A stretch of 64,000 nucleotides of DNA from positions 26,733 through 90,732 of the forward strand of contig JALIHJ010000068.1 in assembly GCA_022984795.1 (NCBI GenBank). The letters are read 5' to 3'. Source of the DNA: Fabrea salina (lineage: Eukaryota > Ciliophora > Heterotrichea > Heterotrichida > Fabreidae). How positions within the stretch are numbered: position 1 is the first letter of the stretch; every line of letters starts with the position of its first letter. The notes under the pieces were generated by a model. The model did no database searches. It had not been told where the DNA came from and saw nothing but the letters and a program-made list of their open reading frames with translations. The translations under genes and the position numbers were made by a program. Positions 1 to 64,000 of the stretch are shown piece by piece.

Positions 1-269
1 CCCACTCGCACCAAGTAGACTTGATTTCACTTGAAAACCCCAACCCCAACCAACTAGAAACTATTCCCCTGAGCATTCACTTAGCTAAGAAAAACAAAAC
101 CACAGGTCGTTCAGAAACCCAGAAAATCGAGTTTGAGTACAGTTTGAAAAACGACACTCCAGACCAAATAGCCCAAGAACTTCTGAGTTCAATGGACCTT
201 GACCCCAAATATTTGCCCCAACTTGTAAAAATCATCAGTGACAAAGTCCAGAAGTACGACCTTAAATAA
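1..269 (+). CDS. C-terminal end of a WNK/OSR1-type kinase-like protein (partial)
   Basis: The frame is open from the window edge (the first visible Met-less codons read SHQVDL), so this is the 3' end of a longer gene; no start is visible. The last ~45 residues contain KIEFEYSLKNDTPDQIAQEL followed by a leucine/acidic helix. This resembles the OSR1_C/PF2-like domain of WNK and SPAK/OSR1 kinases, where an F-E-F-x-L-x-x-D-T-P strand-turn-helix binds RFxV peptides or regulates the kinase. The catalytic domain would lie upstream and is not seen, so the kinase identity is inferred from this domain alone. The stop TAA abuts the next ATG with no spacer. Confidence 0.55.
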   Translation, partial: HSHQVDLISLENPNPNQLETIPLSIHLAKKNKTTGRSETQKIEFEYSLKNDTPDQIAQELLSSMDLDPKYLPQLVKIISDKVQKYDLK

Positions 270-2579
270 ATGGAAAGTTATCGGTACATTAAAATTTACG
301 ACGCGAACTCTTACTTTTTGTTGACAGCCAAAACTAAAGGAAGCACTAAGTACAAAACACTTAAAATACTCAAGCACTCAGACTCTCTGGAACTCCAAGA
401 AGACGCCATCGGGCTCTCCAGAGAAGACTTGAACATATACTTAGAAAGTGTACTTCCCAAAGAAAGATTTAAACCCATAACTGAAGCACACGCTATTCTA
501 GGAATGGTTAGGTTCCTGCAGGGTTACTACCTGCACTGCGTGACTCAGCGGTCCAAAGTAGGCACGATCAGGGCCCACTCTGTTTACAAAATTGAAAGCA
601 CGAAACTCGTGAAGCTTTTTCCCGACAAAACTTCCAAAGAAGAGAAAAGGTACAAAGAAATCTTTTACAACTTGGACTTGAGTCTGGGGTTTTACTTTTC
701 CTACACTTACGACTTAACTTACACCTTGCAAGAAAACATTTCTTTCAGAGTGAAAGAAGAAGAAAAACACGAAGGAAAGTCTTTGAGACAAAGGTCCTGC
801 ACTCTGGACTCCCAACAACTCCACAGCCAACTCAACAACACCAAAAACTACCCTTGGAAAACTATGTTTCTTTGGAACCACGAACAAATCCAGTTCCTCG
901 GAGGAGTCCTCAGGGACAAAAACTGGCTAACTGCTGTCATCCACGGACACCTAGCTTACTCACGCATAAGCATGGGGGGTTCCGTTTACGACTTAGTGCT
1001 TGTTTCAAGACGTTCGCGGTACTTCGCTGGAACTAGGTACCTCAAAAGGGGTCTTAACGAAGAAGGCAAAGTTGCTAATGACGTTGAAACTGAACAGCTG
1101 CTTGTAGAAAGGTCGCCTTACGGGAAAATGAGTGCTTACGTGCAACTCAGAGGAAGCATTCCTTTGTTTTGGTGCCAAGAGCCAAACCCAGTGATTCCTC
1201 CGCCTGCAATCATACTCAACCAAAACGACTTTTTGCGTGAAGGAACCCGCAAGCACATTGCAGACCTTTACCACCGTTACGGAGTTCCTATATTTTTGCT
1301 GAGTCTTTTAAAGCAGAATCCCAGACAAAAAGAGTACTCTATTGCCACAGAGTACCTAAACTGTGTAGAGTACTTGAATGAAACACTGCCTCCTAAGTAC
1401 CAACTCAAGTACATTCCTTTTGACATCAAAAACGAAGGCAGGAGGTCCTACGAAAACTGTGTTGAAAAGCTTTACAAAATAGGAAACGAGTGCATTGCCG
1501 TGACCAACATATACGTAGGAGTCATTAAGTCCAACAACAAGTTCCACTGCGAGTTCCAACAAGGAGTTATTCGAACTAACTGCATTGACTGCATTGACAG
1601 AACCAACGCAGCGCAACTCTACATAGGTCACAAAGCTTTAGAAAGGCAAATGGCTGCTATGGGCATAGTGGACTCACTGGACGACTCCTGTGAAATTTTG
1701 AATGTGCTAAGTAAACAGTTCGAAGAAATGGGAGACATGCTAGCTCTGCAGTACTCAGGCTCAGAAGCCCACCGCACAATCAAACTTTCAAGAGGCGGCA
1801 AAAAGTCAAGTCAGTTCTTTACTTCTCTCAAAAGACACTGGGCAAACTTAACTACTGACAGCAAAAAACAACAAGCAATTAACTTGTTTTTGGGAGTGTA
1901 CAAGCCGTACATGAGCTCTGTTCCTCTTTGGGACATTGATGACGATACCCGTTTGCACAACAGAATAGACTCTTCGAAGTACCTAAACCCTAGGAGTTGG
2001 TGGAAGTTTGAGGTTTCTAAGTTCTTGGTCCGGCTTGGGCTCAAAGAACAGGTAATTGAAGCAGGCACTCCAGTGACTCCTAGAAAGTTTAACTTCCGCA
2101 GGTCTTCTTACAGTTGCTCGGACACCCAAGTTAAGTCTTTGCCTTTGCAGCCCAAAAAAAGAACCAAAGTGGCTCCTCTCATTAAGAAGTTACTCACAGA
2201 ACCAATATCTAGCAAGCCTTCTTATCTGCACGAAAAGCTTTCAAAGTCTTTTTCAAACACCTTATATATAGAACTCAAGGAAAAAAAACCCCCTTCTAAG
2301 CCCCAAACTCCTCCGAAAGAACCTCCTCGCCAAACTCACCCTACTCTGAGGAAACTAGGTCCTTCTAGACAAGACGTTAAGATCTTCCAGACCTACATTT
2401 CACTGGACTTTCTGCGCAAAGAAGACGACTTTGCTCAAGTAAGGTGCAAAGACTTGGACCTTCTTCTGCAAGAAAACGACAAAGCCATCAACAACTACTT
2501 AAACAAGAAAAAAAGCACTGACTGGTTGCTGTCCAAAGTGCCTATGGAAAAGATTTTTAGATCACTGCTAGATAGGTAA
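270..2579 (+). CDS. FIG4: SAC-domain phosphoinositide phosphatase, FIG4-like
   Basis: A 769-residue protein with a full SAC domain. The catalytic CX5R motif lies in RTNCIDCIDRTN (nucleophile about Cys438, Arg about 444), and the following blocks (LQYSGSEAHRT, then INLFLGVYKP) match FIG4 better than SAC1 or synaptojanin in memory-level comparison. FIG4 removes the 5-phosphate of PI(3,5)P2 on endolysosomes in complex with PIKfyve and VAC14. No transmembrane anchor is seen, which disfavours SAC1. The C-terminus (about residues 600-700) is Lys/Pro-rich and probably disordered. The ATG directly follows the TAA of the upstream gene. Assignment to FIG4 rather than another SAC subfamily is inference. 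Confidence 0.8.
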   Translation: MESYRYIKIYDANSYFLLTAKTKGSTKYKTLKILKHSDSLELQEDAIGLSREDLNIYLESVLPKERFKPITEAHAILGMVRFLQGYYLHCVTQRSKVGTIRAHSVYKIESTKLVKLFPDKTSKEEKRYKEIFYNLDLSLGFYFSYTYDLTYTLQENISFRVKEEEKHEGKSLRQRSCTLDSQQLHSQLNNTKNYPWKTMFLWNHEQIQFLGGVLRDKNWLTAVIHGHLAYSRISMGGSVYDLVLVSRRSRYFAGTRYLKRGLNEEGKVANDVETEQLLVERSPYGKMSAYVQLRGSIPLFWCQEPNPVIPPPAIILNQNDFLREGTRKHIADLYHRYGVPIFLLSLLKQNPRQKEYSIATEYLNCVEYLNETLPPKYQLKYIPFDIKNEGRRSYENCVEKLYKIGNECIAVTNIYVGVIKSNNKFHCEFQQGVIRTNCIDCIDRTNAAQLYIGHKALERQMAAMGIVDSLDDSCEILNVLSKQFEEMGDMLALQYSGSEAHRTIKLSRGGKKSSQFFTSLKRHWANLTTDSKKQQAINLFLGVYKPYMSSVPLWDIDDDTRLHNRIDSSKYLNPRSWWKFEVSKFLVRLGLKEQVIEAGTPVTPRKFNFRRSSYSCSDTQVKSLPLQPKKRTKVAPLIKKLLTEPISSKPSYLHEKLSKSFSNTLYIELKEKKPPSKPQTPPKEPPRQTHPTLRKLGPSRQDVKIFQTYISLDFLRKEDDFAQVRCKDLDLLLQENDKAINNYLNKKKSTDWLLSKVPMEKIFRSLLDR

Positions 2580-2582
2580 TAA

Positions 2583-3203
2583 TTATCTTATAGGTGCTTG
2601 GCCTAAAGCGTCTTCGAAAGTTCTGTGGTCCTTAGGCATGGGTCTGGACTCCCAAACAGCAACAACTGCTTCTTTGCGGATTCCAGAGCTTTCTCCTTTG
2701 AGTCCTATATAGGATATTTCTAAGTAGTCTTCTCCTGTGCTTTGTGGAAAGTGCATTATCAGTGAATTAGTGTTTGCGAACCTAGTGACTCTGGTACCGT
2801 ACTCAATTTCTCCGTAGGGGTTTTCAAGTAAGTCAAACACCTGCACAGGAGGCATGTTTTCAATAGTTCCGAAGTCTATGTTGTCTTGGTTCCGGAAGAG
2901 TCTGACTTGGGAAGGAGTAGTTCCACTTCCCCCGCCTATGATGTTGATGGACTTAAGTTTAACTGGACAAATGAAGGGAATGAACAGCAAAAGTTCAGGG
3001 TCTCCTTCGTTGCTTTTCAGAACCCTAGTTCTTTCTAGTTTTTCTTCTTTGATTTTAAAGGGGTTTTTGCAAGATCCGTGCTCGTTTTCGTTCAGACAGT
3101 AGACACGGTCCAAGTGTATAGAGGAAAGCAAGTCGTTTCCAAAGGGGTCTAAGTCTGAGTTCTCAGAATGGCAATTGCAGTGGCCAGGACCGTGTATATC
3201 CAT
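2583..3203 (-). CDS. PITHD1: PITH domain protein (PITHD1-like)
   Basis: The likely start is the Met of MDIHGPGHCNCH at 3203, giving 206 residues; an in-frame Met 15 codons upstream lies inside the IleRS gene. The protein shows the PITHD1 pattern: a His/Cys-rich N-terminus, an LDRVYCLNE block, ELLLFIPFICPVKLKSI, a conserved IxGG turn, a P-S-x-x-R-L-F/Y-x-N block and an ISYIGLKGE block near the end. The PITH domain is a beta-sandwich also found at the C-terminus of thioredoxin-like TXNL1, where it binds the proteasome; no thioredoxin domain is present here. The stop is 3 bp from the stop of the FIG4-like gene (convergent). The start overlaps that of the IleRS gene in the four bases CATG. Confidence 0.85.
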   Translation of the reverse strand: MDIHGPGHCNCHSENSDLDPFGNDLLSSIHLDRVYCLNENEHGSCKNPFKIKEEKLERTRVLKSNEGDPELLLFIPFICPVKLKSINIIGGGSGTTPSQVRLFRNQDNIDFGTIENMPPVQVFDLLENPYGEIEYGTRVTRFANTNSLIMHFPQSTGEDYLEISYIGLKGESSGIRKEAVVAVWESRPMPKDHRTFEDALGQAPIR

Positions 3204-6200
3204 GTTAAAAATTATGCTAACCAAACTCTTGCGCAGGAACTTCCACAAAGTTGCTGAAAAGGTCCACTTTTCCCAAGAAGAACAAACTGTTTTGGAGTTC
3301 TGGAGACAAATTGGTGCTTTCCAGAAAAGTTTGCAACTAAGTAAAGGAAGACCCCACTACACCTTTTACGATGGACCTCCTTTTGCAACCGGACTTCCCC
3401 ACTACGGACACATTGCTGCAGGAACCATAAAAGACGTAGTAACTCGCTACTGGCACCAGAACGGTTTTTACGTAGATCGTCGTTTTGGTTGGGACTGCCA
3501 CGGTTTGCCTGTGGAGTTTGAAATCGACAAAGCTGAAAACATCAGAACTAGGAAGCAAGTGCTGGATCTTGGAATTGAACAGTACAACCAGAAGTGCAGA
3601 GGCATCGTAATGAGGTACTCAGAGGAGTGGGAAAAGGTAGTTACTCGACTTGGAAGGTGGATTGACTTTGAAAACGACTACAAAACTATGGACTTAGAGT
3701 TTATGGAAAGTGTTTGGTGGGTCTTTAAAGAAGTCTTTAAAAAAGACCTAGTGTACCGCAACTCTAGAGTGATGCCTTACTCCTGTGGATGCGGCACTGT
3801 GCTGAGTAACTTTGAAGCTAACTTAAACTACAAAGAAGTAAGAGACCCTAGTGTAATAGTGAGTTTTGCTTTGGAAGAAGGCGAGGAGGTTCTGGCTTGG
3901 ACTACTACTCCTTGGACTTTGCCTAGCAACTTGGCTTTGGCTGTTAACCCTGAGTTCACCTACGTTAAGTTCCGGCCCTTTAACTCAGACAGAGTTTATA
4001 TTGTGTGTGAAGACCTTTTGGAAACTACTCTTAAACTGCTTAAAGTCAGCGAACACACTGTTTTGGAGAAACTTAAAGGCCACCAACTAGAGGGTCTTAA
4101 GTACAAACCACTGTTTCCTTACTTTCAAAGTTTTGCAGAAAAGGGGTGTTTCCAGATTTACTGTGCAGACTTTGTAACTAAAGAAACCGGAACGGGGGTT
4201 GTGCACTGTGCTCCCTACGGAGAAGAAGACTTCAACTTGTTTGTTAAGCACAAGCTAGTCAACACAGAGTCCCCGCCTGACGCTTTGGACGAAAACGGAA
4301 AGTTCACAAGTTTAGTTCCTGAACTAGAAGGAGTGCTTTTTTCTGAGTCAAACAAGAAAATACAAAAACTGCTTAAGGAAAAAAACAGATTGCTGCACTC
4401 AGGAGTGCACGTTCACTCGTACCCCTACTGCTGGAGGTCAGACACTCCCCTCATTTACAGGCCTGTGAGTTCTTGGTTCATCGGAGTGGAGTCCCTTAAG
4501 CAGGACCTACTGAAAAACAACACAAAGGCTACTTGGGTTCCTAAGTTTGTTCAAGAAAAAAGATTCCACAATTGGCTAGAAGACGCCAAAGACTGGTGCT
4601 TTTCAAGAAACAGGTTCTGGGGCAACCCTATTCCCCTGTGGGTTTCAGAAGACTTCGAAGAAGTAGTTTGTGTGGGCAGCATAGAGGAACTGAAGGAACT
4701 AACTGGAGTTAAGGAAGTAAAGGACCTCCACAGAGAAAGCATCGACCACCTTACTATTCCTAGCAAACAGGGAAAAGGCCACTTGAAGAGAGTAGAAGAA
4801 GTTTTTGACTGCTGGTTCGAAAGTGGGTCGATGCCCTATGCACAGTGCCACTACCCTTTTTCAGTGTCCCAAGAAGAGTTCCGGAAAAGGTTCCCTGCTG
4901 ACTTCATTGCTGAGGGGCTGGACCAAACCAGGGGTTGGTTCTACACACTCTTGGTGATAGGCACTGCTTTGTTTAACCAAAACCCCTTCAAGAACCTAGT
5001 AGTGAACGGGTTAGTTCTGGCAGCTGACGGAACTAAGATGTCCAAAAGCAAAGGCAACTACACTGACCCTATGAAAATAGTAGAGCAACTCGGAGCTGAC
5101 TCAATTAGACTTTACCTAGTTAACAGTCCTTTAGTCAAAGCAGAACCCCTTAAGTTCGTGGACCAGGATGTCAAAAACATAGTTAAAGAAGTGTTTCTTC
5201 CTTGGTACAACGCTTACAGGTTCTTTGTGCAGAACGCTCAAAGGTTCGAGTTAGTTCACAAGCAAACTTACTGCTTTGACCCTGATTCAGTGCCCAAAGC
5301 CCACAACTTCATGGACAAGTGGATAGTTGCAGCTTCTCAGAACCTAATAAAGAACGTAAGGCACGAAATGGACAACTATAGACTCTACACAGTGCTTCCG
5401 AGTCTTCTAGGGTTCCTTGACAACCTAACTAACTGGTATGTAAGACTCAACCGCTACAGACTCAAAGGAGAAACTAGTTTTTCAGACTGCAAAGCAGCCT
5501 TAGACGTGATGTTTAGCACATTGCTAGACTTCACAGTGCTTATGGCGCCCTTTACGCCTTTTTTGACAGAAAAACTCTACCAAAACTTAAAGTTAGGTTT
5601 GCCACTGGACTCCAGAGAAGAGTCAGTGCACTTCACAATGATTCCGCAGTTCAAAAGAGAACTTATAGACGAAGCCATTGAAACTTCTGTGAGCAGAATG
5701 CAAACAGTGATAGAAGTAGGCAGGAAGTTAAGGGACCAAAAAAGGTTGCCTTTGAAAACTCCCTTAGCTTGCTTGAAAGTCATCCACAGAGAAGACAAGT
5801 ACCTAGACTCTCTGAAACCAGTGATTCCTTACATTCAAAAAGAACTTAACTGTTTGGAAGTTTTTCTGGAAAAAGAAAACAAAAACCTAGTTAAACTCAA
5901 AGCCCTTCCCAACAACCCTGTTTTGGGAGCTCGTCTTGGAAAGTCTTTTAACAAAGAACTCAGAGAAGCTATTAGTAACTTATCCAGCGAAGAAGTAAGC
6001 ACCTTCGAAAGCACCCACAGAATAGTGGTTAAAGGAGTCGAACTGTCTAAAGACGAACTAGTTGTTAAGCGGAGTTACGAACAGTTAGGCGAAAACTTAG
6101 AATCAGGCGGAGACAACGACGTAGTGGTGGTTCTAGACTGCACACAAAGTGAAGACTTGAAAAAGCTGGGGGCAGCCAGGGAACTCGTTAACAAGGTGCA

Positions 6201-6429
6201 AAGACTGCGCAAAACCAGTGGACTGAGTATCCAAGACAAAGTGCAACTGGTGTACGGGGAACCCACTCATTTTTACAAAAGTCTTCTAGAAGACTACACA
6301 AACTTCCTTGCTCAAAACCTAAAGATTCCGCTGAGCAGAGTTCCTTTTGAAGACTACAAGTATGTAGCTGCTGGAACTGTAGAACATAACTCCCAGGTGT
6401 TTAGCTTCTCACTGTACAAGCAGAGTTAA
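3202..6429 (+). CDS. IARS1: Isoleucyl-tRNA synthetase, cytosolic type
   Basis: A class I synthetase of about 1075 residues. The HIGH-type signature PHYGHI is at about residue 67 and KMSKSKGN at about 612. The flanking VDRRFGWDCHGLPVEFEIDK and RFWGNPIPLW blocks are those of the eukaryotic cytosolic/IleS2 type. An editing (CP1) domain follows the HIGH region (CGTVLSNFEANL, then ETGTGVVHCAP). The length is shorter than human IARS1 (about 1260 residues) because the C-terminal extension is reduced. Two starts are possible: 3202, overlapping the PITHD1 start, or 3214 (MLTKLLRR). The basic N-terminus LLRRNFHKVAEK could act as a weak mitochondrial targeting peptide, so dual localisation is possible but not shown. 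Confidence 0.95.
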   Translation: MLKIMLTKLLRRNFHKVAEKVHFSQEEQTVLEFWRQIGAFQKSLQLSKGRPHYTFYDGPPFATGLPHYGHIAAGTIKDVVTRYWHQNGFYVDRRFGWDCHGLPVEFEIDKAENIRTRKQVLDLGIEQYNQKCRGIVMRYSEEWEKVVTRLGRWIDFENDYKTMDLEFMESVWWVFKEVFKKDLVYRNSRVMPYSCGCGTVLSNFEANLNYKEVRDPSVIVSFALEEGEEVLAWTTTPWTLPSNLALAVNPEFTYVKFRPFNSDRVYIVCEDLLETTLKLLKVSEHTVLEKLKGHQLEGLKYKPLFPYFQSFAEKGCFQIYCADFVTKETGTGVVHCAPYGEEDFNLFVKHKLVNTESPPDALDENGKFTSLVPELEGVLFSESNKKIQKLLKEKNRLLHSGVHVHSYPYCWRSDTPLIYRPVSSWFIGVESLKQDLLKNNTKATWVPKFVQEKRFHNWLEDAKDWCFSRNRFWGNPIPLWVSEDFEEVVCVGSIEELKELTGVKEVKDLHRESIDHLTIPSKQGKGHLKRVEEVFDCWFESGSMPYAQCHYPFSVSQEEFRKRFPADFIAEGLDQTRGWFYTLLVIGTALFNQNPFKNLVVNGLVLAADGTKMSKSKGNYTDPMKIVEQLGADSIRLYLVNSPLVKAEPLKFVDQDVKNIVKEVFLPWYNAYRFFVQNAQRFELVHKQTYCFDPDSVPKAHNFMDKWIVAASQNLIKNVRHEMDNYRLYTVLPSLLGFLDNLTNWYVRLNRYRLKGETSFSDCKAALDVMFSTLLDFTVLMAPFTPFLTEKLYQNLKLGLPLDSREESVHFTMIPQFKRELIDEAIETSVSRMQTVIEVGRKLRDQKRLPLKTPLACLKVIHREDKYLDSLKPVIPYIQKELNCLEVFLEKENKNLVKLKALPNNPVLGARLGKSFNKELREAISNLSSEEVSTFESTHRIVVKGVELSKDELVVKRSYEQLGENLESGGDNDVVVVLDCTQSEDLKKLGAARELVNKVQRLRKTSGLSIQDKVQLVYGEPTHFYKSLLEDYTNFLAQNLKIPLSRVPFEDYKYVAAGTVEHNSQVFSFSLYKQS

Positions 6430-6434
6430 TATAA

Positions 6435-7754
6435 ATGGGAAACACTTACAGCCCCTACTCTTATCTGCTCCAAGGAAGAGTGGAATTTTCGATGTCTGTC
6501 CTTACGAAGTGGAGCAAGTCAGATATTCTAAAACTATACCAAAGGTATGTACGCCTTTTTTCGGGCGAAGGCTTTAAGATTTCAAAGTCTTCGTTCAACC
6601 ACCTATGCAAGAGTTCGCCAATCCGCGGACTGGAAGACTTGATCTTTAAAATCTTTGCCAAAAGCAGCAAAATCAACATATACGAGCTAATGGCAGGAGT
6701 GGTGGCTTACTCCAGCGAAGACTGGCAAATGAAACTCAAACTGTTTTTTTACGTTTTCGACTTCGATGGAAACAAAAACATCTCGAAGGACGAGTTAGCA
6801 ATAGCTATTGACTGCTTACTGAGGGCTTTGGCTAAGATGGGAGGCAGCATGAAGTCCATCAAACCAGATACTGAAGAAATCACTGACGAAGTTTACTCAA
6901 GCCTAAGCAAACAGCATAACTTAAAGTTAGAATTTCAGGAACTCTTGAAGTACACCCAAAACACCCCCAACCTACTTAAACTGCTTAAAAAGAACCAAAC
7001 ATCTACTCCTAAAGAAATCACTGTCAGAGTTAGAGCTAACTCAACCTTTGCTACTGACTGCAAAGACTCCACTCCGAGATCCAGAAGGTCCTCTGTGAAG
7101 CCTATAAAACTCAGACCTAGAAAAAAACCAACAGTGCAGATTCCTAGGTCTTCTTTTGGCAAGAAAAGAGCTGAAAACTTCAGAGTAATTCTAGGAAACA
7201 GACACGTCACCAAACCTGAAATTACCTACTTCAAAGAAGTTTTTGACTCAGTTGCAGACCACCAAGGAAAAGCACGCAACGAAGTCCTTTGCAAAGCCCT
7301 AGCTAAGCACTCTCAACTGCAAACTCACGCTCAAGCCATTTTCGGGCATTTTACAAACAAAGAGTCTCATGAAATAGACTTCAAACAAGCCAGTTCTTAC
7401 GTTTTCAAAGAAGCAACTCCTGAACAACTCAGAAGGATCCTTAGACTTGCTGGTCCAGAAGTGATTCCTCCTTCTCCCAGAGACAAGTCCAAGCTCAAAC
7501 GCCAAATGTCTTTCCGAACTGCTTCTTTTTACAGCCAACTCTTTAAGCAGTACGACGTAAACGACGACGGACAAGTAGACTTGAAAGAACTCAGAAAAGG
7601 CCTCCAAGAACACTTTGACGTTGAAACTATAGAAAGACTTTTCAAGGAAAACGTCTCGGATGACCGCGAAGGACTGACTTTAGAAGAGTTCATCAATATT
7701 TTTGCTCCAAGTAACGTTGAAGTTGACTCAGAAGTAATTCAAGAATTAAGGTAA
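6435..7754 (+). CDS. EF-hand calcium-binding protein, probably N-myristoylated
   Basis: A 439-residue protein beginning MGNTYS, which fits the Gly2/Ser6 N-myristoylation pattern. It has a canonical EF-hand loop DFDGNKNISKDE at about residue 108 and a second, DVNDDGQVDLKE, near residue 375. A degenerate hand with NVSDDREGLTLEE follows. Between them is a basic, probably unstructured linker rich in RKKP and SRR. Neuronal calcium sensor/calcineurin B-like helices surround the first hand, but the protein is twice that length, so no family name is given. The likely role is a membrane-tethered calcium sensor. The ATG lies 5 bp after the IleRS stop; the stop is 1 bp from that of the convergent SmG gene. 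Confidence 0.75.
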   Translation: MGNTYSPYSYLLQGRVEFSMSVLTKWSKSDILKLYQRYVRLFSGEGFKISKSSFNHLCKSSPIRGLEDLIFKIFAKSSKINIYELMAGVVAYSSEDWQMKLKLFFYVFDFDGNKNISKDELAIAIDCLLRALAKMGGSMKSIKPDTEEITDEVYSSLSKQHNLKLEFQELLKYTQNTPNLLKLLKKNQTSTPKEITVRVRANSTFATDCKDSTPRSRRSSVKPIKLRPRKKPTVQIPRSSFGKKRAENFRVILGNRHVTKPEITYFKEVFDSVADHQGKARNEVLCKALAKHSQLQTHAQAIFGHFTNKESHEIDFKQASSYVFKEATPEQLRRILRLAGPEVIPPSPRDKSKLKRQMSFRTASFYSQLFKQYDVNDDGQVDLKELRKGLQEHFDVETIERLFKENVSDDREGLTLEEFINIFAPSNVEVDSEVIQELR

Positions 7755-7755
7755 C

Positions 7756-7995
7756 TTAAGATGTTATTTTGTCCAAGCACTCCCACATAACTACCGTGTT
7801 TCCCCTAATGAAGACACTGCCTAAGTCCTTTCTGGAGTTAGACGTGACTTCTTCAGCGTGGTCCAACACAACATTCATGAACTGGTCGTAGCCTATAAGA
7901 GTCCCAACTACGTTTCTGTTTCCGTTCATTTTCAAGTCCACTTTCAGGTTTAAGTACTTCCTCAAGTCAGGTCCGTAGCCTTGTTTGTGTGCCAT
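7756..7995 (-). CDS. SNRPG: Small nuclear ribonucleoprotein G (SmG)
   Basis: At 79 residues this is the usual SmG length. Sm1 motif: DLRKYLNLKVDLKMNGNRNV with the Gly after the Asn; then GTLIGYDQFMNVVLDHAEE. Sm2 motif: SVFIRGNTVVMWE, the IRG-N signature that contacts U-rich RNA. SmG is one of seven Sm proteins forming the ring on spliceosomal U1, U2, U4 and U5 snRNAs. LSm7 is the nearest alternative; the start and Sm2 block fit SmG better. Having a spliceosome is consistent with the 15-nt introns seen in this window. Confidence 0.9.
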   Translation of the reverse strand: MAHKQGYGPDLRKYLNLKVDLKMNGNRNVVGTLIGYDQFMNVVLDHAEEVTSNSRKDLGSVFIRGNTVVMWECLDKITS

Positions 7996-8030
7996 TGCAA
8001 ATAGTATTCCATTTACACTCTAATATTAGT

Positions 8031-8933
8031 TTAAACTTCTGTAAGGAATCTGTTCATGAACTCGTTTACTGTATGTACAACCCCTGCAGCCACTGGAGCC
8101 TTTACTAAGTTCATTGAAAAGCCTTTGAAGAGTCCCCTGAACCCCTCAATGCGGACTATCATTTTGAAGAAACTCACCCAGCCCTTCAGTTGTTGTTTGC
8201 CGTCTGTGCTTTTGTAGGCCGAAACCTTTTCAATGAACCCGTAGGCCTGCATGCGTTTCCTAACTACGTCTAGTGGGTAAGCAGCGAGTTGCCCAGCAAG
8301 TCCTGAAATGGCTCCAAAGTAGAAGTACTGAGAAGCTCCTTGGTGGCCTACTATTTCTTTGGACCCAAAGTAAACGCAGAACGAGATCCCTGAGTAGATG
8401 CCTATTCCTAGCAAAGTAGGAGCAATGCCCCTGAACAGCGACTGCGGCCCTTCTGAAGAAGCCATGGTCACAAACACGTTAAAGACTCCTGAGTAAATCT
8501 TATTAGTAGTTTGCAGTGCCAAACGAGTGCGTGCGATCTCGAAGGGGTAAGTAAAGGCTACAGAGGTCGCTCCTGCCAGTGCTCCTGGGATGAAGTTGAA
8601 TAAGAGTTTGCCCCACTTGCTTTCTCCGGCCCCAAACAGATTCTTCTTGTAGAAGTCAAAAGCTGTGAATTGCTAAGTAGTTCTTACAATTGCTGAGTAA
8701 GGAATTATCCTTAGCATTTGGGCAGAGTTGCCTTTCCAGAAAGCTTTGATTCCTTCTTCTCTTGCAATGCGCACCACTTCTTCTGTCACGTTTTTGAAAG
8801 AGAACCTTTTAACTGAAGCTTGAAACAAAACTTTCACTCTATCAAAGGGAGCTATACAACTCTTGGCACAAGCCCCTGCAACTCCGCCTGACACGAACTT
8901 CTTTACTTTATCTTGGTTTCCCAAACTTCCCAT
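8031..8933 (-). CDS. Mitochondrial carrier (CoA/adenine nucleotide type), two exons
   Basis: Exon 1 is 8688-8933 and exon 2 is 8031-8672, joined by removing a 15-nt intron with an in-frame TAG. The product is 295 residues. All three SLC25 repeats carry the PX(D/E)XX(K/R) signature: PFDRVK, PFEIAR and PLDVVR. The block GNSAQMLRIIPYSAIQFT, which spans the splice junction, is typical of SLC25A42/SLC25A16/Leu5 carriers that bring coenzyme A or related nucleotides into the matrix. Without splicing the gene looks like two broken pieces. The substrate is inferred from subfamily resemblance only. A divergent partner starts 36 bp upstream. Confidence 0.88.
8673..8687 (-). other. 15-nt spliceosomal intron
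   Basis: On the minus strand the sequence is GTAAGAACTACTTAG. It lies between codon 82 (Ile) and codon 83 (Gln) of the carrier gene, in phase 0, so its terminal TAG would stop translation if retained. Removing it restores a conserved carrier motif (YSAIQF). The length and GT...TAG ends match the 15-nt introns described for heterotrichs such as Stentor. Confidence 0.9.
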
Positions 8934-8969
8934 TTTAGACTCTATTCACTGACTTTAAATATACTTTAC
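8934..8969. promoter_or_regulatory. Bidirectional intergenic promoter region
   Basis: These 36 bp are the whole space between the divergent start codons of the carrier and RING genes. They are AT-rich and hold a TATA-like TTTAAATATAC close to the + start. Any core promoter or 5' UTR for both genes must fit here or run into the coding regions. No tested motif is known to me, so this is a positional inference. Confidence 0.3.
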
Positions 8970-9686
8970 ATGAAACTAGACTTGAACCAGTTCGAACAAG
9001 AAGTCGACAAGTACTTCCTTTGTGGAGTGTGTGGTGGAGTAGCTGTGGAACCTCAAGAGTGCTCTGAGTGCGAAGCACTTTACTGTACAGAGTGCGGCCA
9101 AGTCACTGAAAACTGTCCGGAGTGTTTAGCTTCACTTACCTTAAGAAGAACTTCGAGGTACGCTTTGCAAGTGTACAACTCTTTTTCAGCAAACTGTGTA
9201 AACACTGCTAAGGGGTGTTACTTCCATTCCAAACTCAACCAACTCATAGAGCACCAAAGAGTTTGCGAGTATCAAACCTGCAAGTGCGCCAACCCTCTGT
9301 GCAGCAAAACTTTCAGAAAAATCGAAAGGTACTCAGAAAACCCCATAGTGTGTTCAGACTTGTGCAAAAACATAGTGGACTTCCAAAGCATTTTGCAGGC
9401 CAAAGACGAAAACGCAATACTGTACAGATTCCACTTGTACTTAAGAGACACCAAGTCAAACATGCTGGCTGAAGTCACTGAAAGGCTTGAAAAAGAAATC
9501 GAAAAGTGCAACAAAACTTTAGAAGAAGAAAAAACTTTTGAAAAGCAAAAGGAAGAAATTCTTAATGAGATCGAACTCAGGAAAACCAGTTACCACCACG
9601 GAAAGTGGAACAAGCACAGTAAATACTGGACTTGCTGTTTGACAACTGACCAACTAGACATAGGCTGTAAAGCTCTTATTCAGTAA
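8970..9686 (+). CDS. RING/TRAF-type zinc-finger protein
   Basis: The start is taken at the Met of MKLDLNQFEQ; earlier in-frame Mets lie inside the carrier gene. The product is 238 residues. The N-terminus has a compact C-x2-C...C-x2-C...C-x2-C...C-x2-C cluster (CGVCGG, CSECEALYCTECG, CPEC), a RING-like fold suggesting E3 ubiquitin ligase activity. A second Cys/His region follows (CxxxxxGCYFHSKLNQLIEH...C...CKCANPLC), as in SIAH/TRAF zinc fingers. A charged coiled coil occupies about residues 165-210. The C-terminal motif HHGKWNKHSKYWTCC...GC is a small Cys motif often seen in ciliate zinc-finger proteins. The substrate is unknown. Confidence 0.65.
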   Translation: MKLDLNQFEQEVDKYFLCGVCGGVAVEPQECSECEALYCTECGQVTENCPECLASLTLRRTSRYALQVYNSFSANCVNTAKGCYFHSKLNQLIEHQRVCEYQTCKCANPLCSKTFRKIERYSENPIVCSDLCKNIVDFQSILQAKDENAILYRFHLYLRDTKSNMLAEVTERLEKEIEKCNKTLEEEKTFEKQKEEILNEIELRKTSYHHGKWNKHSKYWTCCLTTDQLDIGCKALIQ

Positions 9687-9695
9687 AGTTAATAA

Positions 9696-10262
9696 ATGCT
9701 TTTCTTGGGACTAGTAGTGCTTTGGTTTGCAGTGAGGTACTTCTACCCCCCAGCCAAAACAAACAAGGTACTGGTAGTTCTAGGCTCTGGAGGGCACACT
9801 TCCGAAATGCTTACTTACGTTTCCCACATGAAGTCAAAGCCCTTTGCACTAGAGTTTGTGTGTGCTTCATCTGACTTCCACTCCCAAAACTTAATTCAAA
9901 GGGAATACCCCACCTGCAAGCTGCACACTGTGTTCAGGAGCAGAAGGGTCAAACAGAGTTACTTTACAAGTGTGTTCACAACTCTGTACAGCTTTTTGCC
10001 GGCTTTCAAGGTGGTGCTGGTGTGCAGACCTAACTTAGTTCTTACAAACGGACCAGGCACAGCTTTGCCCCTGTGCTACGTTGCCTACTTGCTGACTCTG
10101 TTGCGAGTGGTGTCTTGCAAAATAGTGTTTGTGGAGAGTTTCTGCAGAGTGAACTCGCTTTCTTTGTGCGGAAAGCTCATATACCCCATAGCTCAGGAGT
10201 TTTACGTGCAGTGGGAAAACTTAGCTTCTAAAAAGATAAAGTATATAGGCTTATTAGTTTAG
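9696..10262 (+). CDS. ALG14: ALG14-like subunit of UDP-GlcNAc transferase
   Basis: The 188 residues start with one transmembrane helix (FLGLVVLWFAVRYF). The ALG14 landmarks follow: VLVVLGSGGHTSEML, a central LVLTNGPGTALPLCY and VFVESFCRVNSLSL. ALG14 anchors the catalytic ALG13 at the cytosolic face of the ER. Together they add the second GlcNAc of the dolichol-linked N-glycan precursor. The length is about normal. The gene follows the RING gene by 9 bp on the same strand and ends with TAG. Confidence 0.92.
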   Translation: MLFLGLVVLWFAVRYFYPPAKTNKVLVVLGSGGHTSEMLTYVSHMKSKPFALEFVCASSDFHSQNLIQREYPTCKLHTVFRSRRVKQSYFTSVFTTLYSFLPAFKVVLVCRPNLVLTNGPGTALPLCYVAYLLTLLRVVSCKIVFVESFCRVNSLSLCGKLIYPIAQEFYVQWENLASKKIKYIGLLV

Positions 10263-10270
10263 TATGTACA

Positions 10271-10684
10271 CTACTTGTAAAACATAGTTTTGGCTTCTTT
10301 AAGTGCATCTGCAAGGATTTCGCACATTTCTTCAGGTTCGTAATTAGAAAGCATCCTTACGAAGTCTGAGTAAACAGAAGCTTCGGAAGTGTTGAGGGGC
10401 AGTCTTGGAGTTTTCCTGGCAGTTTTGGGAGTTTTGTAAGACCTGTCTTCTGAGTACCTACGGTAGTTAGAAGAGTTTGGGTGCTTGTTTGAGCAAACAC
10501 TTGAACCTGTTTGGGAGTTGTGAAATGGTTTATGACTGGGCATCATAACTATTCTAGAACCCACGTGCGGGTAAACTATGCTGTTGTCATCTAAAAAGTA
10601 GATCTTAGAAAAGTCCCTTGTAGTAACCTCGGGGTTTGAGTGGGAACTGTTTGTATCACTCAGGCTTTTTTCTCTTTTATTCAT
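10271..10684 (-). CDS. Hypothetical protein
   Basis: A 137-residue protein I do not recognise. The first ~100 residues are Ser/Asn/Arg-rich and probably disordered, with a Lys-Thr-Pro run (YKTPKTARKTPRLP). The last ~35 residues (VYSDFVRMLSNYEPEEMCEI...) are predicted helical and are the most gene-like part. It fills the space exactly between ALG14 (8 bp away, convergent) and the ubiquilin gene (20 bp upstream). With such tight packing and no competing frame it is likely real. Confidence 0.5.
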   Translation of the reverse strand: MNKREKSLSDTNSSHSNPEVTTRDFSKIYFLDDNSIVYPHVGSRIVMMPSHKPFHNSQTGSSVCSNKHPNSSNYRRYSEDRSYKTPKTARKTPRLPLNTSEASVYSDFVRMLSNYEPEEMCEILADALKEAKTMFYK

Positions 10685-10704
10685 TATTAGTCTAAGAGTA
10701 TTAT

Positions 10705-11613
10705 TTAAGAGGATAACAGTCTTTCTATAGCTGCCTCAACGTTGCCACTTGTAGCCTGCAGAGCTTGCAAAATCTTTTCTTCGTCACTGAAACCCATAGC
10801 TTTGATCTGTTCGAGCTGCGAAGAATAAGCTTGTCTAGGGTCCGGTGCTTGGCCTCCTGAAGGGGCTCCCATTCCTCCAAATCCTTGAGGCATTCCTTGA
10901 GATGCTCCGCCCATACCTCCCATACCTCCCATTCCCGGCATACCTCCGCCCATGCCTCCTAGCATTGACATCATTGCTTGCATTGTATTGGGATCTTGCA
11001 TCATCTGTCTTAACTGAGGGTTTGAGTCAAACATTTGTTTGAGCATGGGGTTCATGTTGATCATAGCCTCAAGCATTTGGGGATTAGAAAGCATACTCAT
11101 GATCATGTTTCTCATTTCTGGGTTCTGCATCATTGCTTGTGCTTGCTGCATGTCAGGCATTCCGCCTCCCATACCTCCCATACCACCCATACCACCCATA
11201 CCTCCCATACCACCCATACCACCCATACCAGGCATTCCTTGCTGTCCTCCAAACATGTTCATCATAGAGCTCAAGTCTGGCTGAGCTGGTTGGCCTGGCT
11301 GGGAAGGCTGGGCTGACTGCTGAGTAGGCTGGGACGCTCCAGGGGCGTTAGGGGCCTGAGGGGTTTGGGACTTAGCAGCTCCTTTAACCATATGAACAGC
11401 GTGTCCGTCCTCGATACCAATCTGAGTAAGAACTTGTTCATCCTTAAGGATCTTGCCGCGGTGAACTAGGCGGATCTGCTCCTTAGGAATTGAGGAGTGG
11501 GATGAACACGCTTCCTTGAGTTGGTCCACGGTCCAGTTGTTCTCGGCCTCTACCTTGAATTCTTCACCACTAGCACTAGCCTTGATTGTCAGGTTCAATT
11601 TCTGACTCTCCAT
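10705..11613 (-). CDS. UBQLN: Ubiquilin/Dsk2-like ubiquitin receptor
   Basis: 302 residues with three parts. A ubiquitin-like domain is at about 1-75 (EQIRLVHRGKILKDEQVL). STI1-type Met-rich helices (PEMRNMIMSMLSNPQMLEAM) are at about 165-215. A C-terminal UBA domain lies at about 265-302 (QLEQIKAMGFSDEEKILQAL). Low-complexity Gly-Met repeats flank the STI1 region. Ubiquilins shuttle ubiquitinated or misfolded membrane proteins to the proteasome. The protein is shorter than human ubiquilins, with one STI1 region, closer to yeast Dsk2. Its start codon is only 3 bp from that of the divergent DEAH helicase. Confidence 0.92.
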   Translation of the reverse strand: MESQKLNLTIKASASGEEFKVEAENNWTVDQLKEACSSHSSIPKEQIRLVHRGKILKDEQVLTQIGIEDGHAVHMVKGAAKSQTPQAPNAPGASQPTQQSAQPSQPGQPAQPDLSSMMNMFGGQQGMPGMGGMGGMGGMGGMGGMGGMGGGMPDMQQAQAMMQNPEMRNMIMSMLSNPQMLEAMINMNPMLKQMFDSNPQLRQMMQDPNTMQAMMSMLGGMGGGMPGMGGMGGMGGASQGMPQGFGGMGAPSGGQAPDPRQAYSSQLEQIKAMGFSDEEKILQALQATSGNVEAAIERLLSS

Positions 11614-11616
11614 ATT

Positions 11617-13671
11617 ATGAGAGCTTCTTTACCGATTTTCGAGCACAAAGAACAAATTTTGGACTTGGTCAGACAAAACAAGTTTGTGCTGGTGTCAGGT
11701 GAACCAGGGAGTGGAAAGACTACTCAGATTCCCCAGTTTTTGTTAAATGAGTTGAAGTTATCTAAGTGCATTGCTGTGACTCAGCCTCGACGTGTAGCAG
11801 CTATGGCAATGGCCCGCAGAGTAGCTTATGAACTTAGGTGCAAACTGGGCAGAGAAGTAGGCTACACTATACGTTTCCAAGATTGCAGTTCTTCCAGAAC
11901 CAAAATTAAGTTCCTCACAGACGGAGTTTTACTTAGAGAAGCAATTAAAGACAGCGCCCTTTCGAAGTACTCAGTTGTGGTGTTAGACGAAGTCCACGAA
12001 AGGTCCATAAACACAGACGTGCTTTTAGGGATCCTGAAAACAGCTGTGGAGTCCCGGAGCGACTTAAAAGTAATAGTTACCTCTGCTACTTTGGACGTGG
12101 AGCTATTCAGAAACTACTTAGGCCAGTGCCCAGTAGTGACTGTTTCAGGCAAGTGCTACGAAGTGGAGGTGCTGCACTCTGCGTGCAAACCTGACAAAAG
12201 AGTTCAGTACGCAGTTAACGCAGCTGTAAGGATTCACCTGCACGAAGGTCCAGGGGACATCTTAGTGTTCCTCACAGGCGCTGAAGAGTGCGAAAGGGCC
12301 TGTTCGGTTTGTTTTGAAACTCTGCAAAAACTCAAAAACGAAGGTAAGTCAGTACCTTCGATGCTGATACTTTCGCTCTACGGAGCAATGGCAACAGAGG
12401 ACCAAAAAAAGGTATTTAGTTCTGCGCCGCAAAACTCCCGCAAAGTGGTGTTTTCTACTAACATTGCAGAAACTTCACTTACTTTGCCTGGAGTAGGCTT
12501 TGTAATAGACTGTGGGTACGTCAAACAAAAGGCATTTAACCCCAAAGCAGGACTGGAAGCCTTGATGCTGGTTCCTATTTCTAAGCAACAGGCTTCTCAG
12601 CGCACAGGAAGGGCTGGAAGGACCCAGTCGGGTAAGTGCTTTAGACTCTACACTAACGACTTTTACACTCGGCAAATGCCAGAAATAGCCACTCCTGAAA
12701 TCAAAAGGGTCAACTTGACTTCTTTAGTTTTGGTTCTTAAAGCTTTGGGCATCCAGAACGTTCTGGAGTTTGACTTCATCCAAAAACCTGAGTACGAAGG
12801 ACTAGTTATGGCCCTTAAAGAACTGTTTCTGCTGGGCTGTATTGATCAAGACGCTAGAATTACCCCGTTGGGAAAGGAGTTAGCTAAGTTGCCTATTGAA
12901 CCTAGTTACGGAAGGTGCTTGTTGGCTTCCAGAGTCTTTAAAGTGACTTCTCCAATGCTTACTTTGGTGTCCATGCTGTCTACTGAAAACGTGTTCCAAA
13001 CAGTTCCTAAAAGCGAAGTCCTCAAACTCCAAGAAGCCAAGGAAAAGCAACACAAGTTCTTAGATGACACTGGAGACCACGTTACTTACGTCAACGTTTA
13101 CGAAAACTGGAGAGAAGCCCCAGACCGCGACAACTGGTGCTGGGAAAACTACGTCAACGCAAGAGCTCTGCACCAAGCCGACTCAATACGGGAGCAACTC
13201 AGCCAGATGCTTTCTAGACTCAAGCAAGTAGAACTCCCCGAAAGTGGTCTTTGGAAAGACTGGCGCAAAGGGCTGAGGGTAGCTCTTTGCCAGGGCTTCT
13301 TCAAAAACGCAGGAAGGGCAGTGGCTTACGGAGGAGAAGGTCGGTACTTGAGTGTGGAGGACGGAAGAATGCTTCACCTAGACACCCACTCTGCACTGTA
13401 CACTTTGCAGCGCTTTCCTACCTGGATAGTGTTTACGCACCTGAGTGGAAGTACTTTGGCCCAAGGCAGCATGAAAGTAGTTAGCAAGATCAAAAGTGAG
13501 TGGATTGAAACACCTATGGCGAAACTAGGACAAGTGGACCTTAACAGACTCACAGGGGTCTTGCCGCTGAAGCGTTCGCCACAAGAAGAGCCTGAGGAGC
13601 CCATCGAGTCTCCTTCGCAAAAGATCGAAGAAGCTAAGAAAAGGTTTTTGTCTAGGAAGACAGGTGTATAA
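11617..13671 (+). CDS. DEAH-box RNA helicase (DHX family)
   Basis: The start is taken at the Met of MRASLPIFEHKEQIL, giving 684 residues; earlier in-frame Mets lie inside ubiquilin. Motifs in order: Walker A GEPGSGKTT at about residue 27, TQPRRVAA (Ia), DEVHERS (II, Val replacing Ala of DEAH), TSATLD (III) and QRTGRAGRTQSGKC (VI). The HA2/ratchet and OB-fold domains follow (LPIEPSYGRCLLAS, later GRAVAYGGEGRYL). These proteins remodel spliceosomes, ribosome precursors or other RNPs. The PRP43/PRP22/DHX40 subgroups cannot be separated by eye; there is no long N-terminal extension, which disfavours PRP16 and PRP22. Confidence 0.88.
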   Translation: MRASLPIFEHKEQILDLVRQNKFVLVSGEPGSGKTTQIPQFLLNELKLSKCIAVTQPRRVAAMAMARRVAYELRCKLGREVGYTIRFQDCSSSRTKIKFLTDGVLLREAIKDSALSKYSVVVLDEVHERSINTDVLLGILKTAVESRSDLKVIVTSATLDVELFRNYLGQCPVVTVSGKCYEVEVLHSACKPDKRVQYAVNAAVRIHLHEGPGDILVFLTGAEECERACSVCFETLQKLKNEGKSVPSMLILSLYGAMATEDQKKVFSSAPQNSRKVVFSTNIAETSLTLPGVGFVIDCGYVKQKAFNPKAGLEALMLVPISKQQASQRTGRAGRTQSGKCFRLYTNDFYTRQMPEIATPEIKRVNLTSLVLVLKALGIQNVLEFDFIQKPEYEGLVMALKELFLLGCIDQDARITPLGKELAKLPIEPSYGRCLLASRVFKVTSPMLTLVSMLSTENVFQTVPKSEVLKLQEAKEKQHKFLDDTGDHVTYVNVYENWREAPDRDNWCWENYVNARALHQADSIREQLSQMLSRLKQVELPESGLWKDWRKGLRVALCQGFFKNAGRAVAYGGEGRYLSVEDGRMLHLDTHSALYTLQRFPTWIVFTHLSGSTLAQGSMKVVSKIKSEWIETPMAKLGQVDLNRLTGVLPLKRSPQEEPEEPIESPSQKIEEAKKRFLSRKTGV

Positions 13672-13678
13672 ACTGTAA

Positions 13679-14032
13679 TTAAGACTTTACTGAAGAAACT
13701 AACTCTTGGATGTTGTTGCTTACTTCGTCTCTGCGCTTGGACAACTGTTCGAGTTTCTGTCTGTACTCTTGGCCTTCTTTGGTGTTTTTGGATACAGTTT
13801 GGTTGAGTTCGTGTATGACTTGTTGTTTGGGTCTCTTCAAGTACATCCTTCCCACGCTTCTGTAGAGAACTGCGTTGTCGTCACACGACTCCACTTCTTT
13901 CGAAGTAAGTTCTAGTCGGCGCTTTTCTGACTCGATTGCGTAAAGGTTAGCTTCTGTGATTTTGAGCTGGTTGACAGTTTCTGAGAGCTGTGTTGAAAGC
14001 TCGTACATCTGCTGGTCTAGTTGGGAACTCAT
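13679..14032 (-). CDS. PFDN1: Prefoldin subunit 1
   Basis: 117 residues, typical of beta-class prefoldins: two long coiled-coil helices around a short hairpin. The key block is VLYRSVGRMYLKRPKQQVIH, matching the PFDN1 Y-x-x-V-G-R-M-F pattern. Prefoldin is a hexameric cytosolic chaperone that hands actin and tubulin to the CCT chaperonin. The gene converges on the DEAH helicase (7 bp between stops) and diverges from the ankyrin gene (17 bp between starts). Confidence 0.85.
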   Translation of the reverse strand: MSSQLDQQMYELSTQLSETVNQLKITEANLYAIESEKRRLELTSKEVESCDDNAVLYRSVGRMYLKRPKQQVIHELNQTVSKNTKEGQEYRQKLEQLSKRRDEVSNNIQELVSSVKS

Positions 14033-14049
14033 TTTTATATAGTTATTTG

Positions 14050-15135
14050 ATGAACCAAAAGCCTCATAAAAGTAGAACTCTTAAACCAAATGCAGCAGTT
14101 TTTGCTAGAAGCCAGAAAAGAAACAATGTGCTAGGTCACAAGTCTGGTGGGCCTAAGAAAAGCGAATTCATCACGCTTACTAAGCCCCTCAACAAGTACC
14201 CCCTACTGCACTCTGCCAGCAGAGCCATTGCTAACGTTCCTGAAAAGCGAGAAAACATCTCAATCAGAAAAAAACAAATACAGATTTCAGAGTATCTTAA
14301 CTCCAACAAAAAGGTCTTCTCTGACTTCAGCAGAATCCTAGAAAAACGGAAAAGTCAGCAAATCGAAAAAACCCTTCCTGAAAGCGACAGCTTCAGAATG
14401 AAGTACTCTCCTGGGAGTGACCGCTTCAACCACCAACTAGTGGGAGACGTCAAAATCCCCAGAAAGTACTTTTCTATAGGAGACAACTCAGCTAGTCTCC
14501 AAACCAAAACGTTCGAAAAAGAAACTACTCAGACTTTTGAGGTCTCTAAAAGTGAAGACTTTGTTACCTTTGATGAAGTGACCAAACAAGACAATTCACA
14601 GAAAGCTGAAAGGGCCAGCAAAGCCAGAGCTGCTATGAAGCACTTACTGCAACTCCAAGTTGACACAAATAGCGTAAAGCGAGTAAGAGTGCCTGAGGAG
14701 TCCTACTCCATACCCCATTCAAGCGAGTTCTTAAAAGCAGTTAAACTGAACCAACAAGACAAAGTGCTAACTATGCTGAGTGACAACAGGTGGCTTGCCT
14801 TAGTATACGACTCTTCACTGCAAACAGGACTTCACTGGGCAGCTAAAAGGGACTTGCCTAACTTAGTTCCTGTCTTAGTAAAAGCAGGGACCTTCGTAGA
14901 CTCAAGGGACATGGTAGGGCGCACTCCTTTGTTTTTGGCAGCAAAAAACAACAACATACAAACCCTAACTGCACTGCTCAAATTCAAAGCTTCTCCGTTC
15001 GTGAAAACCCGAGCAGGCACCTCCATAGACAAAGTAGCCACTAACCCTACGATCAGGACCCTTCTGCTTAAGTATAAAGTCAGTTACTATGTCAAAAAGT
15101 TTTCTCAAGGCTCAGATAATGAAAACACTAATTAA
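14050..15135 (+). CDS. Ankyrin-repeat protein
   Basis: The start is taken at MNQKPHKSRT (361 residues); an earlier in-frame Met lies inside prefoldin 1. The N-terminal two-thirds is basic, Ser/Lys-rich and probably disordered. About three ankyrin repeats lie in the C-terminal third: one around LQTGLHWAAKRDLPNLVPVL, one with GRTPLFLAAKNNNIQTLTAL and a partial one before the end. No catalytic domain is seen, so a binding or scaffold role is likely. The stop overlaps that of the convergent RNase K-like gene within a shared TTAA. Confidence 0.75.
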   Translation: MNQKPHKSRTLKPNAAVFARSQKRNNVLGHKSGGPKKSEFITLTKPLNKYPLLHSASRAIANVPEKRENISIRKKQIQISEYLNSNKKVFSDFSRILEKRKSQQIEKTLPESDSFRMKYSPGSDRFNHQLVGDVKIPRKYFSIGDNSASLQTKTFEKETTQTFEVSKSEDFVTFDEVTKQDNSQKAERASKARAAMKHLLQLQVDTNSVKRVRVPEESYSIPHSSEFLKAVKLNQQDKVLTMLSDNRWLALVYDSSLQTGLHWAAKRDLPNLVPVLVKAGTFVDSRDMVGRTPLFLAAKNNNIQTLTALLKFKASPFVKTRAGTSIDKVATNPTIRTLLLKYKVSYYVKKFSQGSDNENTN

Positions 15136-15386
15136 TTTACCTCGTTTAGTTGTATGGAGTTGGGTCTGGACTTTTTAAGCAGTAAAAACGAAATGCCTGA
15201 AGCCAAGGCATACAAAACAGCAGCGTAAAAGCAAGACTTAGCACTGCTGCTGTGTTTTTCTGTTTCTAAAGGCAAGTATTCGTACTCCCTTGTGAAAGCC
15301 CACCCCAGGCCAGTCTAAGTGGATCTCACCAAAAACACCACCCCGACTACTGAAAACACTCCGCAGAACTTCAAGTAGGACTCCAT
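15132..15386 (-). CDS. Small two-helix membrane protein, RNase K / V-ATPase subunit f-like, two exons
   Basis: This gene is short and interrupted by an intron. Exon 1 is 15330-15386 and exon 2 is 15132-15314; the product is 79 residues. It has two hydrophobic helices (CGVFSVVGVVFLTGLGWAF and CFYAAVLYALASGISFLLL) separated by a polar loop, ending in a basic tail. The topology and spacing, including a Cys-Gly near the start of helix 1 and a C-F-x-A-A-x-L-Y motif in helix 2, resemble ribonuclease kappa, now known as a V-ATPase Vo subunit. The start lies 9 bp from the divergent + gene; the stop shares bases with the ankyrin gene's stop. Coding status is well supported; the family call is moderate. 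Confidence 0.6.
15315..15329 (-). other. 15-nt spliceosomal intron
   Basis: On the minus strand the sequence is GTGAGATCCACTTAG, after codon 19 of the RNase K-like gene, in phase 0. It agrees with the carrier-gene intron at 12 of 15 positions, including GT-AG ends and the ACTTAG tail. Retaining it would stop translation at residue 24. Confidence 0.8.
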
Positions 15387-15395
15387 TATATTATT

Positions 15396-15857
15396 ATGTC
15401 TGGAGAGGTCGTTGAAGCTGCTAAGTCCTTTTTAAAAGAAGAACACCACCCTTCCATCCAGTACTGGCTCAAAAGTGCCTCCAAAAACCAATTCAAAGGA
15501 CTCAGAGTAATCTACGCCATTGTAAAGCACCAAAACAGCAAACGCTTCCGCCCTATGAAACCCAACTCTAAGTTGAGCAAAAGTACCAAGCAGCTTCTTC
15601 TGAAGCAAAACATATACTCAGAAGACTCCAGCAAACTCGAGGTCTCCCCCTTCTCAGTAATTCTGAAACCCTCTGCTTTCCGGTGCTTGCAGGACTGGGC
15701 AGACTCTAATTCAGACCAGCACTGGCAAAGCCTAGTACTGGAATGCTTGCAAGGAATGCACTCAGTCTTCAAACGTTACCAAACTGATAACAGAACTCAC
15801 TCCCAGTCCCCCGAACTCAAACTGCCCAGAATCCAGCTCAAAAGAGCCCTTTACTGA
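15396..15857 (+). CDS. Hypothetical protein
   Basis: 153 residues, not recognised. It is helical and basic, with a Lys/Ser-rich middle (KPNSKLSKSTKQLLLK) and a Trp/His-containing segment (LQDWADSNSDQHWQSLVLEC). No transmembrane helix or signal peptide is seen. It ends in TGA; if TGA were read through, only two more sense codons would follow before TAA. It fills the space between the RNase K-like gene and the secreted-protein gene. Confidence 0.55.
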   Translation: MSGEVVEAAKSFLKEEHHPSIQYWLKSASKNQFKGLRVIYAIVKHQNSKRFRPMKPNSKLSKSTKQLLLKQNIYSEDSSKLEVSPFSVILKPSAFRCLQDWADSNSDQHWQSLVLECLQGMHSVFKRYQTDNRTHSQSPELKLPRIQLKRALY

Positions 15858-15943
15858 ATTAACTAATTAAATTCACTTGAAATTTAAATTTCGAACTGGG
15901 GAACTAATATCCATTTTATTGGTCCAGGTTAATAATAATTCTT

Positions 15944-16897
15944 ATGAAGACAGCTCTACTCCTAGTAGCTTTGTGCGCTCTAACCTCAGGACGCATCGTA
16001 TACCCCTTCGGCAAACAACAGGTCCAAAGAATGGACGAAGATGATGCCTTTGCTTTCTTGGAAGGACTCATGCAAGGACTTGAAGTCAACCCGAGCAATC
16101 CCGGTGCTTGCGCCACTGAGTTGCAGTCCCTCTCTGGACTCTTGTCAGAAGTCGTCAAGCAAGTTGAATCCATTGCAGGCGGAAACGGAAGCTGGGGCAC
16201 CTTTGCCAAGGAAATGGGAGAACTCATTGACAAGGTCGAAGGCTTCAACAGCGACTGCAACTTCAGTGGTCTCATTTCTACCTTAGAGTCCTTCGCCACT
16301 CCCACTGGACTCCTCACACTCCTCAAAAACGGCTTCAACAACCTAGACACACTCAAAACTGACTCCGAAGCCCTTGGAAACTGCCCCTCTGACTGGGAAA
16401 CTTGTGGAAAGAACGTTGGAGCCATCTTCAGAACCCTCACTGGATGGAACCTCAACGCTCAACGTCTCCGTTCTGTGAACGACGTAGTTGAGTTCTTCGG
16501 AGGCTTGGTTTCTGGACTCCAAAAGAACCCAGACAGCCCTGATGCCTGCATCACAAACCTAAACACCCTCAACAGTGACTTCAACCAGATCATTTCTGAA
16601 GTACAAAAGTTCCTTGGCGGAAACGTTTTTGTAATCACTACTATCATTGAAGACGTCAAAAACATCGTAGCTAAACTAGACGGTTTTGCTGGAGACTGCA
16701 ACATCAGTGGTCTCGAAAGCATTTTGGAAGGCCTTGTCACTCCTCAGGGCTGGCAGCAACTCATAACCAACTACATTGCTAACTCCGCAACCATCAACTC
16801 AGACTTCGAAGGTGTGCTTAAGTGCAGTTCCGACTACAAGTCCTGTGGACAAGACATAGGTACCATCTTTAAACTTGTCTTAGGATGGGGAATTTAA
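15944..16897 (+). CDS. Secreted two-repeat Cys protein
   Basis: 317 residues with a clear signal peptide (MKTALLLVALCALTSG). Two tandem repeats of about 140-150 residues follow. Each has a first Cys near a x-P-x-A-C motif, an F-x-x-D-C-N-x-S-G-L block, then C-x-S-D-x-x-x-C-G-x-x-(V/I)-G-x-I-F near its end (NCPSDWETCGKNVGAIF and KCSSDYKSCGQDIGTIF). The two repeats clearly derive from one duplication. Codons strongly favour C-ending forms (AAC, GAC, CTC, TTC), more than in neighbours, suggesting high expression. I know no function for this family; an extracellular or vesicle-lumen role is inferred from the signal peptide. Confidence 0.8.
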   Translation: MKTALLLVALCALTSGRIVYPFGKQQVQRMDEDDAFAFLEGLMQGLEVNPSNPGACATELQSLSGLLSEVVKQVESIAGGNGSWGTFAKEMGELIDKVEGFNSDCNFSGLISTLESFATPTGLLTLLKNGFNNLDTLKTDSEALGNCPSDWETCGKNVGAIFRTLTGWNLNAQRLRSVNDVVEFFGGLVSGLQKNPDSPDACITNLNTLNSDFNQIISEVQKFLGGNVFVITTIIEDVKNIVAKLDGFAGDCNISGLESILEGLVTPQGWQQLITNYIANSATINSDFEGVLKCSSDYKSCGQDIGTIFKLVLGWGI

Positions 16898-16906
16898 TCT
16901 AATTTT

Positions 16907-17209
16907 CTAAGTATTCCATTCGTCTGCTGCTTCTTCTGGTTCTTCTACTTCCTTCAAGAAGATTGAGTCGTATAAGAACTTAAGCAAAAAGGCTGTTAGG
17001 AAGCCTAGAATCAGAGCCAGAATTATTACTACCACCAGAGTGAAGTAACCTACTCTAGTTACTACTTCTAGTTCTTCTTCACAGGTAGTTCCTGCGTAGG
17101 GCGAAGCACAAAAGCATATCTCGTTTTGACAAATAGAATCATTCACACATGGGGGGTCGCATGAGTTTTCTCCTTCTAGAGCCTCAATGTCGTATGGCAC
17201 CTCTTCCAT
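16907..17209 (-). CDS. Small EGF-like single-pass membrane protein
   Basis: 100 residues. A six-Cys EGF-like domain (CDPPCVNDSICQNEICFC...GTTCEEE) occupies about residues 17-43. One strong transmembrane helix (LVVVIILALILGFLTAFLL) follows, then a short acidic tail. No cleavable signal peptide is seen, so it could be a type III membrane protein, or the start may be misplaced by an unseen upstream exon. It converges on the secreted-protein gene (9 bp) and lies 73 bp from the divergent giant receptor gene. Confidence 0.7.
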   Translation of the reverse strand: MEEVPYDIEALEGENSCDPPCVNDSICQNEICFCASPYAGTTCEEELEVVTRVGYFTLVVVIILALILGFLTAFLLKFLYDSIFLKEVEEPEEAADEWNT

Positions 17210-17282
17210 ATACTTTTATGGGTTTAAGTTAGGCGTTAGAATATTGAATTTTACGTACTAAACTGGCGAAAGAATTATAAAT

Positions 17283-20200
17283 ATGAAAGGTGCTTGTGCT
17301 GTGCTTTTAGTTTTTGTAGGAATGGTTTCTGGGCTTCCTAATTGTGCTACTCCCAATTCTAATGGATATACTTGCGATAGCTGTGCTTCAAACTATTACA
17401 AAAGGGGGGCTTATTGCTATGAACACTGTCCCACTAGCTTTAGCACCAATCCAAATGGGAATTGTGATAAGGTTGATCCAAATGATGATGTAAGACAAGT
17501 TTTTGACCTAAATTTCAAAGACATAACTGACTACTCAGCTAATTCTGTGGACACTTTCAGTACACCTGACGGAAGTGCATTCAGGGACTCCCAAAACAAC
17601 CCTATTCCTACCCAAGAAAGGGGATTCTACTTCAAGTCTACTTCTTCTATGGTATCTGATCAACCCTACACTTACTTCATCTATCACAGATTCGCCTTTT
17701 TGGTGAGGCCTAAAGGTACAGGAGTACTGATAGAAGCTAAAGATGACTCTAAGACTCACCTAACTCTGGAGTTCGATGGAACTCATTGGCGTTACAGAGC
17801 CAAAACACTTAGAACTTCAGACTCTGTTTACTTAGACAAAGAAGTCACTTTGCCTCAGAATATGAATGCTTGGGATAGGTTTTTTTTTGGCACCTGGAAT
17901 TGCCAAGTGGAAGGTGGTTTTGAATTCCTTTCTAGGAAAAATGATGGCTCAGAAATCAAGACAAAAATAGAAGACCACTGGATAATTAGTAGACCTGATA
18001 TAAGCACCCTGAAGTGGTACATTGGGGGTGGATTCACTGGGTTTGTCTACAGAATCTATTTTGCTAATAGTCATGATGAGGGTGGTGTCGGCGCTCCTTG
18101 GGATCTATCACGCTGTGAATTCAACTACTACGTGGACAATGACGGTTCTTGCAAGGAGTGTTCTCTGTGCAGTAATAGCTGGCCTTGGTGTTACAAAGAC
18201 AATAACTGCATTATATGTGATGAACAAGCTGTTTCTTCTTCCTCTGATTGCAATTCTGTAACTCAAGAACCAGATTGCTTTTTGTGCGACTACAAGTGTT
18301 CTAACTGCGATGAGTTCAACTGGATCTGTAAGTCTGGTTTCTGTATCTCTGGGTCTGTGTTTGCCGGAGGAGTGTGCTTGAATGCCTGTCCAAGTGGGTT
18401 TGGTAGTTGTCCTGGAACATTACCCACTGCTGCAGTCTTAGAAGAAGACTTCACAAGGTTCCCCAAAGACTTCACTAACTTCTACAGTGGAAGTAGCTCT
18501 TCAACAAGCCACCCATTTCAGACTGGGGGTGCCTCAGACCTACTGCCTATGAAGAACAGAGGAGTCTACTTCACCTCTAGCAGGTACATGACTTCCACTA
18601 ACCCCTTTGAGTTCTACCACGACTTCAGTATTGCTTTCTGGGTCAAAGTGTCTACTTCTGGCAAGATTCTAGCTGAGTCAAGCTTCCTTGAAATCAGTGA
18701 CTCAGGCATGACACTCACTCTCGAAAACATCACACCAACTACTACTTCAGCTTCAGTCTCGGTGTCTGCTACTTCAAACTGGGTGTTCTTGGCTTTTGTG
18801 TGTGAGTTCACTTCCAGCTACCAAACCAAGTTAACTACTTACAAAGACAACACTCAAGACAGCACTGCCTCAACTGCAGACTACATCTTCAGACACTCTA
18901 CAGGCAACAGCATTCAAATAGGAGGACACGACTCTTCTGGGTTCATTTACCGAATCAAGATATGGCAGACTGCAAAGACTGACTTCAGTGCTGAGTATGA
19001 GTTTTGTGGAAGCTCTAACTGCTCAAACGACTTCTGGGAGTGTGACTACAACCAGTATGAAGATGGCTCTGGTAACTGTGTAGCTTGTGACGGAACTTGC
19101 AGCGAAGGATGTGTAAGAGGAACTGACTGCATTCCTTGTTCTGATGACTTGTGTGACGAGTGCACTAGTTTTGATGATGGTGCTTGCACTTCTTGTGTCT
19201 CTAATGCTTCTAGTGAGCCCAACTGCGTTTGCGACTCTGAGTTTTATGCACTAGAAAACGAATGCAAATCCTGTTACTCAGGTTGTAGTCAGTGTTCTTC
19301 TTCTGAGTATTATCAATGCTCAGCTTGTGTCTCAGGCAGTTACCTACTCTACTCCATGATGTGTGTTTCACCTTGTCCTACTGGGTATGACAACCCATCA
19401 ACTACTTGTGACCTTTCTACTGAACTAGTGGTGGACTTGCAGTTCTACGACCAAATCAAAGGAGACTTAGACGGGTTCACCTTTGGTTCTAACATAGATA
19501 ATTTCTATCCTGACCTAGACACCAACGACCCCTGGCCAGCCAAAGACAGAGGCTACTACTTCCACACTAGTGCCTTTACCCAGAAATCACTCCTAATTGC
19601 TCCTAAGTTCACTGTACTGGGATGGCTCAAGCTCACTTCTGACTCAGGCACATTCATTTACAAGGGAGACAACTCAGCTGACCACAAACTCCACATTACT
19701 TTCAGTGGAGGAAGCATTTCAGTGGACCTGACTACTGTAGACGAAGTGGTCTCTGGGTCTGGATCAACCGACTTAAAGGACTCATGGAAGTACTTTGCAG
19801 TGAGTTCAGACATACTGGGAACTGGAGAAACCAAGCTTACAGTCACCATAGACTCCTCTACTGAGTTTACTGCCCAGTCCTCTGCAGCTACTTTCTTTGA
19901 TGACGACTCTACTCATAGACTCACAATAGGAAGCAGTAGTTCCTCTTTTGAGGGATTTTTGTGGAGTTTAAAGGTGTTCCAGACACCTGACAAAACAGGC
20001 ACTGACTACCCCTTCTCAGGTTCAAGGAGTGACTGCCCTATTGAACAGTTTCCAGACTCAGAAGGGTGTTCTAGTTGTGTGGGATGCTCTGAAGGGTGTG
20101 TGAGGGCAGAGCACTGTAACTTGTGCAAGGATGAACTGTGCCATAAGTGTGATACCTTTGGAGTAGGATGCAAAGAATGCAAAACTAACGCTGGTGACTC

Positions 20201-23200
20201 CTCTGGAACTTGTCAATGTGATACAGGCTACTTCAAGAACTTAGATGAGTGTGTTGAGTGTACTACCAACTGCGATGCTTGCACTTCTTCGGATTTCCAT
20301 CATTGTACGGATTGCAGTTCTGGTTACTTGTTGATTGAAGGAGTATGTCACTCATTCTGCCCTACAGGCTACTCTGATGTGTCTGGAACTTGCACGACCT
20401 CAGACAGCTTTGTGTTCCACCTACAACCTCACGCCATTCAAGACACTGTCACAGACACCCAATCATCCATTCCAGTGCAGACAGGCAAAGACACTTCCTT
20501 CTATCCCACTGCAGACTCCACAGATCCTATTCCTGCCAAAGACAGAGGGTATTACTTCACAGGCACTTCCTACATGCAACTACCGCCTTACACTGGAACT
20601 GCTTCTCCTTTGTTGGCTCTGGGTCCCGAGTTTACTTTAACTATGTGGACTAGACCTGTTAGCCAAGGCACTCTCATCTCCAAGCAAGAAGACTCTTCTA
20701 CTGTGCCTACTAAAATTGAAGTTGGGCTATCTTCCATGAAGACTTATGTAGACCTAGAAATAACTGGGTACACTACTCAGACAGATACTCAAGCACTTAC
20801 TGAAGGATGGAACTTCTTAGCTGTGAAGACTTACCTAGACTCTGCAGTTCCTGAGTTCAAACTCTCTTTGTTCTTAAACAACACTCAAACACTCCAGCAC
20901 AGCTTAGGAGAAAACTGGTTAGAAGACCTAGAGTCAGGGTTCTTGTTTACAATAGGAGCCAAACACTCAGACCAAAGCACAATTACCAACTTCTACACTG
21001 GGTTTATATGGGAAGTAAGAATTTACAACTCAAACAAAGATCCTACTACTCTATTGGAGTCTTCTAGTTGTGACTTCTGCAGTTTCTGTCCTATAGACCA
21101 CCAGGAACAGTGTTTACCCAACTGCCTGATAACTGACTTCTGGAATGGAAGTGAGTGTGTGGAATGTGACTCTGAGTGTACAAGTGGATGCTCTAGACAA
21201 CACACTTGTAACTTGTGTATAAACTCCTTGTGCATAAACTGCAGTAGCTTTGAAGAAGGAGACTGTAGTGAGTGCAAGGCTAATGCCTCTGGAAACCCTT
21301 GTGTATGCGACCAAGGCTACGGACTAGACAGACTTGACCTAGAATGTATTGAGTGTGAGTCTTCTATGGGAAGAGAAGTGATTAACAATAAGTGTTACTG
21401 TGCAGAGGGGTACTTCAACAACAATTCTACTGGAATAGACTGCCAAGAATGCACCGCTAAATGCTCTCAATGCTTTCCCTTAGACCTAGACTGTGTAGAC
21501 TGCCAATTAAAAAACTCAGTTAGCGATTCTTCTGGAGACTGCGTGTGTCCACCTTATTTAAGTCTTAAAGACAAAGAGTGTGGATGCGAGCAGGGTTACT
21601 ACCTTGACTCAAGTCAGTGCTCTGAATGCCCTTCCCTTTGCACTGGCTGTCTTAGTTCCGAAGAGTGCTTAGAGTGTGTAGAAAATGCCAGCATCAACCA
21701 AAACTCAGTCTGTGTTTGTGACCCTGGATTTGCCCAAAACTCTTCAGAGTGTCAAGAAAGTTACTTCCACGCAAGTCTCCACGTGACTTCAATAAACAAC
21801 CTTTATCTCAACTTCACAAGTCCTCTCAACAAGACTCTGGACAAAGAAGACATTCAAGTCACAGTAGATGCTAAGTTCAGCTACGAGATCGAAAAGAAGT
21901 CACCTAAAGAGTACTTGGTGTACATGAACTACCAAGAAGTGGTTGAAAAGAACCAAGTAGTTAAGCTGGACTTCCAGGCACCCTACATCTACAGTAACTC
22001 CAGCCAATTACTCTTCGAACAAAGCCTCCAAAAAGAACTCTACGAGTATGACCCTTACAGAGTCCAAGAGAAAAGAGGAGAAGAAGCAGGCCAGGACCTA
22101 TTTGCTTTAGCTTCAAGTATTGGAGCGTTATCAAGCATTGCAGCTCCTAGCCCTACAATCTGGCCAGTAGCCAACACTTTGCAGATTATCTGTTACATTC
22201 CCCTAACAAACCTTCCAATAACTCCTAGACTCAAAGGGTTCTTCAAGTCCCAAAGTCTGTTCAGAATGCTTCCTAACTCAGTTAACTACGTTTCAGAGAC
22301 CAAAGACTCGAACACCCACAAAAGATCTAGGGAATTCGGGTACTCCTCTGGACAGTTCTTAGTCAATGCAGGAAAGCCCTTGAGTGTTCTGTTAGCTATA
22401 TTAGTATGCTGGCCGTTTATCTGGCTTATGAGTAGTTGCAAAGTAGCTTTTATCTCCAAAAAGTGCTGTAAACTTCTAGATAAGTACAAACTAGGAGTCT
22501 TTATAAGGTACTTAGTGCAGTCTTTTCTGGACCTGCAAGTAGCTGCCTTGGTTCAAGCTTACAACTTTCCAGAGTCAGAAGTAATGAGTATAGTCAGCTT
22601 TGTTTTGGGGACTGCATTCTTAGTTTTCTTAAGTGGAGTGCCTGTAGCCTTGCACATACTCACAACTAAAAAGTTCAAAACCGACGGAGAAGAACAAGCT
22701 AGGTTCCAAAGAACTTTCGGAAACTTTTACTCAGAATTTAATGTTTCCAGGAACTCTTCAAATAAATACTTTTACTTTGTGTATTTAGTGCAAAGACTAC
22801 TGTTTGCAGTTAGTTTGGTGGTTCTAAGCAACTACCCTACTGCCCAAGCCACTGTAAACCTAGCTGTTTTAGTTGGGTTCCTTTTTTTTGTGACGAGGTA
22901 CATTCCTTACAAAGACCCCTTTGTGCATGTTTCAAACACTCTTTCTCAACTTGGAGTTCTTCTGCTATTTACAGTCCTTAGTTACCTGCAGTTTACAGAG
23001 ATAGAACTGGGCTCCAAAACTGAAACTTTCCTAGTCTATACAACCTTTTTTGTTTTGGGAACTCACAGTCTGGGGTCATTCTTAAGCTTCTTAAAAGGAC
23101 TTTCGGACATCATCAAGAAAAGAACCAAAACCAAAGTGCGCCCACAAGTCAGTTTAAACGAAATAGTCAATCCTTCCCAAGACACCAGTGCTTTCTTCAA

Positions 23201-23228
23201 ACGTGAAACCAAAAGTGCCATTCGTTAA
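17283..23228 (+). CDS. Giant Cys-rich modular surface receptor (LamG-like x4, GFR-like, multi-pass C-terminus)
   Basis: 1981 residues with a signal peptide (MKGACAVLLVFVGMVSG). Four laminin-G/concanavalin-like domains follow at roughly residues 70-300, 390-590, 715-925 and 1040-1270. Each has a recurrent K(D/E/N)RG(Y/F)YF strand. They are separated by furin/growth-factor-receptor-type Cys repeats (CSEGCVRAEHCNLCKDELC). A longer Cys-rich stretch (about 1275-1480) leads to a beta domain (about 1485-1560). About six transmembrane helices lie between 1695 and 1940. The C-terminal module recurs in the genes at 41, 48 and 53 kb. Such proteins are common in ciliates and are thought to act in cell-surface adhesion or sensing; no ligand is known. 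Confidence 0.85.
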   Translation: MKGACAVLLVFVGMVSGLPNCATPNSNGYTCDSCASNYYKRGAYCYEHCPTSFSTNPNGNCDKVDPNDDVRQVFDLNFKDITDYSANSVDTFSTPDGSAFRDSQNNPIPTQERGFYFKSTSSMVSDQPYTYFIYHRFAFLVRPKGTGVLIEAKDDSKTHLTLEFDGTHWRYRAKTLRTSDSVYLDKEVTLPQNMNAWDRFFFGTWNCQVEGGFEFLSRKNDGSEIKTKIEDHWIISRPDISTLKWYIGGGFTGFVYRIYFANSHDEGGVGAPWDLSRCEFNYYVDNDGSCKECSLCSNSWPWCYKDNNCIICDEQAVSSSSDCNSVTQEPDCFLCDYKCSNCDEFNWICKSGFCISGSVFAGGVCLNACPSGFGSCPGTLPTAAVLEEDFTRFPKDFTNFYSGSSSSTSHPFQTGGASDLLPMKNRGVYFTSSRYMTSTNPFEFYHDFSIAFWVKVSTSGKILAESSFLEISDSGMTLTLENITPTTTSASVSVSATSNWVFLAFVCEFTSSYQTKLTTYKDNTQDSTASTADYIFRHSTGNSIQIGGHDSSGFIYRIKIWQTAKTDFSAEYEFCGSSNCSNDFWECDYNQYEDGSGNCVACDGTCSEGCVRGTDCIPCSDDLCDECTSFDDGACTSCVSNASSEPNCVCDSEFYALENECKSCYSGCSQCSSSEYYQCSACVSGSYLLYSMMCVSPCPTGYDNPSTTCDLSTELVVDLQFYDQIKGDLDGFTFGSNIDNFYPDLDTNDPWPAKDRGYYFHTSAFTQKSLLIAPKFTVLGWLKLTSDSGTFIYKGDNSADHKLHITFSGGSISVDLTTVDEVVSGSGSTDLKDSWKYFAVSSDILGTGETKLTVTIDSSTEFTAQSSAATFFDDDSTHRLTIGSSSSSFEGFLWSLKVFQTPDKTGTDYPFSGSRSDCPIEQFPDSEGCSSCVGCSEGCVRAEHCNLCKDELCHKCDTFGVGCKECKTNAGDSSGTCQCDTGYFKNLDECVECTTNCDACTSSDFHHCTDCSSGYLLIEGVCHSFCPTGYSDVSGTCTTSDSFVFHLQPHAIQDTVTDTQSSIPVQTGKDTSFYPTADSTDPIPAKDRGYYFTGTSYMQLPPYTGTASPLLALGPEFTLTMWTRPVSQGTLISKQEDSSTVPTKIEVGLSSMKTYVDLEITGYTTQTDTQALTEGWNFLAVKTYLDSAVPEFKLSLFLNNTQTLQHSLGENWLEDLESGFLFTIGAKHSDQSTITNFYTGFIWEVRIYNSNKDPTTLLESSSCDFCSFCPIDHQEQCLPNCLITDFWNGSECVECDSECTSGCSRQHTCNLCINSLCINCSSFEEGDCSECKANASGNPCVCDQGYGLDRLDLECIECESSMGREVINNKCYCAEGYFNNNSTGIDCQECTAKCSQCFPLDLDCVDCQLKNSVSDSSGDCVCPPYLSLKDKECGCEQGYYLDSSQCSECPSLCTGCLSSEECLECVENASINQNSVCVCDPGFAQNSSECQESYFHASLHVTSINNLYLNFTSPLNKTLDKEDIQVTVDAKFSYEIEKKSPKEYLVYMNYQEVVEKNQVVKLDFQAPYIYSNSSQLLFEQSLQKELYEYDPYRVQEKRGEEAGQDLFALASSIGALSSIAAPSPTIWPVANTLQIICYIPLTNLPITPRLKGFFKSQSLFRMLPNSVNYVSETKDSNTHKRSREFGYSSGQFLVNAGKPLSVLLAILVCWPFIWLMSSCKVAFISKKCCKLLDKYKLGVFIRYLVQSFLDLQVAALVQAYNFPESEVMSIVSFVLGTAFLVFLSGVPVALHILTTKKFKTDGEEQARFQRTFGNFYSEFNVSRNSSNKYFYFVYLVQRLLFAVSLVVLSNYPTAQATVNLAVLVGFLFFVTRYIPYKDPFVHVSNTLSQLGVLLLFTVLSYLQFTEIELGSKTETFLVYTTFFVLGTHSLGSFLSFLKGLSDIIKKRTKTKVRPQVSLNEIVNPSQDTSAFFKRETKSAIR

Positions 23229-23371
23229 CTAGTTTAATTTAATTGTTATGTTATTGAGCCTTTTAAGAACACAGAGAGTGTTGACTTTTTTGTGGGCCTT
23301 TTAAGTTGGCTACAGTTTCTTCTTCTGTGAACTCAATCAACAAAGTTTTTGATACTCGTTAACTAATTAAT

Positions 23372-23617
23372 ATGGGAAAAAGAAAGTCTTCAAGGGTCAA
23401 ACAGAAAGCCCCCAGACCTAAACTAGACACAGTGTTTGATTGCCCTTTCTGCAACCACAAAAAGACTGTAGAAGTCAACTTTGAAGCAGGAAGAACCCGC
23501 GCTAACATTAGTTGTCGAGTGTGTGCTGCGAGCTGGAGCAACACAGTATCCGCCCTCACAGAGCCTATTGACCTCTACAGCGAGTGGATTGACGAGTGCC
23601 AGAAATACAACCCCTAA
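23372..23617 (+). CDS. ELOF1: Transcription elongation factor ELOF1 (Elf1)
   Basis: 81 residues, the usual length. A basic N-terminus (MGKRKSSRVKQK) is followed by the Elf1 zinc ribbon: FDCPFCNH, then ISCRVCAASW, giving C-x2-C...C-x2-C. The C-terminal half (EPIDLYSEWIDECQ) is the conserved helix. ELOF1 binds elongating RNA polymerase II and helps passage through nucleosomes and transcription-coupled repair. The 143 bp before it hold only a possible 18-codon frame and look non-coding. Confidence 0.95.
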   Translation: MGKRKSSRVKQKAPRPKLDTVFDCPFCNHKKTVEVNFEAGRTRANISCRVCAASWSNTVSALTEPIDLYSEWIDECQKYNP

Positions 23618-23627
23618 TCTTAATTAA

Positions 23628-24539
23628 CTACTTACTCCCTACAAAAGGAGCCTTAACCATATCGTCACTGGAAGTCCGAATAACAGATTTGAGTCCTTTG
23701 CCAAAGTTCTTTTTAATTGACCTGCCTAAGAACACCAGTATTCCAGCTATAGCTATGTCAACTACAGCTATCACTAAGGCCTGACAAAGTATAAAAGTGT
23801 CAATAGACTCGCCAGGTGACAAAGCCAAAAGCACTAAGCAAAACGCCTTAAACAACTGGCAAGCAGGAGCAAGCACTAAAAACAGATTGAAAGGTTTAAT
23901 CCTTTCTTTGGTTGCTGAGTAAAGTCCTAAGTAAGACACAAGCAGCATAGCAATGTACATCAGCAGCGAAATAACTAACCCTGGAGCAATGAAGTCTTCC
24001 CAGTCCACAGAAATGTAGTAAATAAAACTTGCTATTGTGAGAGAGTACAACAGAAAGTCCAACTTGAGTACTGAAACAAACACTTCGTATTGCTTGAAAC
24101 CTTTTATCATGGCCAAGTTAGAAGTTTGTAACTCTTGGATAATTCGCCACCCGAACCTTTTGTAAGCAAACCAAAACGAGAAATAGTAAAACACCTGCGA
24201 AAGAATCAGAATAGGAAAAGCGATTCCAAGCAGTACAACGTTGCCATGGAGAGCTACCATGTAGACTCCGTGGAAGTTCAAAATAGTGGACATCACTTGG
24301 AAAGCCAAGAGTTCAAAAGCGTTTTCTTTAACCAGTGAGTGCCAGGCGAAGTAAATAGTTCCCACCATAAGCGTAGACAGAGAGACTATGTAGAAGTAGT
24401 ACTTAGCAGTGCTTTCATTGTAAATCAGAAGAATTAACGCCACCAACAACAACAACTCCACAGCAATGGTTGTCAGTGAAATGCAAGGAATATGGTCTTC
24501 GAACTTTTCTTTGAGTTGCTGGCACTTAACTCCTACCAT
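23628..24539 (-). CDS. Polytopic membrane protein, about 7-8 helices, unknown family
   Basis: The start is taken at the Met of MVGVKCQQLKEKFE (303 residues). The frame is open further upstream, but that extension is antisense to the dynein intermediate-chain gene and lacks membrane character. About seven or eight hydrophobic helices are evenly spaced from residue 20 to 275; the C-terminus is basic (RSIKKNFGKGLK). No signal peptide, transporter signature or channel motif is recognised. It converges on ELOF1 (10 bp between stops) and diverges from dynein IC (40 bp between starts). Confidence 0.6.
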   Translation of the reverse strand: MVGVKCQQLKEKFEDHIPCISLTTIAVELLLLVALILLIYNESTAKYYFYIVSLSTLMVGTIYFAWHSLVKENAFELLAFQVMSTILNFHGVYMVALHGNVVLLGIAFPILILSQVFYYFSFWFAYKRFGWRIIQELQTSNLAMIKGFKQYEVFVSVLKLDFLLYSLTIASFIYYISVDWEDFIAPGLVISLLMYIAMLLVSYLGLYSATKERIKPFNLFLVLAPACQLFKAFCLVLLALSPGESIDTFILCQALVIAVVDIAIAGILVFLGRSIKKNFGKGLKSVIRTSSDDMVKAPFVGSK

Positions 24540-24579
24540 CTTTGTATTCCAATTGTTCGCCTTAATAAGAACTAAATAA

Positions 24580-26193
24580 ATGTCCAAAGAAACAACTGAC
24601 TTCCAAGAAGCACTTCGCCTCAACAAAGAACAAAAACGCAAAAAACTAGAAGCCCTCAGAGCGTCCAAGAAGATGCGGGAAGAGTCCAAAACCAAGTCTG
24701 AAACTAGTTCTTCATCTTTTGTTTCATCACTCAATGACCCCAACCTCAAAAGTTTAATAGGCGAAACCAACGTGTCAACTACTCCTTCGGAGTCCAAACA
24801 AGAGTTTGACAAAGAAAAACTCATCACTTACTCTATCCCTGCCAAAGCACGCAGCATCAAGTACGAAAGAGAAATACAAGTTGAAATCGAAAGTCAGTCT
24901 GAAGAAGAAGACTCCCCTGAAAACCTCGAAGCCGAAGCCCGTGCCAAACGACTACTCACAATAAACGGCCACAAAGAAGAAGAACCCCAAGCTGTCAAAG
25001 AACTCCCTCAGGACCAAGCTGAAAGCATTCTGAATTCTGAAGCTTTTTCCCAGTTCTTCAACAGAACTTCTGAACTGGTTGAAAAAGCCCTAGTGGAAGA
25101 CTTCGACGTTTTTGAAACTTTCATACAAAAAGTCACTCTGGACGAAGGCCACGAAGCAAAGCGAAAAATCAAGCCAGTCCAGTTCTTCCAATACCAAACA
25201 GAAGAAAGGTGCGTAAGCAGTTTGTCTTGGTCTTCGCACCACGAAGACACTGTTTTGGCTTCTTTGAAGAAGTCTGAGTCCAACTCAAGTCAGGAACCCG
25301 AAGGACTGCTTACTCTTTGGTCACTCGAACACCCAAAAGACCCTTCTTGTGTTCTTTACTGCCAAACTGGAGTCACCCACGCCTTGTTCAACCCTTCTGA
25401 AACCTACTCCATTGTAGGAGGAACTTCTAACGGACAAGTGCTGATTTGGGACACCCGGGCAAAGCCAGTCCCAGTGCAAAGAACTCCTCCCATTACTTCT
25501 GGGCACACTTACCCAGTTATTGGTCTCCACATAGTGGAGTCTGCTCACTCCACCACTATCCTCAGCATGTCTGAAGACGGCAAAGTTTGTTTGTGGGGCA
25601 GCAACATGCTTCAAAACCCAATAGAAACCCACGACACTCGCCAAGGCGAAACTTGGGTGAACTGCATGGACTTGCAGCACAACGACCAGTTGACTTACTG
25701 GACTGGAACTGAAGAGGGCCAGTTACTCACAGGTCCCTTAAGAGGAATTTCAGCTGATAAAAAACAAGACTCTTACTCTGCGCATTTCGGACCTGTGACA
25801 GGAGTGGACCACCACTCTTCAGCTCCACTAGTACTGACTTCGTCTATTGACTGGACCATTAAGCTGTTTAGAGACTCCTCGGCAACTCCACTGGCTACAA
25901 TAGAGGCTTATGACGACTATGCTTACGATGTGAAGTGGAGCACAGTGAATCCTAGTGTGTTTGGGGCAGTTGACGGGGACGGGAACTTAGACATTTGGGA
26001 TATCAGTAAAGGTCTTGAGTCCCAGTACGTGAGACACAGCACTGGAAACAAAGCACTTAACAAACTCAGTTGGGACCAGTCTGGGTACAGAATTGCAGTG
26101 GGCAGTACAAGTTCCTGCATACATATTTTACAATTAGATAAGGACTTTGCCCATGCAAAAGCTGACGACTTCTTAAATAAATTAGACTTATAA
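24580..26193 (+). CDS. DYNC1I: Cytoplasmic dynein intermediate chain
   Basis: 537 residues. The N-terminal coiled coil (EALRLNKEQKRKKLEALRAS) is the p150Glued/NudE-binding region of dynein-1 intermediate chains. A Ser/Glu-rich linker with light-chain-binding character follows, then about six WD40 repeats from residue 200 (GLLTLWSLEHP, GQVLIWDTRAKP, GKVCLWGSNM, later GNLDIWDISKG). The C-terminus (DWTIKLF, then AVGSTSSCIHIL) is typical. It scaffolds cargo adaptors and light chains on the dynein heavy chain. The stop overlaps the next ATG by one base (TAATG). Confidence 0.92.
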   Translation: MSKETTDFQEALRLNKEQKRKKLEALRASKKMREESKTKSETSSSSFVSSLNDPNLKSLIGETNVSTTPSESKQEFDKEKLITYSIPAKARSIKYEREIQVEIESQSEEEDSPENLEAEARAKRLLTINGHKEEEPQAVKELPQDQAESILNSEAFSQFFNRTSELVEKALVEDFDVFETFIQKVTLDEGHEAKRKIKPVQFFQYQTEERCVSSLSWSSHHEDTVLASLKKSESNSSQEPEGLLTLWSLEHPKDPSCVLYCQTGVTHALFNPSETYSIVGGTSNGQVLIWDTRAKPVPVQRTPPITSGHTYPVIGLHIVESAHSTTILSMSEDGKVCLWGSNMLQNPIETHDTRQGETWVNCMDLQHNDQLTYWTGTEEGQLLTGPLRGISADKKQDSYSAHFGPVTGVDHHSSAPLVLTSSIDWTIKLFRDSSATPLATIEAYDDYAYDVKWSTVNPSVFGAVDGDGNLDIWDISKGLESQYVRHSTGNKALNKLSWDQSGYRIAVGSTSSCIHILQLDKDFAHAKADDFLNKLDL

Positions 26194-26444
26194 TGAAAAA
26201 GGTAGCAACGAGCTTAATGATTGCAAGTGGAGTGTTACAAGTAGTTAACTTAGTAGAGAACTTCAGAGTATCTTTGTTAGTGTCAAGTGTTTTGTTGACT
26301 TGTTTAGTAGGGTTTTACTTTGGAGTTGCTTTTCAAAAGAGCAAAGAAACTTGTTCGTTCTGTAAACTACAAAACAGCATTTTCCGAAGAAACAACTTGA
26401 ATTCAGTGCCTGGGTTCTTAGTTGAAGAAGGTTACTATAACTAA
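26193..26444 (+). CDS. Small membrane protein, unknown
   Basis: 83 residues with two hydrophobic segments (SLMIASGVLQVVNLV and SLLVSSVLLTCLVGFYFG), then a polar Cys-containing tail (CSFCKLQNSIF). The ATG overlaps the dynein IC stop and the stop overlaps that of the convergent Nudix gene. The frame fills the gap exactly, as real genes do in this region. No family is recognised. A chance open frame cannot be excluded. Confidence 0.5.
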   Translation: MKKVATSLMIASGVLQVVNLVENFRVSLLVSSVLLTCLVGFYFGVAFQKSKETCSFCKLQNSIFRRNNLNSVPGFLVEEGYYN

Positions 26445-27409
26445 TTAATACAAGTTTTTAAAGCCCAAAAAGCACTTAAACCAAACAAAACACGCAAACA
26501 CATACCAACCCCCATGTAAAGGGGCATTTTGTAAAAGTCAATGTACCTTTCTAGAGACAAAGCGTCCAGCACCTTCAAAGGCCAGTTTGCAAGTGAGTAA
26601 GGCCAGTTTAAGTTGAAGTACACCCAGTCCACTCGTCTAGTTCTCCGCAGCTCAAAAGGAACCAACATCATCAACGCCCTAGTTCTTCTGTAAGTCACTC
26701 CCCACAAGTGGAAGCTCTCACTGAAAGTTTCTTTCTCGTAAAGCACTTTGGGTTCTGGAGGCAACTTAATCCCTGCAACTGTTCCAGTAATCTTTTTAGA
26801 GGACTTTAAGTACTTGCTTAGCCAAAAGGGGACTCCTGGGTACTCGCAGTACTTAGGTTTAAAGTTGTGTTTGAAGCCTTCACAAAACTCTTCCAAACTA
26901 ACCCACTTGCAAGAAGCAACTTCTTCATTAGGTTCTAAGTTGATGCTTCCAGGAACTGTTTGCAGGAACACATGAGTGCTCAGAAACATGTTGATCTTTT
27001 TGAAGCTTCCTGAGTAAGGGTTGACTTCCCCCAACCAGCCTAAGTAAGCAAACTGTTTGTGGTTGTCTAGGTGGAGTCCTACTTCTTCTCTGGTTTCCCT
27101 CACTGCAGCTTCATAAGGAGACTCCCCTGGCTCCAACTTGCCTCCTGGAAAAGCTATGTGGCCACTATGTCTGTCCCCTGGGTAGATGCTTCTTTTTATG
27201 TAAAGCAACTGCACGTCTGGGTCTTCCCATTTCCTTAAAAAGCCTTTAAGGGACTCAATGTTCCAGTTTTGAGCTAGCACAGGAGGAGTTGTTAAGGGGA
27301 CTTTTGGGACAAGTCTGAAAACTACACTGACAGCAGCTCTAGTTGCTGCTTGCTTCTGGAAGGGTGGGTTAGGCAGTTTTGCTGCGATTTCCAGGAGTCG
27401 CTGTGTCAT
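26441..27409 (-). CDS. Nudix hydrolase, CoA-pyrophosphatase-like (NUDT7/8 type)
   Basis: 322 residues. The Nudix box is clear: GKLEPGE-x7-RETREEVGL, giving the GX5EX7REXXEEXGX pattern that binds Mg2+. Upstream, LLYIKRS...HSGHIAFPGG matches the motif specific to CoA diphosphatases (NUDT7, NUDT8, NudL), which cleave CoA and acyl-CoA. A C-terminal hydrophobic helix (MGVGMCLRVLFGLSAFWAL) suggests membrane attachment, not a standard feature of that family. No PTS1 tripeptide is seen. The start codon is 3 bp from that of the divergent jacalin-like gene. Confidence 0.8.
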   Translation of the reverse strand: MTQRLLEIAAKLPNPPFQKQAATRAAVSVVFRLVPKVPLTTPPVLAQNWNIESLKGFLRKWEDPDVQLLYIKRSIYPGDRHSGHIAFPGGKLEPGESPYEAAVRETREEVGLHLDNHKQFAYLGWLGEVNPYSGSFKKINMFLSTHVFLQTVPGSINLEPNEEVASCKWVSLEEFCEGFKHNFKPKYCEYPGVPFWLSKYLKSSKKITGTVAGIKLPPEPKVLYEKETFSESFHLWGVTYRRTRALMMLVPFELRRTRRVDWVYFNLNWPYSLANWPLKVLDALSLERYIDFYKMPLYMGVGMCLRVLFGLSAFWALKTCIN

Positions 27410-27412
27410 AGT

Positions 27413-28435
27413 ATGGAAGAAAAGTCTATAGCGTGTGACAGGCCTGTAGGACAGCGAGGCCCAGAAAGTGACTTTTACAACGACTTAGAGGTACTGGCTA
27501 CTGCGGAGCACTTTTTTTTTAAGTTCAAACTAAACAAAATCAGAGTCTGGCACATTCCTGGAGAGACCTGTGTAGGGATTGAGTTAGACTACATCAACCC
27601 CAGCAACAACGAATTGATGCGCCCTGGTCCCCACATTGGCTACACCACTGACCTCAATATAGCTTGTGCTGACTTACAACTTGACCTGGACGAGTACGTG
27701 GTGGACTTCAGAGGAGCTGCAAAAAGCAAAGTGGACTTTCTTCACTTCAGAACCAACAAAGGAAGGTACGCTGAGTTCGGGAACCCAAACGCACAAGGCA
27801 GGTTCCGGTACAGAATTCCTTCTAAGTCTTGTTTGATTGCTTTGATGGTGGGACTGAGCTTTACTCTTGAGTACATAGAAATAGCAACTATGCCAGTGGA
27901 GTCCATGAACATATTTCCAGAACCAGAAGTTTCTATGAGTGCTTACTACCCAACGTGTCCTTCAATAGTGTACAAGTCGAGGTACTACGGAGTAGAAAAA
28001 CACAACTGCATCATGGTAGACGACTTCTACTCACTCAACTTGCACTCCACTATTAAAAGGAAAACTAGCAAAATAGCTGAAGTCAACGCTTTAGTTACTT
28101 CTAAAGGCATCTTTGGCTTAGAAGTTGTGTACTTAGTTAGTGGCAACTACGAAACTACCAACTACAACTACCAGAATGCCTACGGCGAAACAGATTTCCA
28201 AAGACAACTGTTTCAAGTAGGCGAAAACGACTCTATAACTGGGGCAAGTGTGTCAATGAATAGCAATGGAATAACTTCAGTTACTTTTGAAACTTTTAAA
28301 CGGAAAACCCAAACCCTTGGCAGGAAAAAAGGTGACCTGCACCAAGTTTCTATTACCCACGGCTGCGAAGTAGTTGCCATGAGGGGATACTTCAGTTCAA
28401 GTGGCTTGCTAGGGTTAATTTTCTACTATGTTTGA
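27413..28435 (+). CDS. Jacalin-like lectin domain protein, two domains
   Basis: The start is taken at MEEKSIACDRP (340 residues); an earlier in-frame Met lies inside the Nudix gene. The first half matches a jacalin-like beta-prism: LNKIRVWH, GIELDYINP, LDLDEYVVDFRG, then VDFLHFRTNKGRYAEFG and LEYIEI. The second half (about residues 200-340) repeats the pattern more loosely (GIFGLEVVYLVSG, GENDSITGASVSMNSNGITS, VAMRGYFSSSGLLGLIFY). Jacalin domains usually bind mannose or other glycans. There is no signal peptide, so it would be cytosolic. It ends in TGA. Confidence 0.6.
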   Translation: MEEKSIACDRPVGQRGPESDFYNDLEVLATAEHFFFKFKLNKIRVWHIPGETCVGIELDYINPSNNELMRPGPHIGYTTDLNIACADLQLDLDEYVVDFRGAAKSKVDFLHFRTNKGRYAEFGNPNAQGRFRYRIPSKSCLIALMVGLSFTLEYIEIATMPVESMNIFPEPEVSMSAYYPTCPSIVYKSRYYGVEKHNCIMVDDFYSLNLHSTIKRKTSKIAEVNALVTSKGIFGLEVVYLVSGNYETTNYNYQNAYGETDFQRQLFQVGENDSITGASVSMNSNGITSVTFETFKRKTQTLGRKKGDLHQVSITHGCEVVAMRGYFSSSGLLGLIFYYV

Positions 28436-28449
28436 TCAATATAATAACA

Positions 28450-29025
28450 TTAATCCTTATAAGAATTAGTCCAGTGCACTCCGAAGTTCCTCAACAGCAC
28501 TTCTAAGTCCAGGTGCAAAGTCCCTGAACTAATAGTTTTGATTTGTGACCTTTTAGACACGTCAGCTGTAAGGATGTCTTGGTTAAGTAACCTAGGAGGT
28601 CCGCCTACGAAAAAAGCCATAGTCTCTTCGTACCACTTGCCCAGAGGCCTCCAAGTAGGCACTTCTAAGGAAAACACTCCACTTGTGCAGGGCAAAGCAC
28701 AAACTCCGTAGCTCATCAAGTCTATGCGCCCTACTTCATCTAAGCGCCAGATCCTAAACACCAGCTGAGGCCACCCATAAATAGAGTCGGTGGCAAAGTG
28801 AAGGTCAAGTGGGTGGGCAAACACGTGAAGTCCCTCAGGGCTGGGGTAGGCTGTTTGGGTTTGGATGCTTTGTTCCTGTTTGTCAGGCAACTCCCGCCAA
28901 GTCTCTCCGTACTCCAAATGGATCTCACAAAAGAGCCCTGCAGTGGTTTCGAAGTGAGTTCCGTAAACTACTTGGCCAATAAAGTGGACTTCAGTTTTGT
29001 AGTCACCAGGTTCCTTTTCTACCAT
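28450..29025 (-). CDS. B9D2: B9 domain-containing protein 2
   Basis: 191 residues, slightly longer than human B9D2 (175). The B9 (C2-like) domain is nearly full length: VHFIGQVVYGTHF, HPLDLHFATDSIYGWPQLVF, RIDLMSYGVCALPCTSGVF, then PTWRPLGKW and the C-terminal LEVLLRNFGVHW. B9D2 joins B9D1 and MKS1 in the transition-zone complex at the base of cilia, as expected for a ciliate. It converges on the jacalin-like gene (14 bp between stops). Confidence 0.95.
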   Translation of the reverse strand: MVEKEPGDYKTEVHFIGQVVYGTHFETTAGLFCEIHLEYGETWRELPDKQEQSIQTQTAYPSPEGLHVFAHPLDLHFATDSIYGWPQLVFRIWRLDEVGRIDLMSYGVCALPCTSGVFSLEVPTWRPLGKWYEETMAFFVGGPPRLLNQDILTADVSKRSQIKTISSGTLHLDLEVLLRNFGVHWTNSYKD

Positions 29026-29107
29026 TTGTATTATAACCTAGAAGTTACCCACAGTGTAGAGTTAGTCTAAAACTTAGTAAGCAAAAGAGTGGCCATTTAT
29101 AATTGAA

Positions 29108-29275
29108 ATGGCAAATAAACTCTGGAACACCCATCCTAAGGACAGCTGCAAAGGAGTAAGGAGATGCCGCGTGTGCAAGAACAGGAACGGACTCATCAGG
29201 AAATATGACCTTTTTGTGTGCAGAAGATGCTTCCGAGAACAAGCCCCTCACATTGGCTTCCACAAATACAGGTAA
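29108..29275 (+). CDS. RPS29: Small ribosomal subunit protein uS14 (RPS29)
   Basis: This short single-exon gene encodes 55 residues. It begins MANKLWNTHPKDSCKG and has the zinc-binding pattern C-R-V-C...C-R-R-C-F (CRVCKNRNGLIRKYDLFVC), ending IGFHKYR. All four zinc ligands are present. The length and sequence are those of eukaryotic S29, which sits in the head of the 40S subunit. It is preceded by 82 bp from the divergent B9D2 start. Confidence 0.97.
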   Translation: MANKLWNTHPKDSCKGVRRCRVCKNRNGLIRKYDLFVCRRCFREQAPHIGFHKYR

Positions 29276-29339
29276 TCGTCTAACAAATGGCTTATAACCC
29301 TTCTTTTATTCAAGTTTGCTAATAAACATTGGTGATTAA

Positions 29340-30023
29340 ATGGACGAGTTTGCCAGCGACCTTCAAAAAGCCCAGCGTGTGAGGAACGACCTGCAGAACC
29401 ACCTTAAAGAAAGGGCCAAAAAGTTGGAGATGGGCGAAACAACAGGTGGAGTTGACTCAAGACTCAGAGGAGGCCTCCAAGAACTAGCTTTGGAACTAGA
29501 CAACCTAATCAGGCAGCTCCACAACGCCGAGCAAGACCCTTCCCGTTACAAACTCACAGGCAAAGAACTCGATCGCCGAAAAAAACTCATTGCAGAATTA
29601 GAAGCTGACTTAAACACGATCGAAGAAAAGTCCAGAGTAGGCACCAAACTCCCCAGCTCAGGTCCAGCGGCTAACTTCAAGCGTACTGCTGGAGAAAACG
29701 AAACCTCTGATACAAGGAACTTAAGCAACTCTGATATGCGGAATGCCCAGATGCAGATGTACAAACAGCAAAGCGAAATAGAAGACGCCCTTGTTGGGAC
29801 CACTGAGAACTTAGTGGTGGTGGCTAAGAACATTGGGGACGAAACTGACCTGCAGAACCAACTCCTAGACGAAGTAGACCGAAACGTGGACAGCACTCAG
29901 TCGCGGATGAACAGAACTACTTATAGAATGAAAGAACTTATCTACAAGTCAAACGACTGCTGTCTTATGATCTGCGTAGTGGTGTTAATTGGCGTTTTAG
30001 TAGCATTAATAGTTGTGCTGTAA
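29340..30023 (+). CDS. Qc-SNARE, syntaxin-6/8/SYP5-like
   Basis: 227 residues. The N-terminal helical domain (about 1-100) resembles the syntaxin-6 type. The SNARE motif runs from about residue 145 to 205, with the central layer glutamine in LQNQLLDEVDRNVDSTQ. A C-terminal transmembrane anchor (CCLMICVVVLIGVLVALIVVL) follows. Qc-SNAREs form four-helix bundles with Qa, Qb and R partners in endosome/Golgi fusion. The exact subfamily cannot be set by eye. It ends 20 bp before the kinesin gene on the same strand. Confidence 0.85.
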   Translation: MDEFASDLQKAQRVRNDLQNHLKERAKKLEMGETTGGVDSRLRGGLQELALELDNLIRQLHNAEQDPSRYKLTGKELDRRKKLIAELEADLNTIEEKSRVGTKLPSSGPAANFKRTAGENETSDTRNLSNSDMRNAQMQMYKQQSEIEDALVGTTENLVVVAKNIGDETDLQNQLLDEVDRNVDSTQSRMNRTTYRMKELIYKSNDCCLMICVVVLIGVLVALIVVL

Positions 30024-30043
30024 TAAAGCATAACGTTTCTATA

Positions 30044-32161
30044 ATGGTAAAATCAGCAGTTAAAGTAATAGTGCGCACAAGACCCACTTCCAACTTTGCC
30101 TCCAAAAACGTTCAACTTGACTTGGAAAACAAAAAGATCGAAGCCCATATCCCTAAAGACAACACCCAAGGCCTCATCAATAACCAACAAGAACACTGGA
30201 AGTTCAACTTTGACGAGATTCTGCATAACTCCTCTCAGGAAGAAGTTTACGATGTGTGTGCTCGCGAAATCGTCCAAAACGTGATGGAAGGCTACAACGG
30301 CACTGTTTTGGCCTACGGACAAACTGGCGCAGGCAAGACCTACACTATGTCAGGCGGCCAGCAAAGCTACAGGTTCCGCGGAATCATTCCTAGAGCAGTT
30401 TCCCAGTTGTTCCAAGAAACCCAGTCACGTCCAGACCAAGCTTTTACTATCCGAGTTAGTTTTTGTGAAGTTTACAATGAACTTGTTTACGACTTGCTGT
30501 CTTCAGTTGCTCCTCCAGATCAAACTGGAACCATCATGATCCAAGAAGACTCCAAACATGGCATTATTGTCAAAGGACTTTCCCAGGTAGTTTGCAATTC
30601 AGAAGAAGAAGCCCTTAACCAGCTTTTTGAAGGCGAAACCAGCAGAACCATTGCTGAGCACAAACTTAACAAAAGCTCCACTAGGTCCCACTGTGTGTAC
30701 ACTCTGCACCTAGAAGCTAGAAGCAGAGTGGAGTCCAGTGAAAAAGTAGTTTTTTCAAAACTCAACTTAGTTGACTTAGCTGGTTCAGAACGCACCAAGA
30801 AAACAGGTTCTGAGGGGCTCACTTTGATGGAAGCCAACTACATCAACAAGTCCCTGAGTTACTTAGAACAAGTCGTAATAGCACTTTCTGAAAAGGGAAG
30901 AGACCATGTGCCTTACAGACAGTCTAAACTCACTTACTTGCTGAAAGACTCAATTGGAGGGAACTCCAAAACTTTGATGGTAGCTAACGTGTGGCCTGAA
31001 CCTGACCACATGGAAGAAACTATTTCAACCCTGAGGTTCGCTACTCGCATGATGAGTGTTTCCAACGAAGCAGTGATCAACATTGAACTCGACCCAGCCC
31101 AACTCGTTGAAAGGTACAAAAGAGAAGTCAGGGACCTCAAGCGGGAACTAGCCATGCACGACACTTTAGCCAACAGGGGAAGAGTCACTTACGAACCCTA
31201 CACTCCAGAGCAGCAATACGAGATGCAGCAAGTAGCCCAGAGTTACTTAGACGGGCACACAGAAGAAATAGAATTTGACAGCTTGAGACAAGTAAAAGAA
31301 CTGTTTGTGCAAATGCGGAACATCTACAAAAGAACAGTGGCCCGGGTAGGCGGAGGTGACTTTACTAGACAAACAGAAGGTTCAGTGGGCTCTAAACAAG
31401 AACACAGAGAAGAAGAGAAACAAGAACAAAACCAAGAAGGAGTAGGCGAAGTAGAGGACTCTCAGGGGTTTGGCTTAGGACTGGCCCCTGCCAACGCCAA
31501 GCCTATGGACGCCTCAGCTATAGAGCCACGCACTGGTTTCCTCCAAGAAGAAGAAGTTCCTGAAAGGTACTCTCCCCAAGAAAGACGACCTAAAAACACA
31601 CCCACTCCAGCCATGGACAAGAACCAGGCCTTCATGGAGTTCCGAAACTCTTTAGGCAAAGAACTTGACCAAAGCCTTAGCACCAGCAAAAACGACTTGA
31701 AGGATAAAAAAGCCTCTCTGAAAGAACTAGTTTCAACTGTAAACGAGATCAAGCGCCAAATAGACGAGTCCAAGCAACAAGTAGACCAAATCCGCAGCAA
31801 CAAAACCGAAGAAGAAGTTGACGTAATAGACGAGGAAGAGTACTCACTAATCAAACAAATGAAAGACCTCAAGAAAACGTACAGAGACCGCTTTGAAAAG
31901 ATGAAAGCTTTGAAAGAAGAAACCAAACTCATCACCCAAAACATCGACCAACTCAGAACTAGGCTCGTCAGCGAGTTCGAAGCTTGGTACCAAAACAAGT
32001 TTGGGTCAGCAGTGCAAGTAATGAACGAAAGCATCAAGTCTGAAGAAAAAGAAGCTGACGAAGACCTAGACCCAGACGCCTTGGCTTTCATAAAAGCCCG
32101 CAAACACGTTTCCAACCTCCACAAAGCTAAAAAGACCTTAGCTGCAGTGGGGAAGGCTTAG
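30044..32161 (+). CDS. KIF9: Kinesin-9 family motor (KIF9-like)
   Basis: 705 residues with an N-terminal motor domain (about 1-345). P-loop GQTGAGKT is at 92-99; switch I is in NKSSTRSH; switch II is DLAGSE; PYRQSKLTYLLKDS is also present. The insert RFRGIIPRAVSQLF and short neck fit kinesin-9, an axonemal central-pair-associated motor, as in KIF9/KLP1. A Glu/Gln-rich linker leads to coiled coils at about 530-650. In a ciliate it probably acts in cilia. The stop is TAG. Confidence 0.88.
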   Translation: MVKSAVKVIVRTRPTSNFASKNVQLDLENKKIEAHIPKDNTQGLINNQQEHWKFNFDEILHNSSQEEVYDVCAREIVQNVMEGYNGTVLAYGQTGAGKTYTMSGGQQSYRFRGIIPRAVSQLFQETQSRPDQAFTIRVSFCEVYNELVYDLLSSVAPPDQTGTIMIQEDSKHGIIVKGLSQVVCNSEEEALNQLFEGETSRTIAEHKLNKSSTRSHCVYTLHLEARSRVESSEKVVFSKLNLVDLAGSERTKKTGSEGLTLMEANYINKSLSYLEQVVIALSEKGRDHVPYRQSKLTYLLKDSIGGNSKTLMVANVWPEPDHMEETISTLRFATRMMSVSNEAVINIELDPAQLVERYKREVRDLKRELAMHDTLANRGRVTYEPYTPEQQYEMQQVAQSYLDGHTEEIEFDSLRQVKELFVQMRNIYKRTVARVGGGDFTRQTEGSVGSKQEHREEEKQEQNQEGVGEVEDSQGFGLGLAPANAKPMDASAIEPRTGFLQEEEVPERYSPQERRPKNTPTPAMDKNQAFMEFRNSLGKELDQSLSTSKNDLKDKKASLKELVSTVNEIKRQIDESKQQVDQIRSNKTEEEVDVIDEEEYSLIKQMKDLKKTYRDRFEKMKALKEETKLITQNIDQLRTRLVSEFEAWYQNKFGSAVQVMNESIKSEEKEADEDLDPDALAFIKARKHVSNLHKAKKTLAAVGKA

Positions 32162-32209
32162 TAACTATATAATATTCTTGGATGAAAAATGGCATTAGAT
32201 AATATTATA

Positions 32210-32647
32210 CTAGTCATGGGAGTTTCTGAACCTTTTTGATTGCTTTCTGATTTTCTTGCGGTACAGTCTAAGACTATGGTACTCTTGTAAGTAGCAAAAC
32301 TGGCACTTGCCCTTCGCGTACATGTGTCTGTCAGTGTGAAGACAGGCCCATGCTAACTTAGTCCTTCCTTGCCTATGGTAGCAGTTGTTGCACATGTTTT
32401 TGGCATAATGCTTCCGGTCTTTGTGGGGGCAGGCAGTGTTGGTTTTGAGCTTCCTGTCATTTGAAGAGTCGTGTTTGAGGGGTTCAGGAAGAGGAAGTGC
32501 TGACTCATCTTGAAAGAATACGTTCGGAAGGGTTCTGGATTTAATTGGCAAGTCAGACTGAGTGCTGTTCAGCAAAGAGTACATTGAGTTGAATATGCTT
32601 TCTTGGTGTGTTTCTTGTTGTAGACAAGCAGATGCTAGGTCTTTCAT
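32210..32647 (-). CDS. Ciliate zinc-binding protein with duplicated CPHKDRxHYAK-CxxCY motif
   Basis: 145 residues. The first ~70 are polar and disordered. Two copies of a Cys/His unit follow: CPHKDRKHYAKNMCNNCYHR and CLHTDRHMYAKGKCQFCYLQ, each C-x-H-x3-R...C-x2-C-Y. The tail is very basic (YRKKIRKQSKRF). This duplicated motif is familiar from ciliate and other alveolate proteins of unknown function; zinc binding and possible DNA or RNA contact are inferred. The divergent WDR7 gene begins about 400 bp away. Confidence 0.65.
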   Translation of the reverse strand: MKDLASACLQQETHQESIFNSMYSLLNSTQSDLPIKSRTLPNVFFQDESALPLPEPLKHDSSNDRKLKTNTACPHKDRKHYAKNMCNNCYHRQGRTKLAWACLHTDRHMYAKGKCQFCYLQEYHSLRLYRKKIRKQSKRFRNSHD

Positions 32648-33043
32648 TAAATATTATAAGTGGTATAATGACTTGGCATATTGACTTTCGGTATTTTGGG
32701 TAAAATGGAAAGGTTTCTGGAACAATTTTGAGTAAATTTTGGGAATTAGTTCCAAGCTAGGACTCGGAAACGTTAACCAAGCTAACTAGTGATAGCTTAA
32801 ATGAGCACACACAGCTTGGACAAGGCAACTAAGGCAAGTTTGCAGTCTACTAAACTAGAAAGTCCAAAAGCCTTAATGTTCTAGAAACTCCTGAATAAGA
32901 ATTATGATTAAAAGAATATTTTAACTCACAAACTTAAGTCACCAGTCTTACTAACACCCTAAATAGCTATAAACTAACTAAAGTCCAAATCCAACGTTAA
33001 CTTAACTGTAAACTAAGACTCAAGCAGAAGTAACTACATAAAG
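32648..33043. other. AT-rich gene-free interval upstream of WDR7
   Basis: About 395 bp with no supported gene, unusually long for the dense part of this window. No ORF above about 20 codons with a plausible start and no tRNA-like box pair was seen. It contains CTAACACCCTAA (32951-32962), an exact 12-base match to the telomere repeat. It may hold the divergent regulatory region of the zinc-protein and WDR7 genes, or an unrecognised ncRNA. Confidence 0.5.
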
Positions 33044-36000
33044 ATGAAGTCAAGCTTAGAAGTGCCTTTTGTTTTTTGGAACAAAAACTCAGAAAAGCTC
33101 AAACACCAAGTAACTTGTTTGTGCCAGCACAAAGGAATTCTAGCAACTGGAACTGAAACAGGGGAAGTTTGCATTTGGCAGAACCAAAAACCCAAAGTAA
33201 TATGCTTAGTGCCCTACGAAACAGAGTGCAGAGAAGTAGCACTTGTCAAAAGAAACTGCGAGTACATTGGCGGAGTGTATATTGCCACTTTGCACGGAGA
33301 CAATAGAGTGAGGCTTTGGGATGCCCAAGACGGAAACTGCGTAAGTGTTTCTGAAGAACTTCCTGCTGGGGTTACAAAAGTCTCTGCAGGCAAAAGGCTC
33401 CTGGCAGTTCTTTTTGAGTCCAGTGAAGTTAGGGTGTTGGACTTGTGGACCATGAAGGAAGCAGCAGTTCTTTCTACTTACTCTTTGCCTAAAGGTGCCT
33501 TTGTAAGTTCCAAGTACATTGCTGTGGTGGACTCAGATTCCCAGGTTTACTTCTGGACTCTTCCAGAAATCTCTGAACTTTCAGAGATCAAAGTGGACCC
33601 TGAAGACTGTTCAAGAGTTCCTTTGGAAGGAACAGACCCAGTAAGTATCACTTACAGCGACGAAGCTGAGTTGTGGTGTGTGGTGTTTAGGCACAAAGTA
33701 GAGTTCCTTCACTCTTCTTGGATTAGAATGAAACAACCTAACCAAGCTCCTATAAGTTTTTTACAAAGCATAACTTCTGCAGAGTTTGTGGACGAAGAAC
33801 TGTACTTGCTGCTTGAAAGCCATTTAGTAGTTTACAGTTTACCAGAAATACTTAGTGAGATTGGAACTTTCCCTGAGTCAAGTTTGAACCCCCACAAAGC
33901 TATTTACACTCTTTCAACACTTGCTTACCAAGAAGTAAGTACCCCTGAGTACTCTGTGTTTTGTTTTGGGTCTGAGTCTTTGGTTCTGTGTAGCCAAGAA
34001 ACCCTTTACGAAGTGAACTTAAAAGACAAAAGCCAAACGAGTTTTAGTTTTGAATTGGACTTGGACAGCAGTGACTTTGCAGACGAACTAGTTGCATTAG
34101 AGCCTGGAGAAAGCATTTGTGTGAGTTCTATTATACTTGGAGGAGACTGCCCACAGTACTTACTAGGCACAAACAAAGGAGGCATCTTTGCTATGAGTTT
34201 TGACGGGTCTTGGGTTAAGAAGTACAAGTACCATACTGCACCTATCACTTACGCTTACTTATGTAAAGGAAAACTTGTGTCGTGCTGTTGTGACCACAAA
34301 CTGTGTGTATGGGAAGAACCAGAAGTGCCTGTGCAAGTAATAACTACTTGGGGCAGTCCAATAGTTAAAATAGCTGAAGTGCGCAAAATCCAAGACACTG
34401 TGACTGGGATTGACGAAACCTTTTGGAGGGACTCCTGGAAAAACTGGGAACAAACCTTGCTCCTGCAGGCACAAGACGGGTCGATGTTTTTGGTGTCCTT
34501 AGTGACTCATGAAATAGTTTGTTACTTCCAAGCACTGAGTTCAGGCATTAAGTCTGCTGAAATCCACGTACTTCAGGAGTACTTACTTGTTACTTGTGAT
34601 GACGGGTACCTCTACATATTCAACATGATGTCCCAGGCCTTAGAACGAGTTTTGTACGGCGAAGAAGCTGCCCCCTTGCTCAGAAAGCCTTTTAGGACTC
34701 AAGAGCCCCAAGAGTACAGAGAGGAAGACCCCTTTTTTCCACACAAGCTCATAGAGTGCAACTTAAGGTCCCAAGTGAACTCAGTTATTTCTTCCCCACT
34801 TTCACTTCAAAGTATATCAGTTTCTGGTATGAAGTTTTCTGTGTTAGTGGTTAACGTAGAAAGGCTGCGGAGTTTCTTGCAGACCCAAAAAGTCAACCCT
34901 AGTCAGTTGTCTTACTTGTTCAACTTGATGCAGTGCCGAGTAAAGGACTGTTACGAGTACAAAGAACTCTCAGAAAGACTCAGAGGTTACTTAGACACTA
35001 AAGAACTCTCAGTTAAAGGCTACCCTGGAACTCTGGGTCTTATGGGGAACGTTTCGTTTTGTTTGCCTAGCAAACAACTGTGTTTGTCACAGAACCTAAA
35101 AACCACCTTAGAAGTAAGCTACCACTCCTTACTGCTAGAAGTGATGGAGTTTTACCCTGAACTCAGAGTCAAAGCTAAGTTCCTTGTGAAGAAGCACATT
35201 TGCTCCAGCAGCCACAGCCAGCCTAGTTTAACCAAGTTAGGACTCCTTGTGCTTTCTGGCAACAAGTGCGCAGGACAGTTACTCAAGCACACTTTGTCAG
35301 ACTACCGAACAAACTACCTCCAAAAACTTTCAGGTTTCTTTAGAGGTTTGATTCTGAAACACCTGGACTCTAAAGTGTGTTTAACAGAGGTTTTAAGCAC
35401 AGTCATTTTAGCCTACATTGAAATAACTCTGCAAAACCCAGACTCCCAACTTGCCTTAACAATTATAGGTTCTCTCAGAAACATCATTCACAGCTCTGAC
35501 TACAGCAGCTTATCAGCTTCAGTTTTGGGCAAAACAGTTAACCACCTAAAAAACACCCTTCCCAGTCATGTTATTGTAGAAACCCAACAAGAACTATTTA
35601 ACCACAGCCACATCGAAACTAAAGCCCTGCAAAGAGCCCTTGCTAACGTTGCAGTGTGCGACATTGAGCACTTCATTGAGTACTTATCAACCCACATAAC
35701 CAATAAAAACTACTCTGGACAGTGTCTGGGATCTTTAGAAGAACTTGCTAAGCTAAAGTACTCCCAACTCACAGAGTTCCTTCCTTCGCTTGTAGAACTC
35801 ATCCTGAAGACCCTAGACCCCCACAACTCAGCCTTGCGCAAGCACAACATAACCAAAGCTTCAGAAGCCCTTCAGCAGTTTGTGCTGAAACTGCCTATGG
35901 TTTCTTTTACCCAAGCAAAGCAACAACTTGCTGTTGGGACTTCAGACAACCTTATAGTGGTTTATGACTTGAAAACAGCTACTCGGTGGAAGGTCCTTAG

Positions 36001-36295
36001 AGGGCATACTGCACCTGTGAGCGTTTTGGCTTTTGACGAGTCAGGCAAGAATTTAGCTTCTTACAGCATTTCGGACTGTAGTCTTAGAGTTTGGAAACTA
36101 GGTTCAGGGTTTTTGGGAGGACTGATGTCTGGAGAAGTCAGGCCGTCCAAACTGATATACTTAGACAGAATAGACGCTGTAAGTCCTAAGTTTTCGGACA
36201 TACTTGACATACTCAGCTTGGCTTGGTCAGAAGACAACAACTCAGTAACGCTAGTCAGAGAAAACGGAAATGACTATGTATACATATTCAAATAA
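33044..36295 (+). CDS. WDR7: WDR7 / rabconnectin-3 beta-like WD40 protein
   Basis: 1083 residues. The N-terminal WD40 propeller starts with the typical VPFVFWNKNSE...GILATGTETGEVCIW. A long helical middle follows (about residues 560-930). Two C-terminal WD repeats carry LAVGTSDNLIVVYDLKTA and RGHTAPVSVLAFDESGKNLA, then CSLRVWKLGSGFLGGL, the pattern seen at the end of WDR7. WDR7 with DMXL1/2 (rabconnectin-3 alpha) reassembles the V-ATPase, the yeast RAVE counterpart. It is shorter than human WDR7 (about 1490 residues). Confidence 0.85.
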   Translation: MKSSLEVPFVFWNKNSEKLKHQVTCLCQHKGILATGTETGEVCIWQNQKPKVICLVPYETECREVALVKRNCEYIGGVYIATLHGDNRVRLWDAQDGNCVSVSEELPAGVTKVSAGKRLLAVLFESSEVRVLDLWTMKEAAVLSTYSLPKGAFVSSKYIAVVDSDSQVYFWTLPEISELSEIKVDPEDCSRVPLEGTDPVSITYSDEAELWCVVFRHKVEFLHSSWIRMKQPNQAPISFLQSITSAEFVDEELYLLLESHLVVYSLPEILSEIGTFPESSLNPHKAIYTLSTLAYQEVSTPEYSVFCFGSESLVLCSQETLYEVNLKDKSQTSFSFELDLDSSDFADELVALEPGESICVSSIILGGDCPQYLLGTNKGGIFAMSFDGSWVKKYKYHTAPITYAYLCKGKLVSCCCDHKLCVWEEPEVPVQVITTWGSPIVKIAEVRKIQDTVTGIDETFWRDSWKNWEQTLLLQAQDGSMFLVSLVTHEIVCYFQALSSGIKSAEIHVLQEYLLVTCDDGYLYIFNMMSQALERVLYGEEAAPLLRKPFRTQEPQEYREEDPFFPHKLIECNLRSQVNSVISSPLSLQSISVSGMKFSVLVVNVERLRSFLQTQKVNPSQLSYLFNLMQCRVKDCYEYKELSERLRGYLDTKELSVKGYPGTLGLMGNVSFCLPSKQLCLSQNLKTTLEVSYHSLLLEVMEFYPELRVKAKFLVKKHICSSSHSQPSLTKLGLLVLSGNKCAGQLLKHTLSDYRTNYLQKLSGFFRGLILKHLDSKVCLTEVLSTVILAYIEITLQNPDSQLALTIIGSLRNIIHSSDYSSLSASVLGKTVNHLKNTLPSHVIVETQQELFNHSHIETKALQRALANVAVCDIEHFIEYLSTHITNKNYSGQCLGSLEELAKLKYSQLTEFLPSLVELILKTLDPHNSALRKHNITKASEALQQFVLKLPMVSFTQAKQQLAVGTSDNLIVVYDLKTATRWKVLRGHTAPVSVLAFDESGKNLASYSISDCSLRVWKLGSGFLGGLMSGEVRPSKLIYLDRIDAVSPKFSDILDILSLAWSEDNNSVTLVRENGNDYVYIFK

Positions 36296-36312
36296 AGTGG
36301 TTCACACTTAAA

Positions 36313-37503
36313 TTACTCTTCGTGGAGGTCGAGGTCGTACATGTCCCCATAGATTTCTAGGTGTTCTGCTAGTTGGCTTTGTTGTTTTTCTAAGTTAGCA
36401 GTGGGCTCGTCATAAACGTTAGTAAACATCACTCTCCAGTTGGCCCACTTAGTGTTAGCCGCTGCGTCTTTAGTTTCTAGCACGTACTTTCTAGTCTCAG
36501 CAGAGTACTCTTCAACAGTGAACTCCAGCCAGTTCATGTTTTTCAAAAACTTTTCAAGTCTGATTATAGGGTTGTCTACGTTTAAATAGTACTGTATTTC
36601 TTCGGTATTGCGGTACTTAGTCGAGTCGTCGCTTGTGGAGTGGTGGCCTCTTCTGTAGGTCATGCTTTCAAGCAGTACTGGTTCTTTGTTTTGCAAAATG
36701 CGTTCTCTAGCTGTTTTGGTTGCGTTGTACATAGCAAATACGTCGTTTCCGTCGCACCTTAGTGCAGGCATTCCATAGCCCACTCCCCTAACGGCTATAC
36801 CGTCTCCTGCAAACTGGTCCTTTAGCCCTGTGCTGATGGCGTATTTGTTGTTTCTGCATATAAACAGAGTCTGCGACTTAAGTGTAGCAGCAAAGTTAAA
36901 AGCAGCGTGGGCGTCACCTTCACTAGCAGCTCCTTCTCCGAAGTAAGTCACTGCAATAAGGGGCTCTTCTCTGAGTCTAAGTCCGTAGCCAAGTCCAGAG
37001 GCTTGGGGCATCTGAGTGGAGAGAGGAGAACTGACAGTTTGGAGGTGGAGTTCTTTAGACCCGTAGTGAACAGGCATCTGCTTGCCCTCTCCTAGGTCCT
37101 TTGAGTTCCCAAAGAGTTGGTGAGAAGCCTGCTGGATTCCAAACCCTCTCCACAAAAACACTCCTAGTTCCCTGTACTGAGGAAAAACCCAGTCTTTATC
37201 GTGCAGGGCTGCTGCACTTCCGACTTGGAGGCCTTCTTCGCCGGAGTTTTGCATGTAGAAAGAAATCACTCCTTGGCGCTGCAGGTCGTAGTAGATAGTG
37301 TCGAATTCTCGGACTTGGATCATCGTTTTGAACATTTCGTGCAAAGTCTCTTTTGACAAGGCGTTAACGTAGTCTTCGCAGCCTTGAAGAGGTCTGCCTT
37401 CTTCGTCTATGCACCTGAAAGTAGGGATCTTTAGGCAGTCCCCTTCCGTGAAAGCCAGTGAAGTTGTGTGGGTGATCCCTCGTTTAATGTGGCGAAGAAG
37501 CAT
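36313..37503 (-). CDS. BCKDHA: Branched-chain 2-oxoacid dehydrogenase E1 alpha
   Basis: 396 residues. The N-terminus (MLLRHIKRGITHTTSLAFTE) is basic and hydroxylated, fitting a mitochondrial presequence. The core is that of BCKDHA rather than pyruvate dehydrogenase: FYMQNSGEEGLQVGSAAAL, VFPQYRELGVFLWRGF, thiamine-diphosphate motif GEGAASEGDAHAAFNF...RNNKYAIST, and YRRGHHSTSDDSTKYR, which includes the kinase-regulated serine loop. The enzyme decarboxylates branched-chain 2-oxoacids with E1 beta, E2 and E3. It converges on WDR7 (17 bp). Confidence 0.96.
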   Translation of the reverse strand: MLLRHIKRGITHTTSLAFTEGDCLKIPTFRCIDEEGRPLQGCEDYVNALSKETLHEMFKTMIQVREFDTIYYDLQRQGVISFYMQNSGEEGLQVGSAAALHDKDWVFPQYRELGVFLWRGFGIQQASHQLFGNSKDLGEGKQMPVHYGSKELHLQTVSSPLSTQMPQASGLGYGLRLREEPLIAVTYFGEGAASEGDAHAAFNFAATLKSQTLFICRNNKYAISTGLKDQFAGDGIAVRGVGYGMPALRCDGNDVFAMYNATKTARERILQNKEPVLLESMTYRRGHHSTSDDSTKYRNTEEIQYYLNVDNPIIRLEKFLKNMNWLEFTVEEYSAETRKYVLETKDAAANTKWANWRVMFTNVYDEPTANLEKQQSQLAEHLEIYGDMYDLDLHEE

Positions 37504-37508
37504 TTATT

Positions 37509-38585
37509 CTAAATTAGGGTGTTGGTCAGGGCCATTGCACTGACAGTTAAGTAAAAACTCCAGTCTTGTTCTTCTCTGACTTTTTCTTGTATGGCTTTGT
37601 AGTCTTTGTTGTAGATCTCAAAACTGCAATCGTCGTTGTTCTGAAGTTTAGGGAAGTAGTGGGCATTGTAGTACCAGTAAGCGTAGTTAAGGTAGTTTTC
37701 TTCGTCCCAGTAGTGTTTCATGCAGTTCATGCTTAAGCGTCTCATAGAGTGACACTTCTTAACTTCTTCGCTCTGAAGCCACTTCTGCAGGTACCTGTAG
37801 TACTCTTGGTAAGGCTTGTCTCCTGGAAACAAGTTGCAGAAAGCATTGCCTTCTGGGTTGTAACCGCACTCACAAGTAGTGTAGAAGAAAGGAGTTGGGT
37901 ATGTCGAAGACTTGCAGTCAGAGTCTTTTTCACAGCTTACATTGTAAGAACTCCCTAGTGTCAAAAACCCAGTGCACAAGTTAGCGCTTTCATAACAATT
38001 CATGCTTGTGCACAGCATGTTGTTCTGGTTGTTGCAGTTGATGTAGTTGCTTTCCTTTACAGAAAGGTACTCTACACAGGGATTTTGCTGACTATTTTCA
38101 GTCACATTGCATCCTGCATAGTTAACGCAGTCGTAGTCTTGCATGCAGTACTCTCCAGTCTTAGATGACTCTCCTAAGTCCAGTAGTCCTATGCACTTTT
38201 CTTGGTTACTGCTGCATCTAAGCCCTACGTCGCATTCTTCTGTAGATTTGCAGCTTTCATAAGAACTTTTGCCCTTGCAGATTCCATTATTGCAGTAGCC
38301 GTAAGCACAGGTAGAGTTAGATGTGCAGGGTTCACCAGGCCACGCTGTGTTTTCAGTTGACTCTCCCATAGAAAGGCACACTGAGTGGCTTTGATTGTCA
38401 ATAGGAGGGCAGTATCTACCATTGGTGCAAGGCTTTAAGTTATACATGTTGTTGAAGTACTCTATGCAGTAGTTTTCCTCCGACAGCTCACCACACTTGT
38501 ACTTCTCACAGTTAACCTTTGCGTCTAAAGAAGGTTTTTCAGTGGAAAAGCCAAGTACTGTTACTAAACCGAACAAGAGCAGCAT
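37509..38585 (-). CDS. Secreted Cys-rich protein
   Basis: 358 residues with a signal peptide (MLLLFGLVTVLGFS). About 30 cysteines follow in Dickkopf-like units (GEPCTSNSTCAYGYCNNGIC, GEYCMQDYDCVNYAGC). Many N-glycosylation sequons are present. The last residues (FYLTVSAMALTNTLI) are weakly hydrophobic and could be a GPI-attachment signal. Similar proteins abound in ciliates as surface or secreted proteins without known function. The ATG is preceded by AT-rich sequence and lies 37 bp from the divergent PLAC8 gene. Confidence 0.75.
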   Translation of the reverse strand: MLLLFGLVTVLGFSTEKPSLDAKVNCEKYKCGELSEENYCIEYFNNMYNLKPCTNGRYCPPIDNQSHSVCLSMGESTENTAWPGEPCTSNSTCAYGYCNNGICKGKSSYESCKSTEECDVGLRCSSNQEKCIGLLDLGESSKTGEYCMQDYDCVNYAGCNVTENSQQNPCVEYLSVKESNYINCNNQNNMLCTSMNCYESANLCTGFLTLGSSYNVSCEKDSDCKSSTYPTPFFYTTCECGYNPEGNAFCNLFPGDKPYQEYYRYLQKWLQSEEVKKCHSMRRLSMNCMKHYWDEENYLNYAYWYYNAHYFPKLQNNDDCSFEIYNKDYKAIQEKVREEQDWSFYLTVSAMALTNTLI

Positions 38586-38622
38586 TTTTATGGCAACGGG
38601 AGAACTTTTTAAAATCCACTAA

Positions 38623-39027
38623 ATGGAAGGATTCGCAGAGCCTTTGCTGGGGTGCAGCAAAACTCCAGGACTGTTTTGCTGCATATTGACTTTTGCCTTT
38701 TTAGGAGCGCCTTGTTGCGTGCAAGCCAACATTGTAGCAAGACTTAAAAAGAAGAACTGGGTGAAGTACTGCATTCCTGCTTGTTTGTGTTTGTGTGTGG
38801 GAGCAGCTTACAACAGAAACCAAATCAGAAAAAAGTACTCTATGCCCAAACAACCACTTCAAGACTGCTTCCTACACATGTTCTGCCTTGTGTGTGCGGT
38901 GAACCAAGAGTTCTTAGAAGTCCACAAGAAAGAAGGCTCTATGTCTCTAGCTCGCTTTTTGCAACCCGGTTCAAATAACAGTAGCTTTTCACCGCCTGCT
39001 CCAGAAGTTGACCAGCGTTTGCTATAA
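38623..39027 (+). CDS. PLAC8 (Cys-rich) family membrane protein
   Basis: 134 residues. The PLAC8 landmarks are present: a hydrophobic Cys-rich helix ending CCVQANIVARL, then RNQIRKKYSMPKQPLQDCFL and MFCLVCAVNQEFLEVHKKE, the D-C-x3-H-x-F-C-x2-C-A-x-x-Q-E signature. Relatives include plant PCR/FWL metal transporters and animal PLAC8/cornifelin. The plant-type CCxxxxCPC pore motif is not exact (GAPCCV), so metal transport is uncertain. The C-terminus is short and polar. Confidence 0.85.
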   Translation: MEGFAEPLLGCSKTPGLFCCILTFAFLGAPCCVQANIVARLKKKNWVKYCIPACLCLCVGAAYNRNQIRKKYSMPKQPLQDCFLHMFCLVCAVNQEFLEVHKKEGSMSLARFLQPGSNNSSFSPPAPEVDQRLL

Positions 39028-39051
39028 GTAATTCAAAATCGTTAGTTAAAA

Positions 39052-40032
39052 TTAGAAAGTTTCATGCTGCAAATGGGTGAGGAATGAAGTAATCCAGTAC
39101 TCCATGTATTTGTAAAGGAACTTGTACTGCTTGAGACATGCAACCATTCCCCAGCGCTGTTCCCTCATTTTTCTCACAGTGCCGAACACAGACACACAAG
39201 GTTGCACCTCTTCTCCGCTGAGTTCTTTTTTAATTTGGTCTTCCAAAGACGTTACCATTGAGTATATGCCCACCAGCACTCCTGTACGTCCTATTCCAGC
39301 TGAGCAGTGCACTGCAATCTTACTGTGAGGACTGCCTGCTATACGCTTTTTGATCGAAGAAATTATGTAGTTGATGGAGTTGAACTCAGCTTGTATGTTG
39401 GGGGTTGACTGGTCAGGCCAGGCGGTTGACTGGAGGTGACTTACGTACTTGCTTTGCTGAGTAGAGTTTTCGGTCACACACAAAATCTTCTCAATAAGAG
39501 TATCGTACTTATTTACTGAACGAAAAAGGGTGATTTCAAAGTTCTCGCAAGTGATGGTTCCGTCTAAAGGGAAGTACTGTTCACACTTCTTCATGCCTTC
39601 CTCTTGGATAGAACACATCATTATGATTAGTTTTACGTCGTACTCCCAAATCATGCTCCAGAATGCGTCCATTGTGCCTTTCATAGGCCCTTGTGTCGCT
39701 ATAAACATTCTGTCTGACACCGAAGCGTCCACAAAGCTAGCATTTATGTAGGAGTGGCCTGGCGCCTTCACCAGTGTGTCTTTGTAGGGCAAAATGTCTG
39801 CGTAACGGTTCATCCCACAGGTCATTGCGCAGTTCTCTACAAGGAGTTTCGCGTGCTCATTAGTTTCTGTGATCTTTTTGAGAATGCGGAATTCAAGAGC
39901 CCTGTCACGTGCTCTGCTGTGGTAGTAGAACTCTTTGTAGGGTATTCCTTTCTCAACTTCTTGGAGTTCTTCGAACCTTTCTATATACTTTGAGGATATG
40001 TCCCTTGTTCCCTGTGATTCTGTCTCCTGCAT
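39052..40032 (-). CDS. Classical protein tyrosine phosphatase
   Basis: 326 residues, essentially one PTP domain. The phosphotyrosine loop CGMNRYADILPY, WPD loop AWPDQSTP, catalytic P-loop VHCSAGIGRTG and Q-loop QRWGMVACLKQY are all intact, so the enzyme should be active on phosphotyrosine. No transmembrane or SH2 region is seen, so it is a cytosolic non-receptor type. It converges on PLAC8 (24 bp between stops). Confidence 0.93.
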   Translation of the reverse strand: MQETESQGTRDISSKYIERFEELQEVEKGIPYKEFYYHSRARDRALEFRILKKITETNEHAKLLVENCAMTCGMNRYADILPYKDTLVKAPGHSYINASFVDASVSDRMFIATQGPMKGTMDAFWSMIWEYDVKLIIMMCSIQEEGMKKCEQYFPLDGTITCENFEITLFRSVNKYDTLIEKILCVTENSTQQSKYVSHLQSTAWPDQSTPNIQAEFNSINYIISSIKKRIAGSPHSKIAVHCSAGIGRTGVLVGIYSMVTSLEDQIKKELSGEEVQPCVSVFGTVRKMREQRWGMVACLKQYKFLYKYMEYWITSFLTHLQHETF

Positions 40033-40103
40033 AAATATGTCTGTGTGTTGAACTTAAATAATAAGGGTGCTTAATTCAGGTCACTGGTGGTGAGGCTGGA
40101 TTA

Positions 40104-41135
40104 ATGGATTTTAGTTTAATAGTAAGTGACGCTGGTGATAAGACTATCAGAGTTTTAAAACCTCTTAAGAAGCTTTATGACTTTAAAAACCTGGGAAATC
40201 TCAGAGCTTTTCTAGAAGTACTTAAATTCTTGACTTTAGAAGAAGTAGTCAGCACTGCAAGAGTCAGTAAGAAATTCTATGAAGCATCTTTTCACCAAGA
40301 GATGCAGCCTTTATTGAAGCTAGTTTATGTACTCAGGGGTCATACTGACGCAGTGTTTTCACTAGCTGTGTCTTATGGAAAAGAGTTTGTGGTTTCTGGT
40401 AGTTTTGACAGCACAGTTAGAGTCTGGAGTCTAGTTACTGGAAAGCAAACTCAAGTTTTGGAGGGGCATCGCGGCGGAGTGTGGTCAGTAGCTGTTTCTA
40501 AAAGCGAACAGTTTGTAGTTTCTGGAAGTGAGGACAAAACAATTAGAGTGTGGAGCTTAGTTTCTGGACAGCAGGTTTCAGTTCTAGGAGAGCACAGTGA
40601 CTGGGTAACTTCAGTAGATATTTCTAGTAAGGACGAGTTTGTGGTTTCTGGAAGTTGCGACAAAACAGTTAGAGTGTGGAGTCTGGCTTCTAAAGAACAG
40701 ATTTTAGTGCTAGAAGGACATAGTGAATTGGTCATTTCAGTAGCTTTTTCTAGCAAGGATGAGTTCGTAGTTTCTGGGAGCCACGATGAAACCCTTAGAC
40801 TGTGGGATTTTGTTTCTGGCAAAGAAACTATGGTTTTAAGAGGCCATACTGGGTGGGTCAACTGTTTGGCTATCTCTGGTAACGACGAATTTGTGGTATC
40901 AGGAAGTGAAGATGAAAGTATCAGAATATGGAATCTTTTTTCTGGAAAAAATCGAATCTTAGAAAAGCATGCTGGCTGGGTACTTTCAGTTGGCTTATCA
41001 ATTGGTGATGAGTATTTGGTATCTGGTTGCAACTTTGAAGACTACTCAATTAAAGTTTGGAACCTTAAGACATGTCAGCAGATTCAATTACTAAAAGGGC
41101 ATTTCTCTGAATTATCTTCAGTTAAGTTGATTTAA
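40104..41135 (+). CDS. F-box-like WD40-repeat protein
   Basis: 343 residues. Residues about 30-75 (LRAFLEVLKFLTLEEVVSTA, then RVSKKFYEA) resemble an F-box helix bundle. Seven WD40 repeats of 40-41 residues follow with very similar units such as EFVVSGSEDKTIRVWSL and EFVVSGSCDKTVRVWSL. The architecture suggests an SCF ubiquitin-ligase substrate receptor. The repeats are close to identical at the DNA level, implying recent amplification or gene conversion. The gene shares TTAA stop bases with the next, convergent gene and marks the edge of the dense core. Confidence 0.75.
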   Translation: MDFSLIVSDAGDKTIRVLKPLKKLYDFKNLGNLRAFLEVLKFLTLEEVVSTARVSKKFYEASFHQEMQPLLKLVYVLRGHTDAVFSLAVSYGKEFVVSGSFDSTVRVWSLVTGKQTQVLEGHRGGVWSVAVSKSEQFVVSGSEDKTIRVWSLVSGQQVSVLGEHSDWVTSVDISSKDEFVVSGSCDKTVRVWSLASKEQILVLEGHSELVISVAFSSKDEFVVSGSHDETLRLWDFVSGKETMVLRGHTGWVNCLAISGNDEFVVSGSEDESIRIWNLFSGKNRILEKHAGWVLSVGLSIGDEYLVSGCNFEDYSIKVWNLKTCQQIQLLKGHFSELSSVKLI

Positions 41136-44100
41136 TCTTTATGCTTACTTATGGAAAGGTTAGGGACTTCGTGGTTGTCTTGAATAGGATTTGGACTTGT
41201 AGTGTTTTGTTGGGTGCTTATGTCTTCTACTGGGGTTGTTTTCTTTTTGCAGCAAGAGTGGAGTTTCAGGATGAGTCTCACTACAACTGCTAGAGACTGA
41301 ATCACCATGAGTCCGTTGGAGATCCACAGCATGACTGTTTCTAAAGTGCTTCCCCAGCCCTCTAAATCTTGTTGTAGGTAGTAAAGTACTAGTCCAAAGA
41401 TCAGAGTTACTCCAGTTTCTACAATGAAGGATGTTGCCTGAGTAACCTTGTCTTTGTAGGGTCTAACAACTACTAAGAATACCAGAAACCCCAGCATCAG
41501 TAGTAAGTTAACTACTCCCTGAACTAGTGGAAACTCACTTAGCAGTATGAGACTAGCTGCAAACAGGAGTCTTTTGAGAATGAAGACTGGGTAGGTGAGG
41601 GTCCTCATAGTTGTATCACACTTGAACTCGTAGAATAAGCTTCCCCAAGTTTTGTAGAACTCAGAGTCAGTTGAGTTTGACTGCACTTGGTCTTTGTTGG
41701 ACTTGAGGAAGATAACCAGAGTTAGTGGAGTAACTACCACCAGAATCAAGAACAAACACCCAACTAAGAAGCTCGAAACTACTTCTATCTTAACTTGGGG
41801 CAGTGAAGTGAATTGGATGAGACAAGGAATAACCAAGTCAAGGTAGGTCTGAATCCAGAACCTAATAAGTATACCGAATTTGAATTTACTCAGAACAAGG
41901 TTGGAACCTGTTTGAATGCATCTAACTCTGACCTTAGAAATGACCCAAACTAAGGCCCATGATCCAAGCAGCCCTAGTAGAACAGTGATGCTTCCACCTG
42001 CATTCAGCACAAATAGGTTGGAGTCAAATCTGTATTCTCTTGAGTAGTAGTGAGTGTTTGGGCTGGTGCTGTCTGGACTGTAGTTAATGACCTTAGGAAT
42101 CCTTTCTGAAAGACTCAGTCCTTTAAAGTGTCCTCTGAGAGTAGGAGTCAGTGGGTTGCTGCTGATTGGAATGTAGGTAAGGATTTGAATAGTGTTAACT
42201 ACTTGCCAAACTCCTGAAGGATTGAAACTCAACAGTCCAGCCCCTCCTGAAATTCCTGTGGTTATAGAAGTTGTAGTTTGTGCAGTATCTTGAGCTTGTT
42301 GAGTGGTTTGGTCGTCTGGGTTGAAGAAACTGAGTTGAGTTTGCATAGTTTGGGACTCAAGTAGGAAGTTAGACTCACTCAGTAGTTGGGACCTAAACTC
42401 CAAAAGTATGACTTCTCCCTCTGTTACGTATGAGTTCAAGTCTAGGTTGAGTTCATACTTAGCAGTGTTTAGAGTATTCATGGTGAACTCAAACCCAATA
42501 GACTTGTTCCGAGTGTAAAGGTCGAAGTCACTCAGTTTTAGAGTTTGGTTGAGATTCTCTGAGAATTCCAGTGTGAGAGTGTTGTCTTCGTTTGTGAGGC
42601 TTCCTGAGAATGTGCCTCTGTTGCAGAATCCGTACTCTTCAACGTAACCTCTTTCGCACTCACAGGTGCTATTGGGGTTGATGAATGCATTCCCCACACA
42701 ACTACTGCATTCTTTAAACTCGCACTCAAGACACAAGTCATTCCCACACAAACTGCAACTATAGTCATTTATACACCCAAACTTGCAGTTAGGCAAACAG
42801 TCTCCACACTGCTCTTCGTCCCAGAACTGCTCTATTCCACACTCTGGCAAGCATTCGTTCAGTTCAACTGGGCACATAGTGCAGTTTCCACAGTTTAGAC
42901 TGAACTCTGGAGTGTTCTTAGGAAGTTTGTAGGCTTTGACTCTCCAAATGAATCCTTGAAAGAAGTTCTGCAGAGTTGCATTGGCTCCTATCACAAACTT
43001 AAAGTCCCTGTCAGTGTCTTCAAATTCAGTTTGGCAGAAAACACTAGGAACCCTTTCTTGGAGTGTCTTTGGGTTGTTGCTTACTGTAGCCATTGCTAGA
43101 GTCCAGGAGTTGTCTAGAGTGCTGCTTGAGTAGTAAGTAGTGCCTTCAACAGTAGAGTAAAGTGAGTCTTCCAAGCCAATCTCCACTTTGGTTTGGTTGG
43201 AAGCTTTTGACAGAATAGTTCCTTGGAGAGTTTCTGACTTGAACCACACACTCACACTGAACTCCCAAGCAAGCACAAGTATTGGGGACTCAGTTGACTC
43301 GTAAGGAGGCAGTCTCATGTAGGAAGACCCTTTGAAGTAGTAACCCCTTTCCTTCGTGGGGTAGGGATCGTTATCACTGAAGAAAGGGTAGAACTGAGTG
43401 CCAGTGCCAGCTTTGACTGGAATGGAGTTGTAGGGGTCGGTTATTATCTTTTGCATTCCTTGGGGCTTAAACTCAAAAGCTACTTCAGGACCGTAGATTT
43501 CTGAAGAAGTTTCAGAGCAGTTGAACCCAGTAGGACATACTTTACTGCACCTGCCTTTGTATAGGTTCCAGTTGCTTATACATTCTACACAGTTAGTAGG
43601 CAGTGTGCAGAGTCTGCAGTTGCTGGGACATACCAGAGTAGCATACTCATTGTAACTCAGTGGTCCGTAGTCTTGTACTGTAATCCTGATCTGGTACTCT
43701 CCCATTTCGTAGACACTTGTTAGTTGACACACTATAGAGGTTCCTGAGTTCGTAAGTATTTTGCAGTCATAAGGACCAATAGTAACGTTAAGTAAAGTGG
43801 AGTTTTCTGGAATGTTATTTCCACTAAAAGTAAACTGATTCTCAGTGATGGAGAAACTCTCAACTCCAGTACAAGCCTCCTTGTATAGGTCCCATCCACT
43901 AAAACACTCAGTGCAGTTAGTAGGCAGTGTGCAGAGTCTGCAGTTGCTAGGACAAGTTAGAGTGATGTAATCCTCAGACTTTGCAGGGTCTAATGGGACT
44001 GTGTAGTACCCATCATAAGTAACTTGGGGTTGGTAATCTCCTTCATTGTAGGGTCCTAGTTGACACTCTATTGAACTATCTAAGTTTGACTTGATTTCAC

Positions 44101-45838
44101 AGTCTGCAGACCCCATTTTGACTTCTAGCCTAGAAGCATTGCTTGGAAAGTTTTCACCATTGATAGTCACTGTATTTGAAGTCAGAGAGAAGTCTTTTAT
44201 TACAGGCAGGTACTCAAAAGAGCAGACTCCATCACACATAGCAAGTCTGTCATTGATCCATAATCTGAGTTGAGGTGAAGTTTCATAAGTTCTAAAGAAC
44301 TCAGACGGAATATCAAACCAAAATTGTGTATCTGAAGGCTCGCTTAGGAGTTCTCCATCGTAAGTGGAGTTTCCAAGATTGAACTTCAAATCATCTGGTT
44401 TTGGGTTCATGTATCCAGGAAGCATTGCGTATAACTTTCCATGAGCACAGAAAGTATACAAATTGAAGTAAACAGCCCCGGGCTTCCTGTAATAAATTCC
44501 GTCACAACCACCCAAGTTTATATTGACTTCCTTGGCTTCGTTTTTGTAGATGAAAGGTTTAGTTGTATCTAAGGAATAAGCACTCAAATTGATTCCTTTC
44601 ACTAGTGGCTTCTTGTTTCTGTACTCATTTCCGTCACCTGGAATTTCAACTCCAACCTGAGCAAAGAAGCATGCATAAAGATCATAATCCACCTCAAAGT
44701 AGTAAGATTGATTCGCCGAAAGCGTTATCAATTCTGATCTGTAATTTGGTCTGGTAAAATGATGGTAAAAGGAGTCATCTTGGTAATTGGTGTCCAGTAT
44801 AACTCTTTTATTAGAGGGATCATAATCTGTGCTCAACAGTACTTGCATTGGATCCTCACTGTATGAGTAAAACCTGTAACTTCCTGTCCGTGGAGCTTTG
44901 AAGAGACCTTTTAGTACGTTACCGCTCTTCTCATATACTTTAAATTGAGGACTTGGCATGTAGCTTTTCTGCGAGGTTCCTTTAACTATACCTGCGTTCC
45001 CTTCATAGTAATCAGACTCAGGAATCTTCTTCGCAACTCCAGTGGTGCACTTTATCGACTCAGAACTGGCGCTTGTTACTAGGCATTCGGCTCTGTCTGC
45101 TTCTATCCTTATTCGGCTAGGATCACTTGGAAAAGACTTTCCAGTTATTGTAATTTCTTCTCCACCTAAAGCATTTCCTTGGTGCTGAGATATACCAGTA
45201 ATTCTTGCTGTCGTTCTGAAGAAGTACTCATCTCCTTCTAAGGTATAACTCGCAGTAGTCCACATCATGTCACTAATGCCCAAGTTTTCGCTATAAATCC
45301 TAATGTTTGAGTCATCGTGAACATTCTCTCCTATTGTTGCTTGCATATAACCGGCACAGTAGAAACTTCTATAAATAGACGTTTCGACACCATTTAAGTA
45401 TGCCCTTTCTCCGTCCATATCACTATGGTGTCCCAAGTAGAACCTGACTCCATCACCTGATGACCCTTCTAAAGGATTTGCCTGAATAACAGGATAAGCT
45501 TCGCTATCATAGGTCAATTGCTCTGAAAAAACTTCATCTGAGTCATAAACGACTCTCAGTGCAGGGTTGGGTTCATCAGAACTATCCCATGGAGGTATGA
45601 TGCATTCTACTTCTTTTGGGCTGATCGATATGACTTCGCACTGCTTTCCTTCTATTTCTATTAGAAGTAATTCGGAGTCTATACCGTCAAAGTTCCCAAA
45701 AAGAAATAAACTACTAAGTCCGTGGAACTCAGTTTTGTTGACGTATTGACGGTAACCTGCAGCAATTGAGTCTATTTGAATGCCCCAAACAGGTAGAAAC
45801 AATAACCAAGTAATCTTGCTAAGCATCTTCGCAACCAT
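41132..45838 (-). CDS. Modular surface receptor with IPT, PA14-like, LamG-like and GFR-type domains, multi-pass C-terminus
   Basis: 1568 residues in one frame, with a signal-like hydrophobic N-terminus (LSKITWLLFLPVWG). IPT/TIG-like domains are at about 25-110, 115-200 and 205-290 (GGEEITITGKSFPSDPSRI). A PA14-like domain at about 300-410 has APRTGSYRFYSYSEDPMQVL, as in fibrocystin. Two near-identical IPT-plus-Cys units (CPSNCRLCTLPTNCTEC) lie at about 545-770, then one LamG-like domain (about 790-1010), GFR-type cysteines, a beta domain (about 1105-1190) and about six helices to about 1530. The last module matches the genes at 17, 48 and 53 kb. A cell-surface adhesion or sensing role is inferred. 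Confidence 0.85.
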   Translation of the reverse strand: MVAKMLSKITWLLFLPVWGIQIDSIAAGYRQYVNKTEFHGLSSLFLFGNFDGIDSELLLIEIEGKQCEVISISPKEVECIIPPWDSSDEPNPALRVVYDSDEVFSEQLTYDSEAYPVIQANPLEGSSGDGVRFYLGHHSDMDGERAYLNGVETSIYRSFYCAGYMQATIGENVHDDSNIRIYSENLGISDMMWTTASYTLEGDEYFFRTTARITGISQHQGNALGGEEITITGKSFPSDPSRIRIEADRAECLVTSASSESIKCTTGVAKKIPESDYYEGNAGIVKGTSQKSYMPSPQFKVYEKSGNVLKGLFKAPRTGSYRFYSYSEDPMQVLLSTDYDPSNKRVILDTNYQDDSFYHHFTRPNYRSELITLSANQSYYFEVDYDLYACFFAQVGVEIPGDGNEYRNKKPLVKGINLSAYSLDTTKPFIYKNEAKEVNINLGGCDGIYYRKPGAVYFNLYTFCAHGKLYAMLPGYMNPKPDDLKFNLGNSTYDGELLSEPSDTQFWFDIPSEFFRTYETSPQLRLWINDRLAMCDGVCSFEYLPVIKDFSLTSNTVTINGENFPSNASRLEVKMGSADCEIKSNLDSSIECQLGPYNEGDYQPQVTYDGYYTVPLDPAKSEDYITLTCPSNCRLCTLPTNCTECFSGWDLYKEACTGVESFSITENQFTFSGNNIPENSTLLNVTIGPYDCKILTNSGTSIVCQLTSVYEMGEYQIRITVQDYGPLSYNEYATLVCPSNCRLCTLPTNCVECISNWNLYKGRCSKVCPTGFNCSETSSEIYGPEVAFEFKPQGMQKIITDPYNSIPVKAGTGTQFYPFFSDNDPYPTKERGYYFKGSSYMRLPPYESTESPILVLAWEFSVSVWFKSETLQGTILSKASNQTKVEIGLEDSLYSTVEGTTYYSSSTLDNSWTLAMATVSNNPKTLQERVPSVFCQTEFEDTDRDFKFVIGANATLQNFFQGFIWRVKAYKLPKNTPEFSLNCGNCTMCPVELNECLPECGIEQFWDEEQCGDCLPNCKFGCINDYSCSLCGNDLCLECEFKECSSCVGNAFINPNSTCECERGYVEEYGFCNRGTFSGSLTNEDNTLTLEFSENLNQTLKLSDFDLYTRNKSIGFEFTMNTLNTAKYELNLDLNSYVTEGEVILLEFRSQLLSESNFLLESQTMQTQLSFFNPDDQTTQQAQDTAQTTTSITTGISGGAGLLSFNPSGVWQVVNTIQILTYIPISSNPLTPTLRGHFKGLSLSERIPKVINYSPDSTSPNTHYYSREYRFDSNLFVLNAGGSITVLLGLLGSWALVWVISKVRVRCIQTGSNLVLSKFKFGILIRFWIQTYLDLVIPCLIQFTSLPQVKIEVVSSFLVGCLFLILVVVTPLTLVIFLKSNKDQVQSNSTDSEFYKTWGSLFYEFKCDTTMRTLTYPVFILKRLLFAASLILLSEFPLVQGVVNLLLMLGFLVFLVVVRPYKDKVTQATSFIVETGVTLIFGLVLYYLQQDLEGWGSTLETVMLWISNGLMVIQSLAVVVRLILKLHSCCKKKTTPVEDISTQQNTTSPNPIQDNHEVPNLSISKHKD

Positions 45839-45900
45839 TTAGATCTAATTATAATCGAGCTTTAGATAGTGGTTATCTTTATGTCAATAATCTTTTAATT

Positions 45901-45914
45901 ATAAGTCTAGACTA
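45901..45914. repeat. Target-site duplication, 5' copy
   Basis: ATAAGTCTAGACTA here is repeated exactly at 47406-47419, bracketing the LINE fragment. Both copies contain the palindromic core AGTCTAGACT. Confidence 0.85.
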
Positions 45915-47405
45915 ACATAGTACTAGTGACTGAGACGACTAGGGAAATGAACAAGCACTTACAAACAGTCGAAGAATGGGCACAGAAGTACGAGCTAGAA
46001 ATAAACACCCAGAAGACAGAAACAATCCTAATCAACGCCAAAAACAACCCAGAAGTCAAATACCGAGGAAAAGAACCAAGACAGCAAGCAACGCAAAATA
46101 CTTGGGCTACATAATCAACAAGAGGTGCACCAACAAAGACCACATGCAAGAAAGAATAACGAAGACCAAAGCAGCACTTAAACACACCCTCAGCATCCTC
46201 AGAAGACTGCACTCAATCAAAATCACCCAAAAGAAACTCATAGCAAACGCAATGATAACCCAAGTAGCAACGTACGCTCAAGAAGCCGCGCACAAGTCCA
46301 AGGTCAACAAGACGGCGGCAGAAGCACTGAATAGAATCCAGAGGAAAGCAGCAAGGTAGTGCTGAGAGTACCACAACAATCAGCTATAGAGACCACCTTA
46401 GAAGACCTCGGGTGGCTTCCCATTAAAGACACAGTTAACAAAAGAACATTAAACTTCTACAGAAAAATCCTTAAAAGCCACAAGAACTCAATCTACCACA
46501 AAGCACTCAGAATAGCCAAAGAAGAAGACTTACCAATAGTCTCTCGAACCAACAAACTACAGGAAAAATATGGCATAGACGCAGAAAGCAACACCGAAGA
46601 ATGGAACAAAGAACTCGAAAAAGCAATAAGGAGATACAGAAGACAGAAAAACACAAACAGCACTAGAGAAGAAGACATGTGAAGACTTCCGAACGTCAGC
46701 TCATTCCACGGTGAGGTCAAAGCGAAGGACTACGTCCAATTCAACAGCCACAGGCTAGACGAAATCGCGGCGATCCACAGGTGGAGAGCAGGACATAGCG
46801 ACGCAAGAAGCACACGCTTCATCAGACACATGGAACCAGACCCCAACTGCACATGGTGCAGACGAGAGGAAACAGTCGAACACATCCTAGAACACGCCCA
46901 AAAAACAGCATTCCAAGGGAAAAACTCAGGAAAATCGCAAGAAAACTCTTCAAACCAAGGGAATCACTCATCTACCACCTAACACTAGAGTCGGACAAAC
47001 TAGAAGACGAAAGGAACCAGCTCACGACGAAACAAAAGCAAAAACTAGACACAGAAATTAAGAACTACGTAAACACAATCATTAAAACCAGAAAGATTCT
47101 ACACGAAGAAACAAAGCAGGAAGACGGAACAACGACGCTCCCAATACACGAAGAAACACGACCGGAACTCAAGAGGAAAAGAACGGCAGAAGAAAATGAC
47201 AACCCAACCAAAAAACTACCCAAGACACGAAGCAGAGGCCTAGAAAACGGAACAATGACGCTCCCAAAACACGAAGAAACACGAACGGAACTCAAGAGGA
47301 AAAGAACGGCAGAAGAAAATGACAACCCAACCAAAAAACTTCCCAAGACACGAAGCAGAGGCCTAGACGGCTTACAACAATTCCAATAAATAAATAAATA
47401 AATAA
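45915..47405 (+). mobile_element. 5'-truncated non-LTR retrotransposon (LINE) with 14-bp TSD
   Basis: About 1.5 kb of the 3' end of a LINE. It encodes the thumb and C-terminal part of reverse transcriptase (HLQTVEEWAQKYELEINTQK, then NAKYLGYIINKRCT). A C-terminal Cys/His motif (CTWCRREETVEHILEH) follows at about 46850, then a very basic repeated tail. The catalytic FADD-type core and the endonuclease are missing. At least two frameshifts (near 46,080 and 46,355) and an in-frame TGA at 46680 break the frame, so this copy is dead. It ends in a (TAAA)n tail at about 47385-47405 and is flanked by a perfect 14-bp duplication, showing a real target-primed insertion. Element class is inferred. Confidence 0.85.
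47135..47380 (+). repeat. Two tandem 123-bp repeats in the LINE C-terminus
   Basis: Two nearly identical 123-bp units begin at 47135 and 47258. Each encodes 41 residues including ELKRKRTAEENDNPTKKLPK, a strongly basic segment resembling a nuclear localisation signal. The units differ at only a few positions. Confidence 0.75.
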
Positions 47406-47419
47406 ATAAGTCTAGACTA
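47406..47419. repeat. Target-site duplication, 3' copy
   Basis: Exact copy of 45901-45914, directly following the (TAAA)n tail of the LINE. Confidence 0.85.
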
Positions 47420-47443
47420 GCCCATAGCTGTATTCTGAGCCAC

Positions 47444-47530
47444 TTCTACTAAAGTGTAAAATGCCAGAAAACCATTTTTGAATTTATTCAACAAGCCTAT
47501 TTACCTTCATATTCCTGTGTTAGGACTCAG
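47444..47530 (+). repeat. Diverged direct repeat, copy 1
   Basis: About 85 bp containing GTAAAATGCCAGAAAACCAT and ending near TTAGGACTCA. A second copy is at 47741-47821. No coding frame is evident. Confidence 0.7.
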
Positions 47531-47740
47531 AATACCTTGGTAATTTCTATAAGTTAGCCATACTATGATTCTATGCTTTATTTGGATTGCATAGAAATCT
47601 GAAAGAAATAGCCATTCTGTCTACCTGAGCAATTTTGGTTAAATCAACATAGTCATCAATTAAAAACCATTTAGATGACTATTAACTCTGACTTTAATTT
47701 CAATAAATCTTTAACAGGCTAATTTGGCCTTGTAAACTAT

Positions 47741-47821
47741 TTCTATAAAGTGTAAAATGCCAGAAAAACCATTTTTGAATTTCTTCAACAACCCTATTTA
47801 CCCCTGTATTTTAGGACTCAA
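47741..47821 (+). repeat. Diverged direct repeat, copy 2
   Basis: Matches 47444-47530 over about 80 bp with a handful of substitutions and small indels. The copies lie about 297 bp apart. They could be relics of a short dispersed element or of local duplication. Confidence 0.7.
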
Positions 47822-48246
47822 GTCTCAAAAAAGCTTGTGATGTTACCAAAACTAAACCAGTTAGGGTGTTGATTTCCGAGCTATAAAGTCAGACCTTGAA
47901 TCTCTTCGTTAACTTAAATCAGGTTAAAGGATGCAGAACTGTTTTTTAGACGGGGCGTTTTCTTTGGTAACTACAGCTTCAACTTCTAATTCAAAGTGGT
48001 TTTTTGGTGAGTTTGTTCAAGTAGTTGAACCGCCAATCTTATGTTTGTCAGTTTTAGCTTGTCATTGAAGACAATAATAATCAATAGTGATATTTTCGAC
48101 TACAGATGCTTACCACGTTGGTCTCAATGACTCTATAAAAGCTTTAAAGTTACTTCTACTCTGGTTTCTTCTGTGAGTTTATATTTAACTAGACAGAAAA
48201 TACTTTAAGTGCTTTTTGATTCAGCACTGAGTTAAATCTTAATCTA

Positions 48247-51200
48247 TTAATTAGCTACTGCTTCTAAGGTGTTGTTTTCTGTTTCAAAATTCTCAGGACT
48301 TGCTATTTCTGGAACTACTTTTGCTGGGTTTCTCCTTTCAAAGAACAGGCGGTTTTGGGTTCTATCCATCTCCGTGACCTCGCTTGTTTCTACCTGTTCT
48401 TTCTTACAGCACTTTTGGTATACGAAGTAGCAGATTGTAACTAGTGACTGGAATGCAATTGCACCTACTACTAAGTACATTATGGAGTTTTCAACTAGCC
48501 AGTCAATGCTTCGGAAGTCAGTTTGCAGGAAGTAGATCACTAGTAGGAACACTAGACTGATAACTACTTCAGTTGAGACTGAGGCTAGTTGGGTCTTTGC
48601 TTCTTTGTAAGGAGCTACTTTGAATAAGAACACAGTGTACCCAACACCTAAAGCAGCATTGATACCAGCTTGGAAATATGGAAAGTCACCAAGTAGAACC
48701 AGGCTCATCGAAAAAACCATTCTTCTTAAGATAAATACTGGGTAGGTTAAGCTGGGGTTGAAATTAGAGCTGCAGCCGAACTCGTAGAAGAGTGTTCCCC
48801 AGCTTAAGTAGAAGTTGGATTCTTCACTTAGAGAAGTAATCCAGTCCCTGTACTTCTTGCAGAATCCAAACAACACAAAAGGAGTTGCCACTATAGAAAG
48901 GGTAACTAAGAACCCTACTATAAAGTTAACAACTCCAATTGTTTCTGAGTCAGGAACTGAAGACACCTGTATAAAACAAGCTATCGACAGTTCCAGGTAA
49001 CATTGAATCCAGTATCTTAAGAATGCATTGTACCTATACTCCCTCAGCACTGGTTTGAGTTTTTCCTGCAACTTTGGAATCCTGGAAAGCAACCACACAA
49101 TAGGCCAACTCAGAAGTATTACGAACATAATCACAATGTTCACTCCAGCATTGAACAAAAACATTTCTGAAGTTATTCCGTACTTGTTTTTGTAGTGCTT
49201 TGAATCTTTCCTTGTGACTAACTTAAGTAAGTAGCTGAATAAGTCAGAGGCGTATTGGAACACATCAAGTCCTTCAAACAAACCCTTCAATGTAGGAGTT
49301 AGTGGGTTGCTAGTCATAATGAGGTAAGAAAGTAGTTGCATGGTGTTCATCATTGACCAAATGTCTGCAGGGTTGCCGTTTATTAGTATAGACACTGCAC
49401 CCATAGCTCCTGCTGCTGCTCCTGCTGTTTGGGCTGTTGTCTTAGCTTTATCAAATAGAACTTTTCCCGGGTCATACTTTGATAAGCTTGTTTCTAGTTG
49501 CTCAATTCCCAAACTAAGCCCTGAAGTGCTGTTTACTTCAGACAAAAACTCCAAAATAGCTATTTCTCCTTCTGCTACATAAGTCTCAAAGTCCAGGTCT
49601 ATTTCATAATTGGTGTTGCTTACTTCCTTGAATGAGTAGGTGTATTCTATGCTTTTGTTTTGGAGTTGAACGGCAATGCTTTCCTTGGTGAGTGAAGACA
49701 CTAGTTGCTCTGAAAAGGTCAGTGTAAGCAGGTTGTCATTGTCACAAGTCAAGTTTGAGTAGAAGTTGGTACAGACTTGGTCTCTTATGAATCCTTCTAA
49801 GCACTCACAAGTTGAAATTAGTTATTGTGGCAGTAGACGTACAAGTTGAGTAGGTCCTGCTTACGTAAACTTGATGAAGGTAGTTCTTCGAAGTGCAATC
49901 TGCAGGGTTGAATCCAACTTCTATTCGCTTATTTTCTCCTTTGTAAATAAAAGGATAGCTGGAATCAATAGGATTAGAGTTCAAATCCAGTCTCTTGATC
50001 ATAGGGAATCCATTCCTCTGCCCAGTTCCAGGCATTTCTACTCCTAAAGAAAATGAGTTCCTTCCTCCTGAACTCAAGTGCTCCACTTCTAAGTAGTAGG
50101 ACTGTCCTTCTTCTAAAGCTATAGAGTTAGACTGGTTCTCTCCCCAAACAAAGTAGCTATGCTCTTCTGACTCCTGACTTGAGTTGATGATTTCTTGCTT
50201 GTTGAGTGGGTTGGAGTCGGTGCTTAAGTATACTCTAACACTTCCCCTGAAAGAAGCATAGAATACATAGTCTCCTGTCCTTGGTGGCTTTAAAAGTCCG
50301 TAGATAAGGGAGTCGTAGTCATCCATAGTTGTAAGGATAGTTGCTGAAGGAATGATTGTTTTCTCGATTAACTCACTCTCCACTCCAATACTACCTGCAA
50401 TGTAGGTTTCTCTCACTAGCCCTGCACTTCCTTGGTAGTAGTCTCTGTTCTCCAAGTTGAAGTAAGATGCACTACTGCACTTGATAGTGTTGGATGTCGC
50501 TTCGATGGTTTGGCATTGAGATCCGTCTACCTCTACCTGGATTCTGGAAGTGTCACTGGGGAAGGACTTGCCAGTGACTGTAGCTTGTATTCCGTTGTTT
50601 GAGTTGAAGGAGACAGTTTCAACTGCAGCCAGAGTTCTGAACCAGTACTGGTCTCCTTCTAGTGTGTAGCCTCCTATCCAGTATAGTGCTCTTATTCTGC
50701 CATTTAGCTTGTACTCCACATTCTGATCTCCATGCACATTGCTACCTACTACTCCATTCAGAATGTAAGGATCAGAGGTTTCAACAAATTCACTCTCAAA
50801 TGCCACTTCTAGTCCTTCTATGTTCAGGTAGTTTATTTCGTCTTTATGGCTTTCCCCAGCAATAAAATGCAGGCCAATGGTGTCTCCAGCAGCTCCTTCA
50901 CTTGGAACCAGACTCATTATGGGATCAGGCCAAAACCACCCAAATGCACTGGTCTTCGAGTATATTTCCCCAGAGTTGTGCAGTGCTTGTAGGTTAGGGT
51001 TACTTGTATCACTTGAATCCCAAGGAGGAGTGAGACATTCAATCTCATCTGCTTTCACAGAGAGTATTTCGCAGTCCTTTCCATCTAAAGTGACTTGGTA
51101 GTTGCTGGCATCCAAGTCACCTGTGAAGTCCCCAAACAAGTACAGACTACTCAGCCCATAGAAGTATTGTGGATCAGTAATTCCCTTGTTTGGGGTGGCT

Positions 51201-51250
51201 ATTTGGGTCACACTTACAGCTTGGCACAATCCTAGCAAGAACACAATCAT
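48247..51250 (-). pseudogene. Receptor-family paralog with internal deletion and frameshift
   Basis: The 5' part (49805-51250) encodes a signal peptide (MIVFLLGLCQAVS), IPT-like domains and a PA14-like domain (PPRTGDYVFYASFRGSVRVY), parallel to the first ~445 residues of the 41-kb receptor. It then stops after CTSTATITNFNL. Starting a few bases away in another frame, TCECLEGFIRDQVC leads into the beta domain and the multi-pass C-terminal module (to 48247). About 660 residues present in the 41-kb paralog (IPT-Cys units, LamG and most cysteines) are absent at the junction near 49,800, and the frame is lost. No 16-nt intron with GT-AG ends fits. Two separate genes, a decayed gene or a misassembly remain possible. 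Confidence 0.65.
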
Positions 51251-51862
51251 ATTTATTAATTCTCCACCTTACCTTAACTTTAGTTAGTTACTTACTTCTG
51301 GGTACTAAACCTAAGCACCCAGAATTGGTTTTAGAGCTCACTTTCTTGGAAATATGACAAAAGGGGTCCATTTACTAAGAAAATGCCTAGCTAAGTCAAG
51401 GTTCTTGTTAAGTAATGAGACTTAGTTCCAATCAACTACAAGTAGTTAATCACTGTACTCAGTTTTGGCTCACATCAGGAAGCACAAGCTATATAGGTCT
51501 GTTCAGTCCCTTTTGAACAGAACATGGGTATTCCAAACTTCTTAGACTGGCAGAGTTCCGTTTCTAGAAAACACTCTCCCAAGAGTTTACACTATCTCTG
51601 CATACAGAACTTAGGCACAACTTTGAACAAAATACTTCTTGAAAGCACAAGGTAGTTTTGTTTCAAGTTGGCTCTGTACAGGACACTAGGAACTTGGACT
51701 TATGGTGTTTATGACTTGCAACCCTGTGAGCACTTTATTGCTTATTTGCTCAGCTTTGTGTAGATGCACATACATATCAAACTACTTTGGAGAGAACAAA
51801 GACGCAGAAGGAACAACATGACTTAAGAAACCTACCAGCTACTCCAACTTATATTGTCTTTG
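51251..51862. other. Gene-free interval
   Basis: About 610 bp upstream of the deleted receptor paralog. Stops are frequent in all frames and no family resemblance was seen. The first ~60 bp are AT-rich and probably include its promoter. Confidence 0.4.
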
Positions 51863-52183
51863 ATGCTCAGACTGATTACTTGCGTTAAGACTCACTGTGT
51901 TTCATATGTAGAGATCACTGCAATAGTGATTTTCTTTGTGTTGGGTTTGGTGGTTGTTGTCTGCAGGTAGATTACGGACAGTTCAATGCATTCTGCAATC
52001 AGTAGCATAGCTTTTATAGGGTTCTCTACGGTTATTCAGGACACAGAAGTACTATATGCTACTTCTGGACTTATTATCACGTGGCTTAAGTGCTTCAGGA
52101 GTTGCTGTGGAGGCAAAGAAAGCAACTCAACCTCTTCTGTCTATAACTTAACTGTCAACTCACAAGTAGTTTCTTCAACTTAG
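51863..52183 (+). pseudogene. Relic or small spliced gene resembling the receptor C-terminal helices
   Basis: From an ATG at 51863 the frame encodes a hydrophobic helix (VEITAIVIFFVLGLVVVVC), meets an in-frame TAG at 51968, and continues with a second hydrophobic part (MHSAISSIAFIGFSTVIQ, then LIITWLKCFRSCCGGKE). The spacing of the two segments and the CC motif loosely match the end of the receptor module (for example RLILKLHSCCKK in the 41-kb gene). A 15-nt GTAGATTACGGACAG spans the TAG and could be a non-canonical intron ending in CAG; removing it gives about 100 residues. Relic versus small real gene is undecided. Confidence 0.35.
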
Positions 52184-52712
52184 GTCTTTTAACTCTGCAT
52201 AATTCTAAGCTAATTAAACAAAGAGTCACTAAGTTTAGAGTGGTTACTAATAAGTACCTGAAAAAAGGCTGGGCTTATGAAGCTGATTCTTTAGTACATC
52301 AGAACTGGAGTGGCTGGGAAACTCAATAGTTCTGGGTACTTGAGGTCAGTTTATGAGTTCAACAGAATGAGTGTTAGGGTGTAAGTGCTATCTAGTTGCT
52401 TAGAGGCTGTAGGTTGCTAGCTTTGATTTGCATTGCTAGAGTTATCATGAGTAAGGACTAGTTGGTGTTCTGGAGTTTGTCTTGATAGTTTTAAGGAACA
52501 TTTCGTATAACTCGGCAGGTCATATTTAGTACTTAGTCACACCAACTGGAGTGCATAGAATGGGAGTGGTTTAAGTTAGACAGTGTCTACTAAGTTATGC
52601 TTTGTAATGGAAACACCTGCCCTCTTGGTTGCCCAGCTGTTTATCGATGTAGCTGTGGAAGTTTCTAGATAGGTCATACACCTAGTCTTCTGTCCGAAGC
52701 ACAGGTACTTGA
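52184..52712. other. Gene-free interval with telomere-like 12-mer
   Basis: About 530 bp with no supported coding frame. GTGTTAGGGTGT at 52371-52382 matches the telomere repeat exactly over 12 bases. Confidence 0.4.
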
Positions 52713-53520
52713 TATGATTTCCCAGAAGAAGATAGAAATCATCTAGATAACTCAAAGGGTTATTTCAGAGACTCAGAAGCTGGCCTCACAGCAACTTCCC
52801 CGACTAAAACAGCTAGGCAAGGCAGCATTGAACAAGCTAGAAAAGAACTCAGCCAAATCGAACCCCAGAACTTATTCCCCCAACTTGCCGACCAACTGGG
52901 CTATTCAAACCAACTCCAAGAACTAAGGGCTCAAATTGAAGAGCAAGAAATGAACTCACTAAGAATTCTAACTGATTTTGAGAATCCAGAAATCAAGAAG
53001 TCCAGAAACTCAACCAAAGAATTGCTGTTCTCCAAAAGGAGCTCCAAGAAAACCAAAACAAGAAACAACTGAATGAAGACTTCTCAAACCAACTCGGAGA
53101 AATCATGACTCGAAACGAAGAAACAATTGCATCACAGGAAGCAATCATTAATGCCCTGAGAGAAGAACTCGAAGCAGAATACGACAAACAGCAAACTACA
53201 GTAAGGCACCATAGAATCCAGAGATTAAAGACTACTTGTTTCAGGAATCCGGAAGAAGAGAGGTCAAGCCAAAAGAAGTCCAGCCACTTATGCTGGAAAT
53301 TGATGAATTTGACCCAGAAAAGGCATACTGCCTGCATCAGCTGGGTTTTATCTACGAAAAAATAAAAGACTACGCCAATGCTGAACAGTGTTATTTGAGA
53401 AGTAATAGGATTAAGGAGACTGCAGTTACTGGAAGTGGTACTCTAGCAGCTACACACAACAACTTGGGGAACCTTTACTACAGCATGGCAACTACTCCAA
53501 GGCAGAATACTAATGCATAA
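52713..53520 (+). pseudogene. Frameshifted coiled-coil/TPR protein fragment (kinesin-light-chain-like)
   Basis: No start codon is visible. A coiled-coil frame (ARKELSQIEPQNLFPQL, ELRAQIEEQEMNSLRIL) shifts near 52990 by one missing base into QEVQKLNQRIAVLQKELQEN. It then passes GTAAGGCACCATAG (14 nt, intron-like) into TPR sequence (EKAYCLHQLGFIYEKIKDYA, ATHNNLGNLYYSM). The last TPR loses frame again by one base (ATGGCAAC, where ATGGGCAAC would keep frame) and soon stops. TPRs of this kind follow coiled coils in kinesin light chains and related ciliate proteins. The one-base losses could be real decay or sequencing errors. Confidence 0.55.
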
Positions 53521-53558
53521 AATATTAACTATTTTAGGTATTACTAAGTTTCTTATGA

Positions 53559-56500
53559 TTAACTGATTATTTTTCTTCCTCTAAAGAACTCTAGTGGATT
53601 CCCTTGATCGATTCCAGGACTTTGTTCTTCGGTGGCAATATTACCCCCTTGGGTTCTGTTGACCACTTTAGTTTCTTGTAGAGTGACCACCCTAGCACTC
53701 TTTCTTTCCTTAAAGAAAGAGTAAACTCTGTAGCCAAATTCAAGAATTGCAGTGGCACTCTGGATTACAATCACTCCCAGAACTAGGTATAGTATAAGGT
53801 TTTCCACTTTGTAGAAGCTGTCCTCCCATTCACTGTTGAGAAAGTACATCACAGCAAAAAACACTAAGCATACTGCTGCTTCAGTGATGCTGGCCAGTAG
53901 TTGCTTTGTCTTTTCTAGATTTGGCCTCACTGTGCAAGTAAACAAACCGTATGCTAGTATTATTGCTGTATTTGCACCAGCTTGGATTATGGGGTAGCTA
54001 CCCAAGAGTGTCAGACTTCCTGCCAGTAGTAGTCTGACTGCCACAAACAAAAAGTAGGTGTAAGGAGCTTTGGGTTTGTTTCCCCGGTCAAATTCATAGA
54101 ACAAGGCTCCCCATGTGGCGTAGAAGTCTGAGTCTTCAGTTGAGGTCTCTATTTCATCTGCTTTCTTTCTGCAGAATAACCATAGAGACACAGGGGTAAC
54201 TACAATAAAGCAAAGTACCAGTCCAGCTGATGCATAGCTTGCTATCTCCAGTGTATTAGCCTCCGGAAAGTCAGATAACTGGATCAAGCATGCAATTGTT
54301 AAGTCTAAATAGCATTGGATCCAGTACCTGATGAACACGTTGTACTTGTATTCCTTCAACCACTTTTGGAGTCTTTCCTCACCACATGTGAATGTTTTCG
54401 ATACCAGCCAAATAAAAGGCCATGCTGCTAAAAGCACAACCAATATTGCTAAGTTCGTGGCAGCTGTTACCATGAAAAGACTTGAGGAGAACTTTGAGGA
54501 GTAGTCTGTGGAGTCACTACCTGTAATAACTTCTAAAGCGTAGTCTAAGTAGACCCTGAAAGACTCCAGCAAGTTGATTCCTTCTAAAAGTCCTTTGGTT
54601 CTTGGAGTTAGGGGATTGTTGCTTAAAGTTATGTAAGATACTACCTCAAGGGTGTTCATTAGGTTCCACAGAGTTGATGGGTTGGGGTTGACTAAACTGA
54701 ACAAAGCTGTGGCTGTTCCTGCTGCTGCAGTTAGCGTTTGGGCTTGCTCTTTGGCTTCTTTAGTTTGGACTCCAGCTAAGTCATACTCTTGCAGCTTGGC
54801 TTCAAAGGTGTTGTTAGCTAGAGTGTGGTTGAGAGTGCTTAGGATCTGAGTAGTGAATTCCACCTGAATCACTTCTCCCTCTGAAACAAATGACTTGAAG
54901 TTTAAAGTGATTCTGTAGCTGCTGAAACTAAGTTCTTTTAAAGAGTATGTGTAGTCAATGGTTTTGTTATGGAGTTCTAGCTTGAGCTTGTTTTTGTTTA
55001 AGGATGCTTTTAAGTCTTCTGAAAATTCAAGACTTAAAGAGTTGTTGTCTTCAGTTGTTAAGTTACCATAAAAGTTTACTGGTTCTTCTGGTCCCTCTGG
55101 CTCTTGAACACTTGGTTGGAACTTGTTCAGCTCAGCTTCAAGTGTGCTACTGCTCAAAGTATGGTTCAAGTTACTTAGAATGCTGGAAGTGAACTTTAGT
55201 TGAACCACTTCTCCCTCCGAAACAAATGACTTGAAGGTTAGGTTGATCCTGTAGCTGCTGAGACTAAGTTCTTCCAGAGAGTAACTGTACTCAATAGTTT
55301 CATTCTGCAGCATCACTTCAAAGTCATCTTCTCTAAGGGATGCTTTTAGGTCCTCTGAGAAGCTAAGTTGCAGTGAGTTGTCTGCTTGAGTTGTGAGATT
55401 AGCTTCGAAAGTTAAGTCTGGGTCATACTCACAAGCCTCTGTTGCTGAATTCCAAGAGTAGTCTGTATTGCACTGGCAGTCGGAAGAAGGAGAGGCATTC
55501 TCAATACAAGACTGGCAACTAGAAAAGTCTTCGCAAGTTTTGCACTGCTGGTCATAACAAAGGTTGCACGAGGAGTCGTTTCTCACACAGCCAGTTTCTT
55601 GGCAGTTCTGATGGCAGGTCCCACACGAACTGTTTTCTTCGTCCCAGTACTCGTTTATGCTGCAAGTAGCAAGGCATTGATCCGAATTGTTACTTGGGCA
55701 ATAGCTACAGCCTCCCGAGCAACCAGAAGATTGTAGTAAGCTAGAAGGATCATAGTCAGTGTTGTAGATCCTGAACTCCCACAAAAAGCCATGGAAAAAC
55801 AACTCCTTTGCACCAGAACTTGAGTATGCAGCCCCAATCAAGCAAGTGTAGCCACTAGTAATATCCTGGTAGAATTCATTTCCAAAGTCTTTAACAGCTG
55901 GGGCATTCCCGTTGACTGAAACAGAGACTTTGTAGCTAGAAGACTCTACATAAGACCTGAAGACTAAAAAGCTCCAATTAGTAGTCAAAGAATCAGTCTG
56001 CGTAATATGCTCCGCAGAACTTGAAATCCCAATCATTCCTTGGAATTCTTGACTTGAACTTATAAAAAGTCCAAATTTAACCCAAGTGCCAGAATCTTCT
56101 CTGGAAAATATATGTCCCCCGAAAGACTTAGGCATAACCCAAGCTACCATTGTGAACTTAGGAGCTATAGTGAACTCCTTCTCTGCGTCGTTAGCATGAG
56201 GAGGCAGTTGCATGTAGCTAGAGTCTCCATCGAAGTAATACCCTCTTTCTTTGGTGGAAATGGGATCAGTTGGGTCGTAGTTTGGGTAGAAGTTGTTGTC
56301 TTTGCCTGTAAGCACTGGGATGGAGTTCTTTTGGTCGTTTACAATATCAAGGATCACATTGTCTAGGCTCAGGTGGAAGACAAAGATGTCAGAAGGATCG
56401 CAGATTCCTGAGTTCTCAGTGAATCCAGTGGGGCAAAAAGGAATGCACATGCCTTGAGTGAGGTAGTAACCTTCTGAACAAGCTGTGCAACTGTCTACTC

Positions 56501-57461
56501 CTAAGTTACTGCAAGAATCACAGTTGGCGGAACATTGGAGGCACTGATTTCCATCTCTTACACAGCCCATAGAACAAGAACCATCACAGCTTTGGCAGTT
56601 ACTTCCGTCCCAGTACTGATCATGGCTGCAGTCCCATAAACAGCCTGCAGCAAAAGAGTCATTACACACATCATCATTTCCGATTGAGGTTGTGTTGACT
56701 TCCTGGAGGATCCGGATCTTGTAAATAATCGCTTGACACTCAAACCCTCCTATCTGAATGTGATCTCCTGTTGGGTGTCTGAAGATTTTATCGACACCGC
56801 CGGTACTTGCATCCCCAGCTCCGTTAACATACCTCTTCAAGACAGTTCCAGAGCTACTTGAGAATTCGCAAGTGAAAGCAGCATAGTACCATTGATTTAC
56901 ATTGAAAGTAAAGGTCAACTTTTCATAAATTTCATTCCCAGCAGTGTCTTCTAGTTTCAAAGTCATTCCATTGTTTTCATCAGTCCCTCCAGTGTCAATC
57001 GTCAGGTAGTCTCCTTTCTTCAAAAGAACTCCAAAGTTCTCTGTTCTAAACCACAGAGTAATTGTAAAGGTATAGTGCAAGTTAACTTCATTCTTAGACC
57101 TGATGAACCGATTGGAGTCTACGTAGGTTCCTCTTTGTTTCATTGGAAGCGGGTCATCACTTTCTCCGTTGTTAAAAGGAAAGTAGGTATTTGCATCAAA
57201 ACCAGCTTGGAATTCACTGAACTCAAAACTCGAAAAGGTCTCTTCTAAAACAACTCCACTGGTAAAGGTGCATGGAGACCCAAACCCATAAGGACAGTGC
57301 TTCAGGCATATGCTATTTACTTGAATTCCAGAGCTGCACTGTCCACTCTGGCACTCCCAAGGTTGGGTTTGGCAGTTAGAGCACTGGTTGTCACAAAGAT
57401 TGTTGGGGGCACCTCCGAAAACTCCTTTGAAAACTAACAGAATCACAAAAGCCTTTACCAT
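53559..57461 (-). CDS. Modular surface receptor with two LamG-like domains, GFR cysteines, two beta repeats, multi-pass C-terminus
   Basis: 1300 residues in one frame with a signal peptide (MVKAFVILLVFKGVFG). LamG-like domains lie at about 70-265 and 360-585, each with a KxRGxYxD/F strand (PMKQRGTYVDS, STKERGYYFDG). GFR-type Cys repeats are at about 270-350 and 590-700. Two tandem beta domains of about 90 residues follow (LSFSEDLKASLREDDFEV and LEFSEDLKASLNKNKLKL), then the shared helix-rich module (about 900-1260). Segments 54640-57461 are repeated at 58898-61699. It lies just downstream of a GTPase gene on the same strand. A surface role is inferred. Confidence 0.85.
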   Translation of the reverse strand: MVKAFVILLVFKGVFGGAPNNLCDNQCSNCQTQPWECQSGQCSSGIQVNSICLKHCPYGFGSPCTFTSGVVLEETFSSFEFSEFQAGFDANTYFPFNNGESDDPLPMKQRGTYVDSNRFIRSKNEVNLHYTFTITLWFRTENFGVLLKKGDYLTIDTGGTDENNGMTLKLEDTAGNEIYEKLTFTFNVNQWYYAAFTCEFSSSSGTVLKRYVNGAGDASTGGVDKIFRHPTGDHIQIGGFECQAIIYKIRILQEVNTTSIGNDDVCNDSFAAGCLWDCSHDQYWDGSNCQSCDGSCSMGCVRDGNQCLQCSANCDSCSNLGVDSCTACSEGYYLTQGMCIPFCPTGFTENSGICDPSDIFVFHLSLDNVILDIVNDQKNSIPVLTGKDNNFYPNYDPTDPISTKERGYYFDGDSSYMQLPPHANDAEKEFTIAPKFTMVAWVMPKSFGGHIFSREDSGTWVKFGLFISSSQEFQGMIGISSSAEHITQTDSLTTNWSFLVFRSYVESSSYKVSVSVNGNAPAVKDFGNEFYQDITSGYTCLIGAAYSSSGAKELFFHGFLWEFRIYNTDYDPSSLLQSSGCSGGCSYCPSNNSDQCLATCSINEYWDEENSSCGTCHQNCQETGCVRNDSSCNLCYDQQCKTCEDFSSCQSCIENASPSSDCQCNTDYSWNSATEACEYDPDLTFEANLTTQADNSLQLSFSEDLKASLREDDFEVMLQNETIEYSYSLEELSLSSYRINLTFKSFVSEGEVVQLKFTSSILSNLNHTLSSSTLEAELNKFQPSVQEPEGPEEPVNFYGNLTTEDNNSLSLEFSEDLKASLNKNKLKLELHNKTIDYTYSLKELSFSSYRITLNFKSFVSEGEVIQVEFTTQILSTLNHTLANNTFEAKLQEYDLAGVQTKEAKEQAQTLTAAAGTATALFSLVNPNPSTLWNLMNTLEVVSYITLSNNPLTPRTKGLLEGINLLESFRVYLDYALEVITGSDSTDYSSKFSSSLFMVTAATNLAILVVLLAAWPFIWLVSKTFTCGEERLQKWLKEYKYNVFIRYWIQCYLDLTIACLIQLSDFPEANTLEIASYASAGLVLCFIVVTPVSLWLFCRKKADEIETSTEDSDFYATWGALFYEFDRGNKPKAPYTYFLFVAVRLLLAGSLTLLGSYPIIQAGANTAIILAYGLFTCTVRPNLEKTKQLLASITEAAVCLVFFAVMYFLNSEWEDSFYKVENLILYLVLGVIVIQSATAILEFGYRVYSFFKERKSARVVTLQETKVVNRTQGGNIATEEQSPGIDQGNPLEFFRGRKIIS

Positions 57462-58897
57462 TTATTCACCTTAAACTGATCTAAAGATTGAATTCTATTT
57501 ATCATTTGTAGGGTGTACAAAAGGAATCATTTCAATTGTACACTCTTCTTAGGTATGCTGGGGAGTTGAATAATACAATTTCCAACTTCTGATCGAAAAT
57601 ACCCCAACCTTCATTATTAGAGTGAATATCCAGGCAAGTAAAGACGATTTCTCTGCATACAAGATCTCCTAAGTCTATACTAAGTCTGAATTTACTTAGC
57701 TTGCTTCTTAATTAAAAGGTTTTCAAGGTCAAGTGGTGAAAAGGTGTGCTTGAATTCATCGTCAATTTCAAAAACTACACTTGAGGCTTTTGAGTTCTTG
57801 ATAGAGCTTAAGAGGTTCATAATCTCCCATTCCAGGTCACTTTCTTCTCTTCTGAGTTTAAGACTGACTGTAAGGTACTTTTCTGAGCTCATTCCAAGAC
57901 CTACTGCAGCTCCTATGCTTCCAGTAACTACTCCACACCCAACCAAGCCCCTTCCAATGAATCCTCCTCCTAAAGCCAAAGTCACCACAGAAAGAGCACA
58001 CCCTGCCCAAGTCTTTACTTTAGCTGTGTGAAGCTTCTTAGAAAAAACCTCTAAAAACTTTTCTTTCTTTTTATTTATTGTTTTTTTGATCTTGTTTTTG
58101 AGTTCTTCTGGCAACCTAGAGTTTCCAACTATTCTGTTGAGCTTTTCTTCAAAAGAGCTTTTTCGAGTTCTCAATTCTTCACTGAACTTGCCAAACCAAG
58201 TTCCTAGTACTCTGCATAAGCTTAGTTTGAAGTAGTAATACTGAATGTCTGCTTTCATATAGTAAAGTTTGAATAAAAAGGCTTTTCGAAGGTACTCTCC
58301 TTTGATCCTTTCAAAAGGTCCACTTAGGACTTCACAGACAGGAGTTTTAACTGAGTTGTGGATTTCTTCAAGTTGCTGCTCGAACTCATTGCTCAGTGGG
58401 TTACTGAGTAAGAGTTCCTTTGCTTTGGATTCAAGTTCTTGTTTCTTTTGGTCTATTTGGGATTTAGTTGCTTGGAGTTTTCCTAGAATGTTGGCATTAG
58501 CACAGTTTATGGAGTGTTCAAGTCTTTTGGCTACTTCACACTTGGGGCTGTTTCTTATGATCTCAGTAATTCTTCGGAGTTCTCTGCAGCGACCGTCTTT
58601 ATTAAACTCAATAAACTCAACATGTGCGTTGCACTCATCCTTGAACCTTCTTCTAGTCCACTCCTTGTCTATTGACTTCAGAGTTTGTATGCCTTGGTTC
58701 CATTGCTTTTCTAGCTTTTGAGTGAAGTTTTGTTTTAGCTTGCTAAGTTCAGCTTGTTTTGAGTGATTCTTTACTACAACTACAATGTTGCTTTTGTGGG
58801 TTCTTTCTTTGAGCAACTCGTTGAATAACACAGGCATTATGGAGTCTTCAAAGTTGTTTGAGTGGGATTCTGCAATGATTAAAATTGTGTCGGAAAA
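54639..58897. repeat. Tandem duplication, proximal unit (about 4.26 kb)
   Basis: This block covers the 5' three-quarters of the receptor gene and most of the GTPase gene. It is followed head-to-tail by a second copy at 58898-63112. The proximal unit has clean frames. Confidence 0.85.
57692..58897 (-). pseudogene. Large GTPase (GBP/atlastin-like), truncated of its G1-G3 motifs
   Basis: The frame is open from the duplication junction (58897) to 57692, with a Met at 58837 from which 381 residues can be read. It begins in the middle of the G domain (SDTILIIAESHSNNFEDSIM) and lacks the P-loop and DxxG motifs, which are found only in the distal copy. A long helical region follows (FEEKLNRIVGNSRLPEELKN), then a Gly-rich hydrophobic segment (VVTLALGGGFIGRGLVGCGV) that could insert into membrane, and a short C-terminal domain. 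Without G1 and G3 it cannot bind GTP normally. If the duplication is an assembly artefact, this is simply the body of the real gene. Confidence 0.6.
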
Positions 58898-61699
58898 GAG
58901 ATACTACCTCGAGGGTGTTCATTAGGTTCCACAGAGTTGATGGGTTGGGGGCTGACTAAACTGAACAAAGCTGTGGCTGTTCCTGCTGCTGCAGTTAGCG
59001 TTTGGGCTTGCTCTTGGCTTCTTTTAGTTTGGACTCCAGCTAAGTCATACTCTTGCAAGCTAGTTTCAAAGGTGTTGTTAGCTAGAGTGTGGTTGAGTGC
59101 TTTAGATCTGAGTAGTGAATTCCACCTGAATCACTTCTCCCTCTGAAACAAATGACTTGAAGTTTAAAGTGATTCTTGTAGCTGCTGAAACCAAGTTCTT
59201 TTAAAGAGTATGTAGTCAATGGTTTTGTTATGGTGCCCTCAGCTTGAGCTTGTTTTTGTTTAAGGATGCTTTTGTCTTCTGAAAATTCAAGACTTAAGAG
59301 TCGTTGGTTTCTCAGTTGTTGTTACCATAAAAGTTTACTGGTTCTTCTGGTCCTCTGGCTCTTGGAACACTTGGCTTGAAACTCTTTTGTTCAGCTCAGC
59401 TTCAAGTGTGCTACTGCTCAAAGCATGGTTCAAGTTACTTAGAATGCTGGAAGTGGAACTTAGTTGAACCACTTCTCCCTCCAGAACAAATGACTTGGAA
59501 GGTTAGGTTGATCCTGTAGCTGCTGAGACTAAGTTCTTCCAGAGTAACTGTACTCAATAGTTTCATTCTGCAGCATCACTTCAAAGTCATCTTCTCTATG
59601 GACGCTTTAGGTCCCTCTGAGAAGCACAGTGAGTTGTCTGCTTGAGTTGTGAGATTAGCTTCTGAAAGTTAAGTCTGGTCATACTCACAAGCCTCTGTTG
59701 CTGAATTCAAGAGTAGTCTGTATTGCACTGGCAGTCGGAAGAAGGAGAGGCATTCTCAATACAAGACTGGCAACTAGAAAAGTCTTCGCAAGTTTTGCAC
59801 TGCTGGTCATAACAAAGGTTGCACGAGGAGTCGTTTCTCACACAGCCAGCTTGGCAGTTCTGATGGCAGGTCCCACACGAACTGTTTTCTTCGTCCCAGT
59901 ACTCGTTTATGCTGCAAGTAGCAAGGCATTGATCCGAATTGTTACTTGGGCAGCTACAGCCTCCCGAGCAACCAGAAGATTGTAGTAAGCTAGAAGGATC
60001 ATAGTCAGTGTTGTAGATCCTGAACTCCCACAAAAGCCATGGAAAAAACAACCCTTTGCACCAGAACTTGAGTATGCAGCTCCCAATCAAGCAAGTGTAG
60101 CCACTAGTACATCCCGTAGAATTCATTTCCAAAGTCTTTAACAGCTGGGGCATTCCCGTTGACTGAAACAGACTTTGTAGCTAGAAGACTCTACATAAGA
60201 CCTCGAAGACTAAAAATGAACAGTCAAAGAATCAGTCTGCGTAATATGCTCCGCAGAACTTGAAATCCCAATCATTCCTTGGAATTCTTGACTTGAACTT
60301 ATAAAAAGTCCAAATTTAACCCAAGTGCCAGAATCTTCTCTGGAAATATATGTCCCCCGAAAGATTCTTAGGCATAACCCAAGCTACCATTGTGAACTTA
60401 GGAGCTATAGTGAACTCCTTCTCTGCGTCGTTAGCATGAGGAGGCAGTTGCATGTAGCTAGAGTCTCCATCGAAGTAATACCCTCTTTCTTTGGTGGAAA
60501 TGGGATCAGTTGGGTCGTAGTTTGGGTAGAAGTTGTTGTCTTTGCCTGTAAGCACTGGGATGGAGTTCTTTTGGTCGTTTACAATATCAAGGATCACATT
60601 GTCTAGGCTCAGGTGGAAGACAAAGATGTCAGAAGGATCGCAGATTCCTGAGTTCTCAGTGAATCCAGTGGGGCCAAAAGGAATGCACATGCCTTGAGTG
60701 AGGTAGTAACCTTCTGAACAAGCTGTGCAACTGTCTACTCCTAAGTTACTGCAAGAATCACAGTTGGCGGAACATTGGAGGCACTGATTTCCATCTCTTA
60801 CACAGCCCATAGAACAAGAACCATCACAGCTTTGGCAGTTACTTCCGTCCCAGTACTGATCATGGCTGCAGTCCCATAAACAGCCTGCAGCAAAAGAGTC
60901 ATTACACACATCATCATTTCCGATTGAGGTTGTGTTGACTTCCTGGAGGATCCGGATCTTGTAAATAATCGCTTGACACTCAAACCTCCTATCTGAATGT
61001 GATCTCCTGTTGGGTGTCTGAAGATTTTATCGACACCGCCGGTACTTTCATCCCAGCTCCGTTAACATACCTCTTCAAGACAGTTCCAGAGCTACTTGAG
61101 AATTCGCAAGTGAAAGCAGCATAGTACCATTGATTTACATTGAAAGTAAAGGTCAACTTTTCATAAATTTCATTCCCAGCAGTGTCTTCTAGTTTCAAAG
61201 TCATTCCATTGTTTTCATCAGTCCCTCCAGTGTCAATCGTCAGGTAGTCTCCTTTCTTCAAAAGAACTCCAAAGTTCTCTGTTCTAAACCACAGAGTAAT
61301 TGTAAAGGTATAGTGCAAGTTAACTTCATTCTTAGACCTGATGAACCGATTGGAGTCTACGTAGGTTCCTCTTTGTTTCATTGGAAGCGGGTCATCACTT
61401 TCTCCGTTGTTAAAAGGAAAGTAGGTACTTGCATCAAAACCAGCTTGGAATTCACTGAACTCAAAACTCGAAAAGGTCTCTTCTAAAACAACTCCACTGG
61501 TAAAGGTGCATGGAGACCCAAACCCATAAGGACAGTGCTTCAGGCATATGCTATTTACTTGAATTCCAGAGCTGCACTGTCCACTCTGGCACTCCCAAGG
61601 TTGGGTTTGGCAGTTAGAGCACTGGTTGTCACAAAGATTGTTGGGGGCACCTCCGAAAACTCCTTTGAAAACTAACAGAATCACAAAAGCCTTTACCAT
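58898..61699 (-). pseudogene. Distal receptor copy, 3'-truncated and frameshifted
   Basis: It starts with the same signal peptide and first LamG domain as the 53.6-kb gene. It stays in frame to about 60,990, breaks, resumes at 60,909-60,316 and 60,153-59,707, and is then fragmented down to the junction. The multi-pass C-terminal module is missing because the duplication boundary cuts it at about the residue equivalent to 54,640. At least six frame breaks are present. It would not encode a membrane-anchored protein as written. Confidence 0.8.
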
Positions 61700-63112
61700 T
61701 TATTCACCTTAAACTGATCTAAAGATTGAATTCTATTTATCATTTGTAGGGTGTACAAAAGGAATCATTTCAATTGTACACTCTTTCTTAGGTATGCTGG
61801 GAGTTGAATAATACAATTTCCAACTTCTGATCGAAAATACCCCAACCTTCATTATTAGAGTGAATATCCAGGCAAAGACGATTTCTGCATACAAGATCTC
61901 CCTAAGTCTATACTAAGTCTGAATTTACTTAGCTTGCTTCTTAATTAAAGGTTTTCAAGGTCAAGTGGTGAAAAGGTGTGCTTGAATTCATCGTCAATTT
62001 CAAAACTACACTTCGAGGCTTTTGAGTTCTGATAGAGCTTAAGAGGTTCATAATCTCCCATTCCAGGTCACTTTCTCTCTTCTGAGTTTAAGACTGACTG
62101 TAAGGTACTTTTCTGAGCTCATTCCAAGACCTACTGCAGCTCCTATGCTTCCAGTAACTACTCCACACACAACCAAGCCCCTTCCAATGAATCCTCCCAA
62201 AGCCAAAGTCACCACAGAAAGAGCACACCCTGCCCAAGTCTTTACTTTAGCTGTGTGAAGCTTCTTAGAAAAAACCTCTAAAAACTTTTCTTTCTTTTTA
62301 TTTATTGTTTTTTTGATCTTGTTTTTGAGTTCTTCTGGCAACCTAGAGTTTCCAACTATTCTGTTGAGCTTTTCTTCAAAAGAACTTTTTCGAGTTCTCA
62401 ATTCTTCACTGAACTTGCCAAACCAAGTTCCTAGTACTCTGCATAAGCTTAGTTTGAAGTAGTAATACTGAATGTCTGCTTTCATATAGTAAAGTTTGAA
62501 TAAAAAGGCTTTTCGAAGGTACTCTCCTTTGATCCTTTCAAAAGGTCCACTAGGACTTCAGACAGGAGTTTTAACTGAGTTGTGGATTTCTTCGTTGCTG
62601 CTCGAACTCATTGCTCAGTGGGTTACTGGTAAGAGTTCCTTTGCTTTGGATTCAAGTTCTTGTTTCTTTTGGTCTATTTGGGATTTAGTTGCTTGGAGTT
62701 TTCCTAGAACGTTGGCATTAGCACAGTTTATGGAGTGTTCAAGTCTTTTGGCTACTTCACACTTGGGGCTGTTTCTTATGATCTCAGTAATTCTTCGGAG
62801 TTCTCTGCAGCTACCGTCTTTATTGAACTCAACAAACTCAACATGTGCGCTGCACTCATCCTTGAACCTTCTTCTAGTCCACTCCTTGTCTATTGACTTC
62901 AGAGTTTGTATGCCTTGGTTCCATTGCTTTTCTAGCTTTTGAGTGAAGTTTTGTTTTAGCTTGCTGTTCAGCTTGTTTTGAGGATTCTTTACTACAACTA
63001 CAATGTTGCTTTTGTGGGTTCTTTCTTTGAGCAACTCGTTGGAATAACACAGGCATTATGGAGTCTTCAAAGTTGTTTGGAGGGATTCTGCAATGATTAA
63101 AATTGTGTCGGA
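58898..63112. repeat. Tandem duplication, distal unit (about 4.2 kb), indel-rich
   Basis: Same order as 54639-58897 with few substitutions but dozens of 1-5 base insertions and deletions, many in homopolymers (for example AATTAAAAGG versus AATTAAAGG). The junction at about 58897/58898 reads GGAAAAGAGATACTACC, joining GTPase and receptor sequence. Confidence 0.85.
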
Positions 63113-63393
63113 AAAGAAAGAAGTAAAGGCTGCTAACTCTGTAGTTTCAGAGACTCCTTGGTGGTCTAGGTATACTTGGTTGCCTGTTTTAAAGATGTAT
63201 ATTCCTTTAGTGGTGTTTTTTGAATTAGTAAAAACATTTTGTCCCAAAAGGTTGTTCATGGGTGAGTTGACTTGCCGGATGCTCCAAGCACAGAGACAAC
63301 TGATACCTTTGCTCCTGTAGGAATTAGGGATTTTCCTCGATCTAGTACTCTGAACTCATCCTCTAATTCAACTAGTTTCTTGAGTTCGATCAT
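61925..63393 (-). pseudogene. Large GTPase (GBP/atlastin-like), full length but frameshifted
   Basis: From an ATG at 63393 (MIELKKLVELEDEF) the frame gives the P-loop GASGKST, then loses frame by one base just after it. It continues in another frame with MNNLLGQNVFTNSKNTTKGI and the G3-like DHQG (YLDHQGVSE). Further breaks follow at about 63,090, 62,610-62,490 and 62,050. The rest matches the proximal copy. The motif order P-loop, MNxLLG, TKGI, DxxG is that of GBP/atlastin/RHD3-type dynamin-superfamily GTPases. The clustered small indels look more like uncorrected sequence than old decay, so the true gene may be intact. Confidence 0.65.
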
Positions 63394-63479
63394 TTTAGTT
63401 GTCTATGGAGAAATTATTGCAGGCGTTTCAACTGACTTACCAAGTATTTTGACTGTTTATGAATTACTCTAGAGATCCG

Positions 63480-63561
63480 TTTTCTGAAGCAAAAGAAAAG
63501 AATTTAGTGATCATATTGAAAGTTACGAAGTTAAGCAGGCTTTAATAAGGGCTCTCAGAGG
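63480..63561 (+). other. 5S-rRNA-like motif next to the telomere
   Basis: CGAAGTTAAGCA at 63526-63537 equals the conserved core (internal promoter region) of eukaryotic 5S rRNA. The flanks GATCATATTGAA and GGCTTTAATAAGGGC show weaker likeness to the 5S sequence at matching distances. The 5' third and the 3' end do not match, and the telomere begins about 25 bases later. At best this is a truncated or diverged 5S relic; a chance match is possible. Confidence 0.25.
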
Positions 63562-63562
63562 T

Positions 63563-64000
63563 TGTTAGGTGTTAGGGTGTTAGGGTGTTAGGGTGTTAGG
63601 TGTTAGGGTGTTAGGGTGTTAGGGTGTTAGGGTGTTAGGGTGTTAGGGTGTTAGGGTGTTAGGGTGTTAGGGTGTTAGGTGTTAGGGTGTTAGGGTGTTA
63701 GTGTTAGGTGTTAGGGTGTTAGGGTGTTAGGTGTTAGGTGTTAGGTGTTAGTGCTTAGGTGTTAGGGGTGTTAGTGTTAGTGTTAGGGTGTTAGGGTGTT
63801 AGGGTGTTAGGGTGTTAGGGTGTTAGGTGTTAGGGTGTTAGGGTGTTAGTGTAGGGTGTTAGGGTGTTAGGTGTTAGGGTGTTAGGGGTGTTAGGGTGTT
63901 AGGTGTTAGGGTAAGTTAGGGTGTTAGGGTGTTAGGTGTTAGGTGTTAGGGTGTTAGGGTGTTAGGGTGTTAGGGTGTTAGGTGTAGGGTGTTAGGGGTG
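63563..64000 (+). repeat. Telomere (TGTTAGGG)n
   Basis: About 438 bp of G-rich 8-base repeats run toward the right edge in the orientation expected for a right chromosome end. Many units are 7 bases (TGTTAGG) or otherwise shortened (TAAGTTAGGG, TGTAGGG). The complement CCCTAACA is the repeat reported for Stentor and Blepharisma. Confidence 0.97.

Follow-up and report, generated by a model that had tools for sequence, protein, structure and literature searches.

The window, that is, the whole stretch of 64,000 nucleotides that was analysed, is the telomeric end of a chromosome of the heterotrich ciliate Fabrea, which has a genome of 18.33 Mb and the standard code. Five loci with different ectodomains had been predicted in it from the sequence alone, and both loci and domains were confirmed. 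The following features were located:

17283–23228, + strand: receptor 1 (P0001), with LamG-type repeats, Cys-rich linkers and the C-terminal module
21759–23228, + strand: constant module of receptor 1 (beta domain and membrane helices)
41132–45838, − strand: receptor 2 (P0002), with IPT, PA14-like, IPT repeats, LamG-like, Cys-rich stalk and module
41132–42616, − strand: constant module of receptor 2, with a Pfam TRP match and an AlphaFold2 model (pLDDT 80.0, pTM 0.70)
48247–49821, − strand: module frame of the 48-kb chimera (P0003)
about 49812–49819, − strand: out-of-frame join of the chimera, where the alignments of one donor group stop and those of the other start
49805–51268, − strand: ectodomain frame of the 48-kb chimera (P0004), with IPT and PA14
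53559–57461, − strand: receptor 4 (P0005), with two LamG, Cys-rich stalk, the beta domain twice and membrane helices
54636–63117, no strand: indel-rich head-to-tail tandem duplication, units 54636–58899 and 58899–63117
58899–61699, − strand: truncated near-copy of receptor 4 with broken frames, within the tandem duplication
63559–64000, no strand: telomere, repeat TGTTAGGG (CCCTAACA), at the end of contig C68 (length 90732)

Rfam and tRNA scans of the window found nothing, and P0006 (57692–58903) had neither a Pfam match over the cut-off nor a relative among solved structures. In receptor 1, the ATG lies at 17283 within a forward frame of 17262–23228; three LamG-type stretches pass in Pfam, and the fourth was recognized visually by the recurring RGxYF segment. 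Receptor 2 contains four TIG/IPT stretches (4e-27), while PA14 (0.087) and LamG (0.0015) both remained under the cut-off. The two beta domains of receptor 4, at 55128–55394 and 54792–55058, share 72% nucleotide identity. P0001, P0004 and P0005, but not P0002, have a hydrophobic stretch at the N-terminus that is over the hydropathy threshold.

The 48.2-kb locus had been read as a single IPT-PA14 receptor with the module. Its domains are present, with two IPT stretches and PA14 (1.3e-7) in P0004, but the single receptor frame did not hold, since the locus consists of two overlapping frames and is a chimera. DNA identity of P0004 with the ectodomains of L003, L004, L006, L007, L012 and L022 is 77–87%, and that of P0003 with L029 is 91.6%. 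The 58.9-kb copy is truncated as predicted, but it sits in the tandem duplication and is not an independent receptor. The tandem units are 96.8% identical (BLAST), with 43 mismatches and 58 gap openings.

The same downstream block had been claimed for four of the loci, and this was borne out: it is a C-terminal module of about 500 residues, composed of a beta domain, probably Ig-like, followed by hydrophobic helices. Over their full length, the modules of P0003, P0005 and P0001 can be aligned with that of P0002 at 29–35% identity, and W-x3-N-T is present in all four. In an alignment of 37 members, W137 is found in 36, N141 in 35 and T142 in 34, while R252, E330 and Q366 are invariant (37/37). 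Instead of the six or so helices originally counted, the model and hydropathy gave seven clear and two weakly hydrophobic ones. Cys content reaches 17% in the 60 residues preceding the beta domain, compared with 7% in the remaining ectodomain. The module dN/dS is 0.18–0.42 (15 gene pairs).

The module had been thought to belong to no named family. P0003 and P0005 indeed gave no match, but P0002 scored 35.6 bits with Pfam TRP (PF06011, cut-off 28.5), and 27 of 48 genome matches exceeded the curated cut-off by their own score, with one more doing so together with its neighbours. PF06011 was weak in P0001 (0.13) and reached E 1 or better in 18 of the 37 modules. It misses many members, and a match is no proof of channel activity. 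Searches of solved folds with two models of the membrane part returned nothing at E 0.001, neither the TRP/polycystin nor the GPCR fold, with which comparison had been suggested. Foldseek matches to GPCRs had E ≥ 0.56 and ≥ 2.1 in the two models (probability ≤ 0.16), and Pfam 7tm was absent from the window proteins and, among the matches listed (best 25 of 27 families), from the 37-module set. The 24 genome matches of PKD_channel (PF08016) overlapped no module locus when places were compared by eye. The beta domain gave weak SbsC-like fold matches (E 0.029), and the module profile against sequences of solved structures gave best E values of 0.68 and 0.1, both with unrelated proteins. Viral and prokaryote contigs gave 291 and 51 pattern matches, none of which was confirmed as a relative.

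Across the genome, about 120 places carry the module, with broken copies counted in (131 merged matches on 57 of 103 contigs). Places free of internal stops were 92 of 95, 79 of 87 and 84 of 87 in three genome match sets, and copies rich in stops exist on C52 and C50. Module places suggest at least one divergent gene pair (C81) among other arrangements. Placement was evaluated for 120 of the 131 merged loci, namely those of at least 800 bases on contigs of known extent. The predicted clustering holds as tandem clustering, with a neighbour within 10 kb for 76 of the 120 loci against 31.4 ± 5.5 expected, but not as concentration near contig ends. Locus positions along the contig were compatible with uniform placement (KS P 0.63, n = 120), and 46 loci lay within 20 kb of a contig end against 39.1 ± 4.5 expected on the same contigs (P 0.08), so that the telomere-linked layout was not upheld within contigs. 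At most 22.5% of the sequence genome-wide lies that near (20 kb) to an end, a share which the 46 of 120 exceed, since short contigs hold many of the members; this speaks mildly for the predicted layout.

The ectodomains are of three classes: LamG repeats, IPT-PA14-IPT(-LamG) and, in four genes, REJ-GPS. Same-strand domain matches up to 7 kb upstream of the module were examined at 107 of the 131 loci, with one third expected in frame by chance. Matches in the module's frame amounted to 55/69 for IPT, 92/105 for LamG, 35/40 for PA14, 4/6 for REJ and 4/4 for GPS. The members have the module in common, and the ectodomain classes are in frame with it. REJ, GPS and the module share a single frame in four genes; REJ or GPS occurs in 4 of the 107 module genes and in none of the window, and 20 of the 107 loci are without a known ectodomain. 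Among the papers listed by literature searches (12 of 17, 12 of 339 and 10 of 17), no title or abstract start described a ciliate family with these ectodomains.

Pairwise identities were compared for 26 of 30 genes (325 pairs). Modules were at least 80% identical in 38 pairs, in 31 of which the ectodomains were less than 60% identical, and 11 other pairs followed the reverse pattern, with a close ectodomain and a distant module. Similarity is mostly lost within the Cys-rich stalk or where the beta domain meets the membrane part, and breakpoint offsets recur among pairs that share genes and hence are not independent. In a tree of 50 modules, 11 changes are needed per ectodomain class against all other rows (10 without the six unclassed rows), of which well-supported branches force at least 7 for LamG or at least 8 for IPT/PA14. 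Divergence was likewise discordant, with dS of 0.75 in the ectodomain and 0.10 in the module for receptor 2 and L002, 1.28 and 0.08 for L011 and L012 and, reversed, 0.11 and 1.68 for receptor 2 and L014. The tree, the discordant dS and the discordant pairs support the original prediction of variable ectodomains on a constant membrane module. Ectodomain shuffling is demonstrated, as is recombination that uncouples the ectodomain, the beta domain and the membrane part from one another.

More than 100 module copies carry binding parts on the outside that have been swapped, which gives them the look of a sensor repertoire generated by recombination. With moderate confidence, we interpret them as ciliate cell-surface receptors for adhesive contact or chemosensing that form a large family in tandem clusters and work like CRMP or MTA/MTB. 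A typical member would run from an N-terminal hydrophobic leader through an ectodomain of adhesive or lectin type (LamG repeats, IPT-PA14-IPT with optional LamG, or LamG-like with REJ-GPS) and a Cys-rich stalk to a beta domain next to the membrane, probably Ig-like, followed by a multi-pass module related to PF06011 and a polar tail. Ligands of the ectodomain may be glycans or proteins of prey, of partner cells or of the substrate, and stalk and beta domain would relay the signal to the membrane module. The latter could alter ion flow, perhaps of Ca2+, or set off exocytosis or a ciliary response, in parallel with the proposal for alveolate CRMPs (PMC9670195, in excerpt). Recombination in the repetitive Cys-rich stalk would join new binding parts to the conserved output part.

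A narrower reading, overlapping this receptor family, would make its members CRMP-type triggers of exocytosis, contact receptors that release cortical granules. It deserves attention but seems unlikely: the CRMP anatomy is shared and GPS occurs in four members, but only three Tetrahymena candidates and two Toxoplasma CRMPs are named (PMC9670195, in excerpt), against about 120 loci here. Against the receptor reading in general stand the fold searches that matched no solved structure to the membrane part, the many members missed by PF06011, the 20 loci without a known ectodomain and the stop-rich copies; moreover, non-signalling surface antigens would fit the same recombination pattern. One or a few of them would be expressed at once, with variants arising by recombination and the membrane part as a mere anchor, and about 120 tandemly clustered copies, some broken, agree with this. 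We nevertheless hold antigens to be rather improbable, since the conserved part is the module and not the ectodomain, the 7–9 hydrophobic helices and the three invariant residues exceed an anchor's needs, and within contigs the copies are not concentrated towards chromosome ends. The ectodomains, too, have dN/dS values under 1 (0.15–0.52 in 15 pairs, some across ectodomain types, for which the figure means little). There is little probability that these are mating-type or self-recognition receptors, with a type-specific outer part and a shared membrane exon; Tetrahymena MTA/MTB, with a variable N-terminus and joining inside a Cys-rich five-helix terminal exon (PMC3608545, PMC10901506, in excerpts), would be the precedent, but about 120 loci contrast with one expressed head-to-head pair. 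It is similarly doubtful that ectodomain, beta domain and membrane part are cassettes of a combinatorial receptor repertoire that meet at two preferred borders, with joining perhaps taking place while the macronucleus develops, as for MTA/MTB, and with receptor sets differing by clonal line or generation. An assembly artefact from noisy long reads is very improbable as the origin of the shuffling: indel-rich near-duplicates exist (the tandem units at the window end; C78/C58, 98.6%, 39 mismatches, 46 gaps; C83/C54, 98.7%, 22 mismatches, 51 gaps), but exchanged pairs differ by 5–12% in the module, most keep long open frames, and breakpoint offsets recur, albeit among non-independent pairs.

In a very small ciliate genome, the receptor family favoured here clearly exemplifies binding parts and an output part with separate histories, and it places REJ-GPS beside a TRP-like module in a ciliate. 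It raises the questions of how a single cell builds a diverse set of surface sensors, and whether one recombining family was the origin of alveolate CRMP-type and mating-type receptors.

Polycystin-1 and PKDREJ carry REJ and then GPS ahead of the membrane part. This order is found in four family members, but REJ or GPS is restricted to those 4 of 107, and no module locus has PKD_channel.

Fungal FLC proteins (PF06011) resemble the family in the membrane module, which exceeds the curated cut-off in many members. Many fungal members have an ML-like N-terminal domain, which one fungal subgroup mostly lacks (PMC9600462, in excerpt), whereas here the beta domain, probably Ig-like, is found together with large adhesive ectodomains; in Pfam, ML-like domains (PF14558, PF02221) were absent from P0001–P0005 and from five of six other ectodomain loci, the five that were scanned.

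Tetrahymena MTA/MTB also combine a variable outer part with a constant Cys-rich and membrane part, the terminal exon encoding furin-like Cys-rich repeats and five helices, and complete genes being assembled by joining inside this exon (PMC3608545, PMC10901506, in excerpts). They differ, as far as these excerpts go, in their five helices, programmed joining and one complete pair per somatic genome, compared with about 120 clustered loci.

CRMPs of Apicomplexa and Tetrahymena share with the family outer adhesion domains, a Cys-rich growth-factor-receptor-like region and a multi-pass C-terminus; the excerpt of PMC9670195 describes an EGFR-type domain rich in Cys and either 5 or 9 membrane helices by prediction, and for the Tetrahymena proteins a GAIN domain is predicted as well. 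The likeness is one of anatomy only, in the Cys-rich stalk and 7–9 hydrophobic segments; no Pfam furin or EGF match exceeded the cut-off in the window proteins. By the same excerpt, CRMPs comprise few genes each, with Kringle/MAR ectodomains in TgCRMPa and PfCRMP1, and ectodomain exchange is not reported there, whereas it is seen in the Fabrea family.

The translations and Pfam bore out the ectodomains described for the window loci in the original prediction, and the C-terminal block that it saw in four genes, hereafter the module (about 500 residues, a beta domain followed by membrane helices), could be aligned across all four. The standard genetic code reads through the long frames of the window, whose other genes include a ciliary one of B9 type and a kinesin of the kinesin-9 type. 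The 48-kb locus consists of two frames, P0004 (ectodomain; IPT and PA14) and P0003 (module), overlapping at 49805-49821. Up to gene coordinate 1682, its DNA matches at 77-87% the ectodomains of L003, L004, L006, L007, L012 and L022, family genes elsewhere in the genome, with the L003 match stopping at 1673; from gene coordinate 1689 it matches at 80-92% the modules of L029, L028, L008 and L009. On these alignments, the locus is a chimera with an out-of-frame join.

The 58.9-kb copy is incomplete, as first read, but it is not a separate receptor, being one unit of a tandem duplication. It is more than 99% identical to receptor 4 (P0005, two LamG) in the first 1200 aligned columns, with decay afterwards. 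The tandem units differ by 43 mismatches and 58 gap openings when compared whole by BLAST, and by 78 mismatches and 26 gap events in the receptor part alone by MAFFT. Other features of the window are the following.

Window 27296-28435: Jacalin-like lectin gene.
Window 47120-47367: 123-bp unit, repeated twice (96%), within an open frame.
Window 54636-63117: 4.2-kb unit duplicated head-to-tail beside the telomere, rich in indels.
Window 57692-58903 and 62048-63355, minus strand: gene in two copies, the second with broken frames.

By eye, the last gene reads like a P-loop GTPase (LDHQG, then a hydrophobic strand); for 57692-58903, no Pfam match over the cut-off and no solved relative were found. 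Comparable indel-rich near-duplicate stretches occur on contigs C78/C58 and C83/C54, which suggests alternative ends or uncorrected reads. Since such near-duplicates occur at contig ends, an individual chimera, the 48-kb one included, may be an artefact, either of assembly or somatic in origin. The shuffling signal across the family is based on many intact, diverged genes.

Searches with three module queries and PF06011, once merged, gave 131 loci spread over 57 contigs; 10 of these loci are shorter than 800 bases, some are broken and some are repeated on near-duplicate contigs. These counts are lower bounds, since candidates were scored in part (95/209 in one module search, for example) and the genome domain search missed the LamG domains of P0001, receptor 1 of the window, itself. 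Ectodomain matches share the module's own frame far beyond chance expectation. The classes at 107 loci were LamG only (45), IPT/PA14 (38), REJ/GPS (4) and none (20), and domain order is fixed, the LamG of IPT/PA14 genes being membrane-nearest in 22/22. A Pfam scan of fetched ectodomain loci, L104 left out, found LamG in some genes of the last class, such as L101, and no match in L100 (2177-residue ectodomain) or L103. L102 and L099 form a single 1976-residue frame with LamG-like, REJ, GPS and module parts. In the L102 ectodomain, REJ matched at 2.8e-29; GPS was absent from the listed matches for the whole ectodomain, and was found in its last 124 residues (1.1e-6) and in the genome-wide search (9.2e-6). 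The genome holds 29 REJ loci (49 rows) and 9 GPS matches over the cut-off, with C70:87478-89436 and C26:306565-308655 as examples of such places; only 4 and 4 are tied to module genes, and this would make a further polycystin-1/PKDREJ-like set in this ciliate. No published description of a ciliate family of this kind was found among the matches listed.

On a tree of 50 modules, with class labels taken from domain-search matches, each ectodomain class required 11 changes against all other rows, or 10 if six unclassed rows were dropped; well-supported branches alone required at least 7 (LamG) and at least 8 (IPT/PA14). Label permutation gave 17.1 or 15.5 changes, with equally low values in 0 and 4 of 500. 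From these counts, ectodomain class is partly inherited and often switched. Identities were compared in 26/30 genes (325 pairs, which have genes in common and are not independent events), taking the 400 residues preceding the beta domain as ectodomain. Modules were at least 80% identical in 38 pairs, 31 of them with ectodomains below 60%; 11 other pairs showed the reverse (ectodomains at least 75%, modules below 60%). L008 and L029 have ectodomains 97% identical and modules 49% identical. Synonymous divergence of ectodomain and module disagreed up to about 16-fold within single pairs, in either direction.

Among 55 close pairs drawn from a set of 68, similarity was lost inside the Cys-rich stalk, no more than 250 nt before the beta domain, in 35, and extended further upstream in 20, some reaching the data edge. 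In 12 further pairs, all with L008 or L009, the alignment started only at +261 to +294, the beta-domain end, and L008 and the 48-kb gene have stalk and beta domain in common (92.3% over 311 nt). The genes thus have three parts that can be exchanged, with two borders at which exchange preferentially falls. These pairs, too, overlap in the genes they contain and do not count as separate events.

Modelled with AlphaFold2 from 37 family members, the whole module reached pLDDT 80.0 and pTM 0.70, and the module without its beta domain 78.7 and 0.81. The beta domain comprises the first ~95 residues of the whole model. The best solved-structure matches of the whole model were S-layer SbsC domains (100 columns, E 0.029, probability 1.00), with the aligned residues undisplayed in the output, and Pfam Big_5 matches only weakly; the beta domain is therefore likely, rather than proven, to be Ig-like. 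Instead of about six helices, family-averaged hydropathy marked seven membrane segments clearly and two more weakly; the latter of the weak pair coincides with the W-x3-N-T motif. R252, E330 and Q366 are invariant in 37/37 modules. The module had been thought to lack a named family, but P0002, receptor 2 (IPT/PA14/LamG-like), exceeds the PF06011 (TRP) cut-off. Of 48 genome matches to PF06011, 27 exceed it by their own score and one more when frame neighbours are counted, and 18/37 modules match this family with an E no worse than 1. Sequence-profile and model-based searches of solved structures found no match to the membrane part.

The window occupies the end (26733-90732) of C68, a contig of 90,732 bases, and closes with a TGTTAGGG repeat. 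The assembly totals 18,328,466 bases in 103 contigs. The telomere of the heterotrich Blepharisma consists of permutations of CCCTAACA, according to an excerpt of PMC9942806. Since repeats of this type begin 38/40 contigs sampled for having family or domain matches, many contigs appear to be complete chromosomes or the ends of chromosomes. Together with the genetic code and the two other genes named for the window, this agrees with a heterotrich that uses the standard code. On C75, a contig of 71 kb, PF06011 matches of identical score and opposite direction lie near the two ends (C75:4123-4866 and C75:66915-67658), where the chromosome ends may form an inverted repeat. Family members are tandemly clustered. 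The proposed telomere clustering was not upheld within contigs, where positions are indistinguishable from uniform, which counts against it; 46/120 loci lie within 20 kb of a contig end, against a maximum possible genome-wide share of 22.5%, because members sit on short contigs, and this excess mildly favors it.

The dN/dS values were 0.18-0.42 for modules (15 pairs) and 0.15-0.52 for ectodomains of the same genes, the latter of little meaning where ectodomain types differ. Beside the observed architecture, copy number, purifying selection and exchange stands a proposed way of working, in which LamG, PA14, IPT or REJ domains would bind, stalk and beta domain would relay the binding signal and the membrane module would give the output. 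In excerpts of the respective papers, CRMPs are proposed contact sensors in exocytosis (PMC9670195), MTA/MTB have a Cys-rich and membrane exon that is shared and recombined (PMC3608545, PMC10901506), and PF06011-bearing FLC proteins have a role in calcium homeostasis (PMC9600462). Membership in CRMPs, MTA/MTB or FLC proteins is not claimed; by analogy, the family probably works like a CRMP, and CRMPs and MTA/MTB are its nearest worked examples.
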